A stretch of 64,000 nucleotides of DNA from Prorocentrum cordatum (lineage: Eukaryota; Sar; Dinophyceae; Prorocentrales; Prorocentraceae): contig CAUYUJ010014261.1 in the NCBI GenBank assembly GCA_963575745.1, positions 169,001 through 233,000 of the forward strand, given 5' to 3'. Of the stretch, positions 1 through 64,000 are shown in pieces. Each line of letters opens with the position of its first letter. Positions within the stretch are counted from its first letter, which is position 1. The position numbers and the translations under genes were made by a program. The notes below the pieces were generated by a model, which saw nothing but the letters and a program-made list of their open reading frames with translations, had not been told where the DNA came from and did not search any database.

Positions 1-1130
1 CTCCTCCTCCTCCTCCTCCTCCCCCGTGCCACTCCTCTTCCGAGCGCGGGGAGGGGGCGCGCTTGATTCCCCCCCTTGCTTTTCGTTTCCCCCCCGTCGC
101 CCCTGCCCTTGAGGACCCCTATGGGGTCCTCCGAGGGCAACGTGAAAGTCGAAGGAGCATAGTCGGAACCATCATCAATTGCATGCGATGGAGGCTCAGT
201 TTTCTCCTGCAAGTCCGCGTGCATGCGCGTGTATTCGAGGATCGGGGGCGACGAGTTGCAAGCGTTGCGAGCCACGTCGCGCGCGTCGACGGGGGGGTCC
301 TGCGCAATGTTGAGAACATCTCGATTGTAGAATGACTTCATCATCATCCACAGCTGCAGCTCCAGGGTGGTTGTGCGTGCCCTCAGGGACGTGACCTCCG
401 CATTCATGGTGTTGTAGTCTGTGATGCTTTTGCGGAGCATGTTGGTGGCCTCTTGATCGACCGACGATCCAAAATCCAATGCAAAATCCAATGCATTTGA
501 TTTTGCATTGGATTTTGCATCCTCCTCGTCCTCATCTTCCTCCCCCTCCCCCTCCGCTCTTCCTCTTCCATTCCCCCTCCCATCCCTCCAAGCCTGAATC
601 ATTTCAGCCTGGGCTCTGCTGCAGTTGTCGAGGATCGCTTGCACGCTGCACTGCAAAGTCATCGCCGGATCCGAGCCCGGGCCCCTGCGAGGGGCCTTGC
701 CGCCCTTGTTCCCCTTGCCCGCGTCCTTGTCCAGCGCCGCGTTGCCCTTCTGCTGGCCCTTGCCCGAGGCCTGGTTGCTGCCCTTGCCCGAGTCGTCGGT
801 CGGAGTCGGAGGGGGCAAGGTTCCAACAACGTCGTCCGAGCCCTTCCCCCTCTCCAAGCCCTTCTCTGAGCCCTTGTTCTCGCCCTTCTCCGAGCCCAGG
901 TCCTTGCCCAGGTCCACGCCCGAGCCCTTGGCGCGCCCCTTGCCCTGGTCCCCGCCTGAAACCGAGCCCAGGTCCACGCCCGAGCCCTTGGTGCACCCCT
1001 TCCCCTGGTCCTCGCCTGAAACCGTGCCCTTCCGTCGGCCCGAGCTGTCGCCTTTCGGGTTGGTCCTCGTGGCAGACCGAGACCTAGAACGATCGCGGCC
1101 GTCCATGACCGCCTCGCTTGCCAGAATCAC
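1..1130 (-). CDS. Gly/Lys-rich hypothetical protein, 3' part off the window
   Basis: Open minus-strand frame from an ATG at 1130 that leaves the left edge. The N-terminus has an RS/SR stretch (DRSRSRSATR), then many KG and GKG repeats (KGSGVDLG, EKGENKGSEKG), then a segment of mixed composition with a short helical stretch (EVTSLRARTTTLELQLW). No known domain is recognised. It resembles a low-complexity nuclear or RNA-associated protein. The dispersed 15-bp inverted repeat at 481-518 is translated in frame as SNAKSNALDFALDF, so a foldback repeat is part of the frame. The other copy is 41689-42900, ending at the gap. The frame could be an exon rather than a whole gene. Confidence 0.5.
   Translation of the reverse strand, partial: MILASEAVMDGRDRSRSRSATRTNPKGDSSGRRKGTVSGEDQGKGCTKGSGVDLGSVSGGDQGKGRAKGSGVDLGKDLGSEKGENKGSEKGLERGKGSDDVVGTLPPPTPTDDSGKGSNQASGKGQQKGNAALDKDAGKGNKGGKAPRRGPGSDPAMTLQCSVQAILDNCSRAQAEMIQAWRDGRGNGRGRAEGEGEEDEDEEDAKSNAKSNALDFALDFGSSVDQEATNMLRKSITDYNTMNAEVTSLRARTTTLELQLWMMMKSFYNRDVLNIAQDPPVDARDVARNACNSSPPILEYTRMHADLQEKTEPPSHAIDDGSDYAPSTFTLPSEDPIGVLKGRGDGGETKSKGGNQARPLPALGRGVARGRRRRRR
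481..518. repeat. Foldback repeat, AAATCCAATGC family
   Basis: Perfect 15-bp inverted repeat (481-495 and 504-518) around an 8-base loop, built from the unit AAAATCCAATGC. Related units occur at 1425-1475, 7545-7700, 12782-12817 and 14255-14320. Second copy at 42251-42288. Confidence 0.9.
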
Positions 1131-1395
1131 TTAGCTCTCGAGCAGACGAATAGCTATAAGACGGCCGCCCCCTCTCCCCCTGGCCACCTTTCTCATCGAT
1201 GCCCTTTCGCATTTCCCCGAAGCCGAAATCAAATCCAACATCAAATGCAAGATCCGCCGAGGCTGGAAAATCGTCACCCCCAAAAAAAGCTTGTTCGGAT
1301 TAGACCTGGACCGATGCGACCGATGCGTGGGCACATAGGAAGGGGCCCCTCTCGAAACCAAACGCCGCCGGATCAGACTTGGAACGCCACGCTGG

Positions 1396-1510
1396 CACTC
1401 GTCGGGGGTCGGGCCCGCCAAAATCCAACGCAAACTTCAATGCATTGGGATATGCATTGGGTTTTCAGACGCCACGTCGGATTTGCGTCGGGCCCGACCC
1501 CCAACGAGTG
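1396..1510. mobile_element. MITE-like element with 22-bp terminal inverted repeats
   Basis: The ends 1396-1417 and 1489-1510 are inverted copies with one mismatch and begin CACTCGT, recalling CACTA-type ends. The interior has AAATCCAACGC/GCATTGG units of the foldback family. A clear target duplication was not seen. Second copy at 43166-43280. Confidence 0.75.
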
Positions 1511-1843
1511 TCGGGCGCGATCCAGGTCCGAGATATCGACCGTACAGGTTTTTACAGCTCGATCTCCAGGGAACGTCACCTGCGGCGCGCAGGCTCGAGC
1601 ATCCAGGGCGCCATGGTTACCCACGTCGCCAGGTGGGCCAGGGGCCCAGGGGGCATGCATGAGTGCAGGGTGCCAGATCCTCCCCCCTCCTTTCCTCCGA
1701 GATGCCCCCCCCTCTCCTTCCCCCCCCTCCATCCCACCCCTCCTTCCCTCGCCTCCATCCCTCCCCATCCTTCCCTCCCCTCCTCCCTGTCCTCCACCTC
1801 GCCCCTATCATCTAATTATTCCGTAGCGTGGGGCGGCCTGAGC
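1511..1843. other. Intergenic stretch, pyrimidine-rich
   Basis: No credible gene. Positions 1680-1805 are a C/T-rich tract (TCCCTCC-type), which generates spurious proline-rich or glycine-rich frames on both strands. Confidence 0.7.
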
Positions 1844-3764
1844 TCAACCACGCGGCACGGGCAAGCGAGTATCAGAACTCGACTCAATTGGCAGCCCCTT
1901 GACCACCACACGCGCTGCCACGCGCGCAAATTCTAGGGGGTATTGAGACGATTGCTTCTGGCGGCTATTGTACGTACCCGAGACCCACCCCTTTTTGGAC
2001 CAGCCGTATTTCTTCGGCTTGGAGCCCTGAGTCTTCTTGACTCGTTTAGCGGGGCAGAGCTCTGAATAGGTGCCGAGCCGTTTGAAGGCCTGCGTCCTGC
2101 GGCGAACAAGGGGAAGCAAAGCATGAGGACTCAGCGTAGTCCAGATCTCGATCGGCTTCACGCTGATCGCGCCGAAGGCTCCGAGGTTCGTGATGATGCG
2201 CTTCGCGCAGGCCATCAGCAGGGCCTCGGAGAGCTCGGCCGTGCGGTAGATAGTCGAGTTCAAGGGCTGCTCGACGACCACGCGGACGCCCCGCATGTGG
2301 CAAAACGTCACCATCATCGACCTGGGCAGGGGAGGCGCTCTCCTCCTCCTCCTCCTCCTCCTCCTCCCCCTCCTCCCCTCCTCAGGGCGAGAGGGGGAGC
2401 GAGGGAGCGAGAGAGGGAGAGGTAGAGGCATGGGCAACCGAGGGGAGCGGGAGGGAGAGGAGGCGAAGTTGAATAGTTTGCCCCGAGAGGAACCACGCAC
2501 GATGCAGGCCACGCAGGGGCGAGCCGGATCCATTTCCTCTGGAGGAGAGGTGGGCCACTGTTGAGCTGCAGGAGCCCACGAGGGGGGCCGTTGCGGCCCC
2601 CCGTGCAGCATATGCAAAATGAAGTGATGCTTGGGAGTGGGGGCCATGCCCGAGGCAAGAGTACAGAGCAGGTGCACGTTCAGTGAACAGTCGGTCCAGA
2701 TCCACCTATCAGGGCGAAGCTGGACGCGCCACATGTCCGGATCGGGGGGGGGGCCGCCTGGAGCCCCCACCGGGTCGGGGCATCTCGAGCAAACCTTGAT
2801 TCTGCCCCATCGCGCTCGGGCCTAACGCCGTGGATAAAATAATGGTGGGAGGAGGAGAAGGGGAAGGAGGAGGAGGAGATGGAGAGGGAGGAGGAGGAGG
2901 AGGAGGAGGAGGAGGAGGAGGAGGAGGAGGAGGAGGAGGAGGAGGGAGAGAGGGTAGTGGAAGACGAGAGGGACGATGAGGGGGATGCAGGAAACGGAGG
3001 GGCAGGAGGATGGGGAGGACAAGGAAGACGAGGAGGAGTCAGCAGACAGTTCTTTCTTCCTTCCTCCATGCCACTCCTTCCTCCGCAGTGGCCTACCTCA
3101 GGTGAGCATTCCAATATGGTTTGGCCTTGGCCGCCCTCCTTCCCCTCTTCCTCCTCCTGGCCATCCCCCTCACCATCCTCCGACATTGGGTTGGTGTTGT
3201 TTTGCGCCCTGCCTACACGAGCAAGCAGGTCCAATTCGCTTCCCTGACGTCGTTTCTGATGTCGTTGCCGTATGGGTCCTCATCCGTACGTTTAGTGTGC
3301 CCCCGTGCCATTGGTATCCAAGTGGAGCATTGAGGGCCAAACCAAGCCGTTCCTCCTGCGCATATCGAAGCCAGAAGCCACATTGCATACAAGCACCCCT
3401 TAAGAAATCGAGTGTCCTGCCAAGCGCGGTCCAGAACATCAAATGAGAAGGCGCGGTAACCCAGACTACGTACAGCTCGCGTGCAGCGCGCCGTGCCCGA
3501 GTATATCTCAACGAACGCAGCCGATCGAGTAATTGTCGGTGCCCGTTCGGAGATAGCATGCACAATCGTGTCGAGAAACGGCTTCGTGCCACTGTCGAAA
3601 TTCAAGGGTGCACCGCGCCTCCCAAGAGCGACGGCCGTTGACGATGCCCACTGATACCCTGACGAGCAAGCTTCTAATGGGTCTAGCTTCACGCCCACTG
3701 CCAAGCACCCGAAGCCCGAGGTAAGAATCAAAGCAGCATGTAGCCAGCGACCAACGGCAGCCAT
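1844..3764 (-). CDS. Methyltransferase-fold-like dinoflagellate protein, two exons
   Basis: Proposed exons are 3764-3217 and 2321-1844, joined across an 895-bp intron (donor GTAGGC after CTCGT, acceptor CCTGCCCAG). The join is in frame and gives 341 residues. Exon 1 has a hydrophobic start (HAALILTSGFGCLAVG, possible signal peptide), then FVEIYSGTARCTRAV...FSFDV, like motif I of class I methyltransferases, and AWFGPQCSTWIPMARGHTKR, like a PPC-type motif IV. Exon 2 continues with RGVRVVVEQP and LGAFGAISVKPIEIW and ends with SSQYPLEFARVAA. I recognise this order from a very large dinoflagellate family of unknown function. The ATG overlaps the end of the upstream gene by 37 bases, so the true start may differ. 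No activity is proven. Confidence 0.65.
2322..3216 (-). other. Intron of the methyltransferase-like gene, repeat-rich
   Basis: Contains (CTC)n at 2341-2378, (GGA)n at 2889-2945 and an exon-like relic at about 2600-2700. The relic encodes LASGMAPTPKHHF in the minus frame, closely matching LSTVASGMALTPKHHL of the neighbouring IKGDW gene (about 4330-4400). The intron therefore contains debris of a related gene. Confidence 0.6.
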
Positions 3765-6700
3765 GACCCGCTAGCCGCAAAATCTCCCGTCACTAGTTTG
3801 CTCCTCAAGTCGATAAGCCTGAAAATTCTGCGGGGGAAGCTGAGACGGTGGCAATACTGCGCGATATCTCTCAGCGATGCGTTCAACGACTCGTCTTGGA
3901 AACAATGGTAATGTTTAGGAGTTCCATGGGTCGGGATCCTCGGGGGCTGTAACACGAAACCGCTAATGGCCACCCTTCTTCACCACCCACCAAACCACCC
4001 CAACCCAACCCGAAGGCTCAGATTTACCCTCGATTTCCAATGGGGGGGGGGTCGGGGAACATCGAAAAAAAAACACGTGTGGAAGCCTTACCCCCCCCAA
4101 CCCGAAATTCGGGTCTTCGGGTTGGGTTGGGGTGGTCTGGTAGGTAGTCATCTGCCCCCCAGGCCGCTTTCGCCTGCCACGGCCCCCTCCTCCCGCCACC
4201 CCCCGCGCGGGCGAGAGCCTGCTTGAAACCGGATGGAGGGGAGGTTACGGTCGAGATTTTCGATGCGAGCCCAGCCGTGCAAACGAGTAAGAGGCTGCCG
4301 CCATGCCCCGACCCCCCCGCTCCTGTGCAGCATGTGGGCAAGGAGGTGATGCTTGGGAGTGAGGGCCATGCCCGAGGCCACCGTAGAGAGCAGATGCATA
4401 TCCAATGAAGCCATAATGCTACGCATTGCGTCTGGGGAAGGGATGACAGGGGCCGCTTTGAGCTGGTCTATGATGGACTTCAGGGAACCACCAGCCCCAA
4501 CCAGAGCGGTGCCAAAGACTGCTGCCCCACCATATTTGTTGAGTTCTAAAATAGCAAATCCCAACAAAGAAGATGCTTCAGCTGCTTTGAGACTCATGTG
4601 TGCTCCCGGATGCTGAGTGTTCTGAAGCATGCTTTGAATGGGCAATGCGCACGCGCGCGCGTGCGACTCGACAACGACTGAAAGGGAGGTCGGCGGGACT
4701 CGGAGTAGACAGGAGCAGCGGAGTGGCGGGTCGGCGAGGGGGGGCAATCACGCAAACATTCCAACGATTGCCAGCGCCCATGCATTCGGGCCCAGCGGAC
4801 GTCCCACGAACCCGCGAGTGCGACCAGGAGGGGCGGGCAAATGCTTACTCTGCTTTGTTGCTGTATGCGCCCCGCTCCTCCACCTCCTCCTGCTCCTCCC
4901 CCTGGCCCCCCCCATTTGGTATCTCTCAGTCCTAGCTCATCCCCCATCCTACCAACAAAAACTGCGCCTCTCGCCCCTCAAGACCGACACTCGGAGACGT
5001 TGATCAGACAATTTCGGGACCGCTTCCCGCCCCATCACAACCTCCCCTCTACTCATCCCTCTCTCTTTGGTCCACCGGCCCTCCCTTCCCATTTCCGAGT
5101 ATCTCTCCTCCCCCACCCCCTCCATCACTATGATGATCTTCATGCATCTCTAAAATGAAAAAATAAGTCCTGGAGAGTGCAGCCGCAGCGCTTGCCCATC
5201 ATCTTAAGTGTGAGGCCGTGGACACGGCGGTTGAGGTCGACGTGCTGGTCTTCCTGCCATTTTTCCAGGTCGCCTCTGAGCCACAGGATCCCCAGCTCCA
5301 GCACGGTGTCTATGTCCCCATTCACCCGCCACGGATTCATAAGGAGTATTCTCCATAACGCACATGATATGAAACGAATAACTGGTCCCAAAAACAGCGT
5401 GTGCAGGGCGTCCACTGCGAGGGCGCGGTGAGGGGAAGTGCCGAGTTCCTCGCAGAACAGCGGGCACCTGTGGTGCAAGCAGTCTATTATCTCATTGTCC
5501 CTATCTGCACGCCGAGGACGCCATAGAACCGCAGTAAAAGGGACAGCCAACTTAGACAAACCGAAAATGTCAGGCACCGCCCTGCTAGGTTCAAGGCGGT
5601 CCCCCTTTTTCAAATTCACTCCGTGGATCGCGACATCATCTCTGACCCAGAGCCCCCCGATATCTTTTTTAGCCTTCGCTGGACGTAGCGCTCGGATGAA
5701 ACTCTCCCTCTGAGCTAGAGTGTGAATCGCAACGTTCACCTCGCAAGCCCGACAAGCGTTAAAATAATCTTCGTGCGACCTGAGATACCACTGCGGCTCT
5801 GCCCGCATGTTCTCGTGCAGGTCGCCGACCTCTGCTTTCGTGAGGGCGCAATACTGGCACGGTGAATATTTGCTAGCCCACGACGCCAGGCCCATGGCGT
5901 GGGAATGTTCGCTCCAATCCCCTTTTATATATAAAAGAACAATGCGATACGAAAGAGGTTCATCGGGGTCCATCCAGGTCTGCCCGCCCCAAGGTTCACC
6001 GTTGTACGATGTGGCTGGGCGCTGGCCCCGCTGCATGTGGACCAACTGCCACTGGACAGCCTGAAGAAGAGGTTGAGTTGAGCACCAGCCGCGGCAGCCA
6101 CACTGACAAACATCGCCAGACTTCAGCGGAGCCAGAAAGTGGCGCTTGCTGATGGGCCTGTTTTCCACCACCACCACCATAAGTTGGAGGGGGAGGGTGC
6201 CCTCCTCCTCCTCCTCCTCCTCTTCGTCCTCCTCCTCTTCGTCCTCCTCCTCTTCGTCCTCCTCCTCGTCCTCCTTCTTCCCCCCTCCAACTTATGGTGG
6301 TGGTGGTGTTGGAAAACGCTCCCATCACTTGCCGCTCAGGAGGTTCATGCCCCAAACGCCGAGCACGGTTTCGGAGCGGCCAGCCGCTTGTGAAATAAAG
6401 CGAACTCCATCTACGTACACAGCAATGGGTACCGGGTCCATCACGTTGTCCCTCCGAGCTTGCAGGACCGTTGGGTGATCCGTGTATGCAGGTACGTCCA
6501 GCACACTCGGCTGGCGCTGATCTCTCGGCAACTCGAGAATGCTAATCGTGGTAGGGTCCTGCTCTAGCTCAGCTTCCAATGTTTGCCAAAAAGCGCTCAT
6601 GGGGAGCCTCTCGATAGTTCTATGCTCGCTCTTGCCGCACATCAAAGGGACGTCAACTATAAACAAAGGAGTGCGGTCTGGTATAGCCACGTCAAGATGT

Positions 6701-6909
6701 TTCTGAAAATTACCCGAGCTTGAATCTGGCGCAGTTCCATATCTGGCGAAGTCTCCACCTTGGACGCCTGCTAGATTTGCGAAGTAGCAGGCGATTGAGA
6801 AATCTGTTGCGGTTAACTTACATGTCGCATATAAAGTAAGCAAATGTTGTAAAAGTTGCGACCCAGCCTGGCGCTCCTGCTGGGTGCGCCCCTGCCACGC
6901 ACGGTTCAT
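3728..6909 (-). CDS. 'IKGDW' family protein, four exons, possible transposase relative
   Basis: Proposed exons are 6909-6328, 6144-5170, 4612-4323 and 3938-3728. They sum to 2058 nt with all phases agreeing (685 residues). Exon 1 carries FQKHLDVAIP, VYVDGVRFISQAAGR and VLGVWGMNLL. Exon 2 carries CQCGCRGWC, LYIKGDWSEHSHAMG, ASKYSPCQYC, RACEVNV, DALHTLFLG and LTLKMMGK. Exon 3 carries KAAEASSLLGFA and GMALTPKHHLLAHMLH. Exon 4 carries GTPKHYHCFQDESLNASLRDIA. I recognise it from memory as a dinoflagellate-expanded family without a known function. The Cys pairs, DxLHxLfLG and PKHHxxxHM recall the layout of CACTA/Plavaka-type transposases, which is only an inference. Intron 1 is a TIR-bearing introner, and intron 3 (GA...AG) contains a MITE. 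Upstream exons may be missing. Confidence 0.65.
3983..4147. mobile_element. MITE A, 165 bp, GGGTTGGGTTGG-type ends
   Basis: Inverted ends of about 33 bp (CCACCCACCAAACCACC at left; the right end reads CTACCTACCAGACCACC when reversed) continue into CAACCCAACCCGAAG. A 3-bp direct repeat TCA flanks both ends. It lies in the third intron of the IKGDW gene. The copy at 9938-10107 is inverted relative to this one and flanked by TGA. Confidence 0.85.
6150..6327. mobile_element. Introner: TIR-bearing element that forms an intron
   Basis: 178 bp with imperfect inverted ends of about 47 bp: TGATGGG, then GTTTTCC, then CACCACCACCACCATAAG and TTGGAGGGGG. The 5-bp direct repeat CTTGC flanks it (6145-6149 and 6328-6332). 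Removing the element plus one repeat copy restores the frame of the IKGDW protein exactly (LLSGK then RHFLAPL). No conventional GT-AG boundary fits cleanly, because the repeated GCAAG makes the splice site ambiguous. The interior is CTC/TCG microsatellite. Introners with inverted ends and target duplications are known from dinoflagellates and other protists. Confidence 0.85.
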
Positions 6910-7544
6910 TTTGAACCAACGAGGGCTAGATTATTGCAATCATCATCCTCGTCGTTATCATTATGATCGTCATCGTATGGCCCCTACCCTCAGTTGCCCC
7001 CGCAATCCTGCCCTCCTCCACTCCTCCCCCTCTTGCGCCCCTCTGAGTCCCCCTTGCCCTCGGGGGGGAGGCCCGATCCCCGACGACCGCCAGAGCCGCG
7101 ACCGAGTTATGATGCGGCCTTCTCTGGCACCCCGCCGACCCCAAGGCCAAGCCGAGGAGAAGGAGGAGGAGGAGGGGCGGAGAAGGAGAAGTAGAGATGA
7201 GGCGAAGAAGGAGAGGATGAAAATAACAAGGAAGAGGGAGGAGGCAAGGGAGGAGGCAAGGGAGGAGGCAAGGGAATGGATAGCAAGGAAGCGCCTGGCG
7301 CCGAAGCGGGGAAATCGCCCGAGCAGGCGTGGGGCAGGGGCAGCTGGGCGGCACGTGGGAGAGCGCGCAAGGATAGCTTGGCTCGAACGGGCAGGCGCCA
7401 GAGTATATGCAACGCTCAACGCTTAGCGATCCTGCTGAGACTGGCGTAGCAGGACCGCGAAATGCACTTGGCGCAGCATCTTGGGGCTTCATTACCTCCC
7501 ACGGCTTGATTTCCATCAGATTTCTCTTCCGCCTGTGAGGCGCA
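6910..7544. other. Spacer between two minus-strand genes
   Basis: No credible gene. A purine-rich tract at 7160-7290 includes three tandem units of GGAGGCAAGGGA. Undetected 5' exons of the IKGDW gene could lie here: an AG just before CCTCGTTGGTTCAAA at about 6930 would be a possible acceptor. Confidence 0.5.
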
Positions 7545-7700
7545 AATTTTCCATCGCATTTTCCATTGCGATGGAAAATGAAGTGGGAACCATTCTCCAC
7601 CGCATCCTGCCGGAGACATATGATCAATCCCGTCGTTTTCCACCGCATTCTCCAATGCATTGGAAAATGATTTTCCACCGCATTTTCCACCGCATAATTT
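7545..7700. repeat. Array of TTTTCCAYYGCA units, foldback family
   Basis: Direct and inverted units of TTTTCCATCGCA/TTTTCCACCGCA, including a perfect 10-bp inverted repeat CATTTTCCAT...ATGGAAAATG with a 4-base loop. Same class as 481-518. Second copy at 49445-49600. Confidence 0.85.
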
Positions 7701-7978
7701 TCGCCGGTCTGAGTATGGTTTTCACCGGTCTGGGCCGTGCATTGGCCCCCAAAGGCCAAATGTGCCGAGGAAGGGAGGTAACTCTTGATGGCCCTCTAGC
7801 TGCAATGAAACTTCGAGGGTTGAAAGCCTCGCTAGCCGCTGGCACAGACATGCGCGTGACACATGGCAACTCTCGCAGCCGTTTCAACACTGAACGCAAT
7901 GAGAAATCAGGTAGAAGGAGCTGCAGACGCCCAGATGCAACCCCCTCGGAGTTATTGAAACCGCTCAGAAACAGCACG

Positions 7979-10557
7979 TCACTGCCCGTCCGCCTTCTGG
8001 GTTCCCAGCCTGGTCATCCTGGAGGAGTGGCTGTCCATCAAGATGCCGATGCTGCTGGCCAGCGTGTCGAGCTGGGGGTTCAGAAGCGCGAGGCTGTCGA
8101 TGCCGTCGTTGTAGCGATCCTTGCCGAGCACGGCCCTCAGCTTCGCGAACTCCTGGCCCACGATGAGCTTAAGCGTATCGTCATTCATGATCACGGTCAT
8201 GACCTTTTCGAACTCCTGGTTCATCTTCGGGCATTCCGGATCCGTCTTGGCGAAAGCCCACGTGGCGACGGTCTTCGCGTTGTTGTTGATCATGGCGACG
8301 TTAGCGCTCAGCGAGCTGTAGCGCATCAGCGCCTTCCTAGCCGTCGCGGTCTTCTCTTTCTGGGCAGCCTTATTCTCGCTCTCCTGCGCTGCCCTCTTAG
8401 CCTCAGCGCGCTCCCTCGCCTGCCTCGCCCTTTTCTCCTTCGGCGTCTCCTCCTTCGGGGCCTCCTCTCCTCCTGTTGCCACCGCGCCCTCGCTGCCGCC
8501 ATCGCCGCCCGTCTTGCCGATGCCCTCCTTACTGCTGCCCGTCTTGTCGTCGCCCGTGTTTCCGCTGCCCGTCGTCGGCGGCGGCGGGTCCGACGGCGTT
8601 TTGCCAGTGATCCTCTTCCGCTTCTTATCGGCCTCTGCCGTCGCGGCCTCGGCCTCGGCCGTCTGCTCCAGCTCCTGCGCAGGGGGGGAGGGCGTGACGG
8701 ACGGGTCTCAGGAAGACGAAGTGGACGAGGAGGGGGATGGGGGCTCAGGAGGAGGGCTCAGGAGGAGGAGGAGCAGGAGGAGGAGGAGGAAGAGCCCCCC
8801 TCTCTCCGCGCCCTCTCTTCCCGCCCCTCCCTCCGAGGTTTCCGACGGCGTCGGAAACCTCGGCGGCCTTCTCCTCCTCCCCCTCCTCCTTTTCCTCTTC
8901 CTTTCATCCCTTTGGCTTCCCCCAGGATGGGGGGCGAGGGGAAGGAAGAAGCAAATGCAACAGCAAATGAGGAGGGGGAGGAGGGGGGGCATAAGCAGCC
9001 GGATGAGTGACGAAATTCACCCCGAATGTCCGCGATCTTCTTGTCGAGGACCCCCTTCGGGTTGTTCTCCCACTCCTGGTGCGTGGACCACGCCTGGGTG
9101 AAGGTGTTCATGAAACCCTTGGTTGTATGCAAATTGTGTTTGCTCCGCGATCGGGGCTGATCAATCCAGGGATTGATAAGGGTAGATCGAAGCCAATCAG
9201 TCAAGGAATCGAGGAGGAGGAAGAGCAGGAGGAGGAAGAGCAGGACCAGGGAAGAGGAAAGAGGAGGAGGAAGAGGAGGAGGAGGAGGAAGAGCAGGACC
9301 AGGGAGGAGGAGCGAGGAGTGAGGAGGAACGAGGAGTGAAGAGGAGCGAGGAGTGAGGAGCGACGATCAGTACAGGGACTAATCGGATCGAGTTGACCAA
9401 ATGATCTACTCTGCGCGATCGCCATGTGCGGCCAAGCGGGGCGCAGTCTCCAGATAAAGGCACCTCAATGATTCTGTGAGCGGGCAGTAGATTATCCACG
9501 GGGGGCCCATCTGCATGCACTTGCTGAAGTACTTGGATGCCTGGGCTGGGCATCCGCATCCTCCATCCCCTGCCGCACCCCGAAAGACCCCCATCTGTTC
9601 CACGGACATCCTCTCCCCCACTGCCACCCCCCCTAGCTCCTCCCTCTCCGTCCACTCCCATTCCCTCCCCCCATCCTCCTCTATAGGGACCCCGCGGGGG
9701 CAGGGGCCCGGATCCCGTCTAATCACGCCTGGCGCCCGAGATCGGGCCAGCGGGTTGAAACCAAGAGGGGGGAGTGCCCTGGCGTTTTGTTCCGAGCGGC
9801 CTGCATCCAGCCCAACTTTCCACCTCCTTCCTCCACTGCCACTCTCCCGAGCGGGCGGTAGATGCCCTTCACGAAATCCTGCTTCGCCTCCGTAATGACG
9901 AGGGAAGCCTTCTCCTCATGGGGGGGCGGCAGTGTGACTACCTACCAAACCACCCCAACCCAACCCGAAGACCCGAATTTGACCCGAATTCGGGTTGGGG
10001 GGGGTACGGGTTCCATGTGTTTTTTCGACGTTCCCCGACCCCCCCCCCACTGGAAATCGAGGATAAATTGAGGCCTTCGGGTTGGGTTGGGGTGGTTTGG
10101 TGGGTGGTGAGCAGTGGGGAGCGGGCGTCGTCGTCGTGGCCGTCATCGTCGTCGTCGTCGTCAACAGGGGATCTTAAATTTGACCCCGAGGATCCTTCGC
10201 AGTATCATATTCCTTTTTTGCCCACTCGGTGCGGAAAGCTGCTTTTTTACAGTTTTTTCCAACACCAGTAATCGCATCGTATTTGGCCTTCATCGCCGGA
10301 TCCTCTTCCGTGGCTCGTTGCCATCGCCCCGCCACTGATGAGACTCTCCCATCTGTTGAAACAAACCAGTTTCCGTTTTTGATTTCCTCCCAAAAAGCGA
10401 GCTCGGCCGAGACTGTCCCCTTGTTGCGGCCAGCACTCGCCTCGGCCTGGGTAGGGGCGGTGGTGTCGCCGGATGTCTTGGGAGCCGCGTGCAAGCCCCA
10501 GCGTGCTGGCTTGGTCAGGTGGCCGTCGGCGTCGACGTCTTTGAGCAAGCTCTGCAT
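7979..10557 (-). CDS. Five-exon dinoflagellate-type hypothetical protein
   Basis: Proposed exons are 10557-10195, 9914-9801, 9540-9451, 9117-9019 and 8674-7979, in phase throughout (453 residues). Introns use GA or GC donors with AG acceptors (for example CTG|GA...CCAAG|GG and CAG|GC...CCCAG|GC). Landmarks are FRTEWAKKEY, SLVITEAKQDFVKGIYRPLG, QASKYFSKCMQMGPPW, SLRCLYL, GFMNTFTQAWSTHQEW, an Ala/Lys/Glu-rich linker, and a C-terminal helical domain with ALMRYSSLSANVAMINN and TWAFAKTD. I recognise this order from a large dinoflagellate hypothetical family. Function is unknown. MITE B sits in the first intron and a 31-bp palindrome in the last. Exon edges are inferred from phase and family resemblance, not from RNA. 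Confidence 0.6.
8833..8863. repeat. 31-bp perfect hairpin in an intron
   Basis: 14-bp arms (8833-8846 and 8850-8863, CCGAGGTTTCCGAC and its complement) around a GGC loop, inside the last intron of the five-exon gene. Second copy at 51076-51106. Confidence 0.95.
9208..9365. repeat. Purine-rich GAGGAG/AGCAGGA repeat in an intron
   Basis: Imperfect GAGGAGGAAGAGCAGGA units and GAGGAGCGAGGAGTG units within the third intron. They have no coding value. Confidence 0.8.
9938..10107. mobile_element. MITE B, 170 bp, inverted relative to MITE A
   Basis: Same family as 3983-4147: ends CTACCTACCAAACCACC and, reversed, CCACCCACCAAACCACC, continuing CAACCCAACCCGAAG. Internal match TCGACGTTCCCCGACC. The 3-bp repeat TGA flanks both sides. 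It lies in the first intron of the five-exon gene. Confidence 0.87.
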
Positions 10558-10587
10558 TGTCGAAGTCAGATCAATATGTCCTGCAGA

Positions 10588-10690
10588 TCGTCGTCGTCGT
10601 CGTCGTCGTCGTCTTCGTCGTCGTCGTCCTCGTCATCGTCCTCGTCGTCGTCGTCTTCGTCGTCGTCGCCGTCGTCGTCGTCGTCCTCCC
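10588..10690. repeat. (GTC)n microsatellite
   Basis: About 100 bases of GTC with occasional TTC and CTC. It encodes poly-Ser, poly-Val or poly-Asp depending on frame. Second copy at 52831-52933. Confidence 0.95.
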
Positions 10691-10820
10691 CCCCGCGGGG
10701 ATGCAGGGGGGAGGAAGTATAAGGGGAGAGAGCTGGAGGAGGCAGGAGGAGCGGGAGTGGGAACACGAGGAGGGAGTGGAAAAGGCCAGGAGCAAGAGGA
10801 GCTGGAGTTAAGGGGGGCGT

Positions 10821-10952
10821 TCAACTGCCAGCTCCTTTCTCCGCCATCACATCTTTGATCTCCTGGCAGCCCCACGCGTTCCTCATGGCTGCGTCGATGC
10901 GCAGCTCGTCGATGCCGTCGAGCCTCTCCTGGATGCAATGCTTGATCGACTC
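10821..10952 (-). CDS. Short exon of a hypothetical protein
   Basis: Follows a pyrimidine-rich acceptor (CCCCCGTTGCAG) and encodes 43 residues from ESIKHCIQERLDGIDELR to a TGA. It could be a terminal exon, or it could splice at GT just before the stop into the gene at 7979-10557. It is not recognised. Second copy at 53064-53195. Confidence 0.35.
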   Translation of the reverse strand, partial: ESIKHCIQERLDGIDELRIDAAMRNAWGCQEIKDVMAEKGAGS

Positions 10953-11216
10953 CTGCAACGGGGGTGGATGGAGCAGCGGATGGGAGCTCGAGCGGACGAC
11001 ATGGAGGAATGACCGAGCGATCCAGACGGCGGCGCCCAACGACGCAGACGGGGGGCACGAGCGACTCGGACGAAGGCCTCTATGAAGCTTCCCCCGTGAG
11101 TCGATCGACACCCCCTGCCCGCGTCGTTGGATTGCGCCATCTGAGTCTCTCGCTCCCCCTCTCCGAAAGTAAGGAGCATACCAAGGGCCAATGCACACCG
11201 AGGGGGAGAGGGGTAC

Positions 11217-11411
11217 CTAGGCGTCTTCGATGCGAGTCCAGTGGTTGGCGACGCGTCTTTCAGACGGAGGCCCAGAGCTCTCGAACCCATCAGAGTCAAA
11301 CAATTCTCGAACCCTAAGTATCTCAGTCAGGCCACTCCCGCTGTCGTCGTCGTTGTGTTCCTCATCGCTCCTCCCTCGCTCATCTCCTCCTCCACGTCGT
11401 CGTCTTCCCAT
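11217..11411 (-). CDS. Possible short exon, hypothetical
   Basis: 64 codons. The second half (LTEILRVRELFDSDGFESS to NHWTRIEDA) has ordinary protein composition, while the first is Arg/Asp-rich over repeats. No domain was recognised and it may be spurious. Second copy at 53460-53654. Confidence 0.25.
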   Translation of the reverse strand: MGRRRRGGGDERGRSDEEHNDDDSGSGLTEILRVRELFDSDGFESSGPPSERRVANHWTRIEDA

Positions 11412-11681
11412 CCCCCTCGGTCCTCCCCCTCCTCATCATCATCATCCTCATCCCCGTCAATACGCCTCCTCCACCTCATACCTCTCCCCTCCTTACCGGA
11501 TGCCCAGCGGTGCCCGAAACATAGAGGTGCATGGAGGAGGAGGGGCGAGGGGAGGCTGGGGGAGTGAATAACGGGATAAATCATAACGATGATGATGATG
11601 ACGATGATGGTGTTTTTTCTCGTGGCCCCTGCTCTCAAGCGAGAGCTGAATCCCATCCATGGCGAGCGCGACGACCGAGGG

Positions 11682-12863
11682 CTACATGTCCCAGGGGTCC
11701 TCATCGATGGTTGGCAACCTGAACTTCACGGGGCCCTTGGGCATGTCGGCCACGATCACTGACTTGTCAACCTGGTCCGTCTCACCCGCGGCGGTGCCCT
11801 TGGCCCCGATGCTGCCCTGGCTCGCGTGCACGATCTTGCCGTTCGTCGCCGCGGAGTCCGTGGCCTTCGGCAGCGCCTTGGGCGTGGGCTCCTTCGGCAC
11901 GGTCGGCGTTGCTGGAGTGCTCGGCGCAGCCTTCGGCACCGCCTTCTCCAGGTCCTTGGGGCTCTCCTTGTCGATGTCCATGGCCACGGGCTCGGGAGTC
12001 GCTGGCTCTGGCTTCTTTCCCCCCTTGCCCTTCGCTTTCGCCTTGGCCTTCGTCTTCGCCTTGGCTTTCGGAGTCGGCTTGGTGTCCTCGCCTGCGTCTG
12101 CCGCCTCGTCCGTCTCTCCATCCTCGGCCTCGTCCTCAGCGGGCTTATCATCTCCGAACTCGGCCTCCTCCTCCTCGTCGGGCGGCTGCTTCTCGGACTG
12201 CTCAGCGCCCACGCCTTTGCCCGGATTGGCCGTCTCCCCTGACGCCTGCTTCTTGCCCTTGCCTTTGGCCGTGCCCTCCTTCTTGCGCGTGAGGAGCCAT
12301 TCGTTCTTCTCGGCCTCCGCCTTCGCCTTGTCGACCTCATTCTTGCAGAAGCGCTTCGCAAAGTCGATCATGAGCGCCTGAGCGGCCTGATCGTGCTTGG
12401 GGTCGTAGCCAATCAGCTGCATCCATTGAGACGAGCCGCACTTGGTCTGAATCCAATGGCCCCTGGACTTGTGGTTCACCTTGGCCACCCTCACCGTCTC
12501 CTCGCCCTTCTCCTTGGTCGTGCGGGTGCCCTCCCAGATCCCAAGGTCGACCCTCGTGGACTTCTCGTTGCTTACGTCGTCCTCGGGCGAGGTTCCAGGA
12601 ATTGCCCACTCCATGCCGTCGGGCCACGTAGCGATCAGGGTCGGCGCGTCGCCTTTCTTCTCCCCCCTGGCGTGTTCTGGCACCACCTCTCCCTCGCGGC
12701 ACCTCCAGGCAGCCTGTGCGGCGAGGAACTTCAGATGGGCTACTCCTATTGTGATCCCAGGCCCCCTCCCGAAATCCACTGCAAAATCTAATGCAATGGA
12801 AAATGCATTGGATTTTGACCCACCGGCTTTTTTAAGCTCGACCTCGCCGAGGTCTGAAAGCAT
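11682..12863 (-). CDS. Lys/Glu/Ala-rich hypothetical protein
   Basis: 393 codons. The N-terminal part encodes KSNAFSIALDFAVDFG from the foldback repeat at 12782-12817. A central stretch of ordinary composition (ATWPDGMEWAIPG, VDLGIWEGTRT, GHWIQTKCGSSQWMQLIGYD, MIDFAKRFCKNEVDKAKAEA) is followed by a long disordered tail of KAK, EE and PKA repeats. I recognise no family. The region before GVAHLKFLAAQ may be intron, since the foldback lies there. Second copy at 53925-55106 differs by two missense changes. Confidence 0.5.
   Translation of the reverse strand: MLSDLGEVELKKAGGSKSNAFSIALDFAVDFGRGPGITIGVAHLKFLAAQAAWRCREGEVVPEHARGEKKGDAPTLIATWPDGMEWAIPGTSPEDDVSNEKSTRVDLGIWEGTRTTKEKGEETVRVAKVNHKSRGHWIQTKCGSSQWMQLIGYDPKHDQAAQALMIDFAKRFCKNEVDKAKAEAEKNEWLLTRKKEGTAKGKGKKQASGETANPGKGVGAEQSEKQPPDEEEEAEFGDDKPAEDEAEDGETDEAADAGEDTKPTPKAKAKTKAKAKAKGKGGKKPEPATPEPVAMDIDKESPKDLEKAVPKAAPSTPATPTVPKEPTPKALPKATDSAATNGKIVHASQGSIGAKGTAAGETDQVDKSVIVADMPKGPVKFRLPTIDEDPWDM
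12782..12817. repeat. Foldback repeat, AAATCCAATGC family
   Basis: 14-bp inverted repeat with one mismatch (CAAAATCTAATGCA and TGCATTGGATTTTG) around an 8-base loop. It falls in the open frame at 11682-12863 and is read as nearly the same peptide as the one at 481-518. Second copy at 55025-55060. Confidence 0.9.
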
Positions 12864-12873
12864 ACAGAGTGCG

Positions 12874-13236
12874 TTAGAGGGCGGGGTGTTCAGGAAATGG
12901 AACCGTCATCGTAGGAGTCCATCCGAAGTTCCACCCGTCGCGGGTCTCCAAGATGTCGAGCTTGGAGGAGGTGCCCTTCTGCTTCTGCTTCTTGTTCGGG
13001 ATGGGCTCCGCCGCGGCCGCCGCAGCCGGATCGGCCGCGGCCTCCATCGGGCTGGAGGCGCTTGCTGCCGCTGGCCGCTTGAGAAGTGGGCCCTTCGACT
13101 TGCCGTTGCCCTGAGCCTCCTGCTGCGGCTCCTCCTCATCATCATCGTCACTTTCGTCGCCCACCTGGTCTCCAGGCTCGTCCTCGCCGTCGTCCTTGAA
13201 GACATCCGCCCACTTGACGGTCCTGGAAGAAAGCAA
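12874..13236 (-). CDS. Acidic exon with LKRPAAA motif, hypothetical
   Basis: 120 codons: TVKWADVFKDDGEDE, an Asp/Glu run, then LLKRPAAASA, a basic KKQKQKG patch and DILETRDGWNFGWTP. LKRPAAA-type basic motifs are common in dinoflagellate proteins. It lies 10 bases upstream of the next frame on the same strand and may be spliced to it. Second copy at 55117-55479. Confidence 0.45.
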   Translation of the reverse strand: MLSSRTVKWADVFKDDGEDEPGDQVGDESDDDDEEEPQQEAQGNGKSKGPLLKRPAAASASSPMEAAADPAAAAAAEPIPNKKQKQKGTSSKLDILETRDGWNFGWTPTMTVPFPEHPAL

Positions 13237-13523
13237 CGAGGACTCGTGGCACCAGTCCCCCCGACAGCGATTAGTTTCGACACTGCTTTCGTGGGGGAAC
13301 GAAGCACAAACTGCATCAACGTTTCACCCCCGAGGTCTTGGAGACCGCCTGCGAAACATGTCGCAGCATCGCTCTGATTTGCTTCGCCGTGTCACGCGAC
13401 CAGGCCCTGGCCCCCGACGCGACCAGGTGCCACGACTCCTCGTTGCGCATCGCGACCTTCAGGAGAGCATCCTGGGGGAGGCGGAAGGCCGATCGAAACA
13501 GCGGCCCCGAGCGGGGGGGAAAC

Positions 13524-13606
13524 TTAAGCCCCTGAAGGCCGAGCTCGGCCGAGCTCGTACGAGCTCGGCCGAGCTCGTGCGACGACGACGACGACGACGA
13601 CGACGA

Positions 13607-13642
<36 letters not shown>

Positions 13643-13913
13643 GGTGCATATGACCCCTGTCCTTCGCTGTGGACTGGCTCATGTATTTCTGCACGTCGCG
13701 CGTCTCGCGCAGGAGATCCTTGTTTTTGAGAATGAGGGCCTTCTGGACGGGGCACTCGGACACGTTCCCAACCGCGTAGTCTACCTTCTCCGCGGTCGTG
13801 ATGTGGAAGGCCCAAACTCGGGACAACTGCTTGACCAACTCCTGCGTCGACATACTGTTGTCGACGTCCTTCTTCGGGGCCATCCACGCTCGCCTATGGG
13901 CCGTGTTGGCCAA
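13524..13913 (-). CDS. Hypothetical exon with microsatellite-encoded tail
   Basis: The N-terminal 85 codons (STQELVKQLSRVWAFH, VDYAVGNVSECPVQKALIL) have ordinary composition. The rest is poly-Asp and poly-Val from the GAC/GTC repeat and palindromic GAGCTCGGCC units, so the true exon probably ends near KDRGHMHH. It is not recognised. Second copy at 55767-56156. Confidence 0.4.
13533..13642. repeat. Palindromic GAGCTCGGCC units and GAC/GTC hairpin repeat
   Basis: Tandem GCCGAGCTCG units, then (GAC)n directly followed by (GTC)n, which together can fold into a long hairpin. Second copy at 55776-55885. Confidence 0.9.
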
Positions 13914-13977
13914 TCAGAGGCCTTCACATGCAAGGCAAACTCGGTTCGGCCCCGCTCGAACCTAAATGATTACGGAA

Positions 13978-14221
13978 TGATGCGATGAGAGGGTCGGTGG
14001 AGGCGATGGTGGAGGGGGAGAACGGGGGGCAGTGGGAGCGCGGGAGTTGAGGCTCATCCCCAAGAATACTTGCATGGACATATGAGGAGGGGACCTGCAT
14101 GGGCGGGAGGGTGTATAGCAGCATCGTTGATGCATCCCGGATTGCCGGGTTCTCTCTGGTCATTCTCCTCCTCCTTCTCCTCCTCCTATTCCTCCTCCTC
14201 CTCCTGTGCAGGACCTGGGCC
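13978..14221. other. Short spacer, no gene seen
   Basis: Mixed sequence ending in a TCC/CTC-rich tract (14160-14210). Nothing supportable was found. Confidence 0.5.
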
Positions 14222-14353
14222 GCGCTGAGCCGTCTTTGGGGGGCGAGCTTGGCGCAAATCCAACGCAAAATCCAATGCAATTGAAAATGCATTGGAATTT
14301 CAAGCGCCGCGTTGGATTGCCGCCAAACCCGAACCCCAAGGACTGCCCAGCGC
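14222..14353. mobile_element. MITE-like foldback with long imperfect inverted ends
   Basis: The left end GCGCTGAGCCGTC...TTGGCG and the reversed right end GCGCTGGGCAGTC...TTGGCG match imperfectly over about 55 bp and run into AAATCCAACGC units. It is related in plan to 1396-1510. No clear target repeat. Second copy at 56465-56596. Confidence 0.65.
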
Positions 14354-14507
14354 GCAAGGAGGATAACAGCAATGAGAAAGGCAGGGGCGGGAGTGCTCCT
14401 CGAGCTCGTGGAAGATTTCCTGCGCCCTGCGCGAAGAAGGCCGGACCAGCTTCTCTGGCGTCGCTGGGTGATCCTCGGGGCGGGGGAGGCGAGACGGAGC
14501 GATTGCG

Positions 14508-14599
14508 ACGTCGACGACGACGTTGACGACGACGACTCCGACAGCTACGACGACGATCATCACGACGACGACGACGATAACGGCTACGACGACGACCTA

Positions 14600-14641
<42 letters not shown>

Positions 14642-14690
14642 ACTGGAGTGCTGTCCTCGTCGTCGTCGTCGTCGACGTCGAACGCGGAGG
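14508..14690. repeat. (GAC)n microsatellite
   Basis: GAC-rich tract, including about 50 uninterrupted bases at 14598-14641, followed by GTC units. The second copy (about 56751-56945) is 12 bases longer. Confidence 0.95.
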
Positions 14691-14866
14691 TCCAACCAGA
14701 AGCGAGGGACAACGTTGGCGACAAAGGCGGATACTCGATGAGGTTGAGGAGCGGGAGGACGAGCAGGAGCAGTAAGAGAAAGAGGAGGAGGACGAGGAGG
14801 AGGATAAGGAGGCGGTGAGGGAGGAGGATACGAGGAGCACGAAGAGGCGAGGAATGATGATGATGA

Positions 14867-15484
14867 CTAGGAGGTAGGAGGAGGAGGAGGAGCAGGGGGA
14901 AGACGCGGGACGAGGAGGAAGCGGAGGAGGAGGAGGAGGGAGGGGAGGAGTTGGACCCCCCCGCGGAAACTGCCCTGGATCGGGCGCGGCCCCCGGATCG
15001 AGAGCGGCCGCCCCCCGAGCACGTCCTCGACCCTCCTGGACTTGTGATCTCTCATGGAGGTCGCCACGGCCTGCGCGACCTGCTCTGCCTCCTCCTTCTC
15101 CGCCGCCGCCCTCTTCTCCTCCGCCTCCTTTGCGAGCCTGCGGCTCTCCTCCCAGCGCTGCGTCTCCTGGGCCGCATCCGCCGCGAGCTTGCGACTCTCC
15201 GCGAGCACGGACTCGTCGTCGGTGGGCTTCCTCGCCGCCTCCGCCTCCTCGAGCCTGCGCCTCTGGTCGGCGATCATCGCCTCTTTGGCAGCGTCGTCCA
15301 CTTCGATCGTCGGCGAGGCCTGCTCCGTTGGGATGTCCCCCTCATCCCCCTCCAGACTCAAGCGCCAGGCCGCTGCCGACGGCTGCCTGTCAGGAGGCAA
15401 CGTTTCGGGCTCCGAGTGGCCCTCCAACGTGTCGAGGTCGATCGCGCCCTGATCTCTACCACTGAACCGAGGGACGTGGGGCAT
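14867..15484 (-). CDS. Coiled-coil hypothetical protein
   Basis: 205 codons. The central region from KEAMIADQRRRLEEAEAARK through ESRRLAKEAEEKRAAAEKEE to VATSMRDHKSRRVEDV is a typical charged coiled coil. The C-terminal residues read into a CTC/GGA repeat and are doubtful. It overlaps the preceding frame by 29 bases in another frame, so either an intron or two separate genes must be assumed. Second copy at 57122-57739. Confidence 0.45.
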   Translation of the reverse strand: MPHVPRFSGRDQGAIDLDTLEGHSEPETLPPDRQPSAAAWRLSLEGDEGDIPTEQASPTIEVDDAAKEAMIADQRRRLEEAEAARKPTDDESVLAESRKLAADAAQETQRWEESRRLAKEAEEKRAAAEKEEAEQVAQAVATSMRDHKSRRVEDVLGGRPLSIRGPRPIQGSFRGGVQLLPSLLLLLRFLLVPRLPPAPPPPPTS

Positions 15485-15977
15485 ATTGGATCGGCAACGG
15501 CGTCGGTGGCTGGCTTAGCTCGCCCTGCGGAGCGCTGCTCTCGACCGTCTCGACGGAGTCACTCTTATGGCGGACGTGCCGCTCGGAATCCACGACGCCA
15601 TGGCCGCGCTTCCCTGTCTCCTGGGACTTATCGTCGAACTGCCGAGCGAGGCTGTCCAAGATCCATGACTCGGAGGGGCCACCACGCCCAGCTGGCTGAC
15701 TTGGCGGCTCGGGGTCCTCAGCTGCCTGGTGGGGCGGAGCTGGCTCACCATCGCTCTCGCCACCGCTTGGCGCCGCCGCGCCAGCAGACCGCGGCATGCT
15801 CGGATACTCGGCCGGATCCTCGGGCCACTGGGCGGCGATGGCCATGGACGCCTCCTGCGTCGCCGTCCCCGAGTCATCGGCCAGAGTGTGGACCGACATG
15901 GCCCCGCGAATCAGGCAACGTCCGACGGGAGTTTTCCAACAGAACTTCGGGATGTGCCCTGCGCTCACTTTAACCAT
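15456..15977 (-). CDS. Hypothetical protein starting at a spliced-leader relic
   Basis: The ATG at 15977-15975 lies one base after a degenerate spliced leader (15979-16000). The protein begins MVKVSAGHIPKFCWKTPVGR, followed by a Pro/Ser/Glu-rich disordered region and LDSLARQFDDKSQETG. No family was recognised. The frame also extends upstream through the relic to 16076, but the relic favours the internal ATG. Second copy at 57711-58232. Confidence 0.45.
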   Translation of the reverse strand: MVKVSAGHIPKFCWKTPVGRCLIRGAMSVHTLADDSGTATQEASMAIAAQWPEDPAEYPSMPRSAGAAAPSGGESDGEPAPPHQAAEDPEPPSQPAGRGGPSESWILDSLARQFDDKSQETGKRGHGVVDSERHVRHKSDSVETVESSAPQGELSQPPTPLPIQYAPRPSVQW

Positions 15978-15978
15978 T

Positions 15979-16000
15979 CTCCAGCCAAAACGGCTATAGA
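15979..16000 (-). other. Degenerate dinoflagellate spliced-leader relic
   Basis: Read on the minus strand this matches the 22-nt dinoflagellate spliced leader at 17 of 22 positions, including uninterrupted TAGCC and TTTTGGCT blocks and the final AG. An ATG follows after one base. Relic leaders arise when trans-spliced mRNA is reverse transcribed back into the genome. Second copy at 58234-58255. Confidence 0.5.
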
Positions 16001-16159
16001 GGGGGAGGAGGGAGGAAGGAGGGATGAGGAATCCAAATCGGGGGTTCGGGTTCACCGCACAAGCCCTGCACTGCACCCTCCGCCGGGTCCAGAGGACTGG
16101 ATTTCGGCGCGCCCCCCACGAAGATCGCCGAGGGAAATGTACCCCCCCCAGACGCAGAT

Positions 16160-16800
16160 GTCATGGATGGAGGACGGGCCCTTTTCAAAAGACGCTCTCC
16201 CACGAAATCCGCGGCCCTCGAGATGGCACCCGAGGCGTGTGAGTTCGTCTTTAGCTCCCAGGCGCGCGACGGGCTCCACTCGGGCGCAACGGGCGTATGT
16301 CCGCACCCCCGACAGCGGGGGCCCAGGCGCGCCAACCTATCCGTGGGTCGCGATCGTGGCCCCGAGGCTTGCGATTCCCGAAAAAAATGCCCCACGCGCA
16401 ATCCGCAAGCCCCTAAGGGGCCACCCATGCGCGTCTGTCTAAAATCCCGATCGGGCGTTTTGATGTTTGCCCCCACGCGAAATCCGCGAGCTCCGATGGG
16501 AGTTGTGAGTCACGGCGATCATGGTTCGAGGGCGGGTCCTTTTCAAAACGCGCTCTCAAACGAAATCCGCGGACTCGAATCTGGCCCCCGAGGCGCGTGA
16601 GTCCGCCTCTCCGCGCGGAGGGCTCCACTCGGGCCCTAGGCGCATGAGTCCGCGGGGCCCCCAGGCGCGCGGACATATCCGCGGGCCAAGATCGCGGCCC
16701 CGAGGCGTGCGAATCCCGAGAAAAGGCCCCCGATAAGGGAGGCAGCGTTTCGATTTTTGGCCCCGCGCGAAACCCGCGAGCTCTCATGGGAGCTGTGAGG
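16160..16800. repeat. Degenerate tandem repeat, about two units
   Basis: Blocks such as CTTTTCAAAA...CGCTCTC...CGAAATCCGCGG recur 358 bases apart (16181 and 16539), and the block GCGAAAYCCGCGAGCTC...ATGGGAGYTGTGAG recurs about 291 bases apart. GC-rich with no coding value. Second copy at 58415-59055. Confidence 0.7.
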
Positions 16801-16869
16801 CGTGCGAGTAGTCCGCCGCTTCCCGATCGGGGTGCCCTGGCGAAAGTGTGCGCGAATTCGTGTTCGACC

Positions 16870-16985
16870 ATGAAACAATGTTTCATTGTTGTGTGTTTTC
16901 TTGTTATCACAACTACAGACTCTATAAAATAGAATACTCTATTTTTTTGCTGCGTTCTCATTTCAACTCTATTTTATAGAGCTCT
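16870..16985. repeat. AT-rich hairpin cluster at retroelement boundary
   Basis: ATGAAAC-AAT-GTTTCAT (16870-16886), then CTCTATAAAATAGA near 16920 and CTCTATTTTATAGAG near 16967, which are near-palindromic and mutually inverted. This marks the sharp change from GC-rich flank to the retroelement block and may be its 3' end or terminator. Second copy at 59125-59240. Confidence 0.7.
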
Positions 16986-16991
16986 GGATCC

Positions 16992-17534
16992 TCAGGGTTC
17001 CCAACCCAACACCGGTTCGACGATATCGTCTTGATATTCTGGCCAGTCGAAGGCTGCCAGAGCAGGGCAAGATATTGGGCGAGCGTGCTGATCGATTTTT
17101 GTCTTCCACAGCAATGGCCACCAGACCTGGATCACAGGAACCTGCGTTCTCGCTCTCGCGGCTGAGAACGCAAGCCATTCAATGAACCTTCGGGTCAAGG
17201 GCTTCAAATACTGGAAGAAATGGCCATGGCGAGCCAGCGGCTGAGCCGCGGCGTCCGTTGGAACCCAAGCAGGGAAATTGCCTGGCTGGCTGTTCCCAAA
17301 AATCTGACCTGCTGAAGCCATGCGCGTAAATTCCCCATTTACCCACTTTCGCTCCTGCTGTTGGTTACTGCTGATGTTCTTCATCACACTCGCAGAAGCC
17401 CTCTGTTGTCTTCTCCCACGCGCTTTGATCCACTCAGGACGCGTGTTGGGAAGATTGCAATGGTCATTCACATGTAATCTAAATCCATCTGCCTCAAGGG
17501 ATCGCGGAATTATCCTTCTGTTCCACGTCTGAGT
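16992..17534 (-). CDS. Unknown frame, most downstream part of the block
   Basis: The open frame runs from about 17530 (TWNRRIIPRSLEADGFRLHV) through NDHCNLPNTRPEWIKARG and FFQYLKPLTRRFIEWLAFSA to VEPVLGWEP and a stop. It lacks a good ATG and continues the frame upstream if the degenerate hairpin at 17535-17554 is skipped. Not recognised. Second copy at 59247-59789. Confidence 0.4.
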   Translation of the reverse strand, partial: TQTWNRRIIPRSLEADGFRLHVNDHCNLPNTRPEWIKARGRRQQRASASVMKNISSNQQQERKWVNGEFTRMASAGQIFGNSQPGNFPAWVPTDAAAQPLARHGHFFQYLKPLTRRFIEWLAFSAARARTQVPVIQVWWPLLWKTKIDQHARPISCPALAAFDWPEYQDDIVEPVLGWEP

Positions 17535-18066
17535 CTCCGCTGGAAGCGGCGGAGCCAGCCGATGGCGTGACGTGAACAGGGATGGCTATGTCACCCGAGG
17601 CCGAGCCACTCACCGAAACGGCTAAGCCGCTCGGTGCCGTTGCCGGCGCTGCCTTTTGCAGCTCGTTCAGCGCGGTGCGCATATGCTCGTCATTTTGCAC
17701 GCCTTCTTCCTCCGATATTTGGTTTTTCCCTCTCGGCGACATCCCTGGGCAGAAAATTCCTCCGCGCGGCAAGAAGTAGATGTCGTCTTTCCATGGGGCA
17801 AAATCCTCATATGCCATTCCCCGCTTGAGAAAGTTCACAGAAACCTTTGAATAATATGAGTGTATAGCGCCACCTCCAGAACCGTCTGAGACGGCTGGAA
17901 AATCATCTCTGCCCAAAACTGACCTGAATGGGCGAGCATTGAGCATGGACGTGGGCATGTTGCCCGCGGACGGGGCCCAGTTCTGCCAGTGCATGACTTG
18001 CTCACTAACGGCCGCTTCCTGCTGAGCATACCCGCCCTCTCTCGTCGCGCACGTTATGCGGCCATT
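17494..18066 (-). CDS. Unknown frame continuing the 790-codon ORF
   Basis: Reads NGRITCATREGGYAQQ, then MHWQNWAPSAGNMPTS, FRSVLGRDDFPAVSDG and EDFAPWKDDIYFLPRGG, then a Ser/Ala-rich end. It is open directly after the hairpin at 18067-18086 and joins the upstream 790-codon frame in phase if those 20 bases are removed. Not recognised. Second copy at 59749-60321. Confidence 0.45.
   Translation of the reverse strand, partial: NGRITCATREGGYAQQEAAVSEQVMHWQNWAPSAGNMPTSMLNARPFRSVLGRDDFPAVSDGSGGGAIHSYYSKVSVNFLKRGMAYEDFAPWKDDIYFLPRGGIFCPGMSPRGKNQISEEEGVQNDEHMRTALNELQKAAPATAPSGLAVSVSGSASGDIAIPVHVTPSAGSAASSGDSDVEQKDNSAIP
17612..17635. repeat. TNA hairpin, 24 nt, frame-keeping
   Basis: Plus strand: outer arm ACCGA, unpaired A, inner stem ACGGC/GCCGC (one G-T wobble on the other strand) with TAA loop, outer arm TCGGT. 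The outer pairing extends by one C-G pair. The length divides by three and the surrounding frame continues. Confidence 0.75.
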
Positions 18067-20426
18067 CCGCGCGGCTGAGCCGCCGGAGGTTGGCAGAAGA
18101 ATAACACGGCGAGCTTGGCAGTTTTGGCCAAGTAGTCTGCACGCAACTGGCCAGCGTTCGCGCTCACTATTTGCACACCATTGTTCAAATTGCAGCCCTG
18201 GTGGTTCGCATTAAAGTGAAAGGTGTCTCCTGAGCGATGCCTAAGCTGTCGGTGGAGGCTCACTCCGTCGAGGATCATTATCCTAGGAATCATTCCTATG
18301 GCTTTGTAGCGTTCGATCCGACGGTTCATTCTGGCCCGAACAAGGGTGGCAACATCGCCCCACATCGGGTCTGCGCCACCTCCATCAACCTGCCAGCACT
18401 TGTGGTCCCCACCAACATACATAATCTCAATCGCCCCATCGGATGAACGGCCCATCGCGTCGTCCACCAGCTTGACCGCATCCTCTACCATTGTTCTGAG
18501 GCTTCCTGCAAATGCGAGTGGGTTTTCCTGTCTTTTTGGCCCAGTGCCAACTCCGTTCAACTCGCATGTGTGATCAACAATGTCGTTGAAGTTCCAAAAG
18601 GTGAAGCGTGTCGGAGTGTGGGTCCCCTTCTTGAAGTGCCCATTCTTGCCCCACTGAAAGTTTGAAAAAGCCTCCCGAATGGCCGAGACCAAAGCTCCAC
18701 TGCTGGCGTTCTGTGAACTTCCAAACACGGTTTCTCCCAGGTTGTACTCAGGGAGCAGGCTAGACTTCGCCTTCCCGGGTCCATCCTTGAATACAGTTGT
18801 GGAATCTGACACAATGTGAAGAGAACAAGACCAATAAGTATTCGACCCACTCTTCATCAAGCACAGTGGGCGGAAGAAATCTGTCACGGGTTTCCCTGTG
18901 TCTGACATGGCCGCAAGGTCCTCTCCTATAAATGGAAACCGCGAATGTCCGTTGACCCTGGCGATTTGCGAGATGGCCTGACACTTCTTAAGAAATCTCA
19001 GTTTGACTGCCCAGGTCTTCATCATTGGGTCTGTGATCCCAATATAAAGATCAAGGATCTCGTTCACCTTCTCCTGCCAGTCGTTGGTGGGGGCCCTGGG
19101 ATTGGCCGCAAAATCTCCCTGCGTCCGAAGATAGTCTAAGACGTTCCAGGGACCTCGCCCAATGTAGGGCGGGTCATCCGGCTCAGCTTCGACTGCGGTT
19201 GGACCCGACTCAGGCGGTCCATCCCCTCCACCACCTCCTGAGGAGGGGTGAGCGGGTGGATTATATCCCGAGGAGAAACCGCCTGACCCTGGCGGAGCTC
19301 CACCGCCGCCGGCTGGGCCGGGGGGTGAGCCGCCACCAGATGCCCCGCCGGCTGCGCTGGGAGGGTCAGTATGACCTGAGGTTGGGTCGGCGGATGATCC
19401 GCCGGCCGCCTGCTGTCCGGCTCCAGGGCTGCCCAAAGAGGGCTGGTTGCCGTGCGAGGCTACCTGGTGGCTAGCCGAAGCGACTGAGTCGTTCGGTGCC
19501 TCCTCTGTCGTCCGCGGCCTCTTCGGCGGCGACTGCTCTTTGGCCTCTGGATCGAGGCCGTCCTTGGCAAACCGTGCCTCAAGGTTTTGCGGTCTCTTCC
19601 ACGGGCGCTGCTTTCTGCGCCAGTGTATCGCCTGTTGAGGAGAGGTCTCAAAATAGTTCGCTCTTGCCGTGGCAGTAAGAGCCTCCTCGACAGCGTGCAC
19701 TGGCGTGTGATACAAGCCTTTGACCACAAGAAAAGCAAACATGGTCCCCCAAACGTCCCCGGCGGCTGCGCCACGGGGTGGCTTTCGGGGAGAAGGGCCC
19801 CAGATGTTCACCCACACCTCGGGGGATCCTTCTGTCCAGTGGTCTATCACTGGTACGCTCGCGAAGTCTCCATATATAGTCTCACACCGCACAGCAGGGC
19901 CGACAGCGGGGCCAATGACTTCTCCTTTCTCGAGCGTTCGAACTGCATGGCGAGCCTCCCCTGGCGGGTTCGCGCACGACTTACTGACCAACCTCGTCTT
20001 TTCATCAGGGTACGTCTGAAAGAACGTTCCGACGGAGATTTGGCCCAGGCCAGGGGGAACACACTCGAAACGGCATGTTGCCTTTCGTTCGAAAGTTGCC
20101 CAGTGTACTGTCCACGGATCCTGCGAGACCTGGGAGTACAGCCGTTGGAAGATTGTCTGCGATGCTGCATCTAGGTCTGCCTTCAGCGCGGTCACGACCT
20201 TGTCGCTCCGCATATACATGATGTCATGCCTCCACATCGTGTAGCGCCAACTCCACCTTTTCTTAAGTGCAAATTTGACATTCCCGGTAGGCACCAAATT
20301 TGTCACGAAAGCAGCGGAAAGTTGGTCTGTCCTTCCAGCGGTCAATGTCCCCTGGACCGGGGTTGGCCGCCTTCTTTGCGGGCTGACCGTCTTGGAAGGC
20401 TGTTTCTGCTGCCCTTTGACGAGCAA
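18054..20426 (-). CDS. 790-codon ORF of unknown function
   Basis: The longest uninterrupted frame in the block, with no in-frame stop. The first 300 residues have ordinary composition (KKRWSWRYTMWRHDIMYM, WGTMFAFLVVKGLYHTPV), followed by a basic KRPRTTEE patch and about 130 Gly/Ser/Pro-rich residues. The C-terminal 330 residues include KFTLPFIG-like segments, YWSCSLHIVSD, IEIMYVGGDHKCWQVDGGG and PRIMILDGVSLHRQL...DTFHFN. The last part vaguely recalls SGNH-hydrolase-like dinoflagellate proteins, but this is weak. The frame begins without a convincing start and ends inside a hairpin, so both ends may be artificial. Second copy at 60309-62681 is unchanged in length. Confidence 0.55.
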   Translation of the reverse strand: MLVKGQQKQPSKTVSPQRRRPTPVQGTLTAGRTDQLSAAFVTNLVPTGNVKFALKKRWSWRYTMWRHDIMYMRSDKVVTALKADLDAASQTIFQRLYSQVSQDPWTVHWATFERKATCRFECVPPGLGQISVGTFFQTYPDEKTRLVSKSCANPPGEARHAVRTLEKGEVIGPAVGPAVRCETIYGDFASVPVIDHWTEGSPEVWVNIWGPSPRKPPRGAAAGDVWGTMFAFLVVKGLYHTPVHAVEEALTATARANYFETSPQQAIHWRRKQRPWKRPQNLEARFAKDGLDPEAKEQSPPKRPRTTEEAPNDSVASASHQVASHGNQPSLGSPGAGQQAAGGSSADPTSGHTDPPSAAGGASGGGSPPGPAGGGGAPPGSGGFSSGYNPPAHPSSGGGGGDGPPESGPTAVEAEPDDPPYIGRGPWNVLDYLRTQGDFAANPRAPTNDWQEKVNEILDLYIGITDPMMKTWAVKLRFLKKCQAISQIARVNGHSRFPFIGEDLAAMSDTGKPVTDFFRPLCLMKSGSNTYWSCSLHIVSDSTTVFKDGPGKAKSSLLPEYNLGETVFGSSQNASSGALVSAIREAFSNFQWGKNGHFKKGTHTPTRFTFWNFNDIVDHTCELNGVGTGPKRQENPLAFAGSLRTMVEDAVKLVDDAMGRSSDGAIEIMYVGGDHKCWQVDGGGADPMWGDVATLVRARMNRRIERYKAIGMIPRIMILDGVSLHRQLRHRSGDTFHFNANHQGCNLNNGVQIVSANAGQLRADYLAKTAKLAVLFFCQPPAAQPRGMAA
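18067..18086. repeat. TNA hairpin, 20 nt, at a frame change
   Basis: CCG, unpaired C, GCGGC-TGA-GCCGC, CGG. The 790-codon frame ends just past it. Deleting these 20 bases joins VLFFCQP to NGRITCATREGG in phase. Second copy at 60322-60341. Confidence 0.85.
19475..19496. repeat. TNA hairpin, 22 nt
   Basis: CCGAA, unpaired G, CGAC-TGA-GTCG, TTCGG. It lies in the Gly/Ser/Pro-rich part of the 790-codon frame together with smaller palindromes at 19234-19246, 19364-19376 and 19389-19403, where a frame test is not informative. Confidence 0.8.
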
Positions 20427-20727
20427 CTATTTCTTCTCCGCGAATCGCAACACCAGCTTCCATTTCGATGTCTTCATCAAATACGACACCGTTCGGGCTA
20501 AAATCTCTAGCCTCGTTCCCATCCGGCTGAGCCGGTGGGCAAGCTTCTTCACTCGGCTGAGCTGGTGAGGTAGCATATCGAATTGTGTCGGGGGGAGCAT
20601 TTTCTTTGATCTCGTTCTCTGGATTTTCCACCTCGAGTGAGTCGGAAATGAGTTCGTCTATGATATCATCTGAGCAGATCGAAGCAACGCCCCCCCCCCC
20701 CCCCCGACGGTTTAACCGCTGGGTCAC
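20263..20727 (-). CDS. Acidic frame upstream of the 790-codon ORF
   Basis: Reads ISDSLEVENPENEIKENAPP and NGVVFDEDIEMEAGVAIRGE, then GDIDRWKDRPTFRCFR, ending after RECQICT. It contains two hairpins (22 and 20 nt) whose combined 42 bases keep the frame. It overlaps the 790-codon frame by 164 bases in another phase, so a frameshift lies somewhere in 20263-20426. A poly-C run and a patch differing between duplication copies lie at its start. Not recognised. Second copy at 62518-62985. Confidence 0.4.
   Translation of the reverse strand: MTQRLNRRGGGGGVASICSDDIIDELISDSLEVENPENEIKENAPPDTIRYATSPAQPSEEACPPAQPDGNEARDFSPNGVVFDEDIEMEAGVAIRGEEIVARQRAAETAFQDGQPAKKAANPGPGDIDRWKDRPTFRCFRDKFGAYRECQICT
20518..20539. 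repeat. TNA hairpin, 22 nt, one of a compensating pair
   Basis: CCCA, unpaired T, CCGGC-TGA-GCCGG, TGGG. With the 20-nt hairpin at 20549-20568 the total is 42 bases, so the acidic frame on both sides stays in phase. Confidence 0.85.
20549..20568. repeat. TNA hairpin, 20 nt, one of a compensating pair
   Basis: TCAC, unpaired T, CGGC-TGA-GCTG (one mismatch), GTGA. Ten bases from its partner at 20518-20539. Confidence 0.75.
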
Positions 20728-20799
20728 CCAACGGTCGACACATGGGTTTGGTCGATGCTCTCTCGGGCGCGCGGGGGCCGCGGCAGGCTAGGCTCGCGT

Positions 20800-21879
20800 A
20801 GTCACCGCAAGGCGACCACTCGATCCGAGGGGGGGCGGGCCGCGGGGCAGCCCGCGCAAGCTCAAGAGACGAAACGGCAGCGGCACAAACGTGATCAGAG
20901 GAGGAGATAGGACGACGACGAGACGACAAAGATCTCTCAGCAGCTCGAGCAATAACAGAATTGATCTGTCTAGCAAAAGCATATGTGTAATCTTCTGCAC
21001 TCTTGCATTCACGTCCTCTAGCTTCAACATGCTCGTGCGTGCCGTCACATCTGCGCTCAAGTCCCTCCGCAACGACAGAGGAGGTAGAAGCTATCGTCCA
21101 GGGCTTTTTCATGAAATTACCCTTGCTATCCTTTAATCCGTACGCGCATCCATGCAACGCCGTCTTAACAAACTCTAACTCTCTCATGAAGTCTGTTACC
21201 TGATGGTTTCTCCACTAATTACACTGGGTAGGCCACTCAACGCAAACAACGCCCCCCGCTTTGTGCACAGCGCGGGCAACATCACGGAAACTCCAGAACA
21301 AATATCTGAAGTCAGTCCTAATACCACGAAGCCTACGCATCGCTCTATGATTTCCAATACTAAAATAATGCGCTTCGTTCACATACTGCCAAAGAGAACC
21401 CCCCGTGCAAAGCATAGAGCCCCACAACGTAATGTGTTTTCCCTTGGACATTTTACTATCGTTCAAAGCTAACCTAAGTCCCTCATCCGTCCTCATATCT
21501 TCCGACTCAATATATCGAATCACCTTGCACGAGTTGTCAACTATTTTTTGGTGTTTCCTATCCTGCTCTGAGGACCACAGCGATATTCTAACAAGAGTCT
21601 TTCCCCGGTCCACTGAGTGGCCGGGGCGCAATCTTCTTGGATCCAGAACTCTGTGTATCCGGTCCATCTACTTGGGCAATGGTCACCATCGCTGGAATCT
21701 TCGTCGCGCCAATTATCAATACGGTCAACCGTCAAACCTTGTTGGGTATTGACGGCATAGGTGCGACGCCTATCATCTAACTTTTCCGGGTCGATGGGAC
21801 ATTCACCGATTGCTGGCGTAAAGCAACAAGTCTCGGAACGAAATGCCATCGTTTCAAACTCTGTCCTTGTTGTGTCCAC
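20800..21879 (-). pseudogene. Methyltransferase-like domain downstream of RNase H, broken
   Basis: Upstream frame AIGECPIDPEKLDDRRRTYA...TEFWIQEDCA; then, in another phase, GKTLVRISLW, HITLWGSMLCTGGSLW, GGVVCVEWPTQCN, an in-frame TAG (21215-21217), LHGCAYGLKDSKGNFMKKPW and CDGTHEH. I recognise the WxSxPCTGGSxW / EWPxxCxYW / DGCxYGL / KKPW order from dinoflagellate retroelement proteins. The PC and E-W-P blocks recall cytosine methyltransferase motifs IV and VI, but this is inference. The phase change is exactly cured by removing the 20-nt hairpin at 21605-21624. The Tyr expected before Trp is where the stop lies. Second copy at 63058 to the window end. Confidence 0.6.
21605..21624. repeat. 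TNA hairpin, 20 nt, at a frame change
   Basis: CCGG, unpaired T, CCAC-TGA-GTGG, CCGG; pairing extends two more C-G pairs. Deleting 20 bases joins TEFWIQEDCA to GKTLVRISLW in the methyltransferase-like domain. Confidence 0.85.
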
Positions 21880-22271
21880 GCATCCTTCTTGTCCAGAAAA
21901 TTGGCAGCCGCCGCAGGTGGAGGATGAGGAAGGAGAAGGTTGTGGTCAGGTATATCTTGCGTATCTCTCGGCAATATCGAAGTAGATGACTCAGTTCCGC
22001 TGTTCGCCATGCCAAACATTGCTTTCATTTCACGATTGGAACTTTTCGTAGTTGTGTCCTCCATCGTTCTGATTTTCTCGGAACTTCTACTGTAACCTAC
22101 TTCGGTCATTATAAGAGCATTGTCACCTGCTTCCACGGCTAGGCAGGGCGCATTCGCAACCACAGCTATGCTGGGAGCGTATGCCACCACGGCTTTGCCG
22201 GGGGCGGCCATAACGGGCGTGCCCTTATTGGGGCGCTTCTTCTTTTTGTTCATCTTTTTTACTAAGTGCAA
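21880..22271 (-). other. Spacer frame between RNase H and methyltransferase-like domain
   Basis: Open minus frame from a Lys-rich start (MNKKKKRPNKG) through VVAYAPSIAVVANAP and a Ser/Thr-rich stretch. No domain was recognised. It probably links RNase H to the downstream domain or marks a separate ORF start. Confidence 0.35.
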
Positions 22272-22361
22272 TTGCTCCTCTCCGCAAGGCCGAACTAGGG
22301 CCTGAGCGGGGCTTCGAAATCCCCCCGGGTTTCAGGGGAAGTCCGTCTGAAAACGTCGAAT

Positions 22362-23003
22362 CTAGATAGTCCTGGCGCCGCTTAGCGGCCAAGAATTTGG
22401 TTGCACCAATGTTGACAAGGTATAAACTTTAACGCGAGCCAAAGGGTCAGCGAACCTCTTGGTTCCAATGTCTGCAGCCTCGTTTTGAGTTCTTTCGTGC
22501 TGGAGCTCAACAAGGCCACGAGAAAACTGTTCGGACACAGCTGCTGCATCAATCCGATGTGTTCTCGCTAGGTGCAGGAGTTTCATTGATTCGCCTGCTT
22601 TGATGACTTTACAATCTGCTTGATTGTCTTCAAACAACAAACATCGCACTGGTCTGTCGAGCAGTATTTCCCAAAGCGGTAGTGCTGCAAGCAGTTCTTT
22701 GCGCAACGCAAGGTCCGCAGCGACAATATCTGCCTCAAGTGTGCTGTGGGAAACGCATGTATGTCGCTGCGATCCCATAGACTGTCCAGCTCTAGTGCAA
22801 GGGCCCCAAATGGCTTGAAAACTGGCACTCGTGCTACGATGCGTTCGAATGTCGCTTGCGAGATCTGCGTCAGAGTATTGCTTCAACAAGACATCTTCCA
22901 GTTTGCCGCCCACCCACGAAGTCATGCGGTAGTGGGAGGTAAAGTTTATATACCATATGAGGTGGAAAAGATCCATGTCTCGTTGCTCTGTCCATTTGGT
23001 AAT
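22362..23003 (-). pseudogene. Ty1/copia RNase H
   Basis: ITKWTEQRDMDLFHLIWYI, YSDADLASDIRTHRSTSA, SHSTLEADIVAADLALRKEL, LLFEDNQADCKVI, LHLARTHRIDAAA and ADIGTKRFADPL follow the RNase H order of Ty1/copia elements, with the acidic residues D, E and D in place. It is continuous with the reverse transcriptase except for an in-frame TGA at 23004-23006, just after AVCQTAS. Confidence 0.85.
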
Positions 23004-23437
23004 TCAACTGGCAGTCTGACATACAGCACGGAGCAAGTCATGCCTGGCCAGTCTCGCACCATAAAGTATTTTCATCAAAACTTTTGCTGCAATGGGTTGA
23101 AGCACGCCCGACTGCGTCGGTGGCTCTGGGTCATCGGGGCTCGCTGCTGCGGCGTCAAGGTCAAGAACATCTACTTTCTGATCAGGAGGGCCTGAGTCAA
23201 CGTTAATGCGTAATGCTAATGCTGTGGCCTCCTCTGCCGGGGAGTAAACCTCGCCTCTAGGGCCTCCTTGGCCATCCTCGAGATCAGTTAGTTCAGGGCC
23301 AGAAGGGGTCCCCGCAGCTGGGTAAGTAGCTGGATGAGTGTCCGTCAGTTGAGCATGTAGTGTAACGCAGGAATCAAAGAATTCTGTCATGTCATATTCT
23401 ATGAGTTTGGCTAGTTTCGGCTCTCTCGGTTGGTATA

Positions 23438-23461
23438 GCTCGGACGGCTGAGCCGCCGAGC
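23438..23461. repeat. TNA hairpin, 24 nt, frame-keeping
   Basis: GCTCGG, unpaired A, CGGC-TGA-GCCG, CCGAGC. In the reverse transcriptase, where removal keeps the frame. Confidence 0.85.
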
Positions 23462-24630
23462 CACCCCCCGTTTCCTCCTCGCTACTCTCGTCTGTGACGG
23501 AAGCGTTTTTCTTAACCTTAGGAGGAGGCGGGTCTAAGATTGTAGGTAACTCTCCTTGCCATTCAACCCGCCGTGTTGAGAGTCTATGTTCACATCCCAA
23601 ATGTCTTCCAACAGCCGTTGGAGGGTCTATTTCTGTTCCCTTAAGACAAGTTTCAGAAGGTTCTTGTGGTAGTTTCCAGCCCTCTGCAAGCTTGTCGGCA
23701 GGTCCCGACAGCTTGAAATCATCAACATCGGTAATCCGTAAAATTTACAATTCTTTGTGGAAGTAACAGCTGCGCCACGGACTACACTTCACAAAGCCTT
23801 TTGCTGTAACATGTCCCTCGCAATGCTGCTCCCAATATCCTCCTGAATCAGGGTGCCCGTGCAATGAGAGATATAGCGGGCATACGGGATTACGCATGTG
23901 AGACCATTCTTTAGGCCATTCATCTCGAGGTTGGGAAACCCAAGTCGGGGTGCCGCCTAGCTTCGATTGAATATAAGCATGCCGGGCGTCCGCTTGCTCG
24001 ATGCCATGGCCTTCGAATAGCCCGTGGGTGTCAGCTGCTGTACTAGCCTGTATCGTAGCGGGACTGCTGGGAAGTTCTTGAAATAATGCAACATCCTTAT
24101 TCTGATCCCTCTCACTCGAACCATCGAAAACTACCCGGCCTGTGTACTTGCGATCTTTGTGTCCTAACGGTAACTCTGAGTTCTTTTCAACAAGCGTCGC
24201 AAGCAGCCGGCAGAAGTGGGCCATCTGTCCCTTGAGTTCGGCGACAACGTCAGAGTATTCTCTGACGCCATCCTCTTTCCATGTGCCAATGTCACGCAGT
24301 CTATCCCATTCTTCTCTCAAGGCAGCTTGGGCGTCTTTGTTCGCTTTGGCCTCGTCCTTCGAGACGGATCTGGCGACGGCGGCATCAATGTAGGCGTGTT
24401 GCCAGTCGTTGGGAAGTTGGAAGGGTTCGTCGATAACTGAGATAAGGTCAGTAAAAGGGTTGTAAACATATTGCAAATCAACTCTCTCTTTTTCACGATG
24501 ACTGAGAACTGAAGCCGAGCCATCCTTCAACCTCATTCGAGGCACGCTTCGCCGCGGCGCGGCGGCCGCCGGACTCAAGGTCAGGCTTGCCTCATGAAAG
24601 TCCTCAGTCTCATCATCATCGGACAGCGGG

Positions 24631-24654
24631 CCCCTACCGGCTGAGCCGGAGGGA
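24631..24654. repeat. TNA hairpin, 24 nt, frame-keeping
   Basis: CCCCT, unpaired A, CCGGC-TGA-GCCGG, AGGGA (outermost pair G-T on the other strand). It lies in the linker before the reverse transcriptase. Confidence 0.75.
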
Positions 24655-24764
24655 CTCCCGTCTCGTGCAATTGTGCCTCCGTACCATGTCTGCTTCCTCC
24701 GAACGTCCTCATCATCCGAATGGTGTTCGTCGGAATCACCATCATCCGAGGACTCAGCAGCCAC

Positions 24765-25254
24765 AGCTGCGGCTTGGCCGCCCTATGCGAACCGCGACGC
24801 CGCCCCACGTCCGCTGGCAGGGGCGTTGCACAGGCTGTCCTCCCTCAAACGACGGAGCCGCTCAGCCACCTGCGGTGCTGCTAGCCCGGCCTCAGGAGCT
24901 GAGCCACTGCGGGTTCGGGCGGAGTCGGTGGATCATCCACGTCCAGGCCAATATCACGCAGAAGGCCAAGACAAGGACCAAGATCTTCTATACCGAAAAA
25001 TCCGCTCTTTTCTGCCCTGTATTGCTCCACGGCCTGTCGGCGTTGTGCTTGATTCATGTTGAACCATTGTCCAGGATGGATCCCAGGATTGGTGGATTCA
25101 GGCAGCTTTTTCAGCCATTGGGCACTGTATTTCGAGTCTGGGTCAGTGACCCACGCGCGGGGTTATAAGCGCGTAATCGGGATCAAGACAACTCGAATGC
25201 TACATGTCTTTCGTCGACCTGTCAATGGGAGTTTCTGCGTCAATTCTTCTTTTG
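24765..25254 (-). other. Integrase-RT linker, decayed coding sequence
   Basis: A minus frame reads NPGIHPGQWFNMNQAQRRQA and EKSGFFGIEDLGPCLGLL, typical of the linker between copia integrase and reverse transcriptase. It is interrupted by stops. A 15-bp hairpin (TGGGTC-AGT-GACCCA) lies at 25139-25153. Confidence 0.55.
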
Positions 25255-25346
25255 TTAGTCCAGCGACAATTCGTCTGTCTTCGAAGTATTCCATCGTGTC
25301 CAAGTTTGAGTCGTTCGAGCAAGAAGAAACCCTTTCCCGGGAACCT

Positions 25347-25370
25347 TCTCACGCGGCTTAGCCGCTGAGA
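25347..25370. repeat. TNA hairpin, 24 nt, frame-keeping
   Basis: TCTCA, unpaired C, GCGGC-TTA-GCCGC, TGAGA. In the integrase tail, frame kept. Confidence 0.85.
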
Positions 25371-26646
25371 AATTGGATTGTCTATCCAAAGGGTATTCGA
25401 GCTGCGCGAGTCCCAATTTCTGGTTCTTATCTGCTGGATGGGGATCGCGCTTTGGATCTCTGCCGTCAACAACCGTAGGCTCGTCATCCACACACAACCC
25501 ACCAGGGCCATCTTCTTCCATTTCGGCCTCTGGGTCGAAATGTGGGGCGCCCTCGCCTCCTTGGGAAGGCGTTGGCATGACAACGGCAGGATCGTCGGCA
25601 CCAAACAAGTTGTCCGGTCGTATCCCTGTTGCTGGTTGTGGTCCGTCTGGGACGGCCGCAGCTTCTCCTGCTGGAGGGATCGCGACGGAACGCACTTCGG
25701 CCACCGCCTTGTCGCACGCTTTTCTCAAAGGAAATTTGGGCGATTGGTCATCAGCAGTGCCATCTAAGATGTTGCTGTACACCTGGACAGACTTCTCAAT
25801 AGCGGGTCGGTTGCCCTCTGGGGTCCGCCCTGACTCCATGTTCAGACCGTCCAGTTGTCTCAACGGCACAACATAACTACTGTCTGGTCCAACCAATCCC
25901 CCCGCTTTGTGCACATACCCCAGGTATATCCCCGGAATCATTGTTGCGCCGGTCTTGGCGGTCCGAAGCCTGGACCCAGGTGGAGGCGCATAGCGCACAA
26001 GAGACCCAAAGGGAAGGAGCGAATCATCGAATCTACATCCAAAGCGTCGCTCCCAACTTGACTGTCCCTCCGCTGGGGTCCTGGTATTATAGCAAAGACA
26101 GAAGTATCGGGCTGCGTCGGTCCAATATGGCGGCGGAAGACCGGCCTGCGTGAACAAGGCTCTAGTCCCCATCTGTACCACCCCGTTCGCACGCTCAGCA
26201 ACGGCGTTATGTTTCTTATTTCCTGGGATGGTAAGATCATGGGCAATTTTGAGCTCGTAACATGCCCTCGCAAGCTCTCTTGCACCATCTGCATAACAAT
26301 ATTATAACTTATCCTCCGGGGCTTTCAGGTTTACTAAAAAGTTGCAAACGTGAACCGCAGACTTGTCGCGCACACCCTGAGCGGCAAGAGAATCCGTGGC
26401 TCGGTCACGAAAAGTCACGCACGCGGTCTCATCGTGGAGCCCCCGCGAGAGTTCATCCATCGCAAACCAATGATCCATCGTCGGCAGGTGTCCAAGCGAA
26501 GTGGGGTTAGCGTATGGGCGGGGAACCTTTAGCCCTTTGTTTTGCGCCTTGCGCTGTTGCTTTCTGATAGCTTTGGCCCAATTGCATACTGGACAATATG
26601 GCTTCTTAGGAGTATGAGTTAGAAGGTGCGGCAGGGAGGCCGCTGT

Positions 26647-26668
26647 CTTGTTTGAGCCGCTCGGCAAG
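26647..26668. repeat. Bulged hairpin, 22 nt, at a frame change
   Basis: CTTG, unpaired T, TTGAG-CCG-CTCGG (two wobble pairs), CAAG. The loop is CCG, not TNA. Deleting 22 bases joins VEVSET to the integrase zinc motif frame LPHLLTHTPKK. Confidence 0.75.
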
Positions 26669-26973
26669 GGTCTCCGACACCTCAACCTCCGCGTCGTCTG
26701 GGTCTAAGTCTGGCGGTGCGTCGACGTCGACTAAGTCGACACCGTCAGCGTCTCCAACTTCACCCCCCTCGGGTCCAGGGGCCGCGTCGCACGCACTCGA
26801 GTCCAGTCCTCGATTCATTTCGTAGGGAAGAAATCCTGAGACCCCGTACCCTTGAGGGTTTCTATATGCTGCGGCGCAGGCCTCGGCTTTGCCGGGCTGC
26901 TCGTCGCACTGTCCGACGGCCTGACCGTGGCAGGGCGAAGTTGCCGGTCGGCGTCCGATTCCAACCGCTGTCG

Positions 26974-27805
26974 CTAGCCTTTTGAAGCGAATAGTAGAAG
27001 TAGGTTATGGAATCCGCAGAGTCTATCGAGGACGGAAAAAACAGGCGCGATCTCAGTCGGCCGTCCATCAGCGTAGCTGTGGGCACCAATCAACTCATGT
27101 GCATGCAGGTCTATGGTCACGCGAGTCTGGACAGCGTGGGGCGGAGGGCCTCCCGCCGATTCCACATTGCCCAGGAATGCCTCGGCGCCTGGCGTCGCGC
27201 AACGCCACCGCTCGGGAGGTTCAATCCCTCCGGCGGCAACCGCGCACATCCACTGACCCAGCGCCTCTTTGCCTGATAGGGTCAAGTACGGTATCTTGCC
27301 CTCAACGGCCAGGTCCACTCCTTGACCGTTGGGCAACAACAGGCAGGGTCTTTGGCCTGCTGGCCAGAATCGGCTAAAGCCGTGATCCATGCACCGCTCT
27401 CCTACCGAAATCACGCACGGGGTCTCCGGCATGACTAAAGCATTAAAACTACCACCCTTAAACTTGGGGCACGCGATGCGAACTGAACCGAGGGCCTTTG
27501 ATTCTCCCCCACCAGTATTCAGAGTGATCGATTGCGGAAGCTCTCGAATCAATATCATTGCACCTGCGCTTCTAATATCTCTCCGCTATGAGGTTATACC
27601 CACACCCAGTATCTATGATAAAGTTCAGCGCGCCAAGATACGCAGCGTCTTTGTCTGTGCATCCAGCAGCGGCTGTGCCGCGTGGGCCCTCTTCCCCCTC
27701 CTCGGTTCTCAACCAGAGATGCCGGACTTCATCCTGCAGGTCAGACGCTCTGATCAGGGCCTCCGCAGCAGACGCCCTCGACTGAGCAGACATCTGTCTG
27801 CGCAT
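26974..27805 (-). pseudogene. Retropepsin-type aspartic protease
   Basis: LNFIIDTGCGYNLIAER carries the DTG active site with a hydrophobic lead-in. After a frameshift with a TAG, the next frame reads IRSAGAMILIRELPQSITL, then MPETPCVISVGERCMDHGFS and LAVEGKIPYL, the usual C-terminal half in dinoflagellate copia polyproteins. Integrase lies just downstream. The frameshift is not explained by a hairpin. Confidence 0.85.
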
Positions 27806-28014
27806 TTATCCTGGGAATTTCCACATATCTTTGCCACTCGAAGGCAACTCTTTCAAGTCGTGGCGACGCGCCTTCCTCCAAGTAATGGTGGGCCCCTCAG
27901 TAGAGGGGTGAAATCGGACACGGAGTTTGCGCCTATCGTTTTTTCGATGTCGGATGCAACTCTTACTAGGGGGAACGCCCCAGCACTTCTTGATAGCGTC
28001 CCGAGAAAGAGGGT

Positions 28015-28444
28015 CTAGGAAATTCGCAAGGACATTGACGAGGCTCTCGGCCTGTTCCCTGCCTTCGCGGTGAAACTCGTCGCCGGAGAATTCCCGTAGT
28101 CTCCTCCGCCGGTATCAGTGAAGACCTTCAGAAATTTAGGGCTGGTCTGTTTCTGCCCTGGGGGGGCCCGAAACAACGGAGCGGGGCACGCCGTGGCACC
28201 CAAGCTGACTTGGTCAGCGGGTATCTTCTGATTTCCCCGCTTTCGGTTTGACCGACGCGGACTTCGCCGCATCCGTCGAAGACAAGAAAGAGTACCCTTA
28301 ACAGAATTATGTGAATCATTCCTCTTGCACTGGCGGCTGAGCCGCCAGTGCGGAGACATTGTCACGGATGACCAGTCGTGGTCTGGGCAAACCAACACTC
28401 CTTGCCACGCGAGCATTTACCTGCTTCCTTGAAGGAGCGACAGA
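28015..28444 (-). other. Gag-protease spacer, decayed
   Basis: Three partly open frames and no clear domain. One reads STDAAKSASVKPKAGKSEDT. Stops in all frames. It contains the 25-bp perfect palindrome at 28327-28351. Confidence 0.4.
28327..28351. repeat. 25-bp perfect palindrome with TGA centre
   Basis: Eleven paired bases each side of a TGA loop, core GGCGGC-TGA-GCCGCC. The longest uninterrupted stem of the family, without the unpaired base. Confidence 0.95.
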
Positions 28445-28822
28445 TCATGTCTTTGCCTGCGCCTTTGCCTTTGTTCTTGTCTCCATCCTTTTTTTGCGTT
28501 TGTCGGAGTTATTACTGGAGGCCCTCGAGCCACCGTCACCTCCAGACGATGAGACATTGGCAGCGGCGGCGTTGGCTTGCTTGGCTGCGCGCTCGTATCC
28601 CAAAGATTGCCCCGCGTCAAATTTCGCTTGTTCCCACTTGTCGCGTTTAAGCTTCTCAGCATCGGTCAACCCTCTGTGGACTTGATTGCAACCGTCTGCT
28701 GCTCCGCGACAATTCTTGGAATCTCGAGACCACGCGCAGCATGGCATCGTGCTCTCTTTCCCACGCGATCGATCGGATTGTCTCCTGTTCCTCTGTTGCG
28801 CCCCCTTCCCACGCCCACCCAT
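28445..28822 (-). pseudogene. Gag 3' part with second CCCH zinc finger
   Basis: CAWSRDSKNCRGAADGCNQVH fits C-X8-C-X6-C-X3-H, the same spacing as the finger in the upstream gag frame. A short coiled stretch (KLKRDKWEQAKFDAG) and a basic tail (KAKAQAKT) follow. It is in a different phase from 28862-29917, so at least one frameshift separates them. Confidence 0.65.
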
Positions 28823-28861
28823 TGGGGTCTGCGATCGACACTGCCCCTTTCGGCCTCGGCC

Positions 28862-29917
28862 CTAGGATCTCCCTCTGGGGTTCTTGTCCTGGGCAGGAGC
28901 GGCATTATACTTATTTCCCGCGGCTGGCTGAGCCGGCGCGGCAGTCTTGGGCTTCTTGTGATTGAAAGGGCAACCTTTTCCAGCATGCGGGCAGGTTTCG
29001 CCCTTACGCACGTGCCTACACGTCGTCTCGCCCTTAGTCAATCCACATTTCATGACATCGGTGGGTTTCCCTAGTTTAGCTGCTACTTCTGCCGTGGCGG
29101 CTTTGCCGCCGGCATTCCTTCGATTGTCATTACCTCCGCCTCCGCCCGACCTGGCCTGCCGAGCACGTTGATTCAAGGTACTCTCATGCACGCTGATGTT
29201 CCACTCTTCTTCATCACGCAGCATCATTCCTTCGATCTGCTCCATCAGCCATTCGTAAGTCTTCGCACCATGTCCCATCTTATCCTTGGACAGGTCATAG
29301 AGTTGGCAAACGAAATTCAATGTGTTGGGCTTGCATTGCTCGATAAAGTGTGCATGAATCGAAGCTCTCATTTCATCAGACGGAGGTCGGGCGCCATAGA
29401 GCTGTTGGTATACATATGTCCAATCGTTGTAGACATGATACAGGTCAGCGCCTGGCTTGTCAGGGTCAATAACAACCTTGAAGCTATCACGCGAAATGCG
29501 ATGTTGGCCCAACTCCGACCTAACAGAACACCAATGACAAATGGCTCGTGCCATTTCGCGTCCCGTTAAGAGCCTTCCCTCATTCTGGGCGCTGCACTCC
29601 ATTCGAGTGATCTGCTGAAGGAAGTGTATGTGATGACTGGGCTGGTTGCGATTTCTTCGCATTTTGTTGAATTTCTCAATCAGATTAGTGGCGACCGTGA
29701 GGTCAAGACGTTGGAAGCGACCTGCTTCTTTCAATTGTTCATCATCCACAGCAGGGCCCATAGCTTCCGTAATCCAGCTATGCGCTGCTTGGCTCCTAGG
29801 CGACGACCCAGCGATCGCACGGATTGCATGCATTTGCCACTCCCGTACGTTTGTAACATCGGGGATGTCCAACAAGCCAATCTTCTGATTGTTTCCAACC
29901 TGTCTCCACTGGTCCAA
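28862..29917 (-). CDS. Gag-like protein with CCCH zinc finger
   Basis: 351 codons. The N-terminal 200 residues are a helical gag-like region (NVREWQMHAIRAIAG, LDLTVATNLIEKFNKMRRN, EMARAICHWCSVRSELG, YNDWTYVYQQLYGARPP), a Gly-rich linker follows, then CRHVRKGETCPHAGKGCPFNH (C-X8-C-X6-C-X3-H) and a Pro/Ala/Gln tail. The finger is the likely nucleic-acid binding part. The frame overlaps 29731-30159 in another phase, so the upstream gag frame must shift into it. The 24-nt hairpin at 28918-28941 keeps the frame. Confidence 0.7.
   Translation of the reverse strand: MDQWRQVGNNQKIGLLDIPDVTNVREWQMHAIRAIAGSSPRSQAAHSWITEAMGPAVDDEQLKEAGRFQRLDLTVATNLIEKFNKMRRNRNQPSHHIHFLQQITRMECSAQNEGRLLTGREMARAICHWCSVRSELGQHRISRDSFKVVIDPDKPGADLYHVYNDWTYVYQQLYGARPPSDEMRASIHAHFIEQCKPNTLNFVCQLYDLSKDKMGHGAKTYEWLMEQIEGMMLRDEEEWNISVHESTLNQRARQARSGGGGGNDNRRNAGGKAATAEVAAKLGKPTDVMKCGLTKGETTCRHVRKGETCPHAGKGCPFNHKKPKTAAPAQPAAGNKYNAAPAQDKNPRGRS
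28918..28941. repeat. TNA hairpin, 24 nt, frame-keeping
   Basis: CCGCG, unpaired G, CTGGC-TGA-GCCGG (one wobble), CGCGG. Near the gag C-terminus. Confidence 0.8.
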
Positions 29918-30530
29918 CGGCGTACTTTCATCAATACCTCCTGGATCACGCGGCCCGCCTGGGCCCTGAGGTCCTCCACGGCCACCCCCACCATCTGAAA
30001 GTCCTGATCCCCCCGGACTCCCTGGAGGCGGATATCTGGTCGTTTCGCATTATCTTCGTCGCGCGTCGACATAATCTGAGTGCTCGGCGCGTCACTCTTG
30101 CCATCCCCTTCTTTGTCCTGTCCTGCCCCGCCAGACGGCTTAGCCGCTGGCGGCCTCACAGGCCCATCCCTGGAAAATTGATAATGTTGACAAAACGGTC
30201 ATCATCGTTGGATCCTGTCAATTTCACGTTGACTGGTAATCCATTCTCAGGAGTGCTCGGCTTAGCCGGACCTTTGAGAGCGCGACCGGGAACGGCAAAG
30301 TTGTGGCGCATCCAGGACCTCACAGGAGTTTCTCGCGAAGGCAACGGCAAATCGAACGAACTCGAGGTGGGCACTTTTTCTTGTCCACTCTCAGTGTACG
30401 GGAATGGATTCGCCATGATAGCTCTTAGCTTCCTCATTCTGTTCTCTGACTCGGCTGCATTCACCGTGGCCTCTTCTTCTCGAATGTTGGCAATGGTCTT
30501 TCGCTCTTCTGTTGAGTACATGTGGAGCAT
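29731..30530 (-). pseudogene. Gag 5' region, frame broken by a hairpin and a stop
   Basis: Upstream frame (30530-30156): TIANIREEEATVNAAESENR, MRKLRAIMANPFPYTES and VNIINFPGMGL, then TGA (30156-30158). Downstream frame (30159-29731): GQDKEGDGKSDAPSTQ and GDQDFQMVGVAVEDLRAQAG. Removing the 26-nt hairpin at 30128-30153 puts both in one phase, leaving the single TGA. Confidence 0.6.
30128..30153. repeat. TNA hairpin, 26 nt, at a frame change
   Basis: CCGCCAG, unpaired A, CGGC-TTA-GCCG, CTGGCGG. Deleting 26 bases puts the two gag 5' frames in one phase. Confidence 0.85.
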
Positions 30531-30749
30531 CTTTTAATGTTCGCATCGAAATGATCTTTGCAAGCCGGCAGACCACAACCAGCGCAATCACCCGTCTTCG
30601 GATTGAAGCAAACTGAGCAAAACTGAGAAACTGTGAAACTCGCTGTGTTAGTTGCTTCCCTTTTCGCGGGCTGAGGCTGCGGTGCAGCCCTCGCCTGCAA
30701 AGTTGACGATGCCGCGTTCACTACGGTTGTCAAGTCAGGCTGGGGCGGT

Positions 30750-30771
30750 GCCAGACGACTGAGCCGTTGGC
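30750..30771. repeat. TNA hairpin, 22 nt, at a frame change
   Basis: GCCA, unpaired G, ACGAC-TGA-GCCGT (one wobble on the minus strand), TGGC. Deleting 22 bases joins TDRRPS to PPQPDLTTVV. Confidence 0.85.
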
Positions 30772-30789
30772 GATGGTCGTCTGTCCGTC

Positions 30790-30810
30790 CCCGCCGGCTT
30801 AGCCGGCGGG
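30790..30810. repeat. 21-bp perfect palindrome with TTA centre
   Basis: CCCGCCGGC-TTA-GCCGGCGGG. In phase with the surrounding frame and without an unpaired base. Confidence 0.95.
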
Positions 30811-31848
30811 CATTTATCACTGCTTACTTGCATTCGCTGCAGGGATGCTCTGGCATTTTCATGTGATTTGAGTTTCTCTCGATATTGATTGTTCTGGTCA
30901 GCTATTTTCGCAGCTACAGCTTGGGTGTTTACCACTTCCAGCCTGGCGTTTTTAAGCTTTTCTTGAAGCTCCTGTTGTTCTCGTTCCGCCCTGGCTGTAG
31001 CGATTCGTTTTCCTTCTACTCTGGCCGCCGCAACAGGAGCGGTGACCGTTTTGGCATCAACGGACTGATTAGTAGCCGCCACAACGGCCTGTCGTTCTGA
31101 AGCCAGCATCTCGATATATCTATTCTCGGCTTCTCTCTCCGCCTGCCGCTTAGCGGCCGCGGTCTGATGGTGCACCTGTTCCACCAGTTATTGTTCTCGC
31201 TCTCTGGCAGACCTGGCTAGAGCGAGCCTCGCAGCCTCGAACGTCTTCCGAACTTCTTCCACGGTTGCGATCATCTCCTCTCGATCCAGTCGGGCCCTTT
31301 CGGCCAGCTGTGCTTCGCTTGCCTGGAACTCCTGCTGAGTCTTGACTGCAGCGAGTCTAGCCTGATCCTGAATAGTTTGCGTAAGAAGACATGTGCAGTT
31401 ATGCTCGTTCATAGGGAAGCAATCTTCACACAGCCATTGGGTGCTACACCTAGGGCATACCTCAGAGCAACTCTTACGTACTGGACGCCTACATGCACCT
31501 TCTGGCTCGTTGGTTTTACCCGGGCATCTGCTCTCCACCTGAGGCGCGCAGTCAGAACTCCAGTTCCAGCATGTGTCAATCATTGAGATATTTCTGTTGC
31601 TCCTTGAAGTAGATCGGGCTCCTGATCTCGGTGTTTTGGGTCTTCCCCTACTAGAAGTGTTCGATCGAGGACGCACAAACGTGCATTCTGGGGGTCTAGG
31701 TACCTCTCGAAGCTCCTCATCCCTTTCATTTTGTCTTATAAGCTCAGTGCGCGAAGCTGGTTGTCCAACCATCTCTTCATCCTCAACCAGAGCCGGCACC
31801 GAGGGTTGCCAATCGCCTGAGGCGACAGCAGGACGATAGAAACCTTTT

Positions 31849-32813
31849 TTAAGCGGTGCGTCGTTTAAATCGTAATCCTCGTTCCTCTGTTTCTTGAGTT
31901 GAGGTGCAGGAGTCCGTCCTGTAGACTCCAGGCTTCGCCTGAGTCTCAGCCTTGTCCGCCTGAGGCGTCAGGTCACTGGTATCTTCATCTGATCCATCTG
32001 GGGACCACCTCTCGTCTTGGGCGGGGTGGTCGGATTCCACTAGCGAAGACAATTCTCGGCTCAAGGAGACTCCTTTGTTGGCATAATCGAAATCCTCCTC
32101 CATGGAATTTATTTCATGCTCTCTATCAATTGGATCATCACTATCCTGGCCAAATTGTCCGTCCAATGCTATTGGGATGGGAATATTTCCACTCGTGCCT
32201 CCCCACCCGCCTGGGACGTTGGGGTACACGCCTGTGGACTCGTGGGCTTCCCCGATCGACTGGCTTCACCAGCGGCTGGTACGAATGTATGTGCAGCAAT
32301 CGGAATTGGAATGATTTGCTCCGTCGATTCGGCGATCAAAGACGAGAATGTTCCTCGTCTAGATATCGCTGCTGTGCCATTCCGTCTGTGCAGGTCTGGG
32401 GTTTGTTCACGAGTACCGATCGGAACACCAGAGGGAGAGCCATATTCCGACATCTCAACAACCTCTTCAGTGCTTCTACCCCTAGAGACCCGAGTGGCGG
32501 TACTAGAAGAAGGAAGGCGGCCCTGACCAGGGCCGCTCTCCTGTGGATCATGTCCGTCATGTTGTACAACATGCTGTTCTGCGCTTCGCGAGGTGACGGA
32601 GATTTCATATGTATTATCATAGCTCATACCCGCAGCGACTGAGTCGCGGGGTTCATCAGAAGGCCGTGTTTCTGGCTGATATAAGCCCGCTTCGACTATG
32701 TCGCGGCTTTCGGCTGATAGCCAGTCATTCCTCTTAGAATCGGGGTAAGATGACAAAGGAATTATGATCTCATGTTCACTCTGCTCAGCGAGAGAGGGTA
32801 CGGAATGAGACAT
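31849..32813 (-). pseudogene. Disordered acidic N-terminal frames of the retroelement
   Basis: Frame 32813-32169 is Ser/Glu/Pro-rich. Frame 32229-31849 reads GGWGGTSGNIPIPIALDG and SMEEDFDYANKGVSLS, ending in another phase. A third phase, open from 31923, reads TGRTPAPQLKKQRNEDYDLN and leads into the frame at 31799. Removal of the 22-nt hairpin at 31924-31945 joins the second and third. No domain. Confidence 0.45.
31924..31945. repeat. Bulged hairpin, 22 nt, at a frame change
   Basis: GACTC, unpaired C, AGGC-TTC-GCCT, GAGTC. Same plan with a TTC loop. Deleting 22 bases joins PQADKA to TGRTPAPQLKK. Smaller TGA-centred palindromes lie nearby at 31813-31825 and 31957-31967. Confidence 0.8.
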
Positions 32814-32850
32814 CGATAAGACAAGTAACCGGTAAACGAGTTTACTAGAT

Positions 32851-33280
32851 CAAGAATGATAAGTGAGGTGGCCGGCCGGCCGTCGACACGACGACGACGC
32901 GGGGACGACCCCGCGGCGCGCGCGAGCGGACCAGCACGCACCTTTTTGTCTCCTGTAAGCAAACATACAGCTGCGGATAATCACCGCAATCATAGTCAGA
33001 CAGTGCGCAGCAATGCAAAGGATACAACAAGCAATATTAGTATGAGGCGGAGAGGAGCTTATTTACTGAAGAGCCTGGCCAGTCGAGCCGGCCGCGGGCA
33101 AGCAGGACGCAGCGAACCCCACGACTGGGCTGGAGGCCAACGTCCTTGCCGTCGCTCGGACGTCCATCTCTCTGTGCATCGTGTGGTCTCGCGCGCGCGT
33201 GCTTCCCAGGAGGAAGCAAGGTGGCGCTGCCATCGCCGAGGGAGACACGCACACGCCCGAGCGATGCCAGTCGGCCAGGG
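32851..33280. other. GC-rich flank after the retroelement, no gene seen
   Basis: Abrupt rise in GC with GGCCGGCCGGCC and CGACGACGACG runs right after the last retroelement frame, the likely right boundary of the block. Confidence 0.6.
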
Positions 33281-33340
33281 CCTCTTAGAAGCCTCCAAGA
33301 TGGGGTCGAAGCACATGGGGTTCCGAAGACCGCGCCACAT

Positions 33341-33405
33341 CGCCGATGTATCGGCGATGCATCGGCGATGTATCGGCGATGCACCGGCGATGCACCGTCG
33401 ACGCC
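33341..33405. repeat. 11-bp minisatellite CGGCGATGYAT
   Basis: Five or more units of CGGCGATGTAT/CGGCGATGCAT/CGGCGATGCAC, with further single units up to 33480. Because 11 is not a multiple of three, every frame reads the same 11-residue repeat (CIGDAPAMHRR), which explains the open frames here. Confidence 0.9.
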
Positions 33406-33916
33406 TGCGGTGCATCGGCGACGTCGGCGTGAAGCAAATCGGGCTCCACATCGAGCCGTATCGGCGATGCATCGGCGATGCGGCGCGATCCTCCGACCCC
33501 ATCTACTCGGACCCATCTAGGAGGCCTCGATCTCTGGAAACCAGGCCAACATCGCAGCCGAAACTGTGTATCATCTCTCCAAGAGTGGCGCGCCGCACAA
33601 AGGCAGAGGCGCGCCAACAACCCCGCCCGACTTGTCACTTACAAGACAAGCGAAAGGCACAACAAGGAAAGACAGTGGGACACAAACACGAGTAGCATCT
33701 ACACGCCGAACATTGTTCTAGATGTGCGCTCGAAGCCCGTCGGGCATCTCTGGAGCGCAATTCACTAGCCAAGCACCAGTAGACGACGATGAACTACAAA
33801 GATGGCAGCAGATGTCCAAGCTTCACTGATACAGGTTGATGCAAGGCAGCCTGGCTTTTATCCGGCGTTCCCACGATGACAATGACAACAACCACTCCCC
33901 CATCGGCGCTCATTGG

Positions 33917-34115
33917 GGATCCCAAAACCTTGTGGTGACAGACCGCGCGGTGACTTAAGAACCCCAAGAGACCTCATCGCATGGTCCGTCACCGCACGGT
34001 CTTGGGACCCTGGAGGCCCCTGTCGCCCGCGACATCCCCGGAGAGGGGCTCGAGTCCCAAAACCGTGCGGTGACTCCGAATCTCCACCGACTCACCACAC
34101 GGTATGGTCACCACC
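33917..34115. repeat. Dispersed CCCAAAACCGTGCGGTGAC units
   Basis: Direct copies near 33917 and 34053 and inverted or partial copies near 33987 and 34090, spaced about 65-70 bases. No coding value. Confidence 0.7.
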
Positions 34116-34218
34116 CCGTTTGGGGGCCCCCGAGCTCAAATGTTCGGACCCGGAGCATGCGCAAAAGAAGGCGGGGGCATGACCAGCCTTGAACCAGTGG
34201 CGCCCCACGGCGCTTCAG

Positions 34219-34720
34219 TCAAAATGGAGTCGGCCCCCTCCTCCTCCTTCTCCGCCTCCTCCTTCTCCTCCTCCTCCTCCTCCTCCTCCTCCTCCTCCTC
34301 CTCCTCCTCTCCTCTCCTCCCTCCTCCTCCCCTCCCTCTCCTCCTCCCCCTCCCCCTCTTCCTCCTCCTCCCCCTCCTCCTCCCTCCTCCTCCTCCTTTC
34401 CCTCCCTTTCCATCCTCCTTTCCCTCTCCTCCTCCTCCTCCTCCTCCTCTTCCTCCGCATCCGCCTCCTCCTCCTCCTCCTCCTTCTCCTCCTCCTCCGC
34501 ATCCGCCTCCGCCTCCGCATCCGCCCTCGCTCTCTCCTCCGCATCCGCCTCTCCTCTTCCTCCTCCTCCTCCTCCTCAGCATCCGCATCCGCCTCCGCAT
34601 CCGCCCTCGCTCTCTCCTCCGCATCCTCCTCCTCCTCCTCCCTCCTCCTCTCCCTCCTCCTCTCCCTCCCCCCTCCCTCCCCCCATCCCTCCTCCACGCC
34701 CTCTCTTTCTCTCCCCCCCT
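34219..34720. repeat. (CTC/TCC)n and GCATCCGCCTC repeats
   Basis: About 500 bases of pyrimidine-rich trinucleotide repeat with interspersed GCATCCGCCTCCGC units. It produces long Pro/Ser/Leu or Arg/Glu frames that I do not regard as genes. Confidence 0.9.
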
Positions 34721-35308
34721 CACCTGCCCCTCCCTCATCTCGGCCTCGTCTGTTTCTCGCCCTGTTCCCCCGTTGCCCCGCCCGCCCGCTGGCATGACGG
34801 CGCCCGCCGCGGCGAGCGCCTGGCCGCGCGCGCGCGAGGAAGGGCTCCGAGGAGTGGAGGAAGAGGAGGAAGCGTTGGGCGCAGAGACGATGATTCCACT
34901 GAGTCGGAGGCCGAGGAAGAAATAGAGGGAGGGAGGGGAATCAGCGAAAGCGGAGGCAATGCGCTGAGATGTGTATCCCGACCCTGGCCCCCGCCCCGGC
35001 CCCGCCCCCCGCCCCAGCCGCCGCGCCTGCGCCCCCGCCCCCGGCCCCCGGCCCCCGGCCCCAGCCCCGGCCAGCGCGCCCAAGGAACCACAAGGAAGCC
35101 GCCCGAGGCCCGCAAAAGGCTCCCTAAAGAAACAACTCCAAGTGGGGAGTCGTGGGCACCTCTTGGGAGCCTCGTGTAGCTTCTTGGGCATTCTTGGGAT
35201 CGCCTGTTCCCGACCTTCCCGAACGTCTGTCCATTGTGGGGGTCTTCGTCCAAGGTCGGCGGCACTGTCCGTAAGGCCTTGGCACTATGCTGATACGTGA
35301 GTACGTGT
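34721..35308. other. No gene seen
   Basis: GC-rich sequence with a CCCCGGCCCC-type run at 34985-35070. The open frames follow composition and no family was recognised. Confidence 0.5.
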
Positions 35309-35365
35309 GTATATATATACATATATACTAGAACCACGCGCGCGCTGCGCGCGCTTTGGTTCTAG
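35309..35365. repeat. TA repeat followed by a 38-bp hairpin
   Basis: GTATATATATACATATATA, then CTAGAACC (35328-35335), GCGCGCGC-T-GCGCGCGC, and GGTTCTAG (35358-35365). The outer 8 bp and inner 8 bp pair, with a small internal loop. It could be a foldback element tip or a cruciform site. Confidence 0.85.
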
Positions 35366-35604
35366 CAAGATGCGGCGACGGTCTAGGGTTCGCAGCATCG
35401 GAGAGCAGAAAGACTTCTATCAATCATGGTCAATCAGCAAACAGCACCATCCCTCTATGCCCCCACGGATGCACGCCATGAGCCCCAGTCGACCTCAATC
35501 CTGCATTCTCCTCTGAGCAAACCCTCTCAATCCCTTTCCTTTCCATACCCTTTTTGGCGGACCAATGGAATCACATTCCACGTGGCAGAGGAGCTGTTGC
35601 GGGC

Positions 35605-35700
35605 GCGGTGGACGAATTCCACTCGGCATGCAACGCGAAAAAGTATGTTCGTTGTCGACGCGGTGGACGTGTTCCACTCGGCGTGCAACCATGAAACATA
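35605..35700. repeat. Tandem duplication, 55-bp period
   Basis: GCGGTGGACG...TTCCACTCGGCRTGCAAC occurs at 35605 and 35660. The surroundings (35366-36100) hold no recognisable gene. Confidence 0.8.
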
Positions 35701-36111
35701 CAGAGTGCCGCAGGTCGAAATAGGATTCCGCATGATCCCACTTCAGCTGCCTACATACCCTTTGTTTCATTCCCAGGGGGGCGCCTCGAGAAAACAACTC
35801 ACACACGTACAGCAGCAGCTCGTGTGTCCACCGGGGGGAGGGGGGGCGGGCCCCAGTGCTTAATCAACCTGGTTGAAGCAGCCGCTTTAAGCAGCCAAGA
35901 TCTGGTCTTTGGGGAGGAGGGAGCGGGGGCCCGCGCCGATCGGCGAAACAAGACATAAGAAACAGCTACGTACCTCTCAAGACGGCTCAATGGGCCCGAT
36001 TTCGGCACACCCCTCACGCACTCTACGCCTATCCAAGGCCTAGACGACCCAGAGCGTCCAAGGCCCACCTCGAGCAAACCCAATGTCTCGGCATTCCCAC
36101 AAATTATGGCA

Positions 36112-36300
36112 ATGGAGCGAAGCTTCCGCGTGTTGAGCGGAAGTTCAAGCTCAAGCTAAAAGAGAACTATAAAATGGAGCGAAGCTTCCGCGCGTTGAGC
36201 GGAAGTTCAAGCTCAAGCGCATACAGCTGGACTTCAAATAATTTGGATCGAAAATGGAGCGACGCTCACAGCGAAGGCAGAACATCAAGCTCAAGCTAAT
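36112..36300. repeat. Three tandem hairpin units
   Basis: ATGGAGCGAAGCTTCCGC, a short loop TTGA, GCGGAAG and TTCAAGCTCAAGC repeat at 36112 and 36174, with a diverged third unit at 36253. The CTTCCGC/GCGGAAG arms form a hairpin in each of the first two units. Confidence 0.85.
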
Positions 36301-36744
36301 GTGAAGGGGAGCCCCAGGTTGCCGTGGGCCTGCAGAAGGTGGGTCTCTTTTCTGCGGTCCAGGCGGCGCCAGAGCACCGCTCCCCTCGGATCCTGCCCAA
36401 TGCCTGCCCACGAACCCCCAGGCCTGTCCAAGGTCAGCCCGACGGCCTATCCAATGCCTGCCTCAGGCTTACCTGGCGGCCTTTCAAGAGCTGATACATG
36501 GCCTACCCAGAACCCAGTGAAGGCCCGCACACGACCTAGCCAAGGCTCATCACAGATTTGTCACGTCCAAGATCTTTACAAATTTTACGTCCAGCGAACC
36601 ACATGCGAGCGCCATAACGAATGTGAACACCTAAATGCGCGCGATCACCGTGCGCGTGCTCGTCTTACAACCGCGACGAAAATCTTTACAACGATGGGCT
36701 GTCGTGAAGGGTTCTATGGTGCGCCCACCTTCGTCGTGCAACCA

Positions 36745-37190
36745 CCGCGCAAAATTTGCCAACACTGGGCCACCCTGAAGGTTTGAACGGTACGCGCCAA
36801 AAAAAATCGACAACGAAATAATCGATCCGACGGTCTTCCCAATACCGCGGCGACTGCCGGGACTGATCCGAGTATTCGCTTCCTTCGTGGCGGCCCTGAA
36901 AAAAAGCACACCCACCTCAAAAAGCCAACGTCTCGCGTGAGATATCCCCGAATGCTGACCGCAAGTGGGCAAATGTCCCACCCCGTGGTCGCTCCCCATT
37001 GTGGCGCCCAGCAACGTTTGTTGCGACATCGCGAACACCACGCGGCCCTGAAAAAGACGCGCCTACATCCGTGAAACAAGCGAACCGCTGGAGACATCCC
37101 CACAATCTGGGCACGAACCGGTAAGTGTCCTAATTATCCCCTGGCGGCACCCCCTTGTGTTGCCCAAGTGCGAGGCCTGTCACATCGCGA
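36745..37190. repeat. Degenerate tandem array, about 150-bp period
   Basis: CGGCCCTGAAAAA...AC..CC, GAGAYATCCCC and GGCAAATGTCC/GTAAGTGTCC blocks recur at about 36892 and 37041, with a weaker earlier unit. No gene was seen in 36300-37590. Confidence 0.6.
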
Positions 37191-37595
37191 TAATTCTGAT
37201 CGTGATATGGAAAAGGAGGGAGGAGGAGGAGGAAGGAGTGAGTAGACGGAGGCGCGACACGGATAACAAGAATTCACGACGCAAAACACGGAAATAAACG
37301 CCGCAACATATTCCACGAGACGTGCAACTGCCTGCACAATGATACGTTATCACCGTCGCACCCTGGATCCGCACGCGATCGACGGAAACTGGCGGCAATC
37401 AAACTGGCCCAGTCTGCCAGGGCATCGCTCGTGGGGGGAGGGCCTCCTCGCCTCGGGCTGCTCTCCCGCAGCCGCGCCCCGCCGTCGACGGCGAGCGCGC
37501 GCCTTGTGGGTGCCCTGACCGTCCCGGGCGGCCGCCGCAGGCCCGAACGTGCGTTTGATTCGCCCATGTCGTCCAGCCCGCCCATCTTGTTGTAA

Positions 37596-37760
37596 TTGTT
37601 GTTGGTGTCGTTGTTGAGGTTGTTGTTGTTGTTGTTGTTGTTGTTGTTGCTATTCCTGTTGTTGTTGTCATCGTGTCGTCGACGTCGTCGTCGTTGTTGT
37701 TGGTGTTGTTATTGTGGCGTTGCTGCTGTTGCGTTGCTGTCGTCGTCCTCGCCCGCGACG
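37596..37760. repeat. (TTG)n and GTC microsatellites
   Basis: TTG units at 37605-37650, then mixed TTG, GTC and TGC units. The remaining 37760-38530 shows nothing supportable. Confidence 0.9.
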
Positions 37761-38532
37761 CACTCGCGACCCACCCACATTGCCTTAACGAAAAAATTGG
37801 CGCCTGCGGCGAGCTTCTTCAGAGCCTCGCAGACTGCCGACGACCCACCGCCCCCTTATTGTTGTCCACGACTGCGGGATAGTATGTGTTGAAAGGCCCC
37901 CTCCTGCACTCCTGGAATTCTTGGGCGCTGGTTGGCGTTGTCAGGGCTCCCCACATGACTTTTCCAAGGCGCGTGATTTGCGAGTCCATACTGCTCACGT
38001 GTCCACGGGACACTATTGGGCATCTATTGGCGGCCTCTTGAATCGCCTTGTGGGCCGTGGGGAGCTGGCCCATGAGGCCTAAACCGGCAAACTCAAGACT
38101 TCTATGTTCGCGTTCTCGGCTGTTCGGTGTGAAGAGCGATCAAGACGGCCCAAGAGGTGCCCACACCTATCGCAGACGGCTCCTGAATCATCAAAGAGGT
38201 GCCCAAGAGCCCTCTAAAAGGGCCCCAGGAGATGCCAGGCGGGGGAACTCGAACTCCCACGTAGACCCTCCAGCTCAAGATGGCCGCCGAGACCGCCAGC
38301 AGGCTCCCAAGAAGCCCGCGGGACGTCCCCAAGAGGCCCTCGGGAGGACTTTGAGAGGCTTCCAAGAGGGCCCAGAAGAGGTCCCCGAGGCGCCCCCCCA
38401 AGAGGCACACCACGAGGCCTCCTGCGCACGACGCCGGCACGGTGGCGGGATGGGCAATAGGCTGCCACTGGATCCGCCACCCCCCGTTGCCCCGCCACAG
38501 ATGCCGTTGGCCCAAAAGCGGCCTCCGAGGGG

Positions 38533-38645
38533 GCCCTCCTCCTCCTCCTCCTCCTCCTGCTCCTCCTCCTCCTCCGCCTCCTCCGCCTTCTCCGCCTCCG
38601 CCTCCTCCGCCTTCTCCGCCTCCGCCGCCTCCTCCTCCTCCTCCT
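38533..38645. repeat. (CTC)n/(CGC)n microsatellite
   Basis: CTCCTCCTC and TCCGCCTCC runs. Flanking frames on both strands are proline-rich or arginine-rich artefacts. Confidence 0.9.
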
Positions 38646-38829
38646 CTCCAAGAAAGACCGAACAGGCCTCCAAGGCGGCCCGAGAAGCCCTCAACACACG
38701 CCTCTGAAGCGCCCGAGCAGGCCAGCCGCACGGCCCAGGGAGGCCCCCCCACAACGGCGTCTTTCGGCAGCACCCTGGCCGAGCGCTCAAGGGGCGACGG
38801 TGGCTCGCCGTTGGCTTTCTCGATGCCTA

Positions 38830-39080
38830 GGCGCACACTCACACTCAGACTCACTCAAACTCGACCCGCTCCTACTCATGGCCGCCCATACCCAAAGTAT
38901 GAGGGTGTTATCGTTAGAGAACGAAATGAGAGTTAGTAGTTCGATACAGATGTCTCCTTCCCACCGCCTGCTCCCTCTTTCAATCGTGCTCCGACTCATT
39001 TACACTCAGGTTCACTCATACTCATACTCAGACTCGCTCATGCTCATACGCACTCACACTCAGACTCACTCACCATTTAA
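38830..39080. repeat. (ACTCAC/ACTCAT/ACTCAG)n hexanucleotide tracts
   Basis: Two clusters (38834-38862 and 39010-39075) of ACTCAN units, with a third short tract at 39520-39555. Confidence 0.85.
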
Positions 39081-39599
39081 ACGAGGTAGCGCCAGAGATC
39101 TGGGACAACTGCCCAACCCCGCGTCGTTGAGTCAGGTCGCAAATGATGCAAATCTCAAAAAGCCGCCCCATCCAGAACTGACAAACGCTGGTCAGCCTGG
39201 CATTCAGTCAGATGAGCGGGGGGTGAGTATCACCTGCGCACATCGGCTACGCGACCCTCAAATAATGAAGCAGAGAACAACACCCTGACCAGCTGATGGT
39301 TCTCAGAGAGCCGCACCTCCGCAACTGCTGGGGTAGGCGTCCCAGCTTCCCAGCTGCATCCAACTGCTGGGAAGGGGGCTCTACAGCTGTCCTTCGGCCT
39401 CCTTGCCGTCGTCTGGAGGGCGCGGGCGGGACCGAACAGCGCCAGAAGAGGACCTGCAAGACGAGGGGGCAAGAGCACCCGAAGCCGCCCACAGACGCTG
39501 CTTAGCACCACGGCCCCAGCACTCATACTCATACCCGTATTCTCACTCGTATTCTCCCCCCAATGGGCTGGCCTGCCGCGTGGACGAATTCAGCTGAGG

Positions 39600-39790
39600 A
39601 GGAGGGGGAGGACAATTGGCGCAGAACTTGACGCAGGAAGCCTGCGAATGAAATATGTGAGCTGCATGCACTCCTGCATGCGCGCATGCGAGGGACTCGC
39701 CACGGCGCCACTGGACCGACAACTTGCGGGAACTCTGCCCGCAAGCGGTCTCCATGAGCAGCACGCCAAGACTCCAACAAACAGCTGGCT
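39600..39790 (-). pseudogene. Duplicated fragment of the kinase-like gene
   Basis: The minus frame METACGQSSRKLSVQWRRGE parallels LETACGQGSLKLSVRWRRGE of the gene at 40234-41588. The nucleotide match covers GCGAGGGACTCGCCACGGCGCC and GCAAGCGGTCTCCA. A second shared block (GAAGCCTGCG...GTGAGCTGCATGC) is at 39637 and 40160. This is a broken tandem duplication of the kinase 3' end. Confidence 0.8.
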
Positions 39791-40233
39791 CAGTCTGACC
39801 TGAACCTGCGTTGTCATCGCTTTGCTAGACCTCCCAGCAGCCCTCGGACGTGGCGACGGTTTGGGAGCTCGCAGGGCCCCAGGCATGGCCAGATCACGTG
39901 GGATGGCGGGGCAGAAGGCAGGCTGGCAGGCAGGAAGGAGCGAGTTAAGAGGCAGGAGAGGAGTGGAGAACAAGAGGGAGACGGGCAGAGGAGGAGTGTG
40001 CGACCGCCGTGCTTTACCCAAAACAACAAGTCAACGTAGGACGTAGGAGGGTGGGGCTAAACCACGACGAGCGGTCATTTGGCATTTCGGCGTCCGAAGG
40101 CCCACAACGGGCTCCAGGACCGCTTAAGAATAGCTTCAGGGGCAGAAGCTTGATGCAAGAAGCCTGCGCACAACAAGTGAGCTGCATGCGCTCCTGCACG
40201 CGCGCCGCGAGTGCAAAGGCAACCAACAACGAA

Positions 40234-41588
40234 TCAATCAAAATTGACCTGCTCGGCGCGCCCAATAGATAACATCCCTACCATGTCGGAAGCGCTCGTT
40301 CTGCGAGCTGGTTCGGGCTTCAACACCGCCTCCAAGCACGCCAGTGTTACGCCGTCGACTGAGTTACCCATCTTCGTCATCGCCTCGGTGTGGCAACTAG
40401 CATGGGAGAAAAACTCGAGTACTTGCCGCGCGGCGTATGCGAGGGACTCGCCACGGCGCCACCGGACCGACAGTTTGAGCGAACCCTGCCCGCAAGCGGT
40501 CTCCAGGAACAGCACCCCAAGACTCCAACAATCAGCTGGCTTAGGCAAGTACGGCTCGTTCAGCGCCGCCTCTGGAGCCACGCACGGCAGAGATCCGCAC
40601 AGAGTCCCCCTTGCGCTGGAAAATGGAACGTGGGCTGCCATGCTGAAATCCACAAGGCGGCAGATGTGCCGATTCAGTGTTGTCTGTACAGCCACGTGTC
40701 TCAAAGACACTTGCCCATGGACGACGTCCTGGGCGTGGCAGTAGGACAGAGCACTGGCGATCTGGGCACTGCAATCCAAGGCGTCGTCCCTGAACAAGCG
40801 GTACCCAGGTTGAGTCGACAACACCTGCTCCATGCACATGTCTCCACCATACTGGAGAACCAAATGCACACTACACTGACTGTGCAACATGCCTAAGCAA
40901 CGGATGATGTGTGGGTGGTCGAGGGTGTGCGTCAATAACCAGAATTCCTGGTATATGCTCTCCACCTCCTTGACATCGGTGACGCTGCGCTTGTCGCACA
41001 CTTTGATCACTGCGTTTTCATGCTGCCCGTTCACCGCCATCGACACGTGCTGGTGATCTGGGTATTGGCGCACGAGCTGGAAATCCCCAACCCGATTCCC
41101 ACATTCCAGGAGACGGTCGTCCAGAGGCGCGAAATCGGGCATCAGCAGATCTGGGATGGCATCCCAGAGCAAACTGCGGAACTCGTCCTCCATGCCTTTG
41201 ATCTGCATGGCAGATGGCAGTCCATGGATCAATGTGCCTCTATGTGCCTGCACGCGCAGCTGGATGGCGGCGTTCTCTTGCAGCTCCAAACTTAACCTTT
41301 GGTGCAGTCCCCCAGGGTCACCCGCCAGCTCCATCAGCACACCATCCGCCCCGAAGGTGGAGAGCTCGTCATGCCGCACCATCAATGTACTAAGGTAGGC
41401 CTTAGTCAGCTCAGGGTCCAACCGATCTGGAAGCTGCACCAGGAAGACGGCCGCGTCGGGATGCATCACTCTAAGGTAGTCCAAAAAACGTCTGTTCCTG
41501 CCAACGGGGCTTCTGTTCCTGCCAACGGGGCTTTGGAAATCAGCCCCCTGCGGTGATGGATCCTGATGATGGTGGTGATGATCATGAC
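40234..41588 (-). CDS. Kinase-fold protein lacking catalytic-loop residues, 5' end in gap
   Basis: About 450 residues before the stop at 40234. The N-terminal region (VFLVQLPDRLDPELTKAYLS, SLLWDAIPDLLMPD) is not recognised. The kinase fold follows: VIKVC (the VAIK lysine kept), EFWLLTHTLDHPHIIRCLG, VVHGQVSLRHV in place of HRDLKPEN (Asp, Lys and Asn all lost), LVDFSMA in place of DFG, VAPEAALNE, and DCWSLGVLFLETACG. The glycine-rich loop is also absent. It is probably a pseudokinase with a scaffold or regulatory role. The frame continues through the N gap into a Gly/Lys-rich frame, which proves nothing. A 21-bp tandem pair encodes SPVGRNR twice near the gap. Confidence 0.75.
41491..41532. repeat. 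21-bp tandem pair
   Basis: TCTGTTCCTGCCAACGGGGCT occurs twice in direct succession, giving SPVGRNR repeats in the kinase-like frame. Confidence 0.95.
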
Positions 41589-41688
41589 NNNNNNNNNNNN
41601 NNNNNNNNNNNNNNNNNNNNNNNNNNNNNNNNNNNNNNNNNNNNNNNNNNNNNNNNNNNNNNNNNNNNNNNNNNNNNNNNNNNNNNNN
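41589..41688. other. Scaffold gap of 100 N
   Basis: Exactly 100 N, the usual placeholder for a gap of unknown size. It lies between the kinase-like gene and the second duplication copy, so joins and reading frames across it are not evidence. Confidence 0.99.

Positions 41689-41744
<56 letters not shown>
41689..41744. repeat. (TC)n microsatellite at gap edge
   Basis: About 56 bases of TC dinucleotides directly after the gap, a plausible reason why the assembly broke here. Confidence 0.95.
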
Positions 41745-41750
<6 letters not shown>

Positions 41751-42900
41751 CCTCTCTCCTCCTCTGCCTCCTCCTCCTCCCCCCCCTCCTCCCCCGTGCC
41801 ACTCCTCTTCCGAGCGCGGGGAGGGGGCACGCTTGATTCCCCCCCTTGCTTTTGGTTTCCCCCCCGTCGCCCCTGCCCTTGAGGACCCCTATGGGGTCCT
41901 CCGAGGGCAACGTGAAAGTCGAAGGAGCATAGTCGGAACCATCATCAATTGCATGCGATAGAGGCTCAGTTTTCTCTTGCAAGTCCGCGCGCATGCGCGT
42001 GTATTCGAGGATCGGGGGCGACGAGTTGCAAGCGTCGCGAGCCACGTCGCGCGCGTCGACGGGGGGGCCCTGCGCAATGTTGAGAACATCTCGATTGTAG
42101 AATGACTTTATCATCATCCACAGCTGCAGCTCCAGGGTGGTTGTGCGTGCCCTCAGGGACGTGACCTCCGCATTCATGGCGTTGTAGTCTGTGATGCTTT
42201 TGCGGAGCATGTTGGTGGCCTCTTGATCGACCGACGATCCAAAATCCAATGCAAAATCCAATGCATTTGATTTTGCATTGGATTTTGCATCCTCCTCGTC
42301 CTCATCTTCCCCCCCCTCCTCCTCCGCTCTTCCTCTTCCATTCCCCCTCCCATCCCTCCAAGCCTGAATCATTTCAGCCTGGGCTCTGCTGCAGTTGTCG
42401 AGGATCGCTTGCACGCTGCACTGCAAAGTCATCGCCGGATCCGAGCCCGGGCCCCTGCGAGGGGCCTTGCCGCCCTTGTTCCCCTTGCCCGCGTCCTTGT
42501 CCAGCGCCGCGTTGCCCTTCTGCTGGCCCTTGCCCGAGGCCTGGTTGCTGCCCTTGCCCGAGTCGTCGGTCGGAGTCGGAGGGGGCAAGGTTCCAACAAC
42601 GTCGTCCGAGCCCTTCCCCCTCTCCAAGCCCTTCTCTGAGCCCTTGTTCTCGCCCTTCTCCGAGCCCAGGTCCTTGCCCAGGTCCACGCCCGAGCCCTTG
42701 GCGCGCCCCTTGCCCTGGTCCCCGCCTGAAACCGAGCCCAGGTCCACGCCCGAGCCCTTGGTGCACCCCTTCCCCTGGTCCTCGCCTGAAACCGTGCCCT
42801 TCCGTCGGCCCGAGCTGTCGCCTTTCGGGTTGGTCCTCGTGGCAGACCGAGACCTAGAACGATCGCGGCCGTCCATGACCGCCTCGCTTGCCAGAATCAC
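41689..42900 (-). CDS. Gly/Lys-rich hypothetical protein, second copy, truncated by gap
   Basis: Counterpart of 1-1130 with about ten substitutions, most within 41839-42240. It starts at the ATG at 42900 and is open to the gap. Confidence 0.5.
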
Positions 42901-43613
42901 TTAGCTCTCGAGCAGACGAATAGCTATAAGACGGCCGCCCCCTCTCCCCCTGGCCACCTTTCTCATCGATGCCCTTTCGCATTTCCCCGAAGCCGAAATC
43001 AAATCCAACATCAAATGCAAGATCCGCCGAGGCTGGAAAATCGTCACCCCCAAAAAAAGCTTGTTCGGATTAGACCTGGACCGATGCGACCGATGCGTGG
43101 GCACATAGGAAGGGGCCCCTCTCGAAACCAAACGCCGCCGGATCAGACTTGGAACGCCACGCTGGCACTCGTCGGGGGTCGGGCCCGCCAAAATCCAACG
43201 CAAACTTCAATGCATTGGGATATGCATTGGGTTTTCAGACGCCACGTCGGATTTGCGTCGGGCCCGACCCCCAACGAGTGTCGGGCGCGATCCAGGTCCG
43301 AGATATCGACCGTACAGGTTTTTACAGCTCGATCTCCAGGGAACGTCACCTGCGGCGCGCAGGCTCGAGCATCCAGGGCGCCATGGTTACCCACGTCGCC
43401 AGGTGGGCCAGGGGCCCAGGGGGCATGCATGAGTGCAGGGTGCCAGATCCTCCCCCCTCCTTTCCTCCGAGATGCCCCCCCCTCTCCTTCCCCCCCCTCC
43501 ATCCCACCCCTCCTTCCCTCGCCTCCATCCCTCCCCATCCTTCCCTCCCCTCCTCCCTGTCCTCCACCTCGCCCCTATCATCTAATTATTCCGTAGCGTG
43601 GGGCGGCCTGAGC

Positions 43614-44107
43614 TCAACCACGCGGCACGGGCAAGCGAGTATCAGAACTCGACTCAATTGGCAGCCCCTTGACCACCACACGCGCTGCCACGCGCGCAAA
43701 TTCTAGGGGGTATTGAGACGATTGCTTCTGGCGGCTATTGTACGTACCCGAGACCCACCCCTTTTTGGACCAGCCGTATTTCTTCGGCTTGGAGCCCTGA
43801 GTCTTCTTGACTCGTTTAGCGGGGCAGAGCTCTGAATAGGTGCCGAGCCGTTTGAAGGCCTGCGTCCTGCGGCGAACAAGGGGAAGCAAAGCATGAGGAC
43901 TCAGCGTAGTCCAGATCTCGATCGGCTTCACGCTGATCGCGCCGAAGGCTCCGAGGTTCGTGATGATGCGCTTCGCGCAGGCCATCAGCAGGGCCTCGGA
44001 GAGCTCGGCCGTGCGGTAGATAGTCGAGTTCAAGGGCTGCTCGACGACCACGCGGACGCCCCGCATGTGGCAAAACGTCACCATCATCGACCTGGGCAGG
44101 GGAGGCG

Positions 44108-44143
<36 letters not shown>

Positions 44144-45664
44144 TCCCCCCCTCCTCAGGGCGAGAGGGGGAGCGAGGGAGCGAGAGAGGGAGAGGTAGAG
44201 GCATGGGCAACCGAGGGGAGCGGGAGGGAGAGGAGGCGAAGTTGAATAGTTTGCCCCGAGAGGAACCACGCACGATGCAGGCCACGCAGGGGCGAGCCGG
44301 ATCCATTTCCTCTGGAGGAGAGGTGGGCCACTGTTGAGCTGCAGGAGCCCACGAGGGGGGCCGTTGCGGCCCCCCGTGCAGCATATGCAAAATGAAGTGA
44401 TGCTTGGGAGTGGGGGCCATGCCCGAGGCAAGAGTACAGAGCAGGTGCACGTTCAGTGAACAGTCGGTCCAGATCCACCTATCAGGGCGAAGCTGGACGC
44501 GCCACATGTCCGGATCGGGGGGGGGGCCGCCTGGAGCCCCCACCGGGTCGGGGCATCTCGAGCAAACCTTGATTCTGCCCCATCGCGCTCGGGCCTAACG
44601 CCGTGGATAAAATAATGGTGGGAGGAGGAGAAGGGGAAGGAGGAGGAGGAGATGGAGAGGGAGGAGGAGGAGGAGGAGGAGGAGGAGGAGGAGGAGGAGG
44701 AGGAGGAGGAGGAGGAGGGAGAGAGGGTAGTGGAAGACGAGAGGGACGATGAGGGGGATGCAGGAAACGGAGGGGCAGGAGGATGGGGAGGACAAGGAAG
44801 ACGAGGAGGAGTCAGCAGACAGTTCTTTCTTCCTTCCTCCATGCCACTCCTTCCTCCGCAGTGGCCTACCTCAGGTGAGCATTCCAATATGGTTTGGCCT
44901 TGGCCGCCCTCCTTCCCCTCTTCCTCCTCCTGGCCATCCCCCTCACCATCCTCCGACATTGGGTTGGTGTTGTTTTGCGCCCTGCCTACACGAGCAAGCA
45001 GGTCCAATTCGCTTCCCTGACGTCGTTTCTGATGTCGTTGCCGTATGGGTCCTCATCCGTACGTTTAGTGTGCCCCCGTGCCATTGGTATCCAAGTGGAG
45101 CATTGAGGGCCAAACCAAGCCGTTCCTCCTGCGCATATCGAAGCCAGAAGCCACATTGCATACAAGCACCCCTTAAGAAATCGAGTGTCCTGCCAAGCGC
45201 GGTCCAGAACATCAAATGAGAAGGCGCGGTAACCCAGACTACGTACAGCTCGCGTGCAGCGCGCCGTGCCCGAGTATATCTCAACGAACGCAGCCGATCG
45301 AGTAATTGTCGGTGCCCGTTCGAAAAAACAAAAAAAAAAAAGAAGGAAGAGCGGCGCGCATTAAACGAAGAAAGGAAAGAGTCAACGAAAAAAAGAAACA
45401 AAAAAAAAGAAAAGACGATAGGAAAAAAGGTATTGTCGGTGCCCGTTCGGAGATAGCATGCACAATCGTGTCGAGAAACGGCTTCGTGCCACTGTCGAAA
45501 TTCAAGGGTGCACCGCGCCTCCCAAGAGCGACGGCCGTTGACGATGCCCACTGATACCCTGACGAGCAAGCTTCTAATGGGTCTAGCTTCACGCCCACTG
45601 CCAAGCACCCGAAGCCCGAGGTAAGAATCAAAGCAGCATGTAGCCAGCGACCAACGGCAGCCAT
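43614..45664 (-). pseudogene. Methyltransferase-like gene, second copy, broken by insertion
   Basis: Exons correspond to 45664-44990 and 44091-43614. Exon 1 is interrupted by the A-rich insertion at 45323-45449. Its 127 bases shift the frame between ISERAPTI and SAAFVEIYSG, ahead of the motif I-like segment. The rest matches copy 1. Confidence 0.7.
45305..45449. mobile_element. A-rich insertion with 18-bp target duplication
   Basis: 109 A-rich bases (45323-45431) lie between two copies of ATTGTCGGTGCCCGTTCG (45305-45322 and 45432-45449). Copy 1 has a single copy of this 18-mer at this place and no insertion. The pattern fits retroposition of a short A-rich RNA, but A-rich runs here also look like read error. 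Confidence 0.7.
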
Positions 45665-48600
45665 GACCCGCTAGCCGCAAAATCTCCCGTCACTAGTTTG
45701 CTCCTCAAGTCGATAAGCCTGAAAATTCTGCGGGGGAAGCTGAGACGGTGGCAATACTGCGCGATATCTCTCAGCGATGCGTTCAACGACTCGTCTTGGA
45801 AACAATGGTAATGTTTAGGAGTTCCATGGGTCGGGATCCTCGGGGGCTGTAACACGAAACCGCTAATGGCCACCCTTCTTCACCACCCACCAAACCACCC
45901 CAACCCAACCCGAAGGCTCAGATTTACCCTCGATTTCCAATGGGGGGGGGGTCGGGGAACATCGAAAAAAAAACACGTGTGGAAGCCTTACCCCCCCCAA
46001 CCCGAAATTCGGGTCTTCGGGTTGGGTTGGGGTGGTCTGGTAGGTAGTCATCTGCCCCCCAGGCCGCTTTCGCCTGCCACGGCCCCCTCCTCCCGCCACC
46101 CCCCGCGCGGGCGAGAGCCTGCTTGAAACCGGATGGAGGGGAGGTTACGGTCGAGATTTTCGATGCGAGCCCAGCCGTGCAAACGAGTAAGAGGCTGCCG
46201 CCATGCCCCGACCCCCCCGCTCCTGTGCAGCATGTGGGCAAGGAGGTGATGCTTGGGAGTGAGGGCCATGCCCGAGGCCACCGTAGAGAGCAGATGCATA
46301 TCCAATGAAGCCATAATGCTACGCATTGCGTCTGGGGAAGGGATGACAGGGGCCGCTTTGAGCTGGTCTATGATGGACTTCAGGGAACCACCAGCCCCAA
46401 CCAGAGCGGTGCCAAAGACTGCTGCCCCACCATATTTGTTGAGTTCTAAAATAGCAAATCCCAACAAAGAAGATGCTTCAGCTGCTTTGAGACTCATGTG
46501 TGCTCCCGGATGCTGAGTGTTCTGAAGCATGCTTTGAATGGGCAATGCGCACGCGCGCGCGTGCGACTCGACAACGACTGAAAGGGAGGTCGGCGGGACT
46601 CGGAGTAGACAGGAGCAGCGGAGTGGCGGGTCGGCGAGGGGGGGCAATCACGCAAACATTCCAACGATTGCCAGCGCCCATGCATTCGGGCCCAGCGGAC
46701 GTCCCACGAACCCGCGAGTGCGACCAGGAGGGGCGGGCAAATGCTTACTCTGCTTTGTTGCTGTATGCGCCCCGCTCCTCCACCTCCTCCTGCTCCTCCC
46801 CCTGGCCCCCCCCATTTGGTATCTCTCAGTCCTAGCTCATCCCCCATCCTACCAACAAAAACTGCGCCTCTCGCCCCTCAAGACCGACACTCGGAGACGT
46901 TGATCAGACAATTTCGGGACCGCTTCCCGCCCCATCACAACCTCCCCTCTACTCATCCCTCTCTCTTTGGTCCACCGGCCCTCCCTTCCCATTTCCGAGT
47001 ATCTCTCCTCCCCCACCCCCTCCATCACTATGATCATCTTCATGCATCTCTAAAATGAAAAAATAAGTCCTGGAGAGTGCAGCCGCAGCGCTTGCCCATC
47101 ATCTTAAGTGTGAGGCCGTGGACACGGCGGTTGAGGTCGACGTGCTGGTCTTCCTGCCATTTTTCCAGGTCGCCTCTGAGCCACAGGATCCCCAGCTCCA
47201 GCACGGTGTCTATGTCCCCATTCACCCGCCACGGATTCATAAGGAGTATTCTCCATAACGCACATGATATGAAACGAATAACTGGTCCCAAAAACAGCGT
47301 GTGCAGGGCGTCCACTGCGAGGGCGCGGTGAGGGGAAGTGCCGAGTTCCTCGCAGAACAGCGGGCACCTGTGGTGCAAGCAGTCTATTATCTCATTGTCC
47401 CTATCTGCACGCCGAGGACGCCATAGAACCGCAGTAAAAGGGACAGCCAACTTAGACAAACCGAAAATGTCAGGCACCGCCCTGCTAGGTTCAAGGCGGT
47501 CCCCCTTTTTCAAATTCACTCCGTGGATCGCGACATCATCTCTGACCCAGAGCCCCCCGATATCTTTTTTAGCCTTCGCTGGACGTAGCGCTCGGATGAA
47601 ACTCTCCCTCTGAGCTAGAGTGTGAATCGCAACGTTCACCTCGCAAGCCCGACAAGCGTTAAAATAATCTTCGTGCGACCTGAGATACCACTGCGGCTCT
47701 GCCCGCATGTTCTCGTGCAGGTCGCCGACCTCTGCTTTCGTGAGGGCGCAATACTGGCACGGTGAATATTTGCTAGCCCACGACGCCAGGCCCATGGCGT
47801 GGGAATGTTCGCTCCAATCCCCTTTTATATATAAAAGAACAATGCGATACGAAAGAGGTTCATCGGGGTCCATCCAGGTCTGCCCGCCCCAAGGTTCACC
47901 GTTGTACGATGTGGCTGGGCGCTGGCCCCGCTGCATGTGGACCAACTGCCACTGGACAGCCTGAAGAAGAGGTTGAGTTGAGCACCAGCCGCGGCAGCCA
48001 CACTGACAAACATCGCCAGACTTCAGCGGAGCCAGAAAGTGGCGCTTGCTGATGGGCCTGTTTTCCACCACCACCACCATAAGTTGGAGGGGGAGGGTGC
48101 CCTCCTCCTCCTCCTCCTCCTCTTCGTCCCCCTCCTCTTCGTCCTCCTCCTCTTCGTCCTCCTCCTCGTCCTCCTTCTTCCCCCCTCCAACTTATGGTGG
48201 TGGTGGTGTTGGAAAACGCTCCCATCACTTGCCGCTCAGGAGGTTTATGCCCCAAACGCCGAGCACGGTTTCGGAGCGGCCAGCCGCTTGTGAAATAAAG
48301 CGAACTCCATCTACGTACACAGCAATGGGTACCGGGTCCATCACGTTGTCCCTCCGAGCTTGCAGGACCGTTGGGTGATCCGTGTATGCAGGTACGTCCA
48401 GCACACTCGGCTGGCGCTGATCTCTCGGCAACTCGAGAATGCTAATCGTGGTAGGGTCCTGCTCTAGCTCAGCTTCCAATGTTTGCCAAAAAGCGCTCAT
48501 GGGGAGCCTCTCGATAGTTCTATGCTCGCTCTTGCCGCACATCAAAGGGACGTCAACTATAAACAAAGGAGTGCGGTCTGGTATAGCCACGTCAAGATGT

Positions 48601-48809
48601 TTCTGAAAATTACCCGAGCTTGAATCTGGCGCAGTTCCATATCTGGCGAAGTCTCCACCTTGGACGCCTGCTAGATTTGCGAAGTAGCAGGCGATTGAGA
48701 AATCTGTTGCGGTTAACTTACATGTCGCATATAAAGTAAGCAAATGTTGTAAAAGTTGCGACCCAGCCTGGCGCTCCTGCTGGGTGCGCCCCTGCCACGC
48801 ACGGTTCAT
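45628..48809 (-). CDS. IKGDW family protein, second copy
   Basis: Exons correspond to 48809-48228, 48044-47070, 46512-46223 and 45838-45628. Intact like copy 1, with one Met-to-Ile change in exon 1 (GVWGINLL). Confidence 0.62.
45883..46047. mobile_element. MITE A, second duplication copy
   Basis: Identical position and ends as 3983-4147, flanked by TCA. Confidence 0.85.
48050..48227. mobile_element. Introner, second duplication copy
   Basis: Same inverted ends and CTTGC target repeat as 6150-6327. One base differs in the CTC/TCG interior. Confidence 0.85.
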
Positions 48810-49734
48810 TTTGAACCAACGAGGGCTAGATTATTGCAATCATCATCCTCGTCGTTATCATTATGATCGTCATCGTATGGCCCCTACCCTCAGTTGCCCC
48901 CGCAATCCTGCCCTCCTCCACTCCTCCCCCTCTTGCGCCCCTCTGAGTCCCCCTTGCCCTCGGGGGGGAGGCCCGATCCCCGACGACCGCCAGAGCCGCG
49001 ACCGAGTTATGATGCGGCCTTCTCTGGCACCCCGCCGACCCCAAGGCCAAGCCGAGGAGAAGGAGGAGGAGGAGGGGCGGAGAAGGAGAAGTAGAGATGA
49101 GGCGAAGAAGGAGAGGATGAAAATAACAAGGAAGAGGGAGGAGGCAAGGGAGGAGGCAAGGGAGGAGGCAAGGGAATGGATAGCAAGGAAGCGCCTGGCG
49201 CCGAAGCGGGGAAATCGCCCGAGCAGGCGTGGGGCAGGGGCAGCTGGGCGGCACGTGGGAGAGCGCGCAAGGATAGCTTGGCTCGAACGGGCAGGCGCCA
49301 GAGTATATGCAACGCTCAACGCTTAGCGATCCTGCTGAGACTGGCGTAGCAGGACCGCGAAATGCACTTGGCGCAGCATCTTGGGGCTTCATTACCTCCC
49401 ACGGCTTGATTTCCATCAGATTTCTCTTCCGCCTGTGAGGCGCAAATTTTCCATCGCATTTTCCATTGCGATGGAAAATGAAGTGGGAACCATTCTCCAC
49501 CGCATCCTGCCGGAGACATATGATCAATCCCGTCGTTTTCCACCGCATTCTCCAATGCATTGGAAAATGATTTTCCACCGCATTTTCCACCGCATAATTT
49601 TCGCCGGTCTGAGTATGGTTTTCACCGGTCTGGGCCGTGCATTGGCCCCCAAAGGCCAAATGTGCCGAGGAAGGGAGGTAACTCTTGATGGCCCTCTAGC
49701 TGCAATGAAACTTCGAGGGTTGAAAGCCTCGCTA

Positions 49735-50037
49735 AAAAAAAAAAACAAAAAAAAAAAAAAGTAAAAAAAAAAAAAAAATGGCCCCCGCTGCACAGACATG
49801 CGCCGTTACACATGGCAACGAAATGTCCTCAGAGCCACTGAACGCACTGAGAACAGAAAGTAGAGGAAAGAAAAACAATGGTAAAAAAAAAAAAACAAAC
49901 AAAAAAAAAAAAAAATAAAAAAAAAAAAAGTTGTGTGAAGCTAAAAAAAAGAAAACAAAAACAAAAAAAAAAAGGGAAAAAAAAAAACAAAAAAAAAAAA
50001 AAAAAAGAAACAATAGAAAACAAAAAAAAAAAAAAAA

Positions 50038-50074
<37 letters not shown>

Positions 50075-50111
50075 AAAGAAAAAAAAAAAAAGAAAAAAAA
50101 AAAAAAACTAG

Positions 50112-50154
<43 letters not shown>

Positions 50155-50158
50155 AAAA
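49735..50158. other. A-rich scrambled stretch, probable sequence error
   Basis: Runs of A with single C, G or T interruptions replace about 95 bases of copy 1 (7836-7930). Recognisable pieces of the copy 1 sequence survive between the runs (CACAGACATGCG, ACACATGGCAAC, CACTGAACGCA). This is expected from a low-quality read segment, not a mobile element. Confidence 0.65.
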
Positions 50159-50221
50159 TGATCTTTCATACGCCCAGATGCAACCCCCTCGGAGTTATTG
50201 AAACCGCTCAGAAACAGCACG

Positions 50222-52800
50222 TCACTGCCCGTCCGCCTTCTGGGTTCCCAGCCTGGTCATCCTGGAGGAGTGGCTGTCCATCAAGATGCCGATGCTGCTG
50301 GCCAGCGTGTCGAGCTGGGGGTTCAGAAGCGCGAGGCTGTCGATGCCGTCGTTGTAGCGATCCTTGCCGAGCACGGCCCTCAGCTTCGCGAACTCCTGGC
50401 CCACGATGAGCTTAAGCGTATCGTCATTCATGATCACGGTCATGACCTTTTCGAACTCCTGGTTCATCTTCGGGCATTCCGGATCCGTCTTGGCGAAAGC
50501 CCACGTGGCGACGGTCTTCGCGTTGTTGTTGATCATGGCGACGTTAGCGCTCAGCGAGCTGTAGCGCATCAGCGCCTTCCTAGCCGTCGCGGTCTTCTCT
50601 TTCTGGGCAGCCTTATTCTCGCTCTCCTGCGCTGCCCTCTTAGCCTCAGCGCGCTCCCTCGCCTGCCTCGCCCTTTTCTCCTTCGGCGTCTCCTCCTTCG
50701 GGGCCTCCTCTCCTCCTGTTGCCACCGCGCCCTCGCTGCCGCCATCGCCGCCCGTCTTGCCGATGCCCTCCTTACTGCTGCCCGTCTTGTCGTCGCCCGT
50801 GTTTCCGCTGCCCGTCGTCGGCGGCGGCGGGTCCGACGGCGTTTTGCCAGTGATCCTCTTCCGCTTCTTATCGGCCTCTGCCGTCGCGGCCTCGGCCTCG
50901 GCCGTCTGCTCCAGCTCCTGCGCAGGGGGGGAGGGCGTGACGGACGGGTCTCAGGAAGACGAAGTGGACGAGGAGGGGGATGGGGGCTCAGGAGGAGGGC
51001 TCAGGAGGAGGAGGAGCAGGAGGAGGAGGAGGAAGAGCCCCCCTCTCTCCGCGCCCTCTCTTCCCGCCCCTCCCTCCGAGGTTTCCGACGGCGTCGGAAA
51101 CCTCGGCGGCCTTCTCCTCCTCCCCCTCCTCCTTTTCCTCTTCCTTTCATCCCTTTGGCTTCCCCCAGGATGGGGGGCGAGGGGAAGGAAGAAGCAAATG
51201 CAACAGCAAATGAGGAGGGGGAGGAGGGGGGGCATAAGCAGCCGGATGAGTGACGAAATTCACCCCGAATGTCCGCGATCTTCTTGTCGAGGACCCCCTT
51301 CGGGTTGTTCTCCCACTCCTGGTGCGTGGACCACGCCTGGGTGAAGGTGTTCATGAAACCCTTGGTTGTATGCAAATTGTGTTTGCTCCGCGATCGGGGC
51401 TGATCAATCCAGGGATTGATAAGGGTAGATCGAAGCCAATCAGTCAAGGAATCGAGGAGGAGGAAGAGCAGGAGGAGGAAGAGCAGGACCAGGGAAGAGG
51501 AAAGAGGAGGAGGAAGAGGAGGAGGAGGAGGAAGAGCAGGACCAGGGAGGAGGAGCGAGGAGTGAGGAGGAACGAGGAGTGAAGAGGAGCGAGGAGTGAG
51601 GAGCGACGATCAGTACAGGGACTAATCGGATCGAGTTGACCAAATGATCTACTCTGCGCGATCGCCATGTGCGGCCAAGCGGGGCGCAGTCTCCAGATAA
51701 AGGCACCTCAATGATTCTGTGAGCGGGCAGTAGATTATCCACGGGGGGCCCATCTGCATGCACTTGCTGAAGTACTTGGATGCCTGGGCTGGGCATCCGC
51801 ATCCTCCATCCCCTGCCGCACCCCGAAAGACCCCCATCTGTTCCACGGACATCCTCTCCCCCACTGCCACCCCCCCTAGCTCCTCCCTCTCCGTCCACTC
51901 CCATTCCCTCCCCCCATCCTCCTCTATAGGGACCCCGCGGGGGCAGGGGCCCGGATCCCGTCTAATCACGCCTGGCGCCCGAGATCGGGCCAGCGGGTTG
52001 AAACCAAGAGGGGGGAGTGCCCTGGCGTTTTGTTCCGAGCGGCCTGCATCCAGCCCAACTTTCCACCTCCTTCCTCCACTGCCACTCTCCCGAGCGGGCG
52101 GTAGATGCCCTTCACGAAATCCTGCTTCGCCTCCGTAATGACGAGGGAAGCCTTCTCCTCATGGGGGGGCGGCAGTGTGACTACCTACCAAACCACCCCA
52201 ACCCAACCCGAAGACCCGAATTTGACCCGAATTCGGGTTGGGGGGGGTACGGGTTCCATGTGTTTTTTCGACGTTCCCCGACCCCCCCCCCACTGGAAAT
52301 CGAGGATAAATTGAGGCCTTCGGGTTGGGTTGGGGTGGTTTGGTGGGTGGTGAGCAGTGGGGAGCGGGCGTCGTCGTCGTGGCCGTCATCGTCGTCGTCG
52401 TCGTCAACAGGGGATCTTAAATTTGACCCCGAGGATCCTTCGCAGTATCATATTCCTTTTTTGCCCACTCGGTGCGGAAAGCTGCTTTTTTACAGTTTTT
52501 TCCAACACCAGTAATCGCATCGTATTTGGCCTTCATCGCCGGATCCTCTTCCGTGGCTCGTTGCCATCGCCCCGCCACTGATGAGACTCTCCCATCTGTT
52601 GAAACAAACCAGTTTCCGTTTTTGATTTCCTCCCAAAAAGCGAGCTCGGCCGAGACTGTCCCCTTGTTGCGGCCAGCACTCGCCTCGGCCTGGGTAGGGG
52701 CGGTGGTGTCGCCGGATGTCTTGGGAGCCGCGTGCAAGCCCCAGCGTGCTGGCTTGGTCAGGTGGCCGTCGGCGTCGACGTCTTTGAGCAAGCTCTGCAT
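50222..52800 (-). CDS. Five-exon hypothetical protein, second copy
   Basis: Exons correspond to 52800-52438, 52157-52044, 51783-51694, 51360-51262 and 50917-50222. Coding sequence matches copy 1. The A-rich stretch ends 64 bases beyond its stop. Confidence 0.58.
52181..52350. mobile_element. MITE B, second duplication copy
   Basis: Same as 9938-10107, flanked by TGA. Confidence 0.87.
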
Positions 52801-53924
52801 TGTCGAAGTCAGATCAATATGTCCTGCAGATCGTCGTCGTCGTCGTCGTCGTCGTCTTCGTCGTCGTCGTCCTCGTCATCGTCCTCGTCGTCGTCGTCTT
52901 CGTCGTCGTCGCCGTCGTCGTCGTCGTCCTCCCCCCCGCGGGGATGCAGGGGGGAGGAAGTATAAGGGGAGAGAGCTGGAGGAGGCAGGAGGAGCGGGAG
53001 TGGGAACATGAGGAGGGAGTGGAAAAGGCCAGGAGCAAGAGGAGCTGGAGTTAAGGGGGGCGTTCAACTGCCAGCTCCTTTCTCCGCCATCACATCTTTG
53101 ATCTCCTGGCAGCCCCACGCGTTCCTCATGGCTGCGTCGATGCGCAGCTCGTCGATGCCGTCGAGCCTCTCCTGGATGCAATGCTTGATCGACTCCTGCA
53201 ACGGGGGTGGATGGAGCAGCGGATGGGAGCTCGAGCGAACGACATGGAGGAATGACCGAGCGATCCAGACGGCGGCGCCCAACGACGCAGACGGGGGGCA
53301 CGAGCGACTCGGACGAAGGCCTCTATGAAGCTTCCCCCGTGAGTCGATCGACACCCCCTGCCCGCGTCGTTGGATTGCGCCATCTGAGTCTCTCGCTCCC
53401 CCTCTCCGAAAGTAAGGAGCATACCAAGGGCCAATGCACACCGAGGGGGAGAGGGGTACCTAGGCGTCTTCGATGCGAGTCCAGTGGTTGGCGACGCGTC
53501 TTTCAGACGGAGGCCCAGAGCTCTCGAACCCATCAGAGTCAAACAATTCTCGAACCCTAAGTATCTCAGTCAGGCCACTCCCGCTGTCGTCGTCGTTGTG
53601 TTCCTCATCGCTCCTCCCTCGCTCATCTCCTCCTCCACGTCGTCGTCTTCCCATCCCCCTCGGTCCTCCCCCTCCTCATCATCATCATCCTCATCCCCGT
53701 CAATACGCCTCCTCCACCTCATACCTCTCCCCTCCTTACCGGATGCCCAGCGGTGCCCGAAACATAGAGGTGCATGGAGGAGGAGGGGCGAGGGGAGGCT
53801 GGGGGAGTGAATAACGGGATAAATCATAACGATGATGATGATGACGATGATGGTGTTTTTTCTCGTGGCCCCTGCTCTCAAGCGAGAGCTGAATCCCATC
53901 CATGGCGAGCGCGACGACCGAGGG

Positions 53925-55106
53925 CTACATGTCCCAGGGGTCCTCATCGATGGTTGGCAACCTGAACTTCATGGGGCCCTTGGGCATGTCGGCCACGATC
54001 ACTGACTTGTCAACCTGGTCCGTCTCACCCGCGGCGGTGCCCTTGGCCCCGATGCTGCCCTGGCTCGCGCGCACGATCTTGCCGTTCGTCGCCGCGGAGT
54101 CCGTGGCCTTCGGCAGCGCCTTGGGCGTGGGCTCCTTCGGCACGGTCGGCGTTGCTGGAGTGCTCGGCGCAGCCTTCGGCACCGCCTTCTCCAGGTCCTT
54201 GGGGCTCTCCTTGTCGATGTCCATGGCCACGGGCTCGGGAGTCGCTGGCTCTGGCTTCTTTCCCCCCTTGCCCTTCGCTTTCGCCTTGGCCTTCGTCTTC
54301 GCCTTGGCTTTCGGAGTCGGCTTGGTGTCCTCGCCTGCGTCTGCCGCCTCGTCCGTCTCTCCATCCTCGGCCTCGTCCTCAGCGGGCTTATCATCTCCGA
54401 ACTCGGCCTCCTCCTCCTCGTCGGGCGGCTGCTTCTCGGACTGCTCAGCGCCCACGCCTTTGCCCGGATTGGCCGTCTCCCCTGACGCCTGCTTCTTGCC
54501 CTTGCCTTTGGCCGTGCCCTCCTTCTTGCGCGTGAGGAGCCATTCGTTCTTCTCGGCCTCCGCCTTCGCCTTGTCGACCTCATTCTTGCAGAAGCGCTTC
54601 GCAAAGTCGATCATGAGCGCCTGAGCGGCCTGATCGTGCTTGGGGTCGTAGCCAATCAGCTGCATCCATTGAGACGAGCCGCACTTGGTCTGAATCCAAT
54701 GGCCCCTGGACTTGTGGTTCACCTTGGCCACCCTCACCGTCTCCTCGCCCTTCTCCTTGGTCGTGCGGGTGCCCTCCCAGATCCCAAGGTCGACCCTCGT
54801 GGACTTCTCGTTGCTTACGTCGTCCTCGGGCGAGGTTCCAGGAATTGCCCACTCCATGCCGTCGGGCCACGTAGCGATCAGGGTCGGCGCGTCGCCTTTC
54901 TTCTCCCCCCTGGCGTGTTCTGGCACCACCTCTCCCTCGCGGCACCTCCAGGCAGCCTGTGCGGCGAGGAACTTCAGATGGGCTACTCCTATTGTGATCC
55001 CAGGCCCCCTCCCGAAATCCACTGCAAAATCTAATGCAATGGAAAATGCATTGGATTTTGACCCACCGGCTTTTTTAAGCTCGACCTCGCCGAGGTCTGA
55101 AAGCAT
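53925..55106 (-). CDS. Lys/Glu/Ala-rich hypothetical protein, second copy
   Basis: Counterpart of 11682-12863 with a His-to-Arg and a Val-to-Met change. Other exon counterparts are 55117-55479 and 55767-56156. Confidence 0.5.
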   Translation of the reverse strand: MLSDLGEVELKKAGGSKSNAFSIALDFAVDFGRGPGITIGVAHLKFLAAQAAWRCREGEVVPEHARGEKKGDAPTLIATWPDGMEWAIPGTSPEDDVSNEKSTRVDLGIWEGTRTTKEKGEETVRVAKVNHKSRGHWIQTKCGSSQWMQLIGYDPKHDQAAQALMIDFAKRFCKNEVDKAKAEAEKNEWLLTRKKEGTAKGKGKKQASGETANPGKGVGAEQSEKQPPDEEEEAEFGDDKPAEDEAEDGETDEAADAGEDTKPTPKAKAKTKAKAKAKGKGGKKPEPATPEPVAMDIDKESPKDLEKAVPKAAPSTPATPTVPKEPTPKALPKATDSAATNGKIVRASQGSIGAKGTAAGETDQVDKSVIVADMPKGPMKFRLPTIDEDPWDM

Positions 55107-55849
55107 ACAGAGTGCGTTAGAGGGCGGGGTGTTCAGGAAATGGAACCGTCATCGTAGGAGTCCATCCGAAGTTCCACCCGTCGCGGGTCTCCAAGATGTC
55201 GAGCTTGGAGGAGGTGCCCTTCTGCTTCTGCTTCTTGTTCGGGATGGGCTCCGCCGCGGCCGCCGCAGCCGGATCGGCCGCGGCCTCCATCGGGCTGGAG
55301 GCGCTTGCTGCCGCTGGCCGCTTGAGAAGTGGGCCCTTCGACTTGCCGTTGCCCTGAGCCTCCTGCTGCGGCTCCTCCTCATCATCATCGTCACTTTCGT
55401 CGCCCACCTGGTCTCCAGGCTCGTCCTCGCCGTCGTCCTTGAAGACATCCGCCCACTTGACGGTCCTGGAAGAAAGCAACGAGGACTCGTGGCACCAGTC
55501 CCCCCGACAGCGATTAGTTTCGACACTGCTTTCGTGGGGGAACGAAGCACAAACTGCATCAACGTTTCACCCCCGAGGTCTTGGAGACCGCCTGCGAAAC
55601 ATGTCGCAGCATCGCTCTGATTTGCTTCGCCGTGTCACGCGACCAGGCCCTGGCCCCCGACGCGACCAGGTGCCACGACTCCTCGTTGCGCATCGCGACC
55701 TTCAGGAGAGCATCCTGGGGGAGGCGGAAGGCCGATCGAAACAGCGGCCCCGAGCGGGGGGGAAACTTAAGCCCCTGAAGGCCGAGCTCGGCCGAGCTCG
55801 TACGAGCTCGGCCGAGCTCGTGCGACGACGACGACGACGACGACGACGA

Positions 55850-55885
<36 letters not shown>

Positions 55886-56842
55886 GGTGCATATGACCCC
55901 TGTCCTTCGCTGTGGACTGGCTCATGTATTTCTGCACGTCGCGCGTCTCGCGCAGGAGATCCTTGTTTTTGAGAATGAGGGCCTTCTGGACGGGGCACTC
56001 GGACACGTTCCCAACCGCGTAGTCTACCTTCTCCGCGGTCGTGATGTGGAAGGCCCAAACTCGGGACAACTGCTTGACCAACTCCTGCGTCGACATACTG
56101 TTGTCGACGTCCTTCTTCGGGGCCATCCACGCTCGCCTATGGGCCGTGTTGGCCAATCAGAGGCCTTCACATGCAAGGCAAACTCGGTTCGGCCCCGCTC
56201 GAACCTAAATGATTACGGAATGATGCGATGAGAGGGTCGGTGGAGGCGATGGTGGAGGGGGAGAACGGGGGGCAGTGGGAGCGCGGGAGTTGAGGCTCAT
56301 CCCCAAGAATACTTGCATGGACATATGAGGAGGGGACCTGCATGGGCGGGAGGGTGTATAGCAGCATCGTTGATGCATCCCGGATTGCCGGGTTCTCTCT
56401 GGTCATTCTCCTCCTCCTTCTCCTCCTCCTATTCCTCCTCCTCCTCCTGTGCAGGACCTGGGCCGCGCTGAGCCGTCTTTGGGGGGCGAGCTTGGCGCAA
56501 ATCCAACGCAAAATCCAATGCAATTGAAAATGCATTGGAATTTCAAGCGCCGCGTTGGATTGCCGCCAAACCCGAACCTCAAGGACTGCCCAGCGCGCAA
56601 GGAGGATAACAGCAATGAGAAAGGCAGGGGCGGGAGTGCTCCTCGAGCTCGTGGAAGATTTCCTGCGCCCTGCGCGAAGAAGGCCGGACCAGCTTCTCTG
56701 GCGTCGCTGGGTGATCCTCGGGGCGGGGGAGGCGAGACGGAGCGATTGCGACGTCGACGACGACGTTGACGACGACGACTCCGACAGCTACGACGACGAT
56801 CATCACGACGACGACGACGATAACGGCTACGACGACGACCTA

Positions 56843-56896
<54 letters not shown>

Positions 56897-57121
56897 ACTG
56901 GAGTGCTGTCCTCGTCGTCGTCGTCGTCGACGTCGAACGCGGAGGTCCAACCAGAAGCGAGGGACAACGTTGGCGACAAAGGCGGATACTCGATGAGGTT
57001 GAGGAGCGGGAGGACGAGCAGGAGCAGTAAGAGAAAGAGGAGGAGGACGAGGAGGAGGATAAGGAGGCGGTGAGGGAGGAGGATACGAGGAGCACGAAGA
57101 GGCGAGGAATGATGATGATGA

Positions 57122-57739
57122 CTAGGAGGTAGGAGGAGGAGGAGGAGCAGGGGGAAGACGCGGGACGAGGAGGAAGCGGAGGAGGAGGAGGAGGGAGGGG
57201 AGGAGTTGGACCCCCCCGCGGAAACTGCCCTGGATCGGGCGCGGCCCCCGGATCGAGAGCGGCCGCCCCCCGAGCACGTCCTCGACCCTCCTGGACTTGT
57301 GATCTCTCATGGAGGTCGCCACGGCCTGCGCGACCTGCTCTGCCTCCTCCTTCTCCGCCGCCGCCCTCTTCTCCTCCGCCTCCTTTGCGAGCCTGCGGCT
57401 CTCCTCCCAGCGCTGCGTCTCCTGGGCCGCATCCGCCGCGAGCTTGCGACTCTCCGCGAGCACGGACTCGTCGTCGGTGGGCTTCCTCGCCGCCTCCGCC
57501 TCCTCGAGCCTGCGCCTCTGGTCGGCGATCATCGCCTCTTTGGCAGCGTCGTCCACTTCGATCGTCGGCGAGGCCTGCTCCGTTGGGATGTCCCCCTCAT
57601 CCCCCTCCAGACTCAAGCGCCAGGCCGCTGCCGACGGCTGCCTGTCAGGAGGCAACGTTTCGGGCTCCGAGTGGCCCTCCAACGTGTCGAGGTCGATCGC
57701 GCCCTGATCTCTACCACTGAACCGAGGGACGTGGGGCAT
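57122..57739 (-). CDS. Coiled-coil hypothetical protein, second copy
   Basis: Counterpart of 14867-15484, with no amino-acid change seen. Confidence 0.45.
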   Translation of the reverse strand: MPHVPRFSGRDQGAIDLDTLEGHSEPETLPPDRQPSAAAWRLSLEGDEGDIPTEQASPTIEVDDAAKEAMIADQRRRLEEAEAARKPTDDESVLAESRKLAADAAQETQRWEESRRLAKEAEEKRAAAEKEEAEQVAQAVATSMRDHKSRRVEDVLGGRPLSIRGPRPIQGSFRGGVQLLPSLLLLLRFLLVPRLPPAPPPPPTS

Positions 57740-58232
57740 ATTGGATCGGCAACGGCGTCGGTGGCTGGCTTAGCTCGCCCTGCGGAGCGCTGCTCTCGAC
57801 CGTCTCGACGGAGTCACTCTTATGGCGGACGTGCCGCTCGGAATCCACGACGCCATGGCCGCGCTTCCCTGTCTCCTGGGACTTATCGTCGAACTGCCGA
57901 GCGAGGCTGTCCAAGATCCATGACTCGGAGGGGCCACCACGCCCAGCTGGCTGACTTGGCGGCTCGGGGTCCTCAGCTGCCTGGTGGGGCGGAGCTGGCT
58001 CACCATCGCTCTCGCCACCGCTTGGCGCCGCCGCGCCAGCAGACCGCGGCATGCTCGGATACTCGGCCGGATCCTCGGGCCACTGGGCGGCGATGGCCAT
58101 GGACGCCTCCTGCGTCGCCGTCCCCGAGTCATCGGCCAGAGTGTGGACCGACATGGCCCCGCGAATCAGGCAACGTCCGACGGGAGTTTTCCAACAGAAC
58201 TTCGGGATGTGCCCTGCGCTCACTTTAACCAT
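57711..58232 (-). CDS. Hypothetical protein at spliced-leader relic, second copy
   Basis: Counterpart of 15456-15977. The relic leader is at 58234-58255. Confidence 0.45.
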   Translation of the reverse strand: MVKVSAGHIPKFCWKTPVGRCLIRGAMSVHTLADDSGTATQEASMAIAAQWPEDPAEYPSMPRSAGAAAPSGGESDGEPAPPHQAAEDPEPPSQPAGRGGPSESWILDSLARQFDDKSQETGKRGHGVVDSERHVRHKSDSVETVESSAPQGELSQPPTPLPIQYAPRPSVQW

Positions 58233-60308
58233 TCTCCAGCCAAAACGGCTATAGAGGGGGAGGAGGGAGGAAGGAGGGATGAGGAATCCAAATCGGGGGT
58301 TCGGGTTCACCGCACAAGCCCTGCACTGCACCCTCCGCCGGGTCCAGAGGACTGGATTTCGGCGCGCCCCCCACGAAGATCGCCGAGGGAAATGTACCCC
58401 CCCCAGACGCAGATGTCATGGATGGAGGACGGGCCCTTTTCAAAAGACGCTCTCCCACGAAATCCGCGGCCCTCGAGATGGCACCCGAGGCGTGTGAGTT
58501 CGTCTTTAGCTCCCAGGCGCGCGACGGGCTCCACTCGGGCGCAACGGGCGTATGTCCGCACCCCCGACAGCGGGGGCCCAGGCGCGCCAACCTATCCGTG
58601 GGTCGCGATCGTGGCCCCGAGGCTTGCGATTCCCGAAAAAAATGCCCCACGCGCAATCCGCAAGCCCCTAAGGGGCCACCCATGCGCGTCTGTCTAAAAT
58701 CCCGATCGGGCGTTTTGATGTTTGCCCCCACGCGAAATCCGCGAGCTCCGATGGGAGTTGTGAGTCACGGCGATCATGGTTCGAGGGCGGGTCCTTTTCA
58801 AAACGCGCTCTCAAACGAAATCCGCGGACTCGAATCTGGCCCCCGAGGCGCGTGAGTCCGCCTCTCCGCGCGGAGGGCTCCACTCGGGCCCTAGGCGCAT
58901 GAGTCCGCGGGGCCCCCAGGCGCGCGGACATATCCGCGGGCCAAGATCGCGGCCCCGAGGCGTGCGAATCCCGAGAAAAGGCCCCCGATAAGGGAGGCAG
59001 CGTTTCGATTTTTGGCCCCGCGCGAAACCCGCGAGCTCTCATGGGAGCTGTGAGGCGTGCGAGTAGTCCGCCGCTTCCCGATCGGGGTGCCCTGGCGAAA
59101 GTGTGCGCGAATTCGTGTTCGACCATGAAACAATGTTTCATTGTTGTGTGTTTTCTTGTTATCACAACTACAGACTCTATAAAATAGAATACTCTATTTT
59201 TTTGCTGCGTTCTCATTTCAACTCTATTTTATAGAGCTCTGGATCCTCAGGGTTCCCAACCCAACACCGGTTCGACGATATCGTCTTGATATTCTGGCCA
59301 GTCGAAGGCTGCCAGAGCAGGGCAAGATATTGGGCGAGCGTGCTGATCGATTTTTGTCTTCCACAGCAATGGCCACCAGACCTGGATCACAGGAACCTGC
59401 GTTCTCGCTCTCGCGGCTGAGAACGCAAGCCATTCAATGAACCTTCGGGTCAAGGGCTTCAAATACTGGAAGAAATGGCCATGGCGAGCCAGCGGCTGAG
59501 CCGCGGCGTCCGTTGGAACCCAAGCAGGGAAATTGCCTGGCTGGCTGTTCCCAAAAATCTGACCTGCTGAAGCCATGCGCGTAAATTCCCCATTTACCCA
59601 CTTTCGCTCCTGCTGTTGGTTACTGCTGATGTTCTTCATCACACTCGCAGAAGCCCTCTGTTGTCTTCTCCCACGCGCTTTGATCCACTCAGGACGCGTG
59701 TTGGGAAGATTGCAATGGTCATTCACATGTAATCTAAATCCATCTGCCTCAAGGGATCGCGGAATTATCCTTCTGTTCCACGTCTGAGTCTCCGCTGGAA
59801 GCGGCGGAGCCAGCCGATGGCGTGACGTGAACAGGGATGGCTATGTCACCCGAGGCCGAGCCACTCACCGAAACGGCTAAGCCGCTCGGTGCCGTTGCCG
59901 GCGCTGCCTTTTGCAGCTCGTTCAGCGCGGTGCGCATATGCTCGTCATTTTGCACGCCTTCTTCCTCCGATATTTGGTTTTTCCCTCTCGGCGACATCCC
60001 TGGGCAGAAAATTCCTCCGCGCGGCAAGAAGTAGATGTCGTCTTTCCATGGGGCAAAATCCTCATATGCCATTCCCCGCTTGAGAAAGTTCACAGAAACC
60101 TTTGAATAATATGAGTGTATAGCGCCACCTCCAGAACCGTCTGAGACGGCTGGAAAATCATCTCTGCCCAAAACTGACCTGAATGGGCGAGCATTGAGCA
60201 TGGACGTGGGCATGTTGCCCGCGGACGGGGCCCAGTTCTGCCAGTGCATGACTTGCTCACTAACGGCCGCTTCCTGCTGAGCATACCCGCCCTCTCTCGT
60301 CGCGCACG

Positions 60309-62681
60309 TTATGCGGCCATTCCGCGCGGCTGAGCCGCCGGAGGTTGGCAGAAGAATAACACGGCGAGCTTGGCAGTTTTGGCCAAGTAGTCTGCACGCA
60401 ACTGGCCAGCGTTCGCGCTCACTATTTGCACACCATTGTTCAAATTGCAGCCCTGGTGGTTCGCATTAAAGTGAAAGGTGTCTCCTGAGCGATGCCTAAG
60501 CTGTCGGTGGAGGCTCACTCCGTCGAGGATCATTATCCTAGGAATCATTCCTATGGCTTTGTAGCGTTCGATCCGACGGTTCATTCTGGCCCGAACAAGG
60601 GTGGCAACATCGCCCCACATCGGGTCTGCGCCACCTCCATCAACCTGCCAGCACTTGTGGTCCCCACCAACATACATAATCTCAATCGCCCCATCGGATG
60701 AACGGCCCATCGCGTCGTCCACCAGCTTGACCGCATCCTCTACCATTGTTCTGAGGCTTCCTGCAAATGCGAGTGGGTTTTCCTGTCTTTTTGGCCCAGT
60801 GCCAACTCCGTTCAACTCGCATGTGTGATCAACAATGTCGTTGAAGTTCCAAAAGGTGAAGCGTGTCGGAGTGTGGGTCCCCTTCTTGAAGTGCCCATTC
60901 TTGCCCCACTGAAAGTTTGAAAAAGCCTCCCGAATGGCCGAGACCAAAGCTCCACTGCTGGCGTTCTGTGAACTTCCAAACACGGTTTCTCCCAGGTTGT
61001 ACTCAGGGAGCAGGCTAGACTTCGCCTTCCCGGGTCCATCCTTGAATACAGTTGTGGAATCTGACACAATGTGAAGAGAACAAGACCAATAAGTATTCGA
61101 CCCACTCTTCATCAAGCACAGTGGGCGGAAGAAATCTGTCACGGGTTTCCCTGTGTCTGACATGGCCGCAAGGTCCTCTCCTATAAATGGAAACCGCGAA
61201 TGTCCGTTGACCCTGGCGATTTGCGAGATGGCCTGACACTTCTTAAGAAATCTCAGTTTGACTGCCCAGGTCTTCATCATTGGGTCTGTGATCCCAATAT
61301 AAAGATCAAGGATCTCGTTCACCTTCTCCTGCCAGTCGTTGGTGGGGGCCCTGGGATTGGCCGCAAAATCTCCCTGCGTCCGAAGATAGTCTAAGACGTT
61401 CCAGGGACCTCGCCCAATGTAGGGCGGGTCATCCGGCTCAGCTTCGACTGCGGTTGGACCCGACTCAGGCGGTCCATCCCCTCCACCACCTCCTGAGGAG
61501 GGGTGAGCGGGTGGATTATATCCCGAGGAGAAACCGCCTGACCCTGGCGGAGCTCCACCGCCGCCGGCTGGGCCGGGGGGTGAGCCGCCACCAGATGCCC
61601 CGCCGGCTGCGCTGGGAGGGTCAGTATGACCTGAGGTTGGGTCGGCGGATGATCCGCCGGCCGCCTGCTGTCCGGCTCCAGGGCTGCCCAAAGAGGGCTG
61701 GTTGCCGTGCGAGGCTACCTGGTGGCTAGCCGAAGCGACTGAGTCGTTCGGTGCCTCCTCTGTCGTCCGCGGCCTCTTCGGCGGCGACTGCTCTTTGGCC
61801 TCTGGATCGAGGCCGTCCTTGGCAAACCGTGCCTCAAGGTTTTGCGGTCTCTTCCACGGGCGCTGCTTTCTGCGCCAGTGTATCGCCTGTTGAGGAGAGG
61901 TCTCAAAATAGTTCGCTCTTGCCGTGGCAGTAAGAGCCTCCTCGACAGCGTGCACTGGCGTGTGATACAAGCCTTTGACCACAAGAAAAGCAAACATGGT
62001 CCCCCAAACGTCCCCGGCGGCTGCGCCACGGGGTGGCTTTCGGGGAGAAGGGCCCCAGATGTTCACCCACACCTCGGGGGATCCTTCTGTCCAGTGGTCT
62101 ATCACTGGTACGCTCGCGAAGTCTCCATATATAGTCTCACACCGCACAGCAGGGCCGACAGCGGGGCCAATGACTTCTCCTTTCTCGAGCGTTCGAACTG
62201 CATGGCGAGCCTCCCCTGGCGGGTTCGCGCACGACTTACTGACCAACCTCGTCTTTTCATCAGGGTACGTCTGAAAGAACGTTCCGACGGAGATTTGGCC
62301 CAGGCCAGGGGGAACACACTCGAAACGGCATGTTGCCTTTCGTTCGAAAGTTGCCCAGTGTACTGTCCACGGATCCTGCGAGACCTGGGAGTACAGCCGT
62401 TGGAAGATTGTCTGCGATGCTGCATCTAGGTCTGCCTTCAGCGCGGTCACGACCTTGTCGCTCCGCATATACATGATGTCATGCCTCCACATCGTGTAGC
62501 GCCAACTCCACCTTTTCTTAAGTGCAAATTTGACATTCCCGGTAGGCACCAAATTTGTCACGAAAGCAGCGGAAAGTTGGTCTGTCCTTCCAGCGGTCAA
62601 TGTCCCCTGGACCGGGGTTGGCCGCCTTCTTTGCGGGCTGACCGTCTTGGAAGGCTGTTTCTGCTGCCCTTTGACGAGCAA
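60309..62681 (-). CDS. 790-codon ORF, second copy
   Basis: Same length and reading as 18054-20426, including every hairpin. The accompanying frames are 59247-59789, 59749-60321 and 62518-62985. Confidence 0.55.
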   Translation of the reverse strand: MLVKGQQKQPSKTVSPQRRRPTPVQGTLTAGRTDQLSAAFVTNLVPTGNVKFALKKRWSWRYTMWRHDIMYMRSDKVVTALKADLDAASQTIFQRLYSQVSQDPWTVHWATFERKATCRFECVPPGLGQISVGTFFQTYPDEKTRLVSKSCANPPGEARHAVRTLEKGEVIGPAVGPAVRCETIYGDFASVPVIDHWTEGSPEVWVNIWGPSPRKPPRGAAAGDVWGTMFAFLVVKGLYHTPVHAVEEALTATARANYFETSPQQAIHWRRKQRPWKRPQNLEARFAKDGLDPEAKEQSPPKRPRTTEEAPNDSVASASHQVASHGNQPSLGSPGAGQQAAGGSSADPTSGHTDPPSAAGGASGGGSPPGPAGGGGAPPGSGGFSSGYNPPAHPSSGGGGGDGPPESGPTAVEAEPDDPPYIGRGPWNVLDYLRTQGDFAANPRAPTNDWQEKVNEILDLYIGITDPMMKTWAVKLRFLKKCQAISQIARVNGHSRFPFIGEDLAAMSDTGKPVTDFFRPLCLMKSGSNTYWSCSLHIVSDSTTVFKDGPGKAKSSLLPEYNLGETVFGSSQNASSGALVSAIREAFSNFQWGKNGHFKKGTHTPTRFTFWNFNDIVDHTCELNGVGTGPKRQENPLAFAGSLRTMVEDAVKLVDDAMGRSSDGAIEIMYVGGDHKCWQVDGGGADPMWGDVATLVRARMNRRIERYKAIGMIPRIMILDGVSLHRQLRHRSGDTFHFNANHQGCNLNNGVQIVSANAGQLRADYLAKTAKLAVLFFCQPPAAQPRGMAA

Positions 62682-63057
62682 CTATTTCTTCTCCGCGAAT
62701 CGCAACACCAGCTTCCATTTCGATGTCTTCATCAAATACGACACCGTTCGGGCTAAAATCTCTAGCCTCGTTCCCATCCGGCTGAGCCGGTGGGCAAGCT
62801 TCTTCACTCGGCTGAGCTGGTGAGGTAGCATATCGAATTGTGTCGGGGGGAGCATTTTCTTTGATCTCGTTCTCTGGATTTTCCACCTCGAGTGAGTCGG
62901 AAATGAGTTCGTCTATGTATTGAATCTTGTTGAAGATCGAAGCAACGCCCCCCCCCCCCCCCCGACGGTTTAACCGCTGGGTCACCCAACGGTCGACACA
63001 TGGGTTTGGTCGATGCTCTCTCGGGCGCGCGGGGGCCGCGGCAGGCTAGGCTCGCGT

Positions 63058-64000
63058 AGTCACCGCAAGGCGACCACTCGATCCGAGGGGGGGCGGGCCG
63101 CGGGGCAGCCCGCGCAAGCTCAAGAGACGAAACGGCAGCGGCACAAACGTGATCAGAGGAGGAGATAGGACGACGACGAGACGACAAAGATCTCTCAGCA
63201 GCTCGAGCAATAACAGAATTGATCTGTCTAGCAAAAGCATATGTGTAATCTTCTGCACTCTTGCATTCACGTCCTCTAGCTTCAACATGCTCGTGCGTGC
63301 CGTCACATCTGCGCTCAAGTCCCTCCGCAACGACAGAGGAGGTAGAAGCTATCGTCCAGGGCTTTTTCATGAAATTACCCTTGCTATCCTTTAATCCGTA
63401 CGCGCATCCATGCAACGCCGTCTTAACAAACTCTAACTCTCTCATGAAGTCTGTTACCTGATGGTTTCTCCACTAATTACACTGGGTAGGCCACTCAACG
63501 CAAACAACGCCCCCCGCTTTGTGCACAGCGCGGGCAACATCACGGAAACTCCAGAACAAATATCTGAAGTCAGTCCTAATACCACGAAGCCTACGCATCG
63601 CTCTATGATTTCCAATACTAAAATAATGCGCTTCGTTCACATACTGCCAAAGAGAACCCCCCGTGCAAAGCATAGAGCCCCACAACGTAATGTGTTTTCC
63701 CTTGGACATTTTACTATCGTTCAAAGCTAACCTAAGTCCCTCATCCGTCCTCATATCTTCCGACTCAATATATCGAATCACCTTGCACGAGTTGTCAACT
63801 ATTTTTTGGTGTTTCCTATCCTGCTCTGAGGACCACAGCGATATTCTAACAAGAGTCTTTCCCCGGTCCACTGAGTGGCCGGGGCGCAATCTTCTTGGAT
63901 CCAGAACTCTGTGTATCCGGTCCATCTACTTGGGCAATGGTCACCATCGCTGGAATCTTCGTCGCGCCAATTATCAATACGGTCAACCGTCAAACCTTGT
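63058..64000 (-). pseudogene. Methyltransferase-like domain, second copy, cut by window end
   Basis: Counterpart of 20800-21742 with the same TAG (63473-63475) and the same 20-nt hairpin (63863-63882). Confidence 0.6.

Follow-up and report, generated by a model that had tools for sequence, protein, structure and literature searches.

The window analysed here, a stretch of 64,000 nucleotides from Prorocentrum cordatum, carries a family of short, bulged, directional hairpins, and the family is real, as confirmed over shuffled controls. The block that holds them is a Ty1/copia-like LTR retroelement, very large (~18 kb) and coded on the minus strand. The hairpins are very probably inherited and structurally constrained parts of one retroelement lineage. 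As for what they do, the best overall explanation, which we consider about evenly balanced between right and wrong, is that the conserved hairpins act as dispersed packaging signals on the genomic RNA of the element and are read by its Gag.

Form and abundance of the hairpins

On the sense strand, each hairpin follows one plan: an outer arm, a 4-5 bp inner stem closed by C-G, a triloop ending in A, the inner arm, 1-3 unpaired bases, and the second outer arm. The triloop is mostly TCA or TAA. The sequence of the stems is free, the outer one included, and the inner stem varies, as does the position of the bulge, while the pairing, the loop end, and the side of the bulge tend to persist. Through the internal region, a hairpin recurs every ~600-700 nt, and almost all of them are in sense orientation; they occur in coding linkers and the 3' region alike. 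All seven examples given in an earlier note on this DNA were recovered in place and in the form described.

In the 15.85-kb block (16981-32830), 22 C-TNA-G triloop stems were found (C-G closing pair, bulges of 1-3 nt). On the plus strand, 14 of these are bulged on the 5' side, one on the 3' side, and seven are unbulged, in keeping with the earlier description of a single directional family. Codon-order shuffles of the block (200 in each of three frames, plus 200 local) gave a mean of 0.83-1.04 such stems with a maximum of 6, and a mean of only 0.035-0.07 with a 5' bulge (maximum 1). A rule-based scan restricted to Watson-Crick pairs found 21 bulged triloop hairpins in the same block, 18 of them with a 5' bulge and 11 of these 18 with a TNA loop. 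The corresponding means in 60 dinucleotide shuffles were 2.5 for bulged triloop hairpins (maximum 7) and 0.07 for the 5'-bulged TNA-loop class (maximum 1). The shuffled control that the earlier note had proposed as a possible refutation thus leaves the family standing far above shuffled sequence. Its count of at least 17 hairpins varies with the rule applied, which gives 14 bulged hairpins and 22 altogether, with a few more if one non-Watson-Crick pair is accepted (at 28918, 30750, 20546, and 17611). The loop rule is also wider than its TNA, as A is the third loop base on the sense strand in 39 of the 57 C-NNN-G stems of the block.

All sites lie on the minus strand. Hairpins were identified at 18066..18087, 20518..20539, 21603..21626, and 24632..24653. 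The bulge is 2 nt long at 17875..17899 and in a weak hairpin at 22373..22391, and 3 nt long at 32629..32650, which lies in the internal part ~70 nt from the end of the 5' LTR. An internal loop of 2/1 nt interrupts 31140..31161, and 28327..28351 forms an 11-bp stem without a bulge. One non-Watson-Crick pair is present at 28918..28941; 17611..17636 (sense loop TTA) and 30750..30771 each contain a single G.T pair, in the latter case as read on the sense strand. Weak sites comprise 30251..30275 (4-bp C-TTA-G stem, outer arm unpaired), 31807..31830 (5-bp C-TGA-G stem), and 31950..31974 (4-bp C-TGA-G stem), with stems as read on the plus strand.

By the same rules, positions 1-16980 hold one unbulged and no bulged C-TNA-G stem, and no C-TNA-G stem was found in 32831-41588. 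When any loop is allowed, there are three bulged triloops in 1-16980 and one in 32831-41770. The sequence past 41771, beyond a gap of 100 N, duplicates 1-21742 at 99.5-99.9% identity and so provides no independent evidence. The GC content of the window is 58.3%.

The host element and its nested insertion

The 5' LTR is 345 bp long (32723..33067, minus strand), and its sense strand begins with AGT and ends with ACT. It is 92.75% identical to a second LTR copy, located at 6060-6403 of locus L013 beyond a nested insertion. The element is thus flanked by two 345-bp LTRs, as an LTR retrotransposon should be, and neither LTR contains a C-TNA-G hairpin. Evidence for the LTR edge comes from the sequence following ...AAAGACT, which differs between the genome copies C13412L, C4, and C45. 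A 2.3-kb stretch before the 3' LTR was also considered as the LTR and rejected; it is internal.

The internal part (16999..32722, minus strand) was recognized from ORFs, homologous proteins, and genome copies, and its frames are broken. An ORF at 28865..30049 (minus strand) is Gag-like by position and has no Pfam match; it ends in a C/H-rich, zinc-finger-like stretch. On the sense strand, an integrase-like ORF precedes the reverse transcriptase (RT)-like ones, and the matches are weak. The integrase-like fragment (25258..26301, minus strand) has the hairpin 25346..25371 near its end. Its profile A1 matched chain W ('Integrase') of PDB 7z0h, which we take to be the Ty1 integrase, at E 0.0077, and the Pfam rve match in homologue P0004 (E 0.029) is below the cut-off. 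The RT-like region (23007..24782, minus strand), assigned through homologues, consists of two ORFs in the same frame (23748-24782 and 23007-23744) with one stop between them. The match of homologue P0036 to Pfam RVT_2 (E 0.0026) is also below the cut-off, and the second ORF found 63 homologues in a protein search. The ORF at 22365..23003 (minus strand), without Pfam support, is assigned as RNase H-like on what we take to be copia motifs. The likeness to Ty1/copia retrotransposons lies in the best weak matches, namely the 7z0h integrase chain and RVT_2. The difference lies in the length of ~18 kb and in some two dozen conserved hairpins, a combination that we know of in no copia element.

Several searches were negative. 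The 790-aa ORF at 18057-20426 found no homologue in a protein search, viral_contigs and genome_contigs held no related loci, Rfam at gathering thresholds and ARAGORN gave no match, and no DinoSL piece of at least 11 bases matched in the window.

The retroelement is interrupted at 16998 by a nested segment whose right-hand part occupies 1..16998. The whole segment is ~18.7 kb long with 38-bp inverted repeats at its bounds, and its two ends match each other in inverted orientation at 97.4%. The C4 copy provides the uninterrupted site at the insertion point, and the hairpins resume past the insertion. In other words, the earlier statement that the hairpins are confined to one retroelement block is true in the window, but the edge near 16980 is that of the nested insertion and the hairpin zone continues beyond it.

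Shared sites and paired changes among copies

Did the hairpins spread as a proliferating mini-palindrome, as the earlier note suggested? The comparison of copies lends this no support. None of 60 site-by-copy comparisons, in which most loci were picked for richness in the core motif, showed a clean absence, and thus there was no insertion polymorphism of copies with and without the palindrome. All other copies compared (32 of 32) have the stretch carrying the hairpin at 25346..25371 (minus strand) in the corresponding place, and orthologous sites are kept in copies as distant as 67.8% identity. Sites shared as fixed coding sequence in all related elements had been named in advance as a reason to abandon the idea. 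The sites are indeed largely shared, but they are more than fixed coding sequence: the two arms change in concert, and at one site this replaces two amino acids.

The same idea can be moved back in time, so that a mobile mini-palindrome spread through the ancestral element and was then fixed. Some two dozen copies of one plan, often with one core, CGGCTGAGCCG (6 exact occurrences in 1-41588), speak for such an origin, as does the codon phase of the loop, which is the same (A-[QK]-P or like, in the longest ORF) at 13 of 25 sites as tallied by eye. We nevertheless consider it improbable. Besides the lack of a clean empty site, the P0024 linker does not have the RT-site peptide and yet, by eye, has the same 36 residues as here, and a fixed loop and bulge with free stem letters are unlike descent with decay. 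Nor is the core in large excess genome-wide: CGGCTNAGCCG has 9436 sites in 4.13 Gb compared with 8304 for its reversed control. Palindromes that seem to spread can be inherited structure.

Known repeated hairpins differ in similar ways. Rickettsia palindromic elements are longer inserted palindromes that lie in frame within coding sequence. The in-frame position is alike, but here no insertion was seen, the stems covary, and the sites recur from copy to copy among those examined. Organellar double-hairpin elements and mitochondrial bypass elements likewise repeat a single short hairpin design across a genome. The present hairpins, by contrast, belong to a retroelement in a multi-gigabase genome, where they occupy shared sites within open frames. 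Introner elements of Amoebophrya, also from a dinoflagellate genome and with hairpin-forming inverted repeats, are introns with repeats of 8-20 nt at their ends according to PMC7789003, whereas the hairpins found here are triloops of 20-26 nt and lie in open frames. Literature searches turned up no account of hairpins like these.

The side of the bulge is also shared. The 3' bulge on the sense strand was found in 22 of 26 bulged C-TNA-G stems in C4, 5 of 5 in C45, and 3 of 3 in C13412L, but in only 1 of 3 in C69. Among bulged stems with any loop, 23 of 25 in C4 and 6 of 7 in C69 are A-ending and 3'-bulged. Individual sites vary. The hairpin at 31923..31946 (minus strand, sense loop GAA) is absent as a structure in the C69 and C4 copies, and the one at 19475..19496 (minus strand) is broken in one C4 copy; both are thus lost in some copies. 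A partial deletion affects 19229..19250 (minus strand) in one C4 copy, and the perfect 9 bp of 30789..30810 (minus strand) pair more weakly in C69 and C4.

Evidence of constraint comes from divergence among copies. Hairpins diverged at 133 of 1078 positions (0.123) compared with 719 of 3109 (0.231) in their flanks, lower in 11 of 11 pairs, in a comparison that leaves out the window copy. In control windows displaced by 60-150 nt, the value was 0.195-0.243. The selection of C4, C69, C45, and C49 by their wealth of core motifs tips the sample towards intact sites. As a check on this bias, sites without the core motif showed 67 of 442 compared with 387 of 1361 in flanks, lower in 8 of 11 pairs. 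At two sites in 13 copies found by similarity, divergence was 0.037 compared with 0.122 in flanks, lower in 77 of 78 pairs. A substitution rate measured against the window copy was discarded, since choosing sites that are intact in the window biases it. The divergence, cross-site pairing, and wobble counts cover copies of one orientation only, leaving out those of opposite orientation such as L019-L023.

The earlier observation that outer arms vary yet stay complementary is borne out by stems that covary across copies. Inner-stem variants at one site include CGGC/GCCG, CGTC/GACG, and CATC/GATG. At 17233..17252 (minus strand), the orthologous site in C45 has GAGGC/GCCTC in place of GCGGC/GCCGC; at 20549..20568 (minus strand, one plus-strand wobble), the outer arm is TCAC/GTGA here and CCGC/GCGG in the C4 copy; and at 30128..30153 (minus strand), the C4 copy has CGAC/GTCG for CGGC/GCCG with its outer arm broken. 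Covariation was tested at 23438..23461 (minus strand), in the RT linker, with 21 sequences (20 copies chosen for long open frames, and the window). Twelve cells were changed on both sides compared with 4.8 in shuffles, and the covariation score was 0.196 compared with 0.083, neither value being reached in any of 500 shuffles. Counting the other way were the three pairs with a double change (reached in 23 of 500 shuffles) and the number of pair types (reached in 99 of 500), and a control slid by +3 also gave 10 double-changed cells. Pooled over sites, pairing survives in 11 of 17 double-changed cells compared with 13 of 62 with slid partners, a count that retains the row LTR4132 against C45, apparently misaligned. 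Pairing is nevertheless often broken in copies, with 65 cells carrying one breaking change compared with 11 compensated. An earlier back-translation test on homologous proteins, suggestive for P0022 and weak for P0005, was superseded by real DNA.

These paired changes bear on two further explanations. One is a coding artefact, in which Pro/Ala/Gln-rich linker peptides are palindromic by chance. PAQP or AAKP-like peptides are encoded at many sites, yet codon-order shuffles do not reproduce the hairpins, several codon phases are used, and paired arm changes at one site turn AAQP into ASQT; the chance that coding accounts for the family is close to negligible. The other is self-correction, in which strand-switching during DNA or cDNA synthesis copies arm onto arm so that pairs change together without selection. 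This would yield double changes, but it should erase the bulge and would neither keep the C-NNA-G loop nor slow the divergence of the whole site. Bulge and loop kept under joint arm changes in independent lineages would speak against it, a pattern partly seen at one site, and we regard strand-switching as very improbable.

Do the hairpins act as RNA or as DNA? G.U pairs on the sense strand were no commoner than A.C mismatches (20 compared with 19 distinct events, and 3 compared with 2 at the 23438 site; sites 20549 and 30789 excluded), so the wobble test favours sense RNA over neither DNA nor the other strand. IS200/IS605 transposases recognize bulged hairpins, and the size, bulge, and triloop seen here are of that kind. 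Together with the lack of a sense-strand wobble preference, this fits hairpins extruded on single-stranded cDNA or DNA and recognized by an element protein. On the other hand, IS200/IS605 hairpins lie at element ends, unlike the ~25 sites here, which are spread along the interior with none in the LTRs. Among the 10 ORFs of the block that were scanned, whose frames are broken, none gave a Pfam match to a Y1 HUH transposase at E 0.01. A DNA-level function is therefore rather improbable, slightly more so than the ancient mobile palindrome.

A possible role in RNA packaging

Three features make it probable that the hairpins are RNA docking sites: their directionality, their placement in coding linkers and in the 3' region, and a signature of loop and bulge that persists as the letters of the stem drift. 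They would be read on the genomic RNA of the element by one protein, most likely its own Gag or nucleocapsid-type protein. As dispersed packaging (assembly) signals, they would select the right RNA and organize the assembly of the particle. The pattern expected of packaging signals, several structure-conserved hairpins with a shared loop and bulge motif along one RNA, is present in the predicted transcript. That the Gag-type protein of the element binds the hairpins as packaging signals is a possibility we place somewhat short of even. More tentatively still, the element may represent an LTR retrotransposon lineage with a distributed assembly code, in which some 25-30 directional hairpins with covarying stems on an 18-kb RNA are read by its own Gag.

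Some observations count against Gag packaging. Gag was assigned only by position and zinc-finger likeness, with Pfam silent; the wobble result, the broken pairing in copies, the bulge side in C69, and the selection of copies by core motif also weigh on this side. The packaging signals known from retroviruses are grouped near the 5' end, which counts against dispersed signals.

A closer parallel comes from RNA viruses. In PMC6281560, packaging signals of MS2 and other viruses are many short stem-loops on one RNA with a shared loop motif and bulge and variable stems, the MS2 motif being (x)xYA in the loop and A in a 5' bulge. The hairpins described here differ from those in PMC6281560 in belonging to an LTR retroelement, in a sense-strand 3' bulge with a free base, in a putative protein partner, and in stems that are often near-perfect (~8-11 bp). 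The same review mentions repurposed Gag-like proteins as another possible instance.

The reader of the hairpins might instead be a host RNA-binding protein or processing factor, acting in export, stability, translation, or evasion of silencing. The excess over shuffles, slow divergence, and covariation fit such a signal as well, and so does the occurrence in coding linkers and the 3' region alike. However, the hairpins have so far been seen in one element lineage only, and one might look for a signal of the host in its own genes as well, of which little sequence was covered. Seven of eight random 5-kb genome pieces (35 kb) contained three C-TNA-G stems in total, none bulged; the eighth, L050, with five stems, is another copy of the element. 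A host factor thus seems an unlikely reader, though less so than a DNA-level function.

Packaging by Gag, if true, would extend packaging-signal-mediated assembly beyond RNA viruses. Even in viruses, dispersed packaging signals remain a matter of debate. Nor, to our knowledge, is it settled whether the Gag of a retroelement selects its RNA through a single site or through many scattered ones. The RT of the element has at least 150 scored matches in the genome, from 4055 first-look candidates. With this many matches in one genome and, in the copies examined, a covarying repeated hairpin, comparison alone can put the idea to the test, with binding assays to follow. The best database proteins carried the label Pyramimonas sp. 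in 3 of 5 matches in one search and in 14 of 63 in another.

The hairpin family in the window

Positions 1-41588, which make up the window's unique part, were scanned for C-TNA-G triloops closed by at least four Watson-Crick pairs. The retroelement block at 16981-32830 contained 22 such stems: 14 with a 1-3 nt bulge on the plus-strand 5' side, one bulged on the 3' side and seven without a bulge. Its flanks contained one and none, with no bulged stem in either. The seven hairpins given as examples in the earlier note were recovered with exactly its coordinates and form, and its claim of directionality is borne out by the 14 to 1 ratio of bulge sides. Shuffled sequences gave far fewer hairpins than the block: codon-order shuffles retained ~1 C-TNA-G stem and ~0.05 bulged ones (vs 22 and 14), and the strictest class numbered 11 in the block vs 0.07 in dinucleotide shuffles. 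The loop is not limited to TNA, being C-NNN-G and mostly ending in A. On the sense strand of the block, A was the third loop base in 39 of 57 C-NNN-G stems, and an A-ending loop was combined with a 3'-side bulge in 13 of the 14 bulged ones.

The host element is coded on the minus strand and has two ORFs with homologues in public protein sets, the best of them labelled Pyramimonas sp. Domain matches that are weak but mutually consistent (PDB integrase chain 7z0h at E 0.0077 and, in homologues, rve at E 0.029 and RVT_2 at E 0.0026) point to a copia-type element. Its 5' LTR (32723-33067) is 92.75% identical to a partner LTR left of the window (L013 6060-6403), and a scan of both LTRs found no hairpin of this family. 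Many near relatives, including the close homologues P0001, P0005 and P0006, bear the EukProt label Pyramimonas sp. AAC, which implies a shared element or else contamination in one data set. On contig C69, positions 1-20000 (L009-L010) hold truncated element copies that follow one another head to tail, one every ~10.9 kb.

An ~18.7 kb segment with 38-bp inverted ends, covered whole by window 1-16998 and L013 8325-10000, splits the element into two halves. A copy on contig C4 has an uninterrupted site at this position, and the segment looks like a large nested DNA transposon. Its inverted ends begin CCCTGAGGATCCAGA, and inner palindromes like AACTCTATAAAATAGAGTT occur there too. The whole segment holds one unbulged C-TNA-G stem and no bulged one. 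Confinement to the block therefore holds for its flanks, but not for the element, which has three more hairpins of identical plan and orientation beyond the segment.

Hairpins at orthologous sites

Are the hairpins recent invaders? The genome searched comprised 4.13 Gb in 21,875 contigs. The core CGGCTNAGCCG had 9436 sites vs 8304 for its reversed control, which is no large excess. A 301-nt query around the integrase-site hairpin (25346-25371) gave 40 scored matches among 581 candidates; two of the 40 are the window itself and its duplicate. These two also account for two of the 34 rows tabulated for the site; the other 32 are 28 copies found by this search (three mutually identical) and four located on C4 and C69. 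All 32 have the hairpin stretch at the same place, with point changes. When 25 sites were compared with copies on C4, C69 and C49, no copy was cleanly without a hairpin in 60 site-by-copy comparisons, in a sample of few element families that favours intact sites because C4, C69, C45 and C49 were selected for abundance of the core. Changes seen were a 7-nt deletion in the 19229 hairpin of one copy, a local duplication at 24632 in one C69 copy and lost pairing at 31923 (C69, C4) and 19475 (one C4 copy). For the random control, eight 5-kb pieces were taken at round positions, largely from element-bearing contigs; one landed in a copy, and the other seven held three C-TNA-G stems, none of them bulged. 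The proliferating mini-palindrome suggested in the earlier note finds no support as a recent invader: clean empty sites are lacking among these comparisons, the stretch is constantly present at the integrase site and the core has no large excess.

Of seven close homologues whose main frame was read, six keep AAQ or VAQ in the peptide at the RT site (23438-23461) and P0006 has ASQ; this peptide is missing from P0019, P0024 and P0025. Counted by eye, the linker has 36 residues in the window element and P0024 and 39 in P0019.

Constraint, covariation and a possible role

Because the sites had been chosen as intact in the window, copies were compared among themselves, mapped through the window. 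Hairpin positions differed at 133/1078 vs 719/3109 in flanks, lower in 11 of 11 copy pairs; shifted control windows diverged by 0.195-0.243. Nine of the 19 sites lack the exact core; at these, 67/442 differed vs 387/1361 (lower in 8 of 11 pairs). Among 13 nearer copies found by similarity, two sites gave 0.037 vs 0.122, with the hairpins the slower part in 77 of 78 pairs; these pairs are not independent because the copies are related.

Covariation at 23438-23461 was counted on 18 distinct rows from the window and 20 copies picked for their long open frames, with inner stems CGGC/GCCG, CGTC/GACG and CATC/GATG. Twelve cells had changed on both sides vs 4.8 in shuffles, and the covariation score was 0.196 vs 0.083 (each 0/500 as high). 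Double-changed pairs (3 vs 1.4; 23/500 shuffles) and further pair types (6 vs 4.9; 99/500) were also counted. Overall, 88.3% of cells were paired, the window copy's outermost pair being unpaired in 16 of 18 rows. Slid partners gave 10 double changes at +3 and 0 or 1 at other slides. Elsewhere, GCGGC/GCCGC became GAGGC/GCCTC in C45, CGGC/GCCG became CGAC/GTCG in the 30128 hairpin of C4, and TCAC/GTGA became CCGC/GCGG in the 20549 hairpin; further arm changes were CGTC/GACG to CATC/GATG and, in the 3' region, CCCGTCCA/TGGACGGG to CTCGTCCG/CGGACGAG. In line with the earlier note, arms change yet stay complementary: with sites pooled, 11/17 double-changed cells still pair vs 13/62 with slid partners; 65 cells carry one breaking change. 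Since CGGC to CGTC alters two amino acids (AAQP to ASQT), pairing is here kept at the expense of protein sequence.

Stem letters are free, while the end of the loop, the closing pair and the side of the bulge tend to persist, and orientation follows transcription. Furthermore, no bulged C-TNA-G stem of the block lies within 25783-26643, 23499-24134 or 22518-23400, the stretches covered by homologous proteins. Together these features are the signature of a site at which a protein docks, and the hairpins are likely to be such docking sites repeated along single-stranded RNA. A wobble test (20 G.U vs 19 A.C events) did not single out the sense RNA, and in C69 the expected bulge side was seen in a minority, one of three bulged C-TNA-G stems. 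By analogy, Gag might bind the hairpins along the element RNA as dispersed packaging signals. Such signals appear to be the closest mechanism described in the open-licence literature searched, and a review of them suggests that repurposed Gag-like proteins could be another example (PMC6281560).

The duplicated right part of the window

Past a 100-N gap (from 41589), the window is a 99.5-99.9% duplicate of 1-21742, and the next 11,558 bases beyond its right end (L014-L015) are 100% identical to 21743-33300. Window 41589-64000 and this continuation probably represent either the other haplotype or a stretch assembled twice. An 888-aa minus-strand ORF (40234-42900), whose 5' part is unsure because it crosses the gap, carries a protein kinase domain (Pfam Pkinase, E 8e-25).
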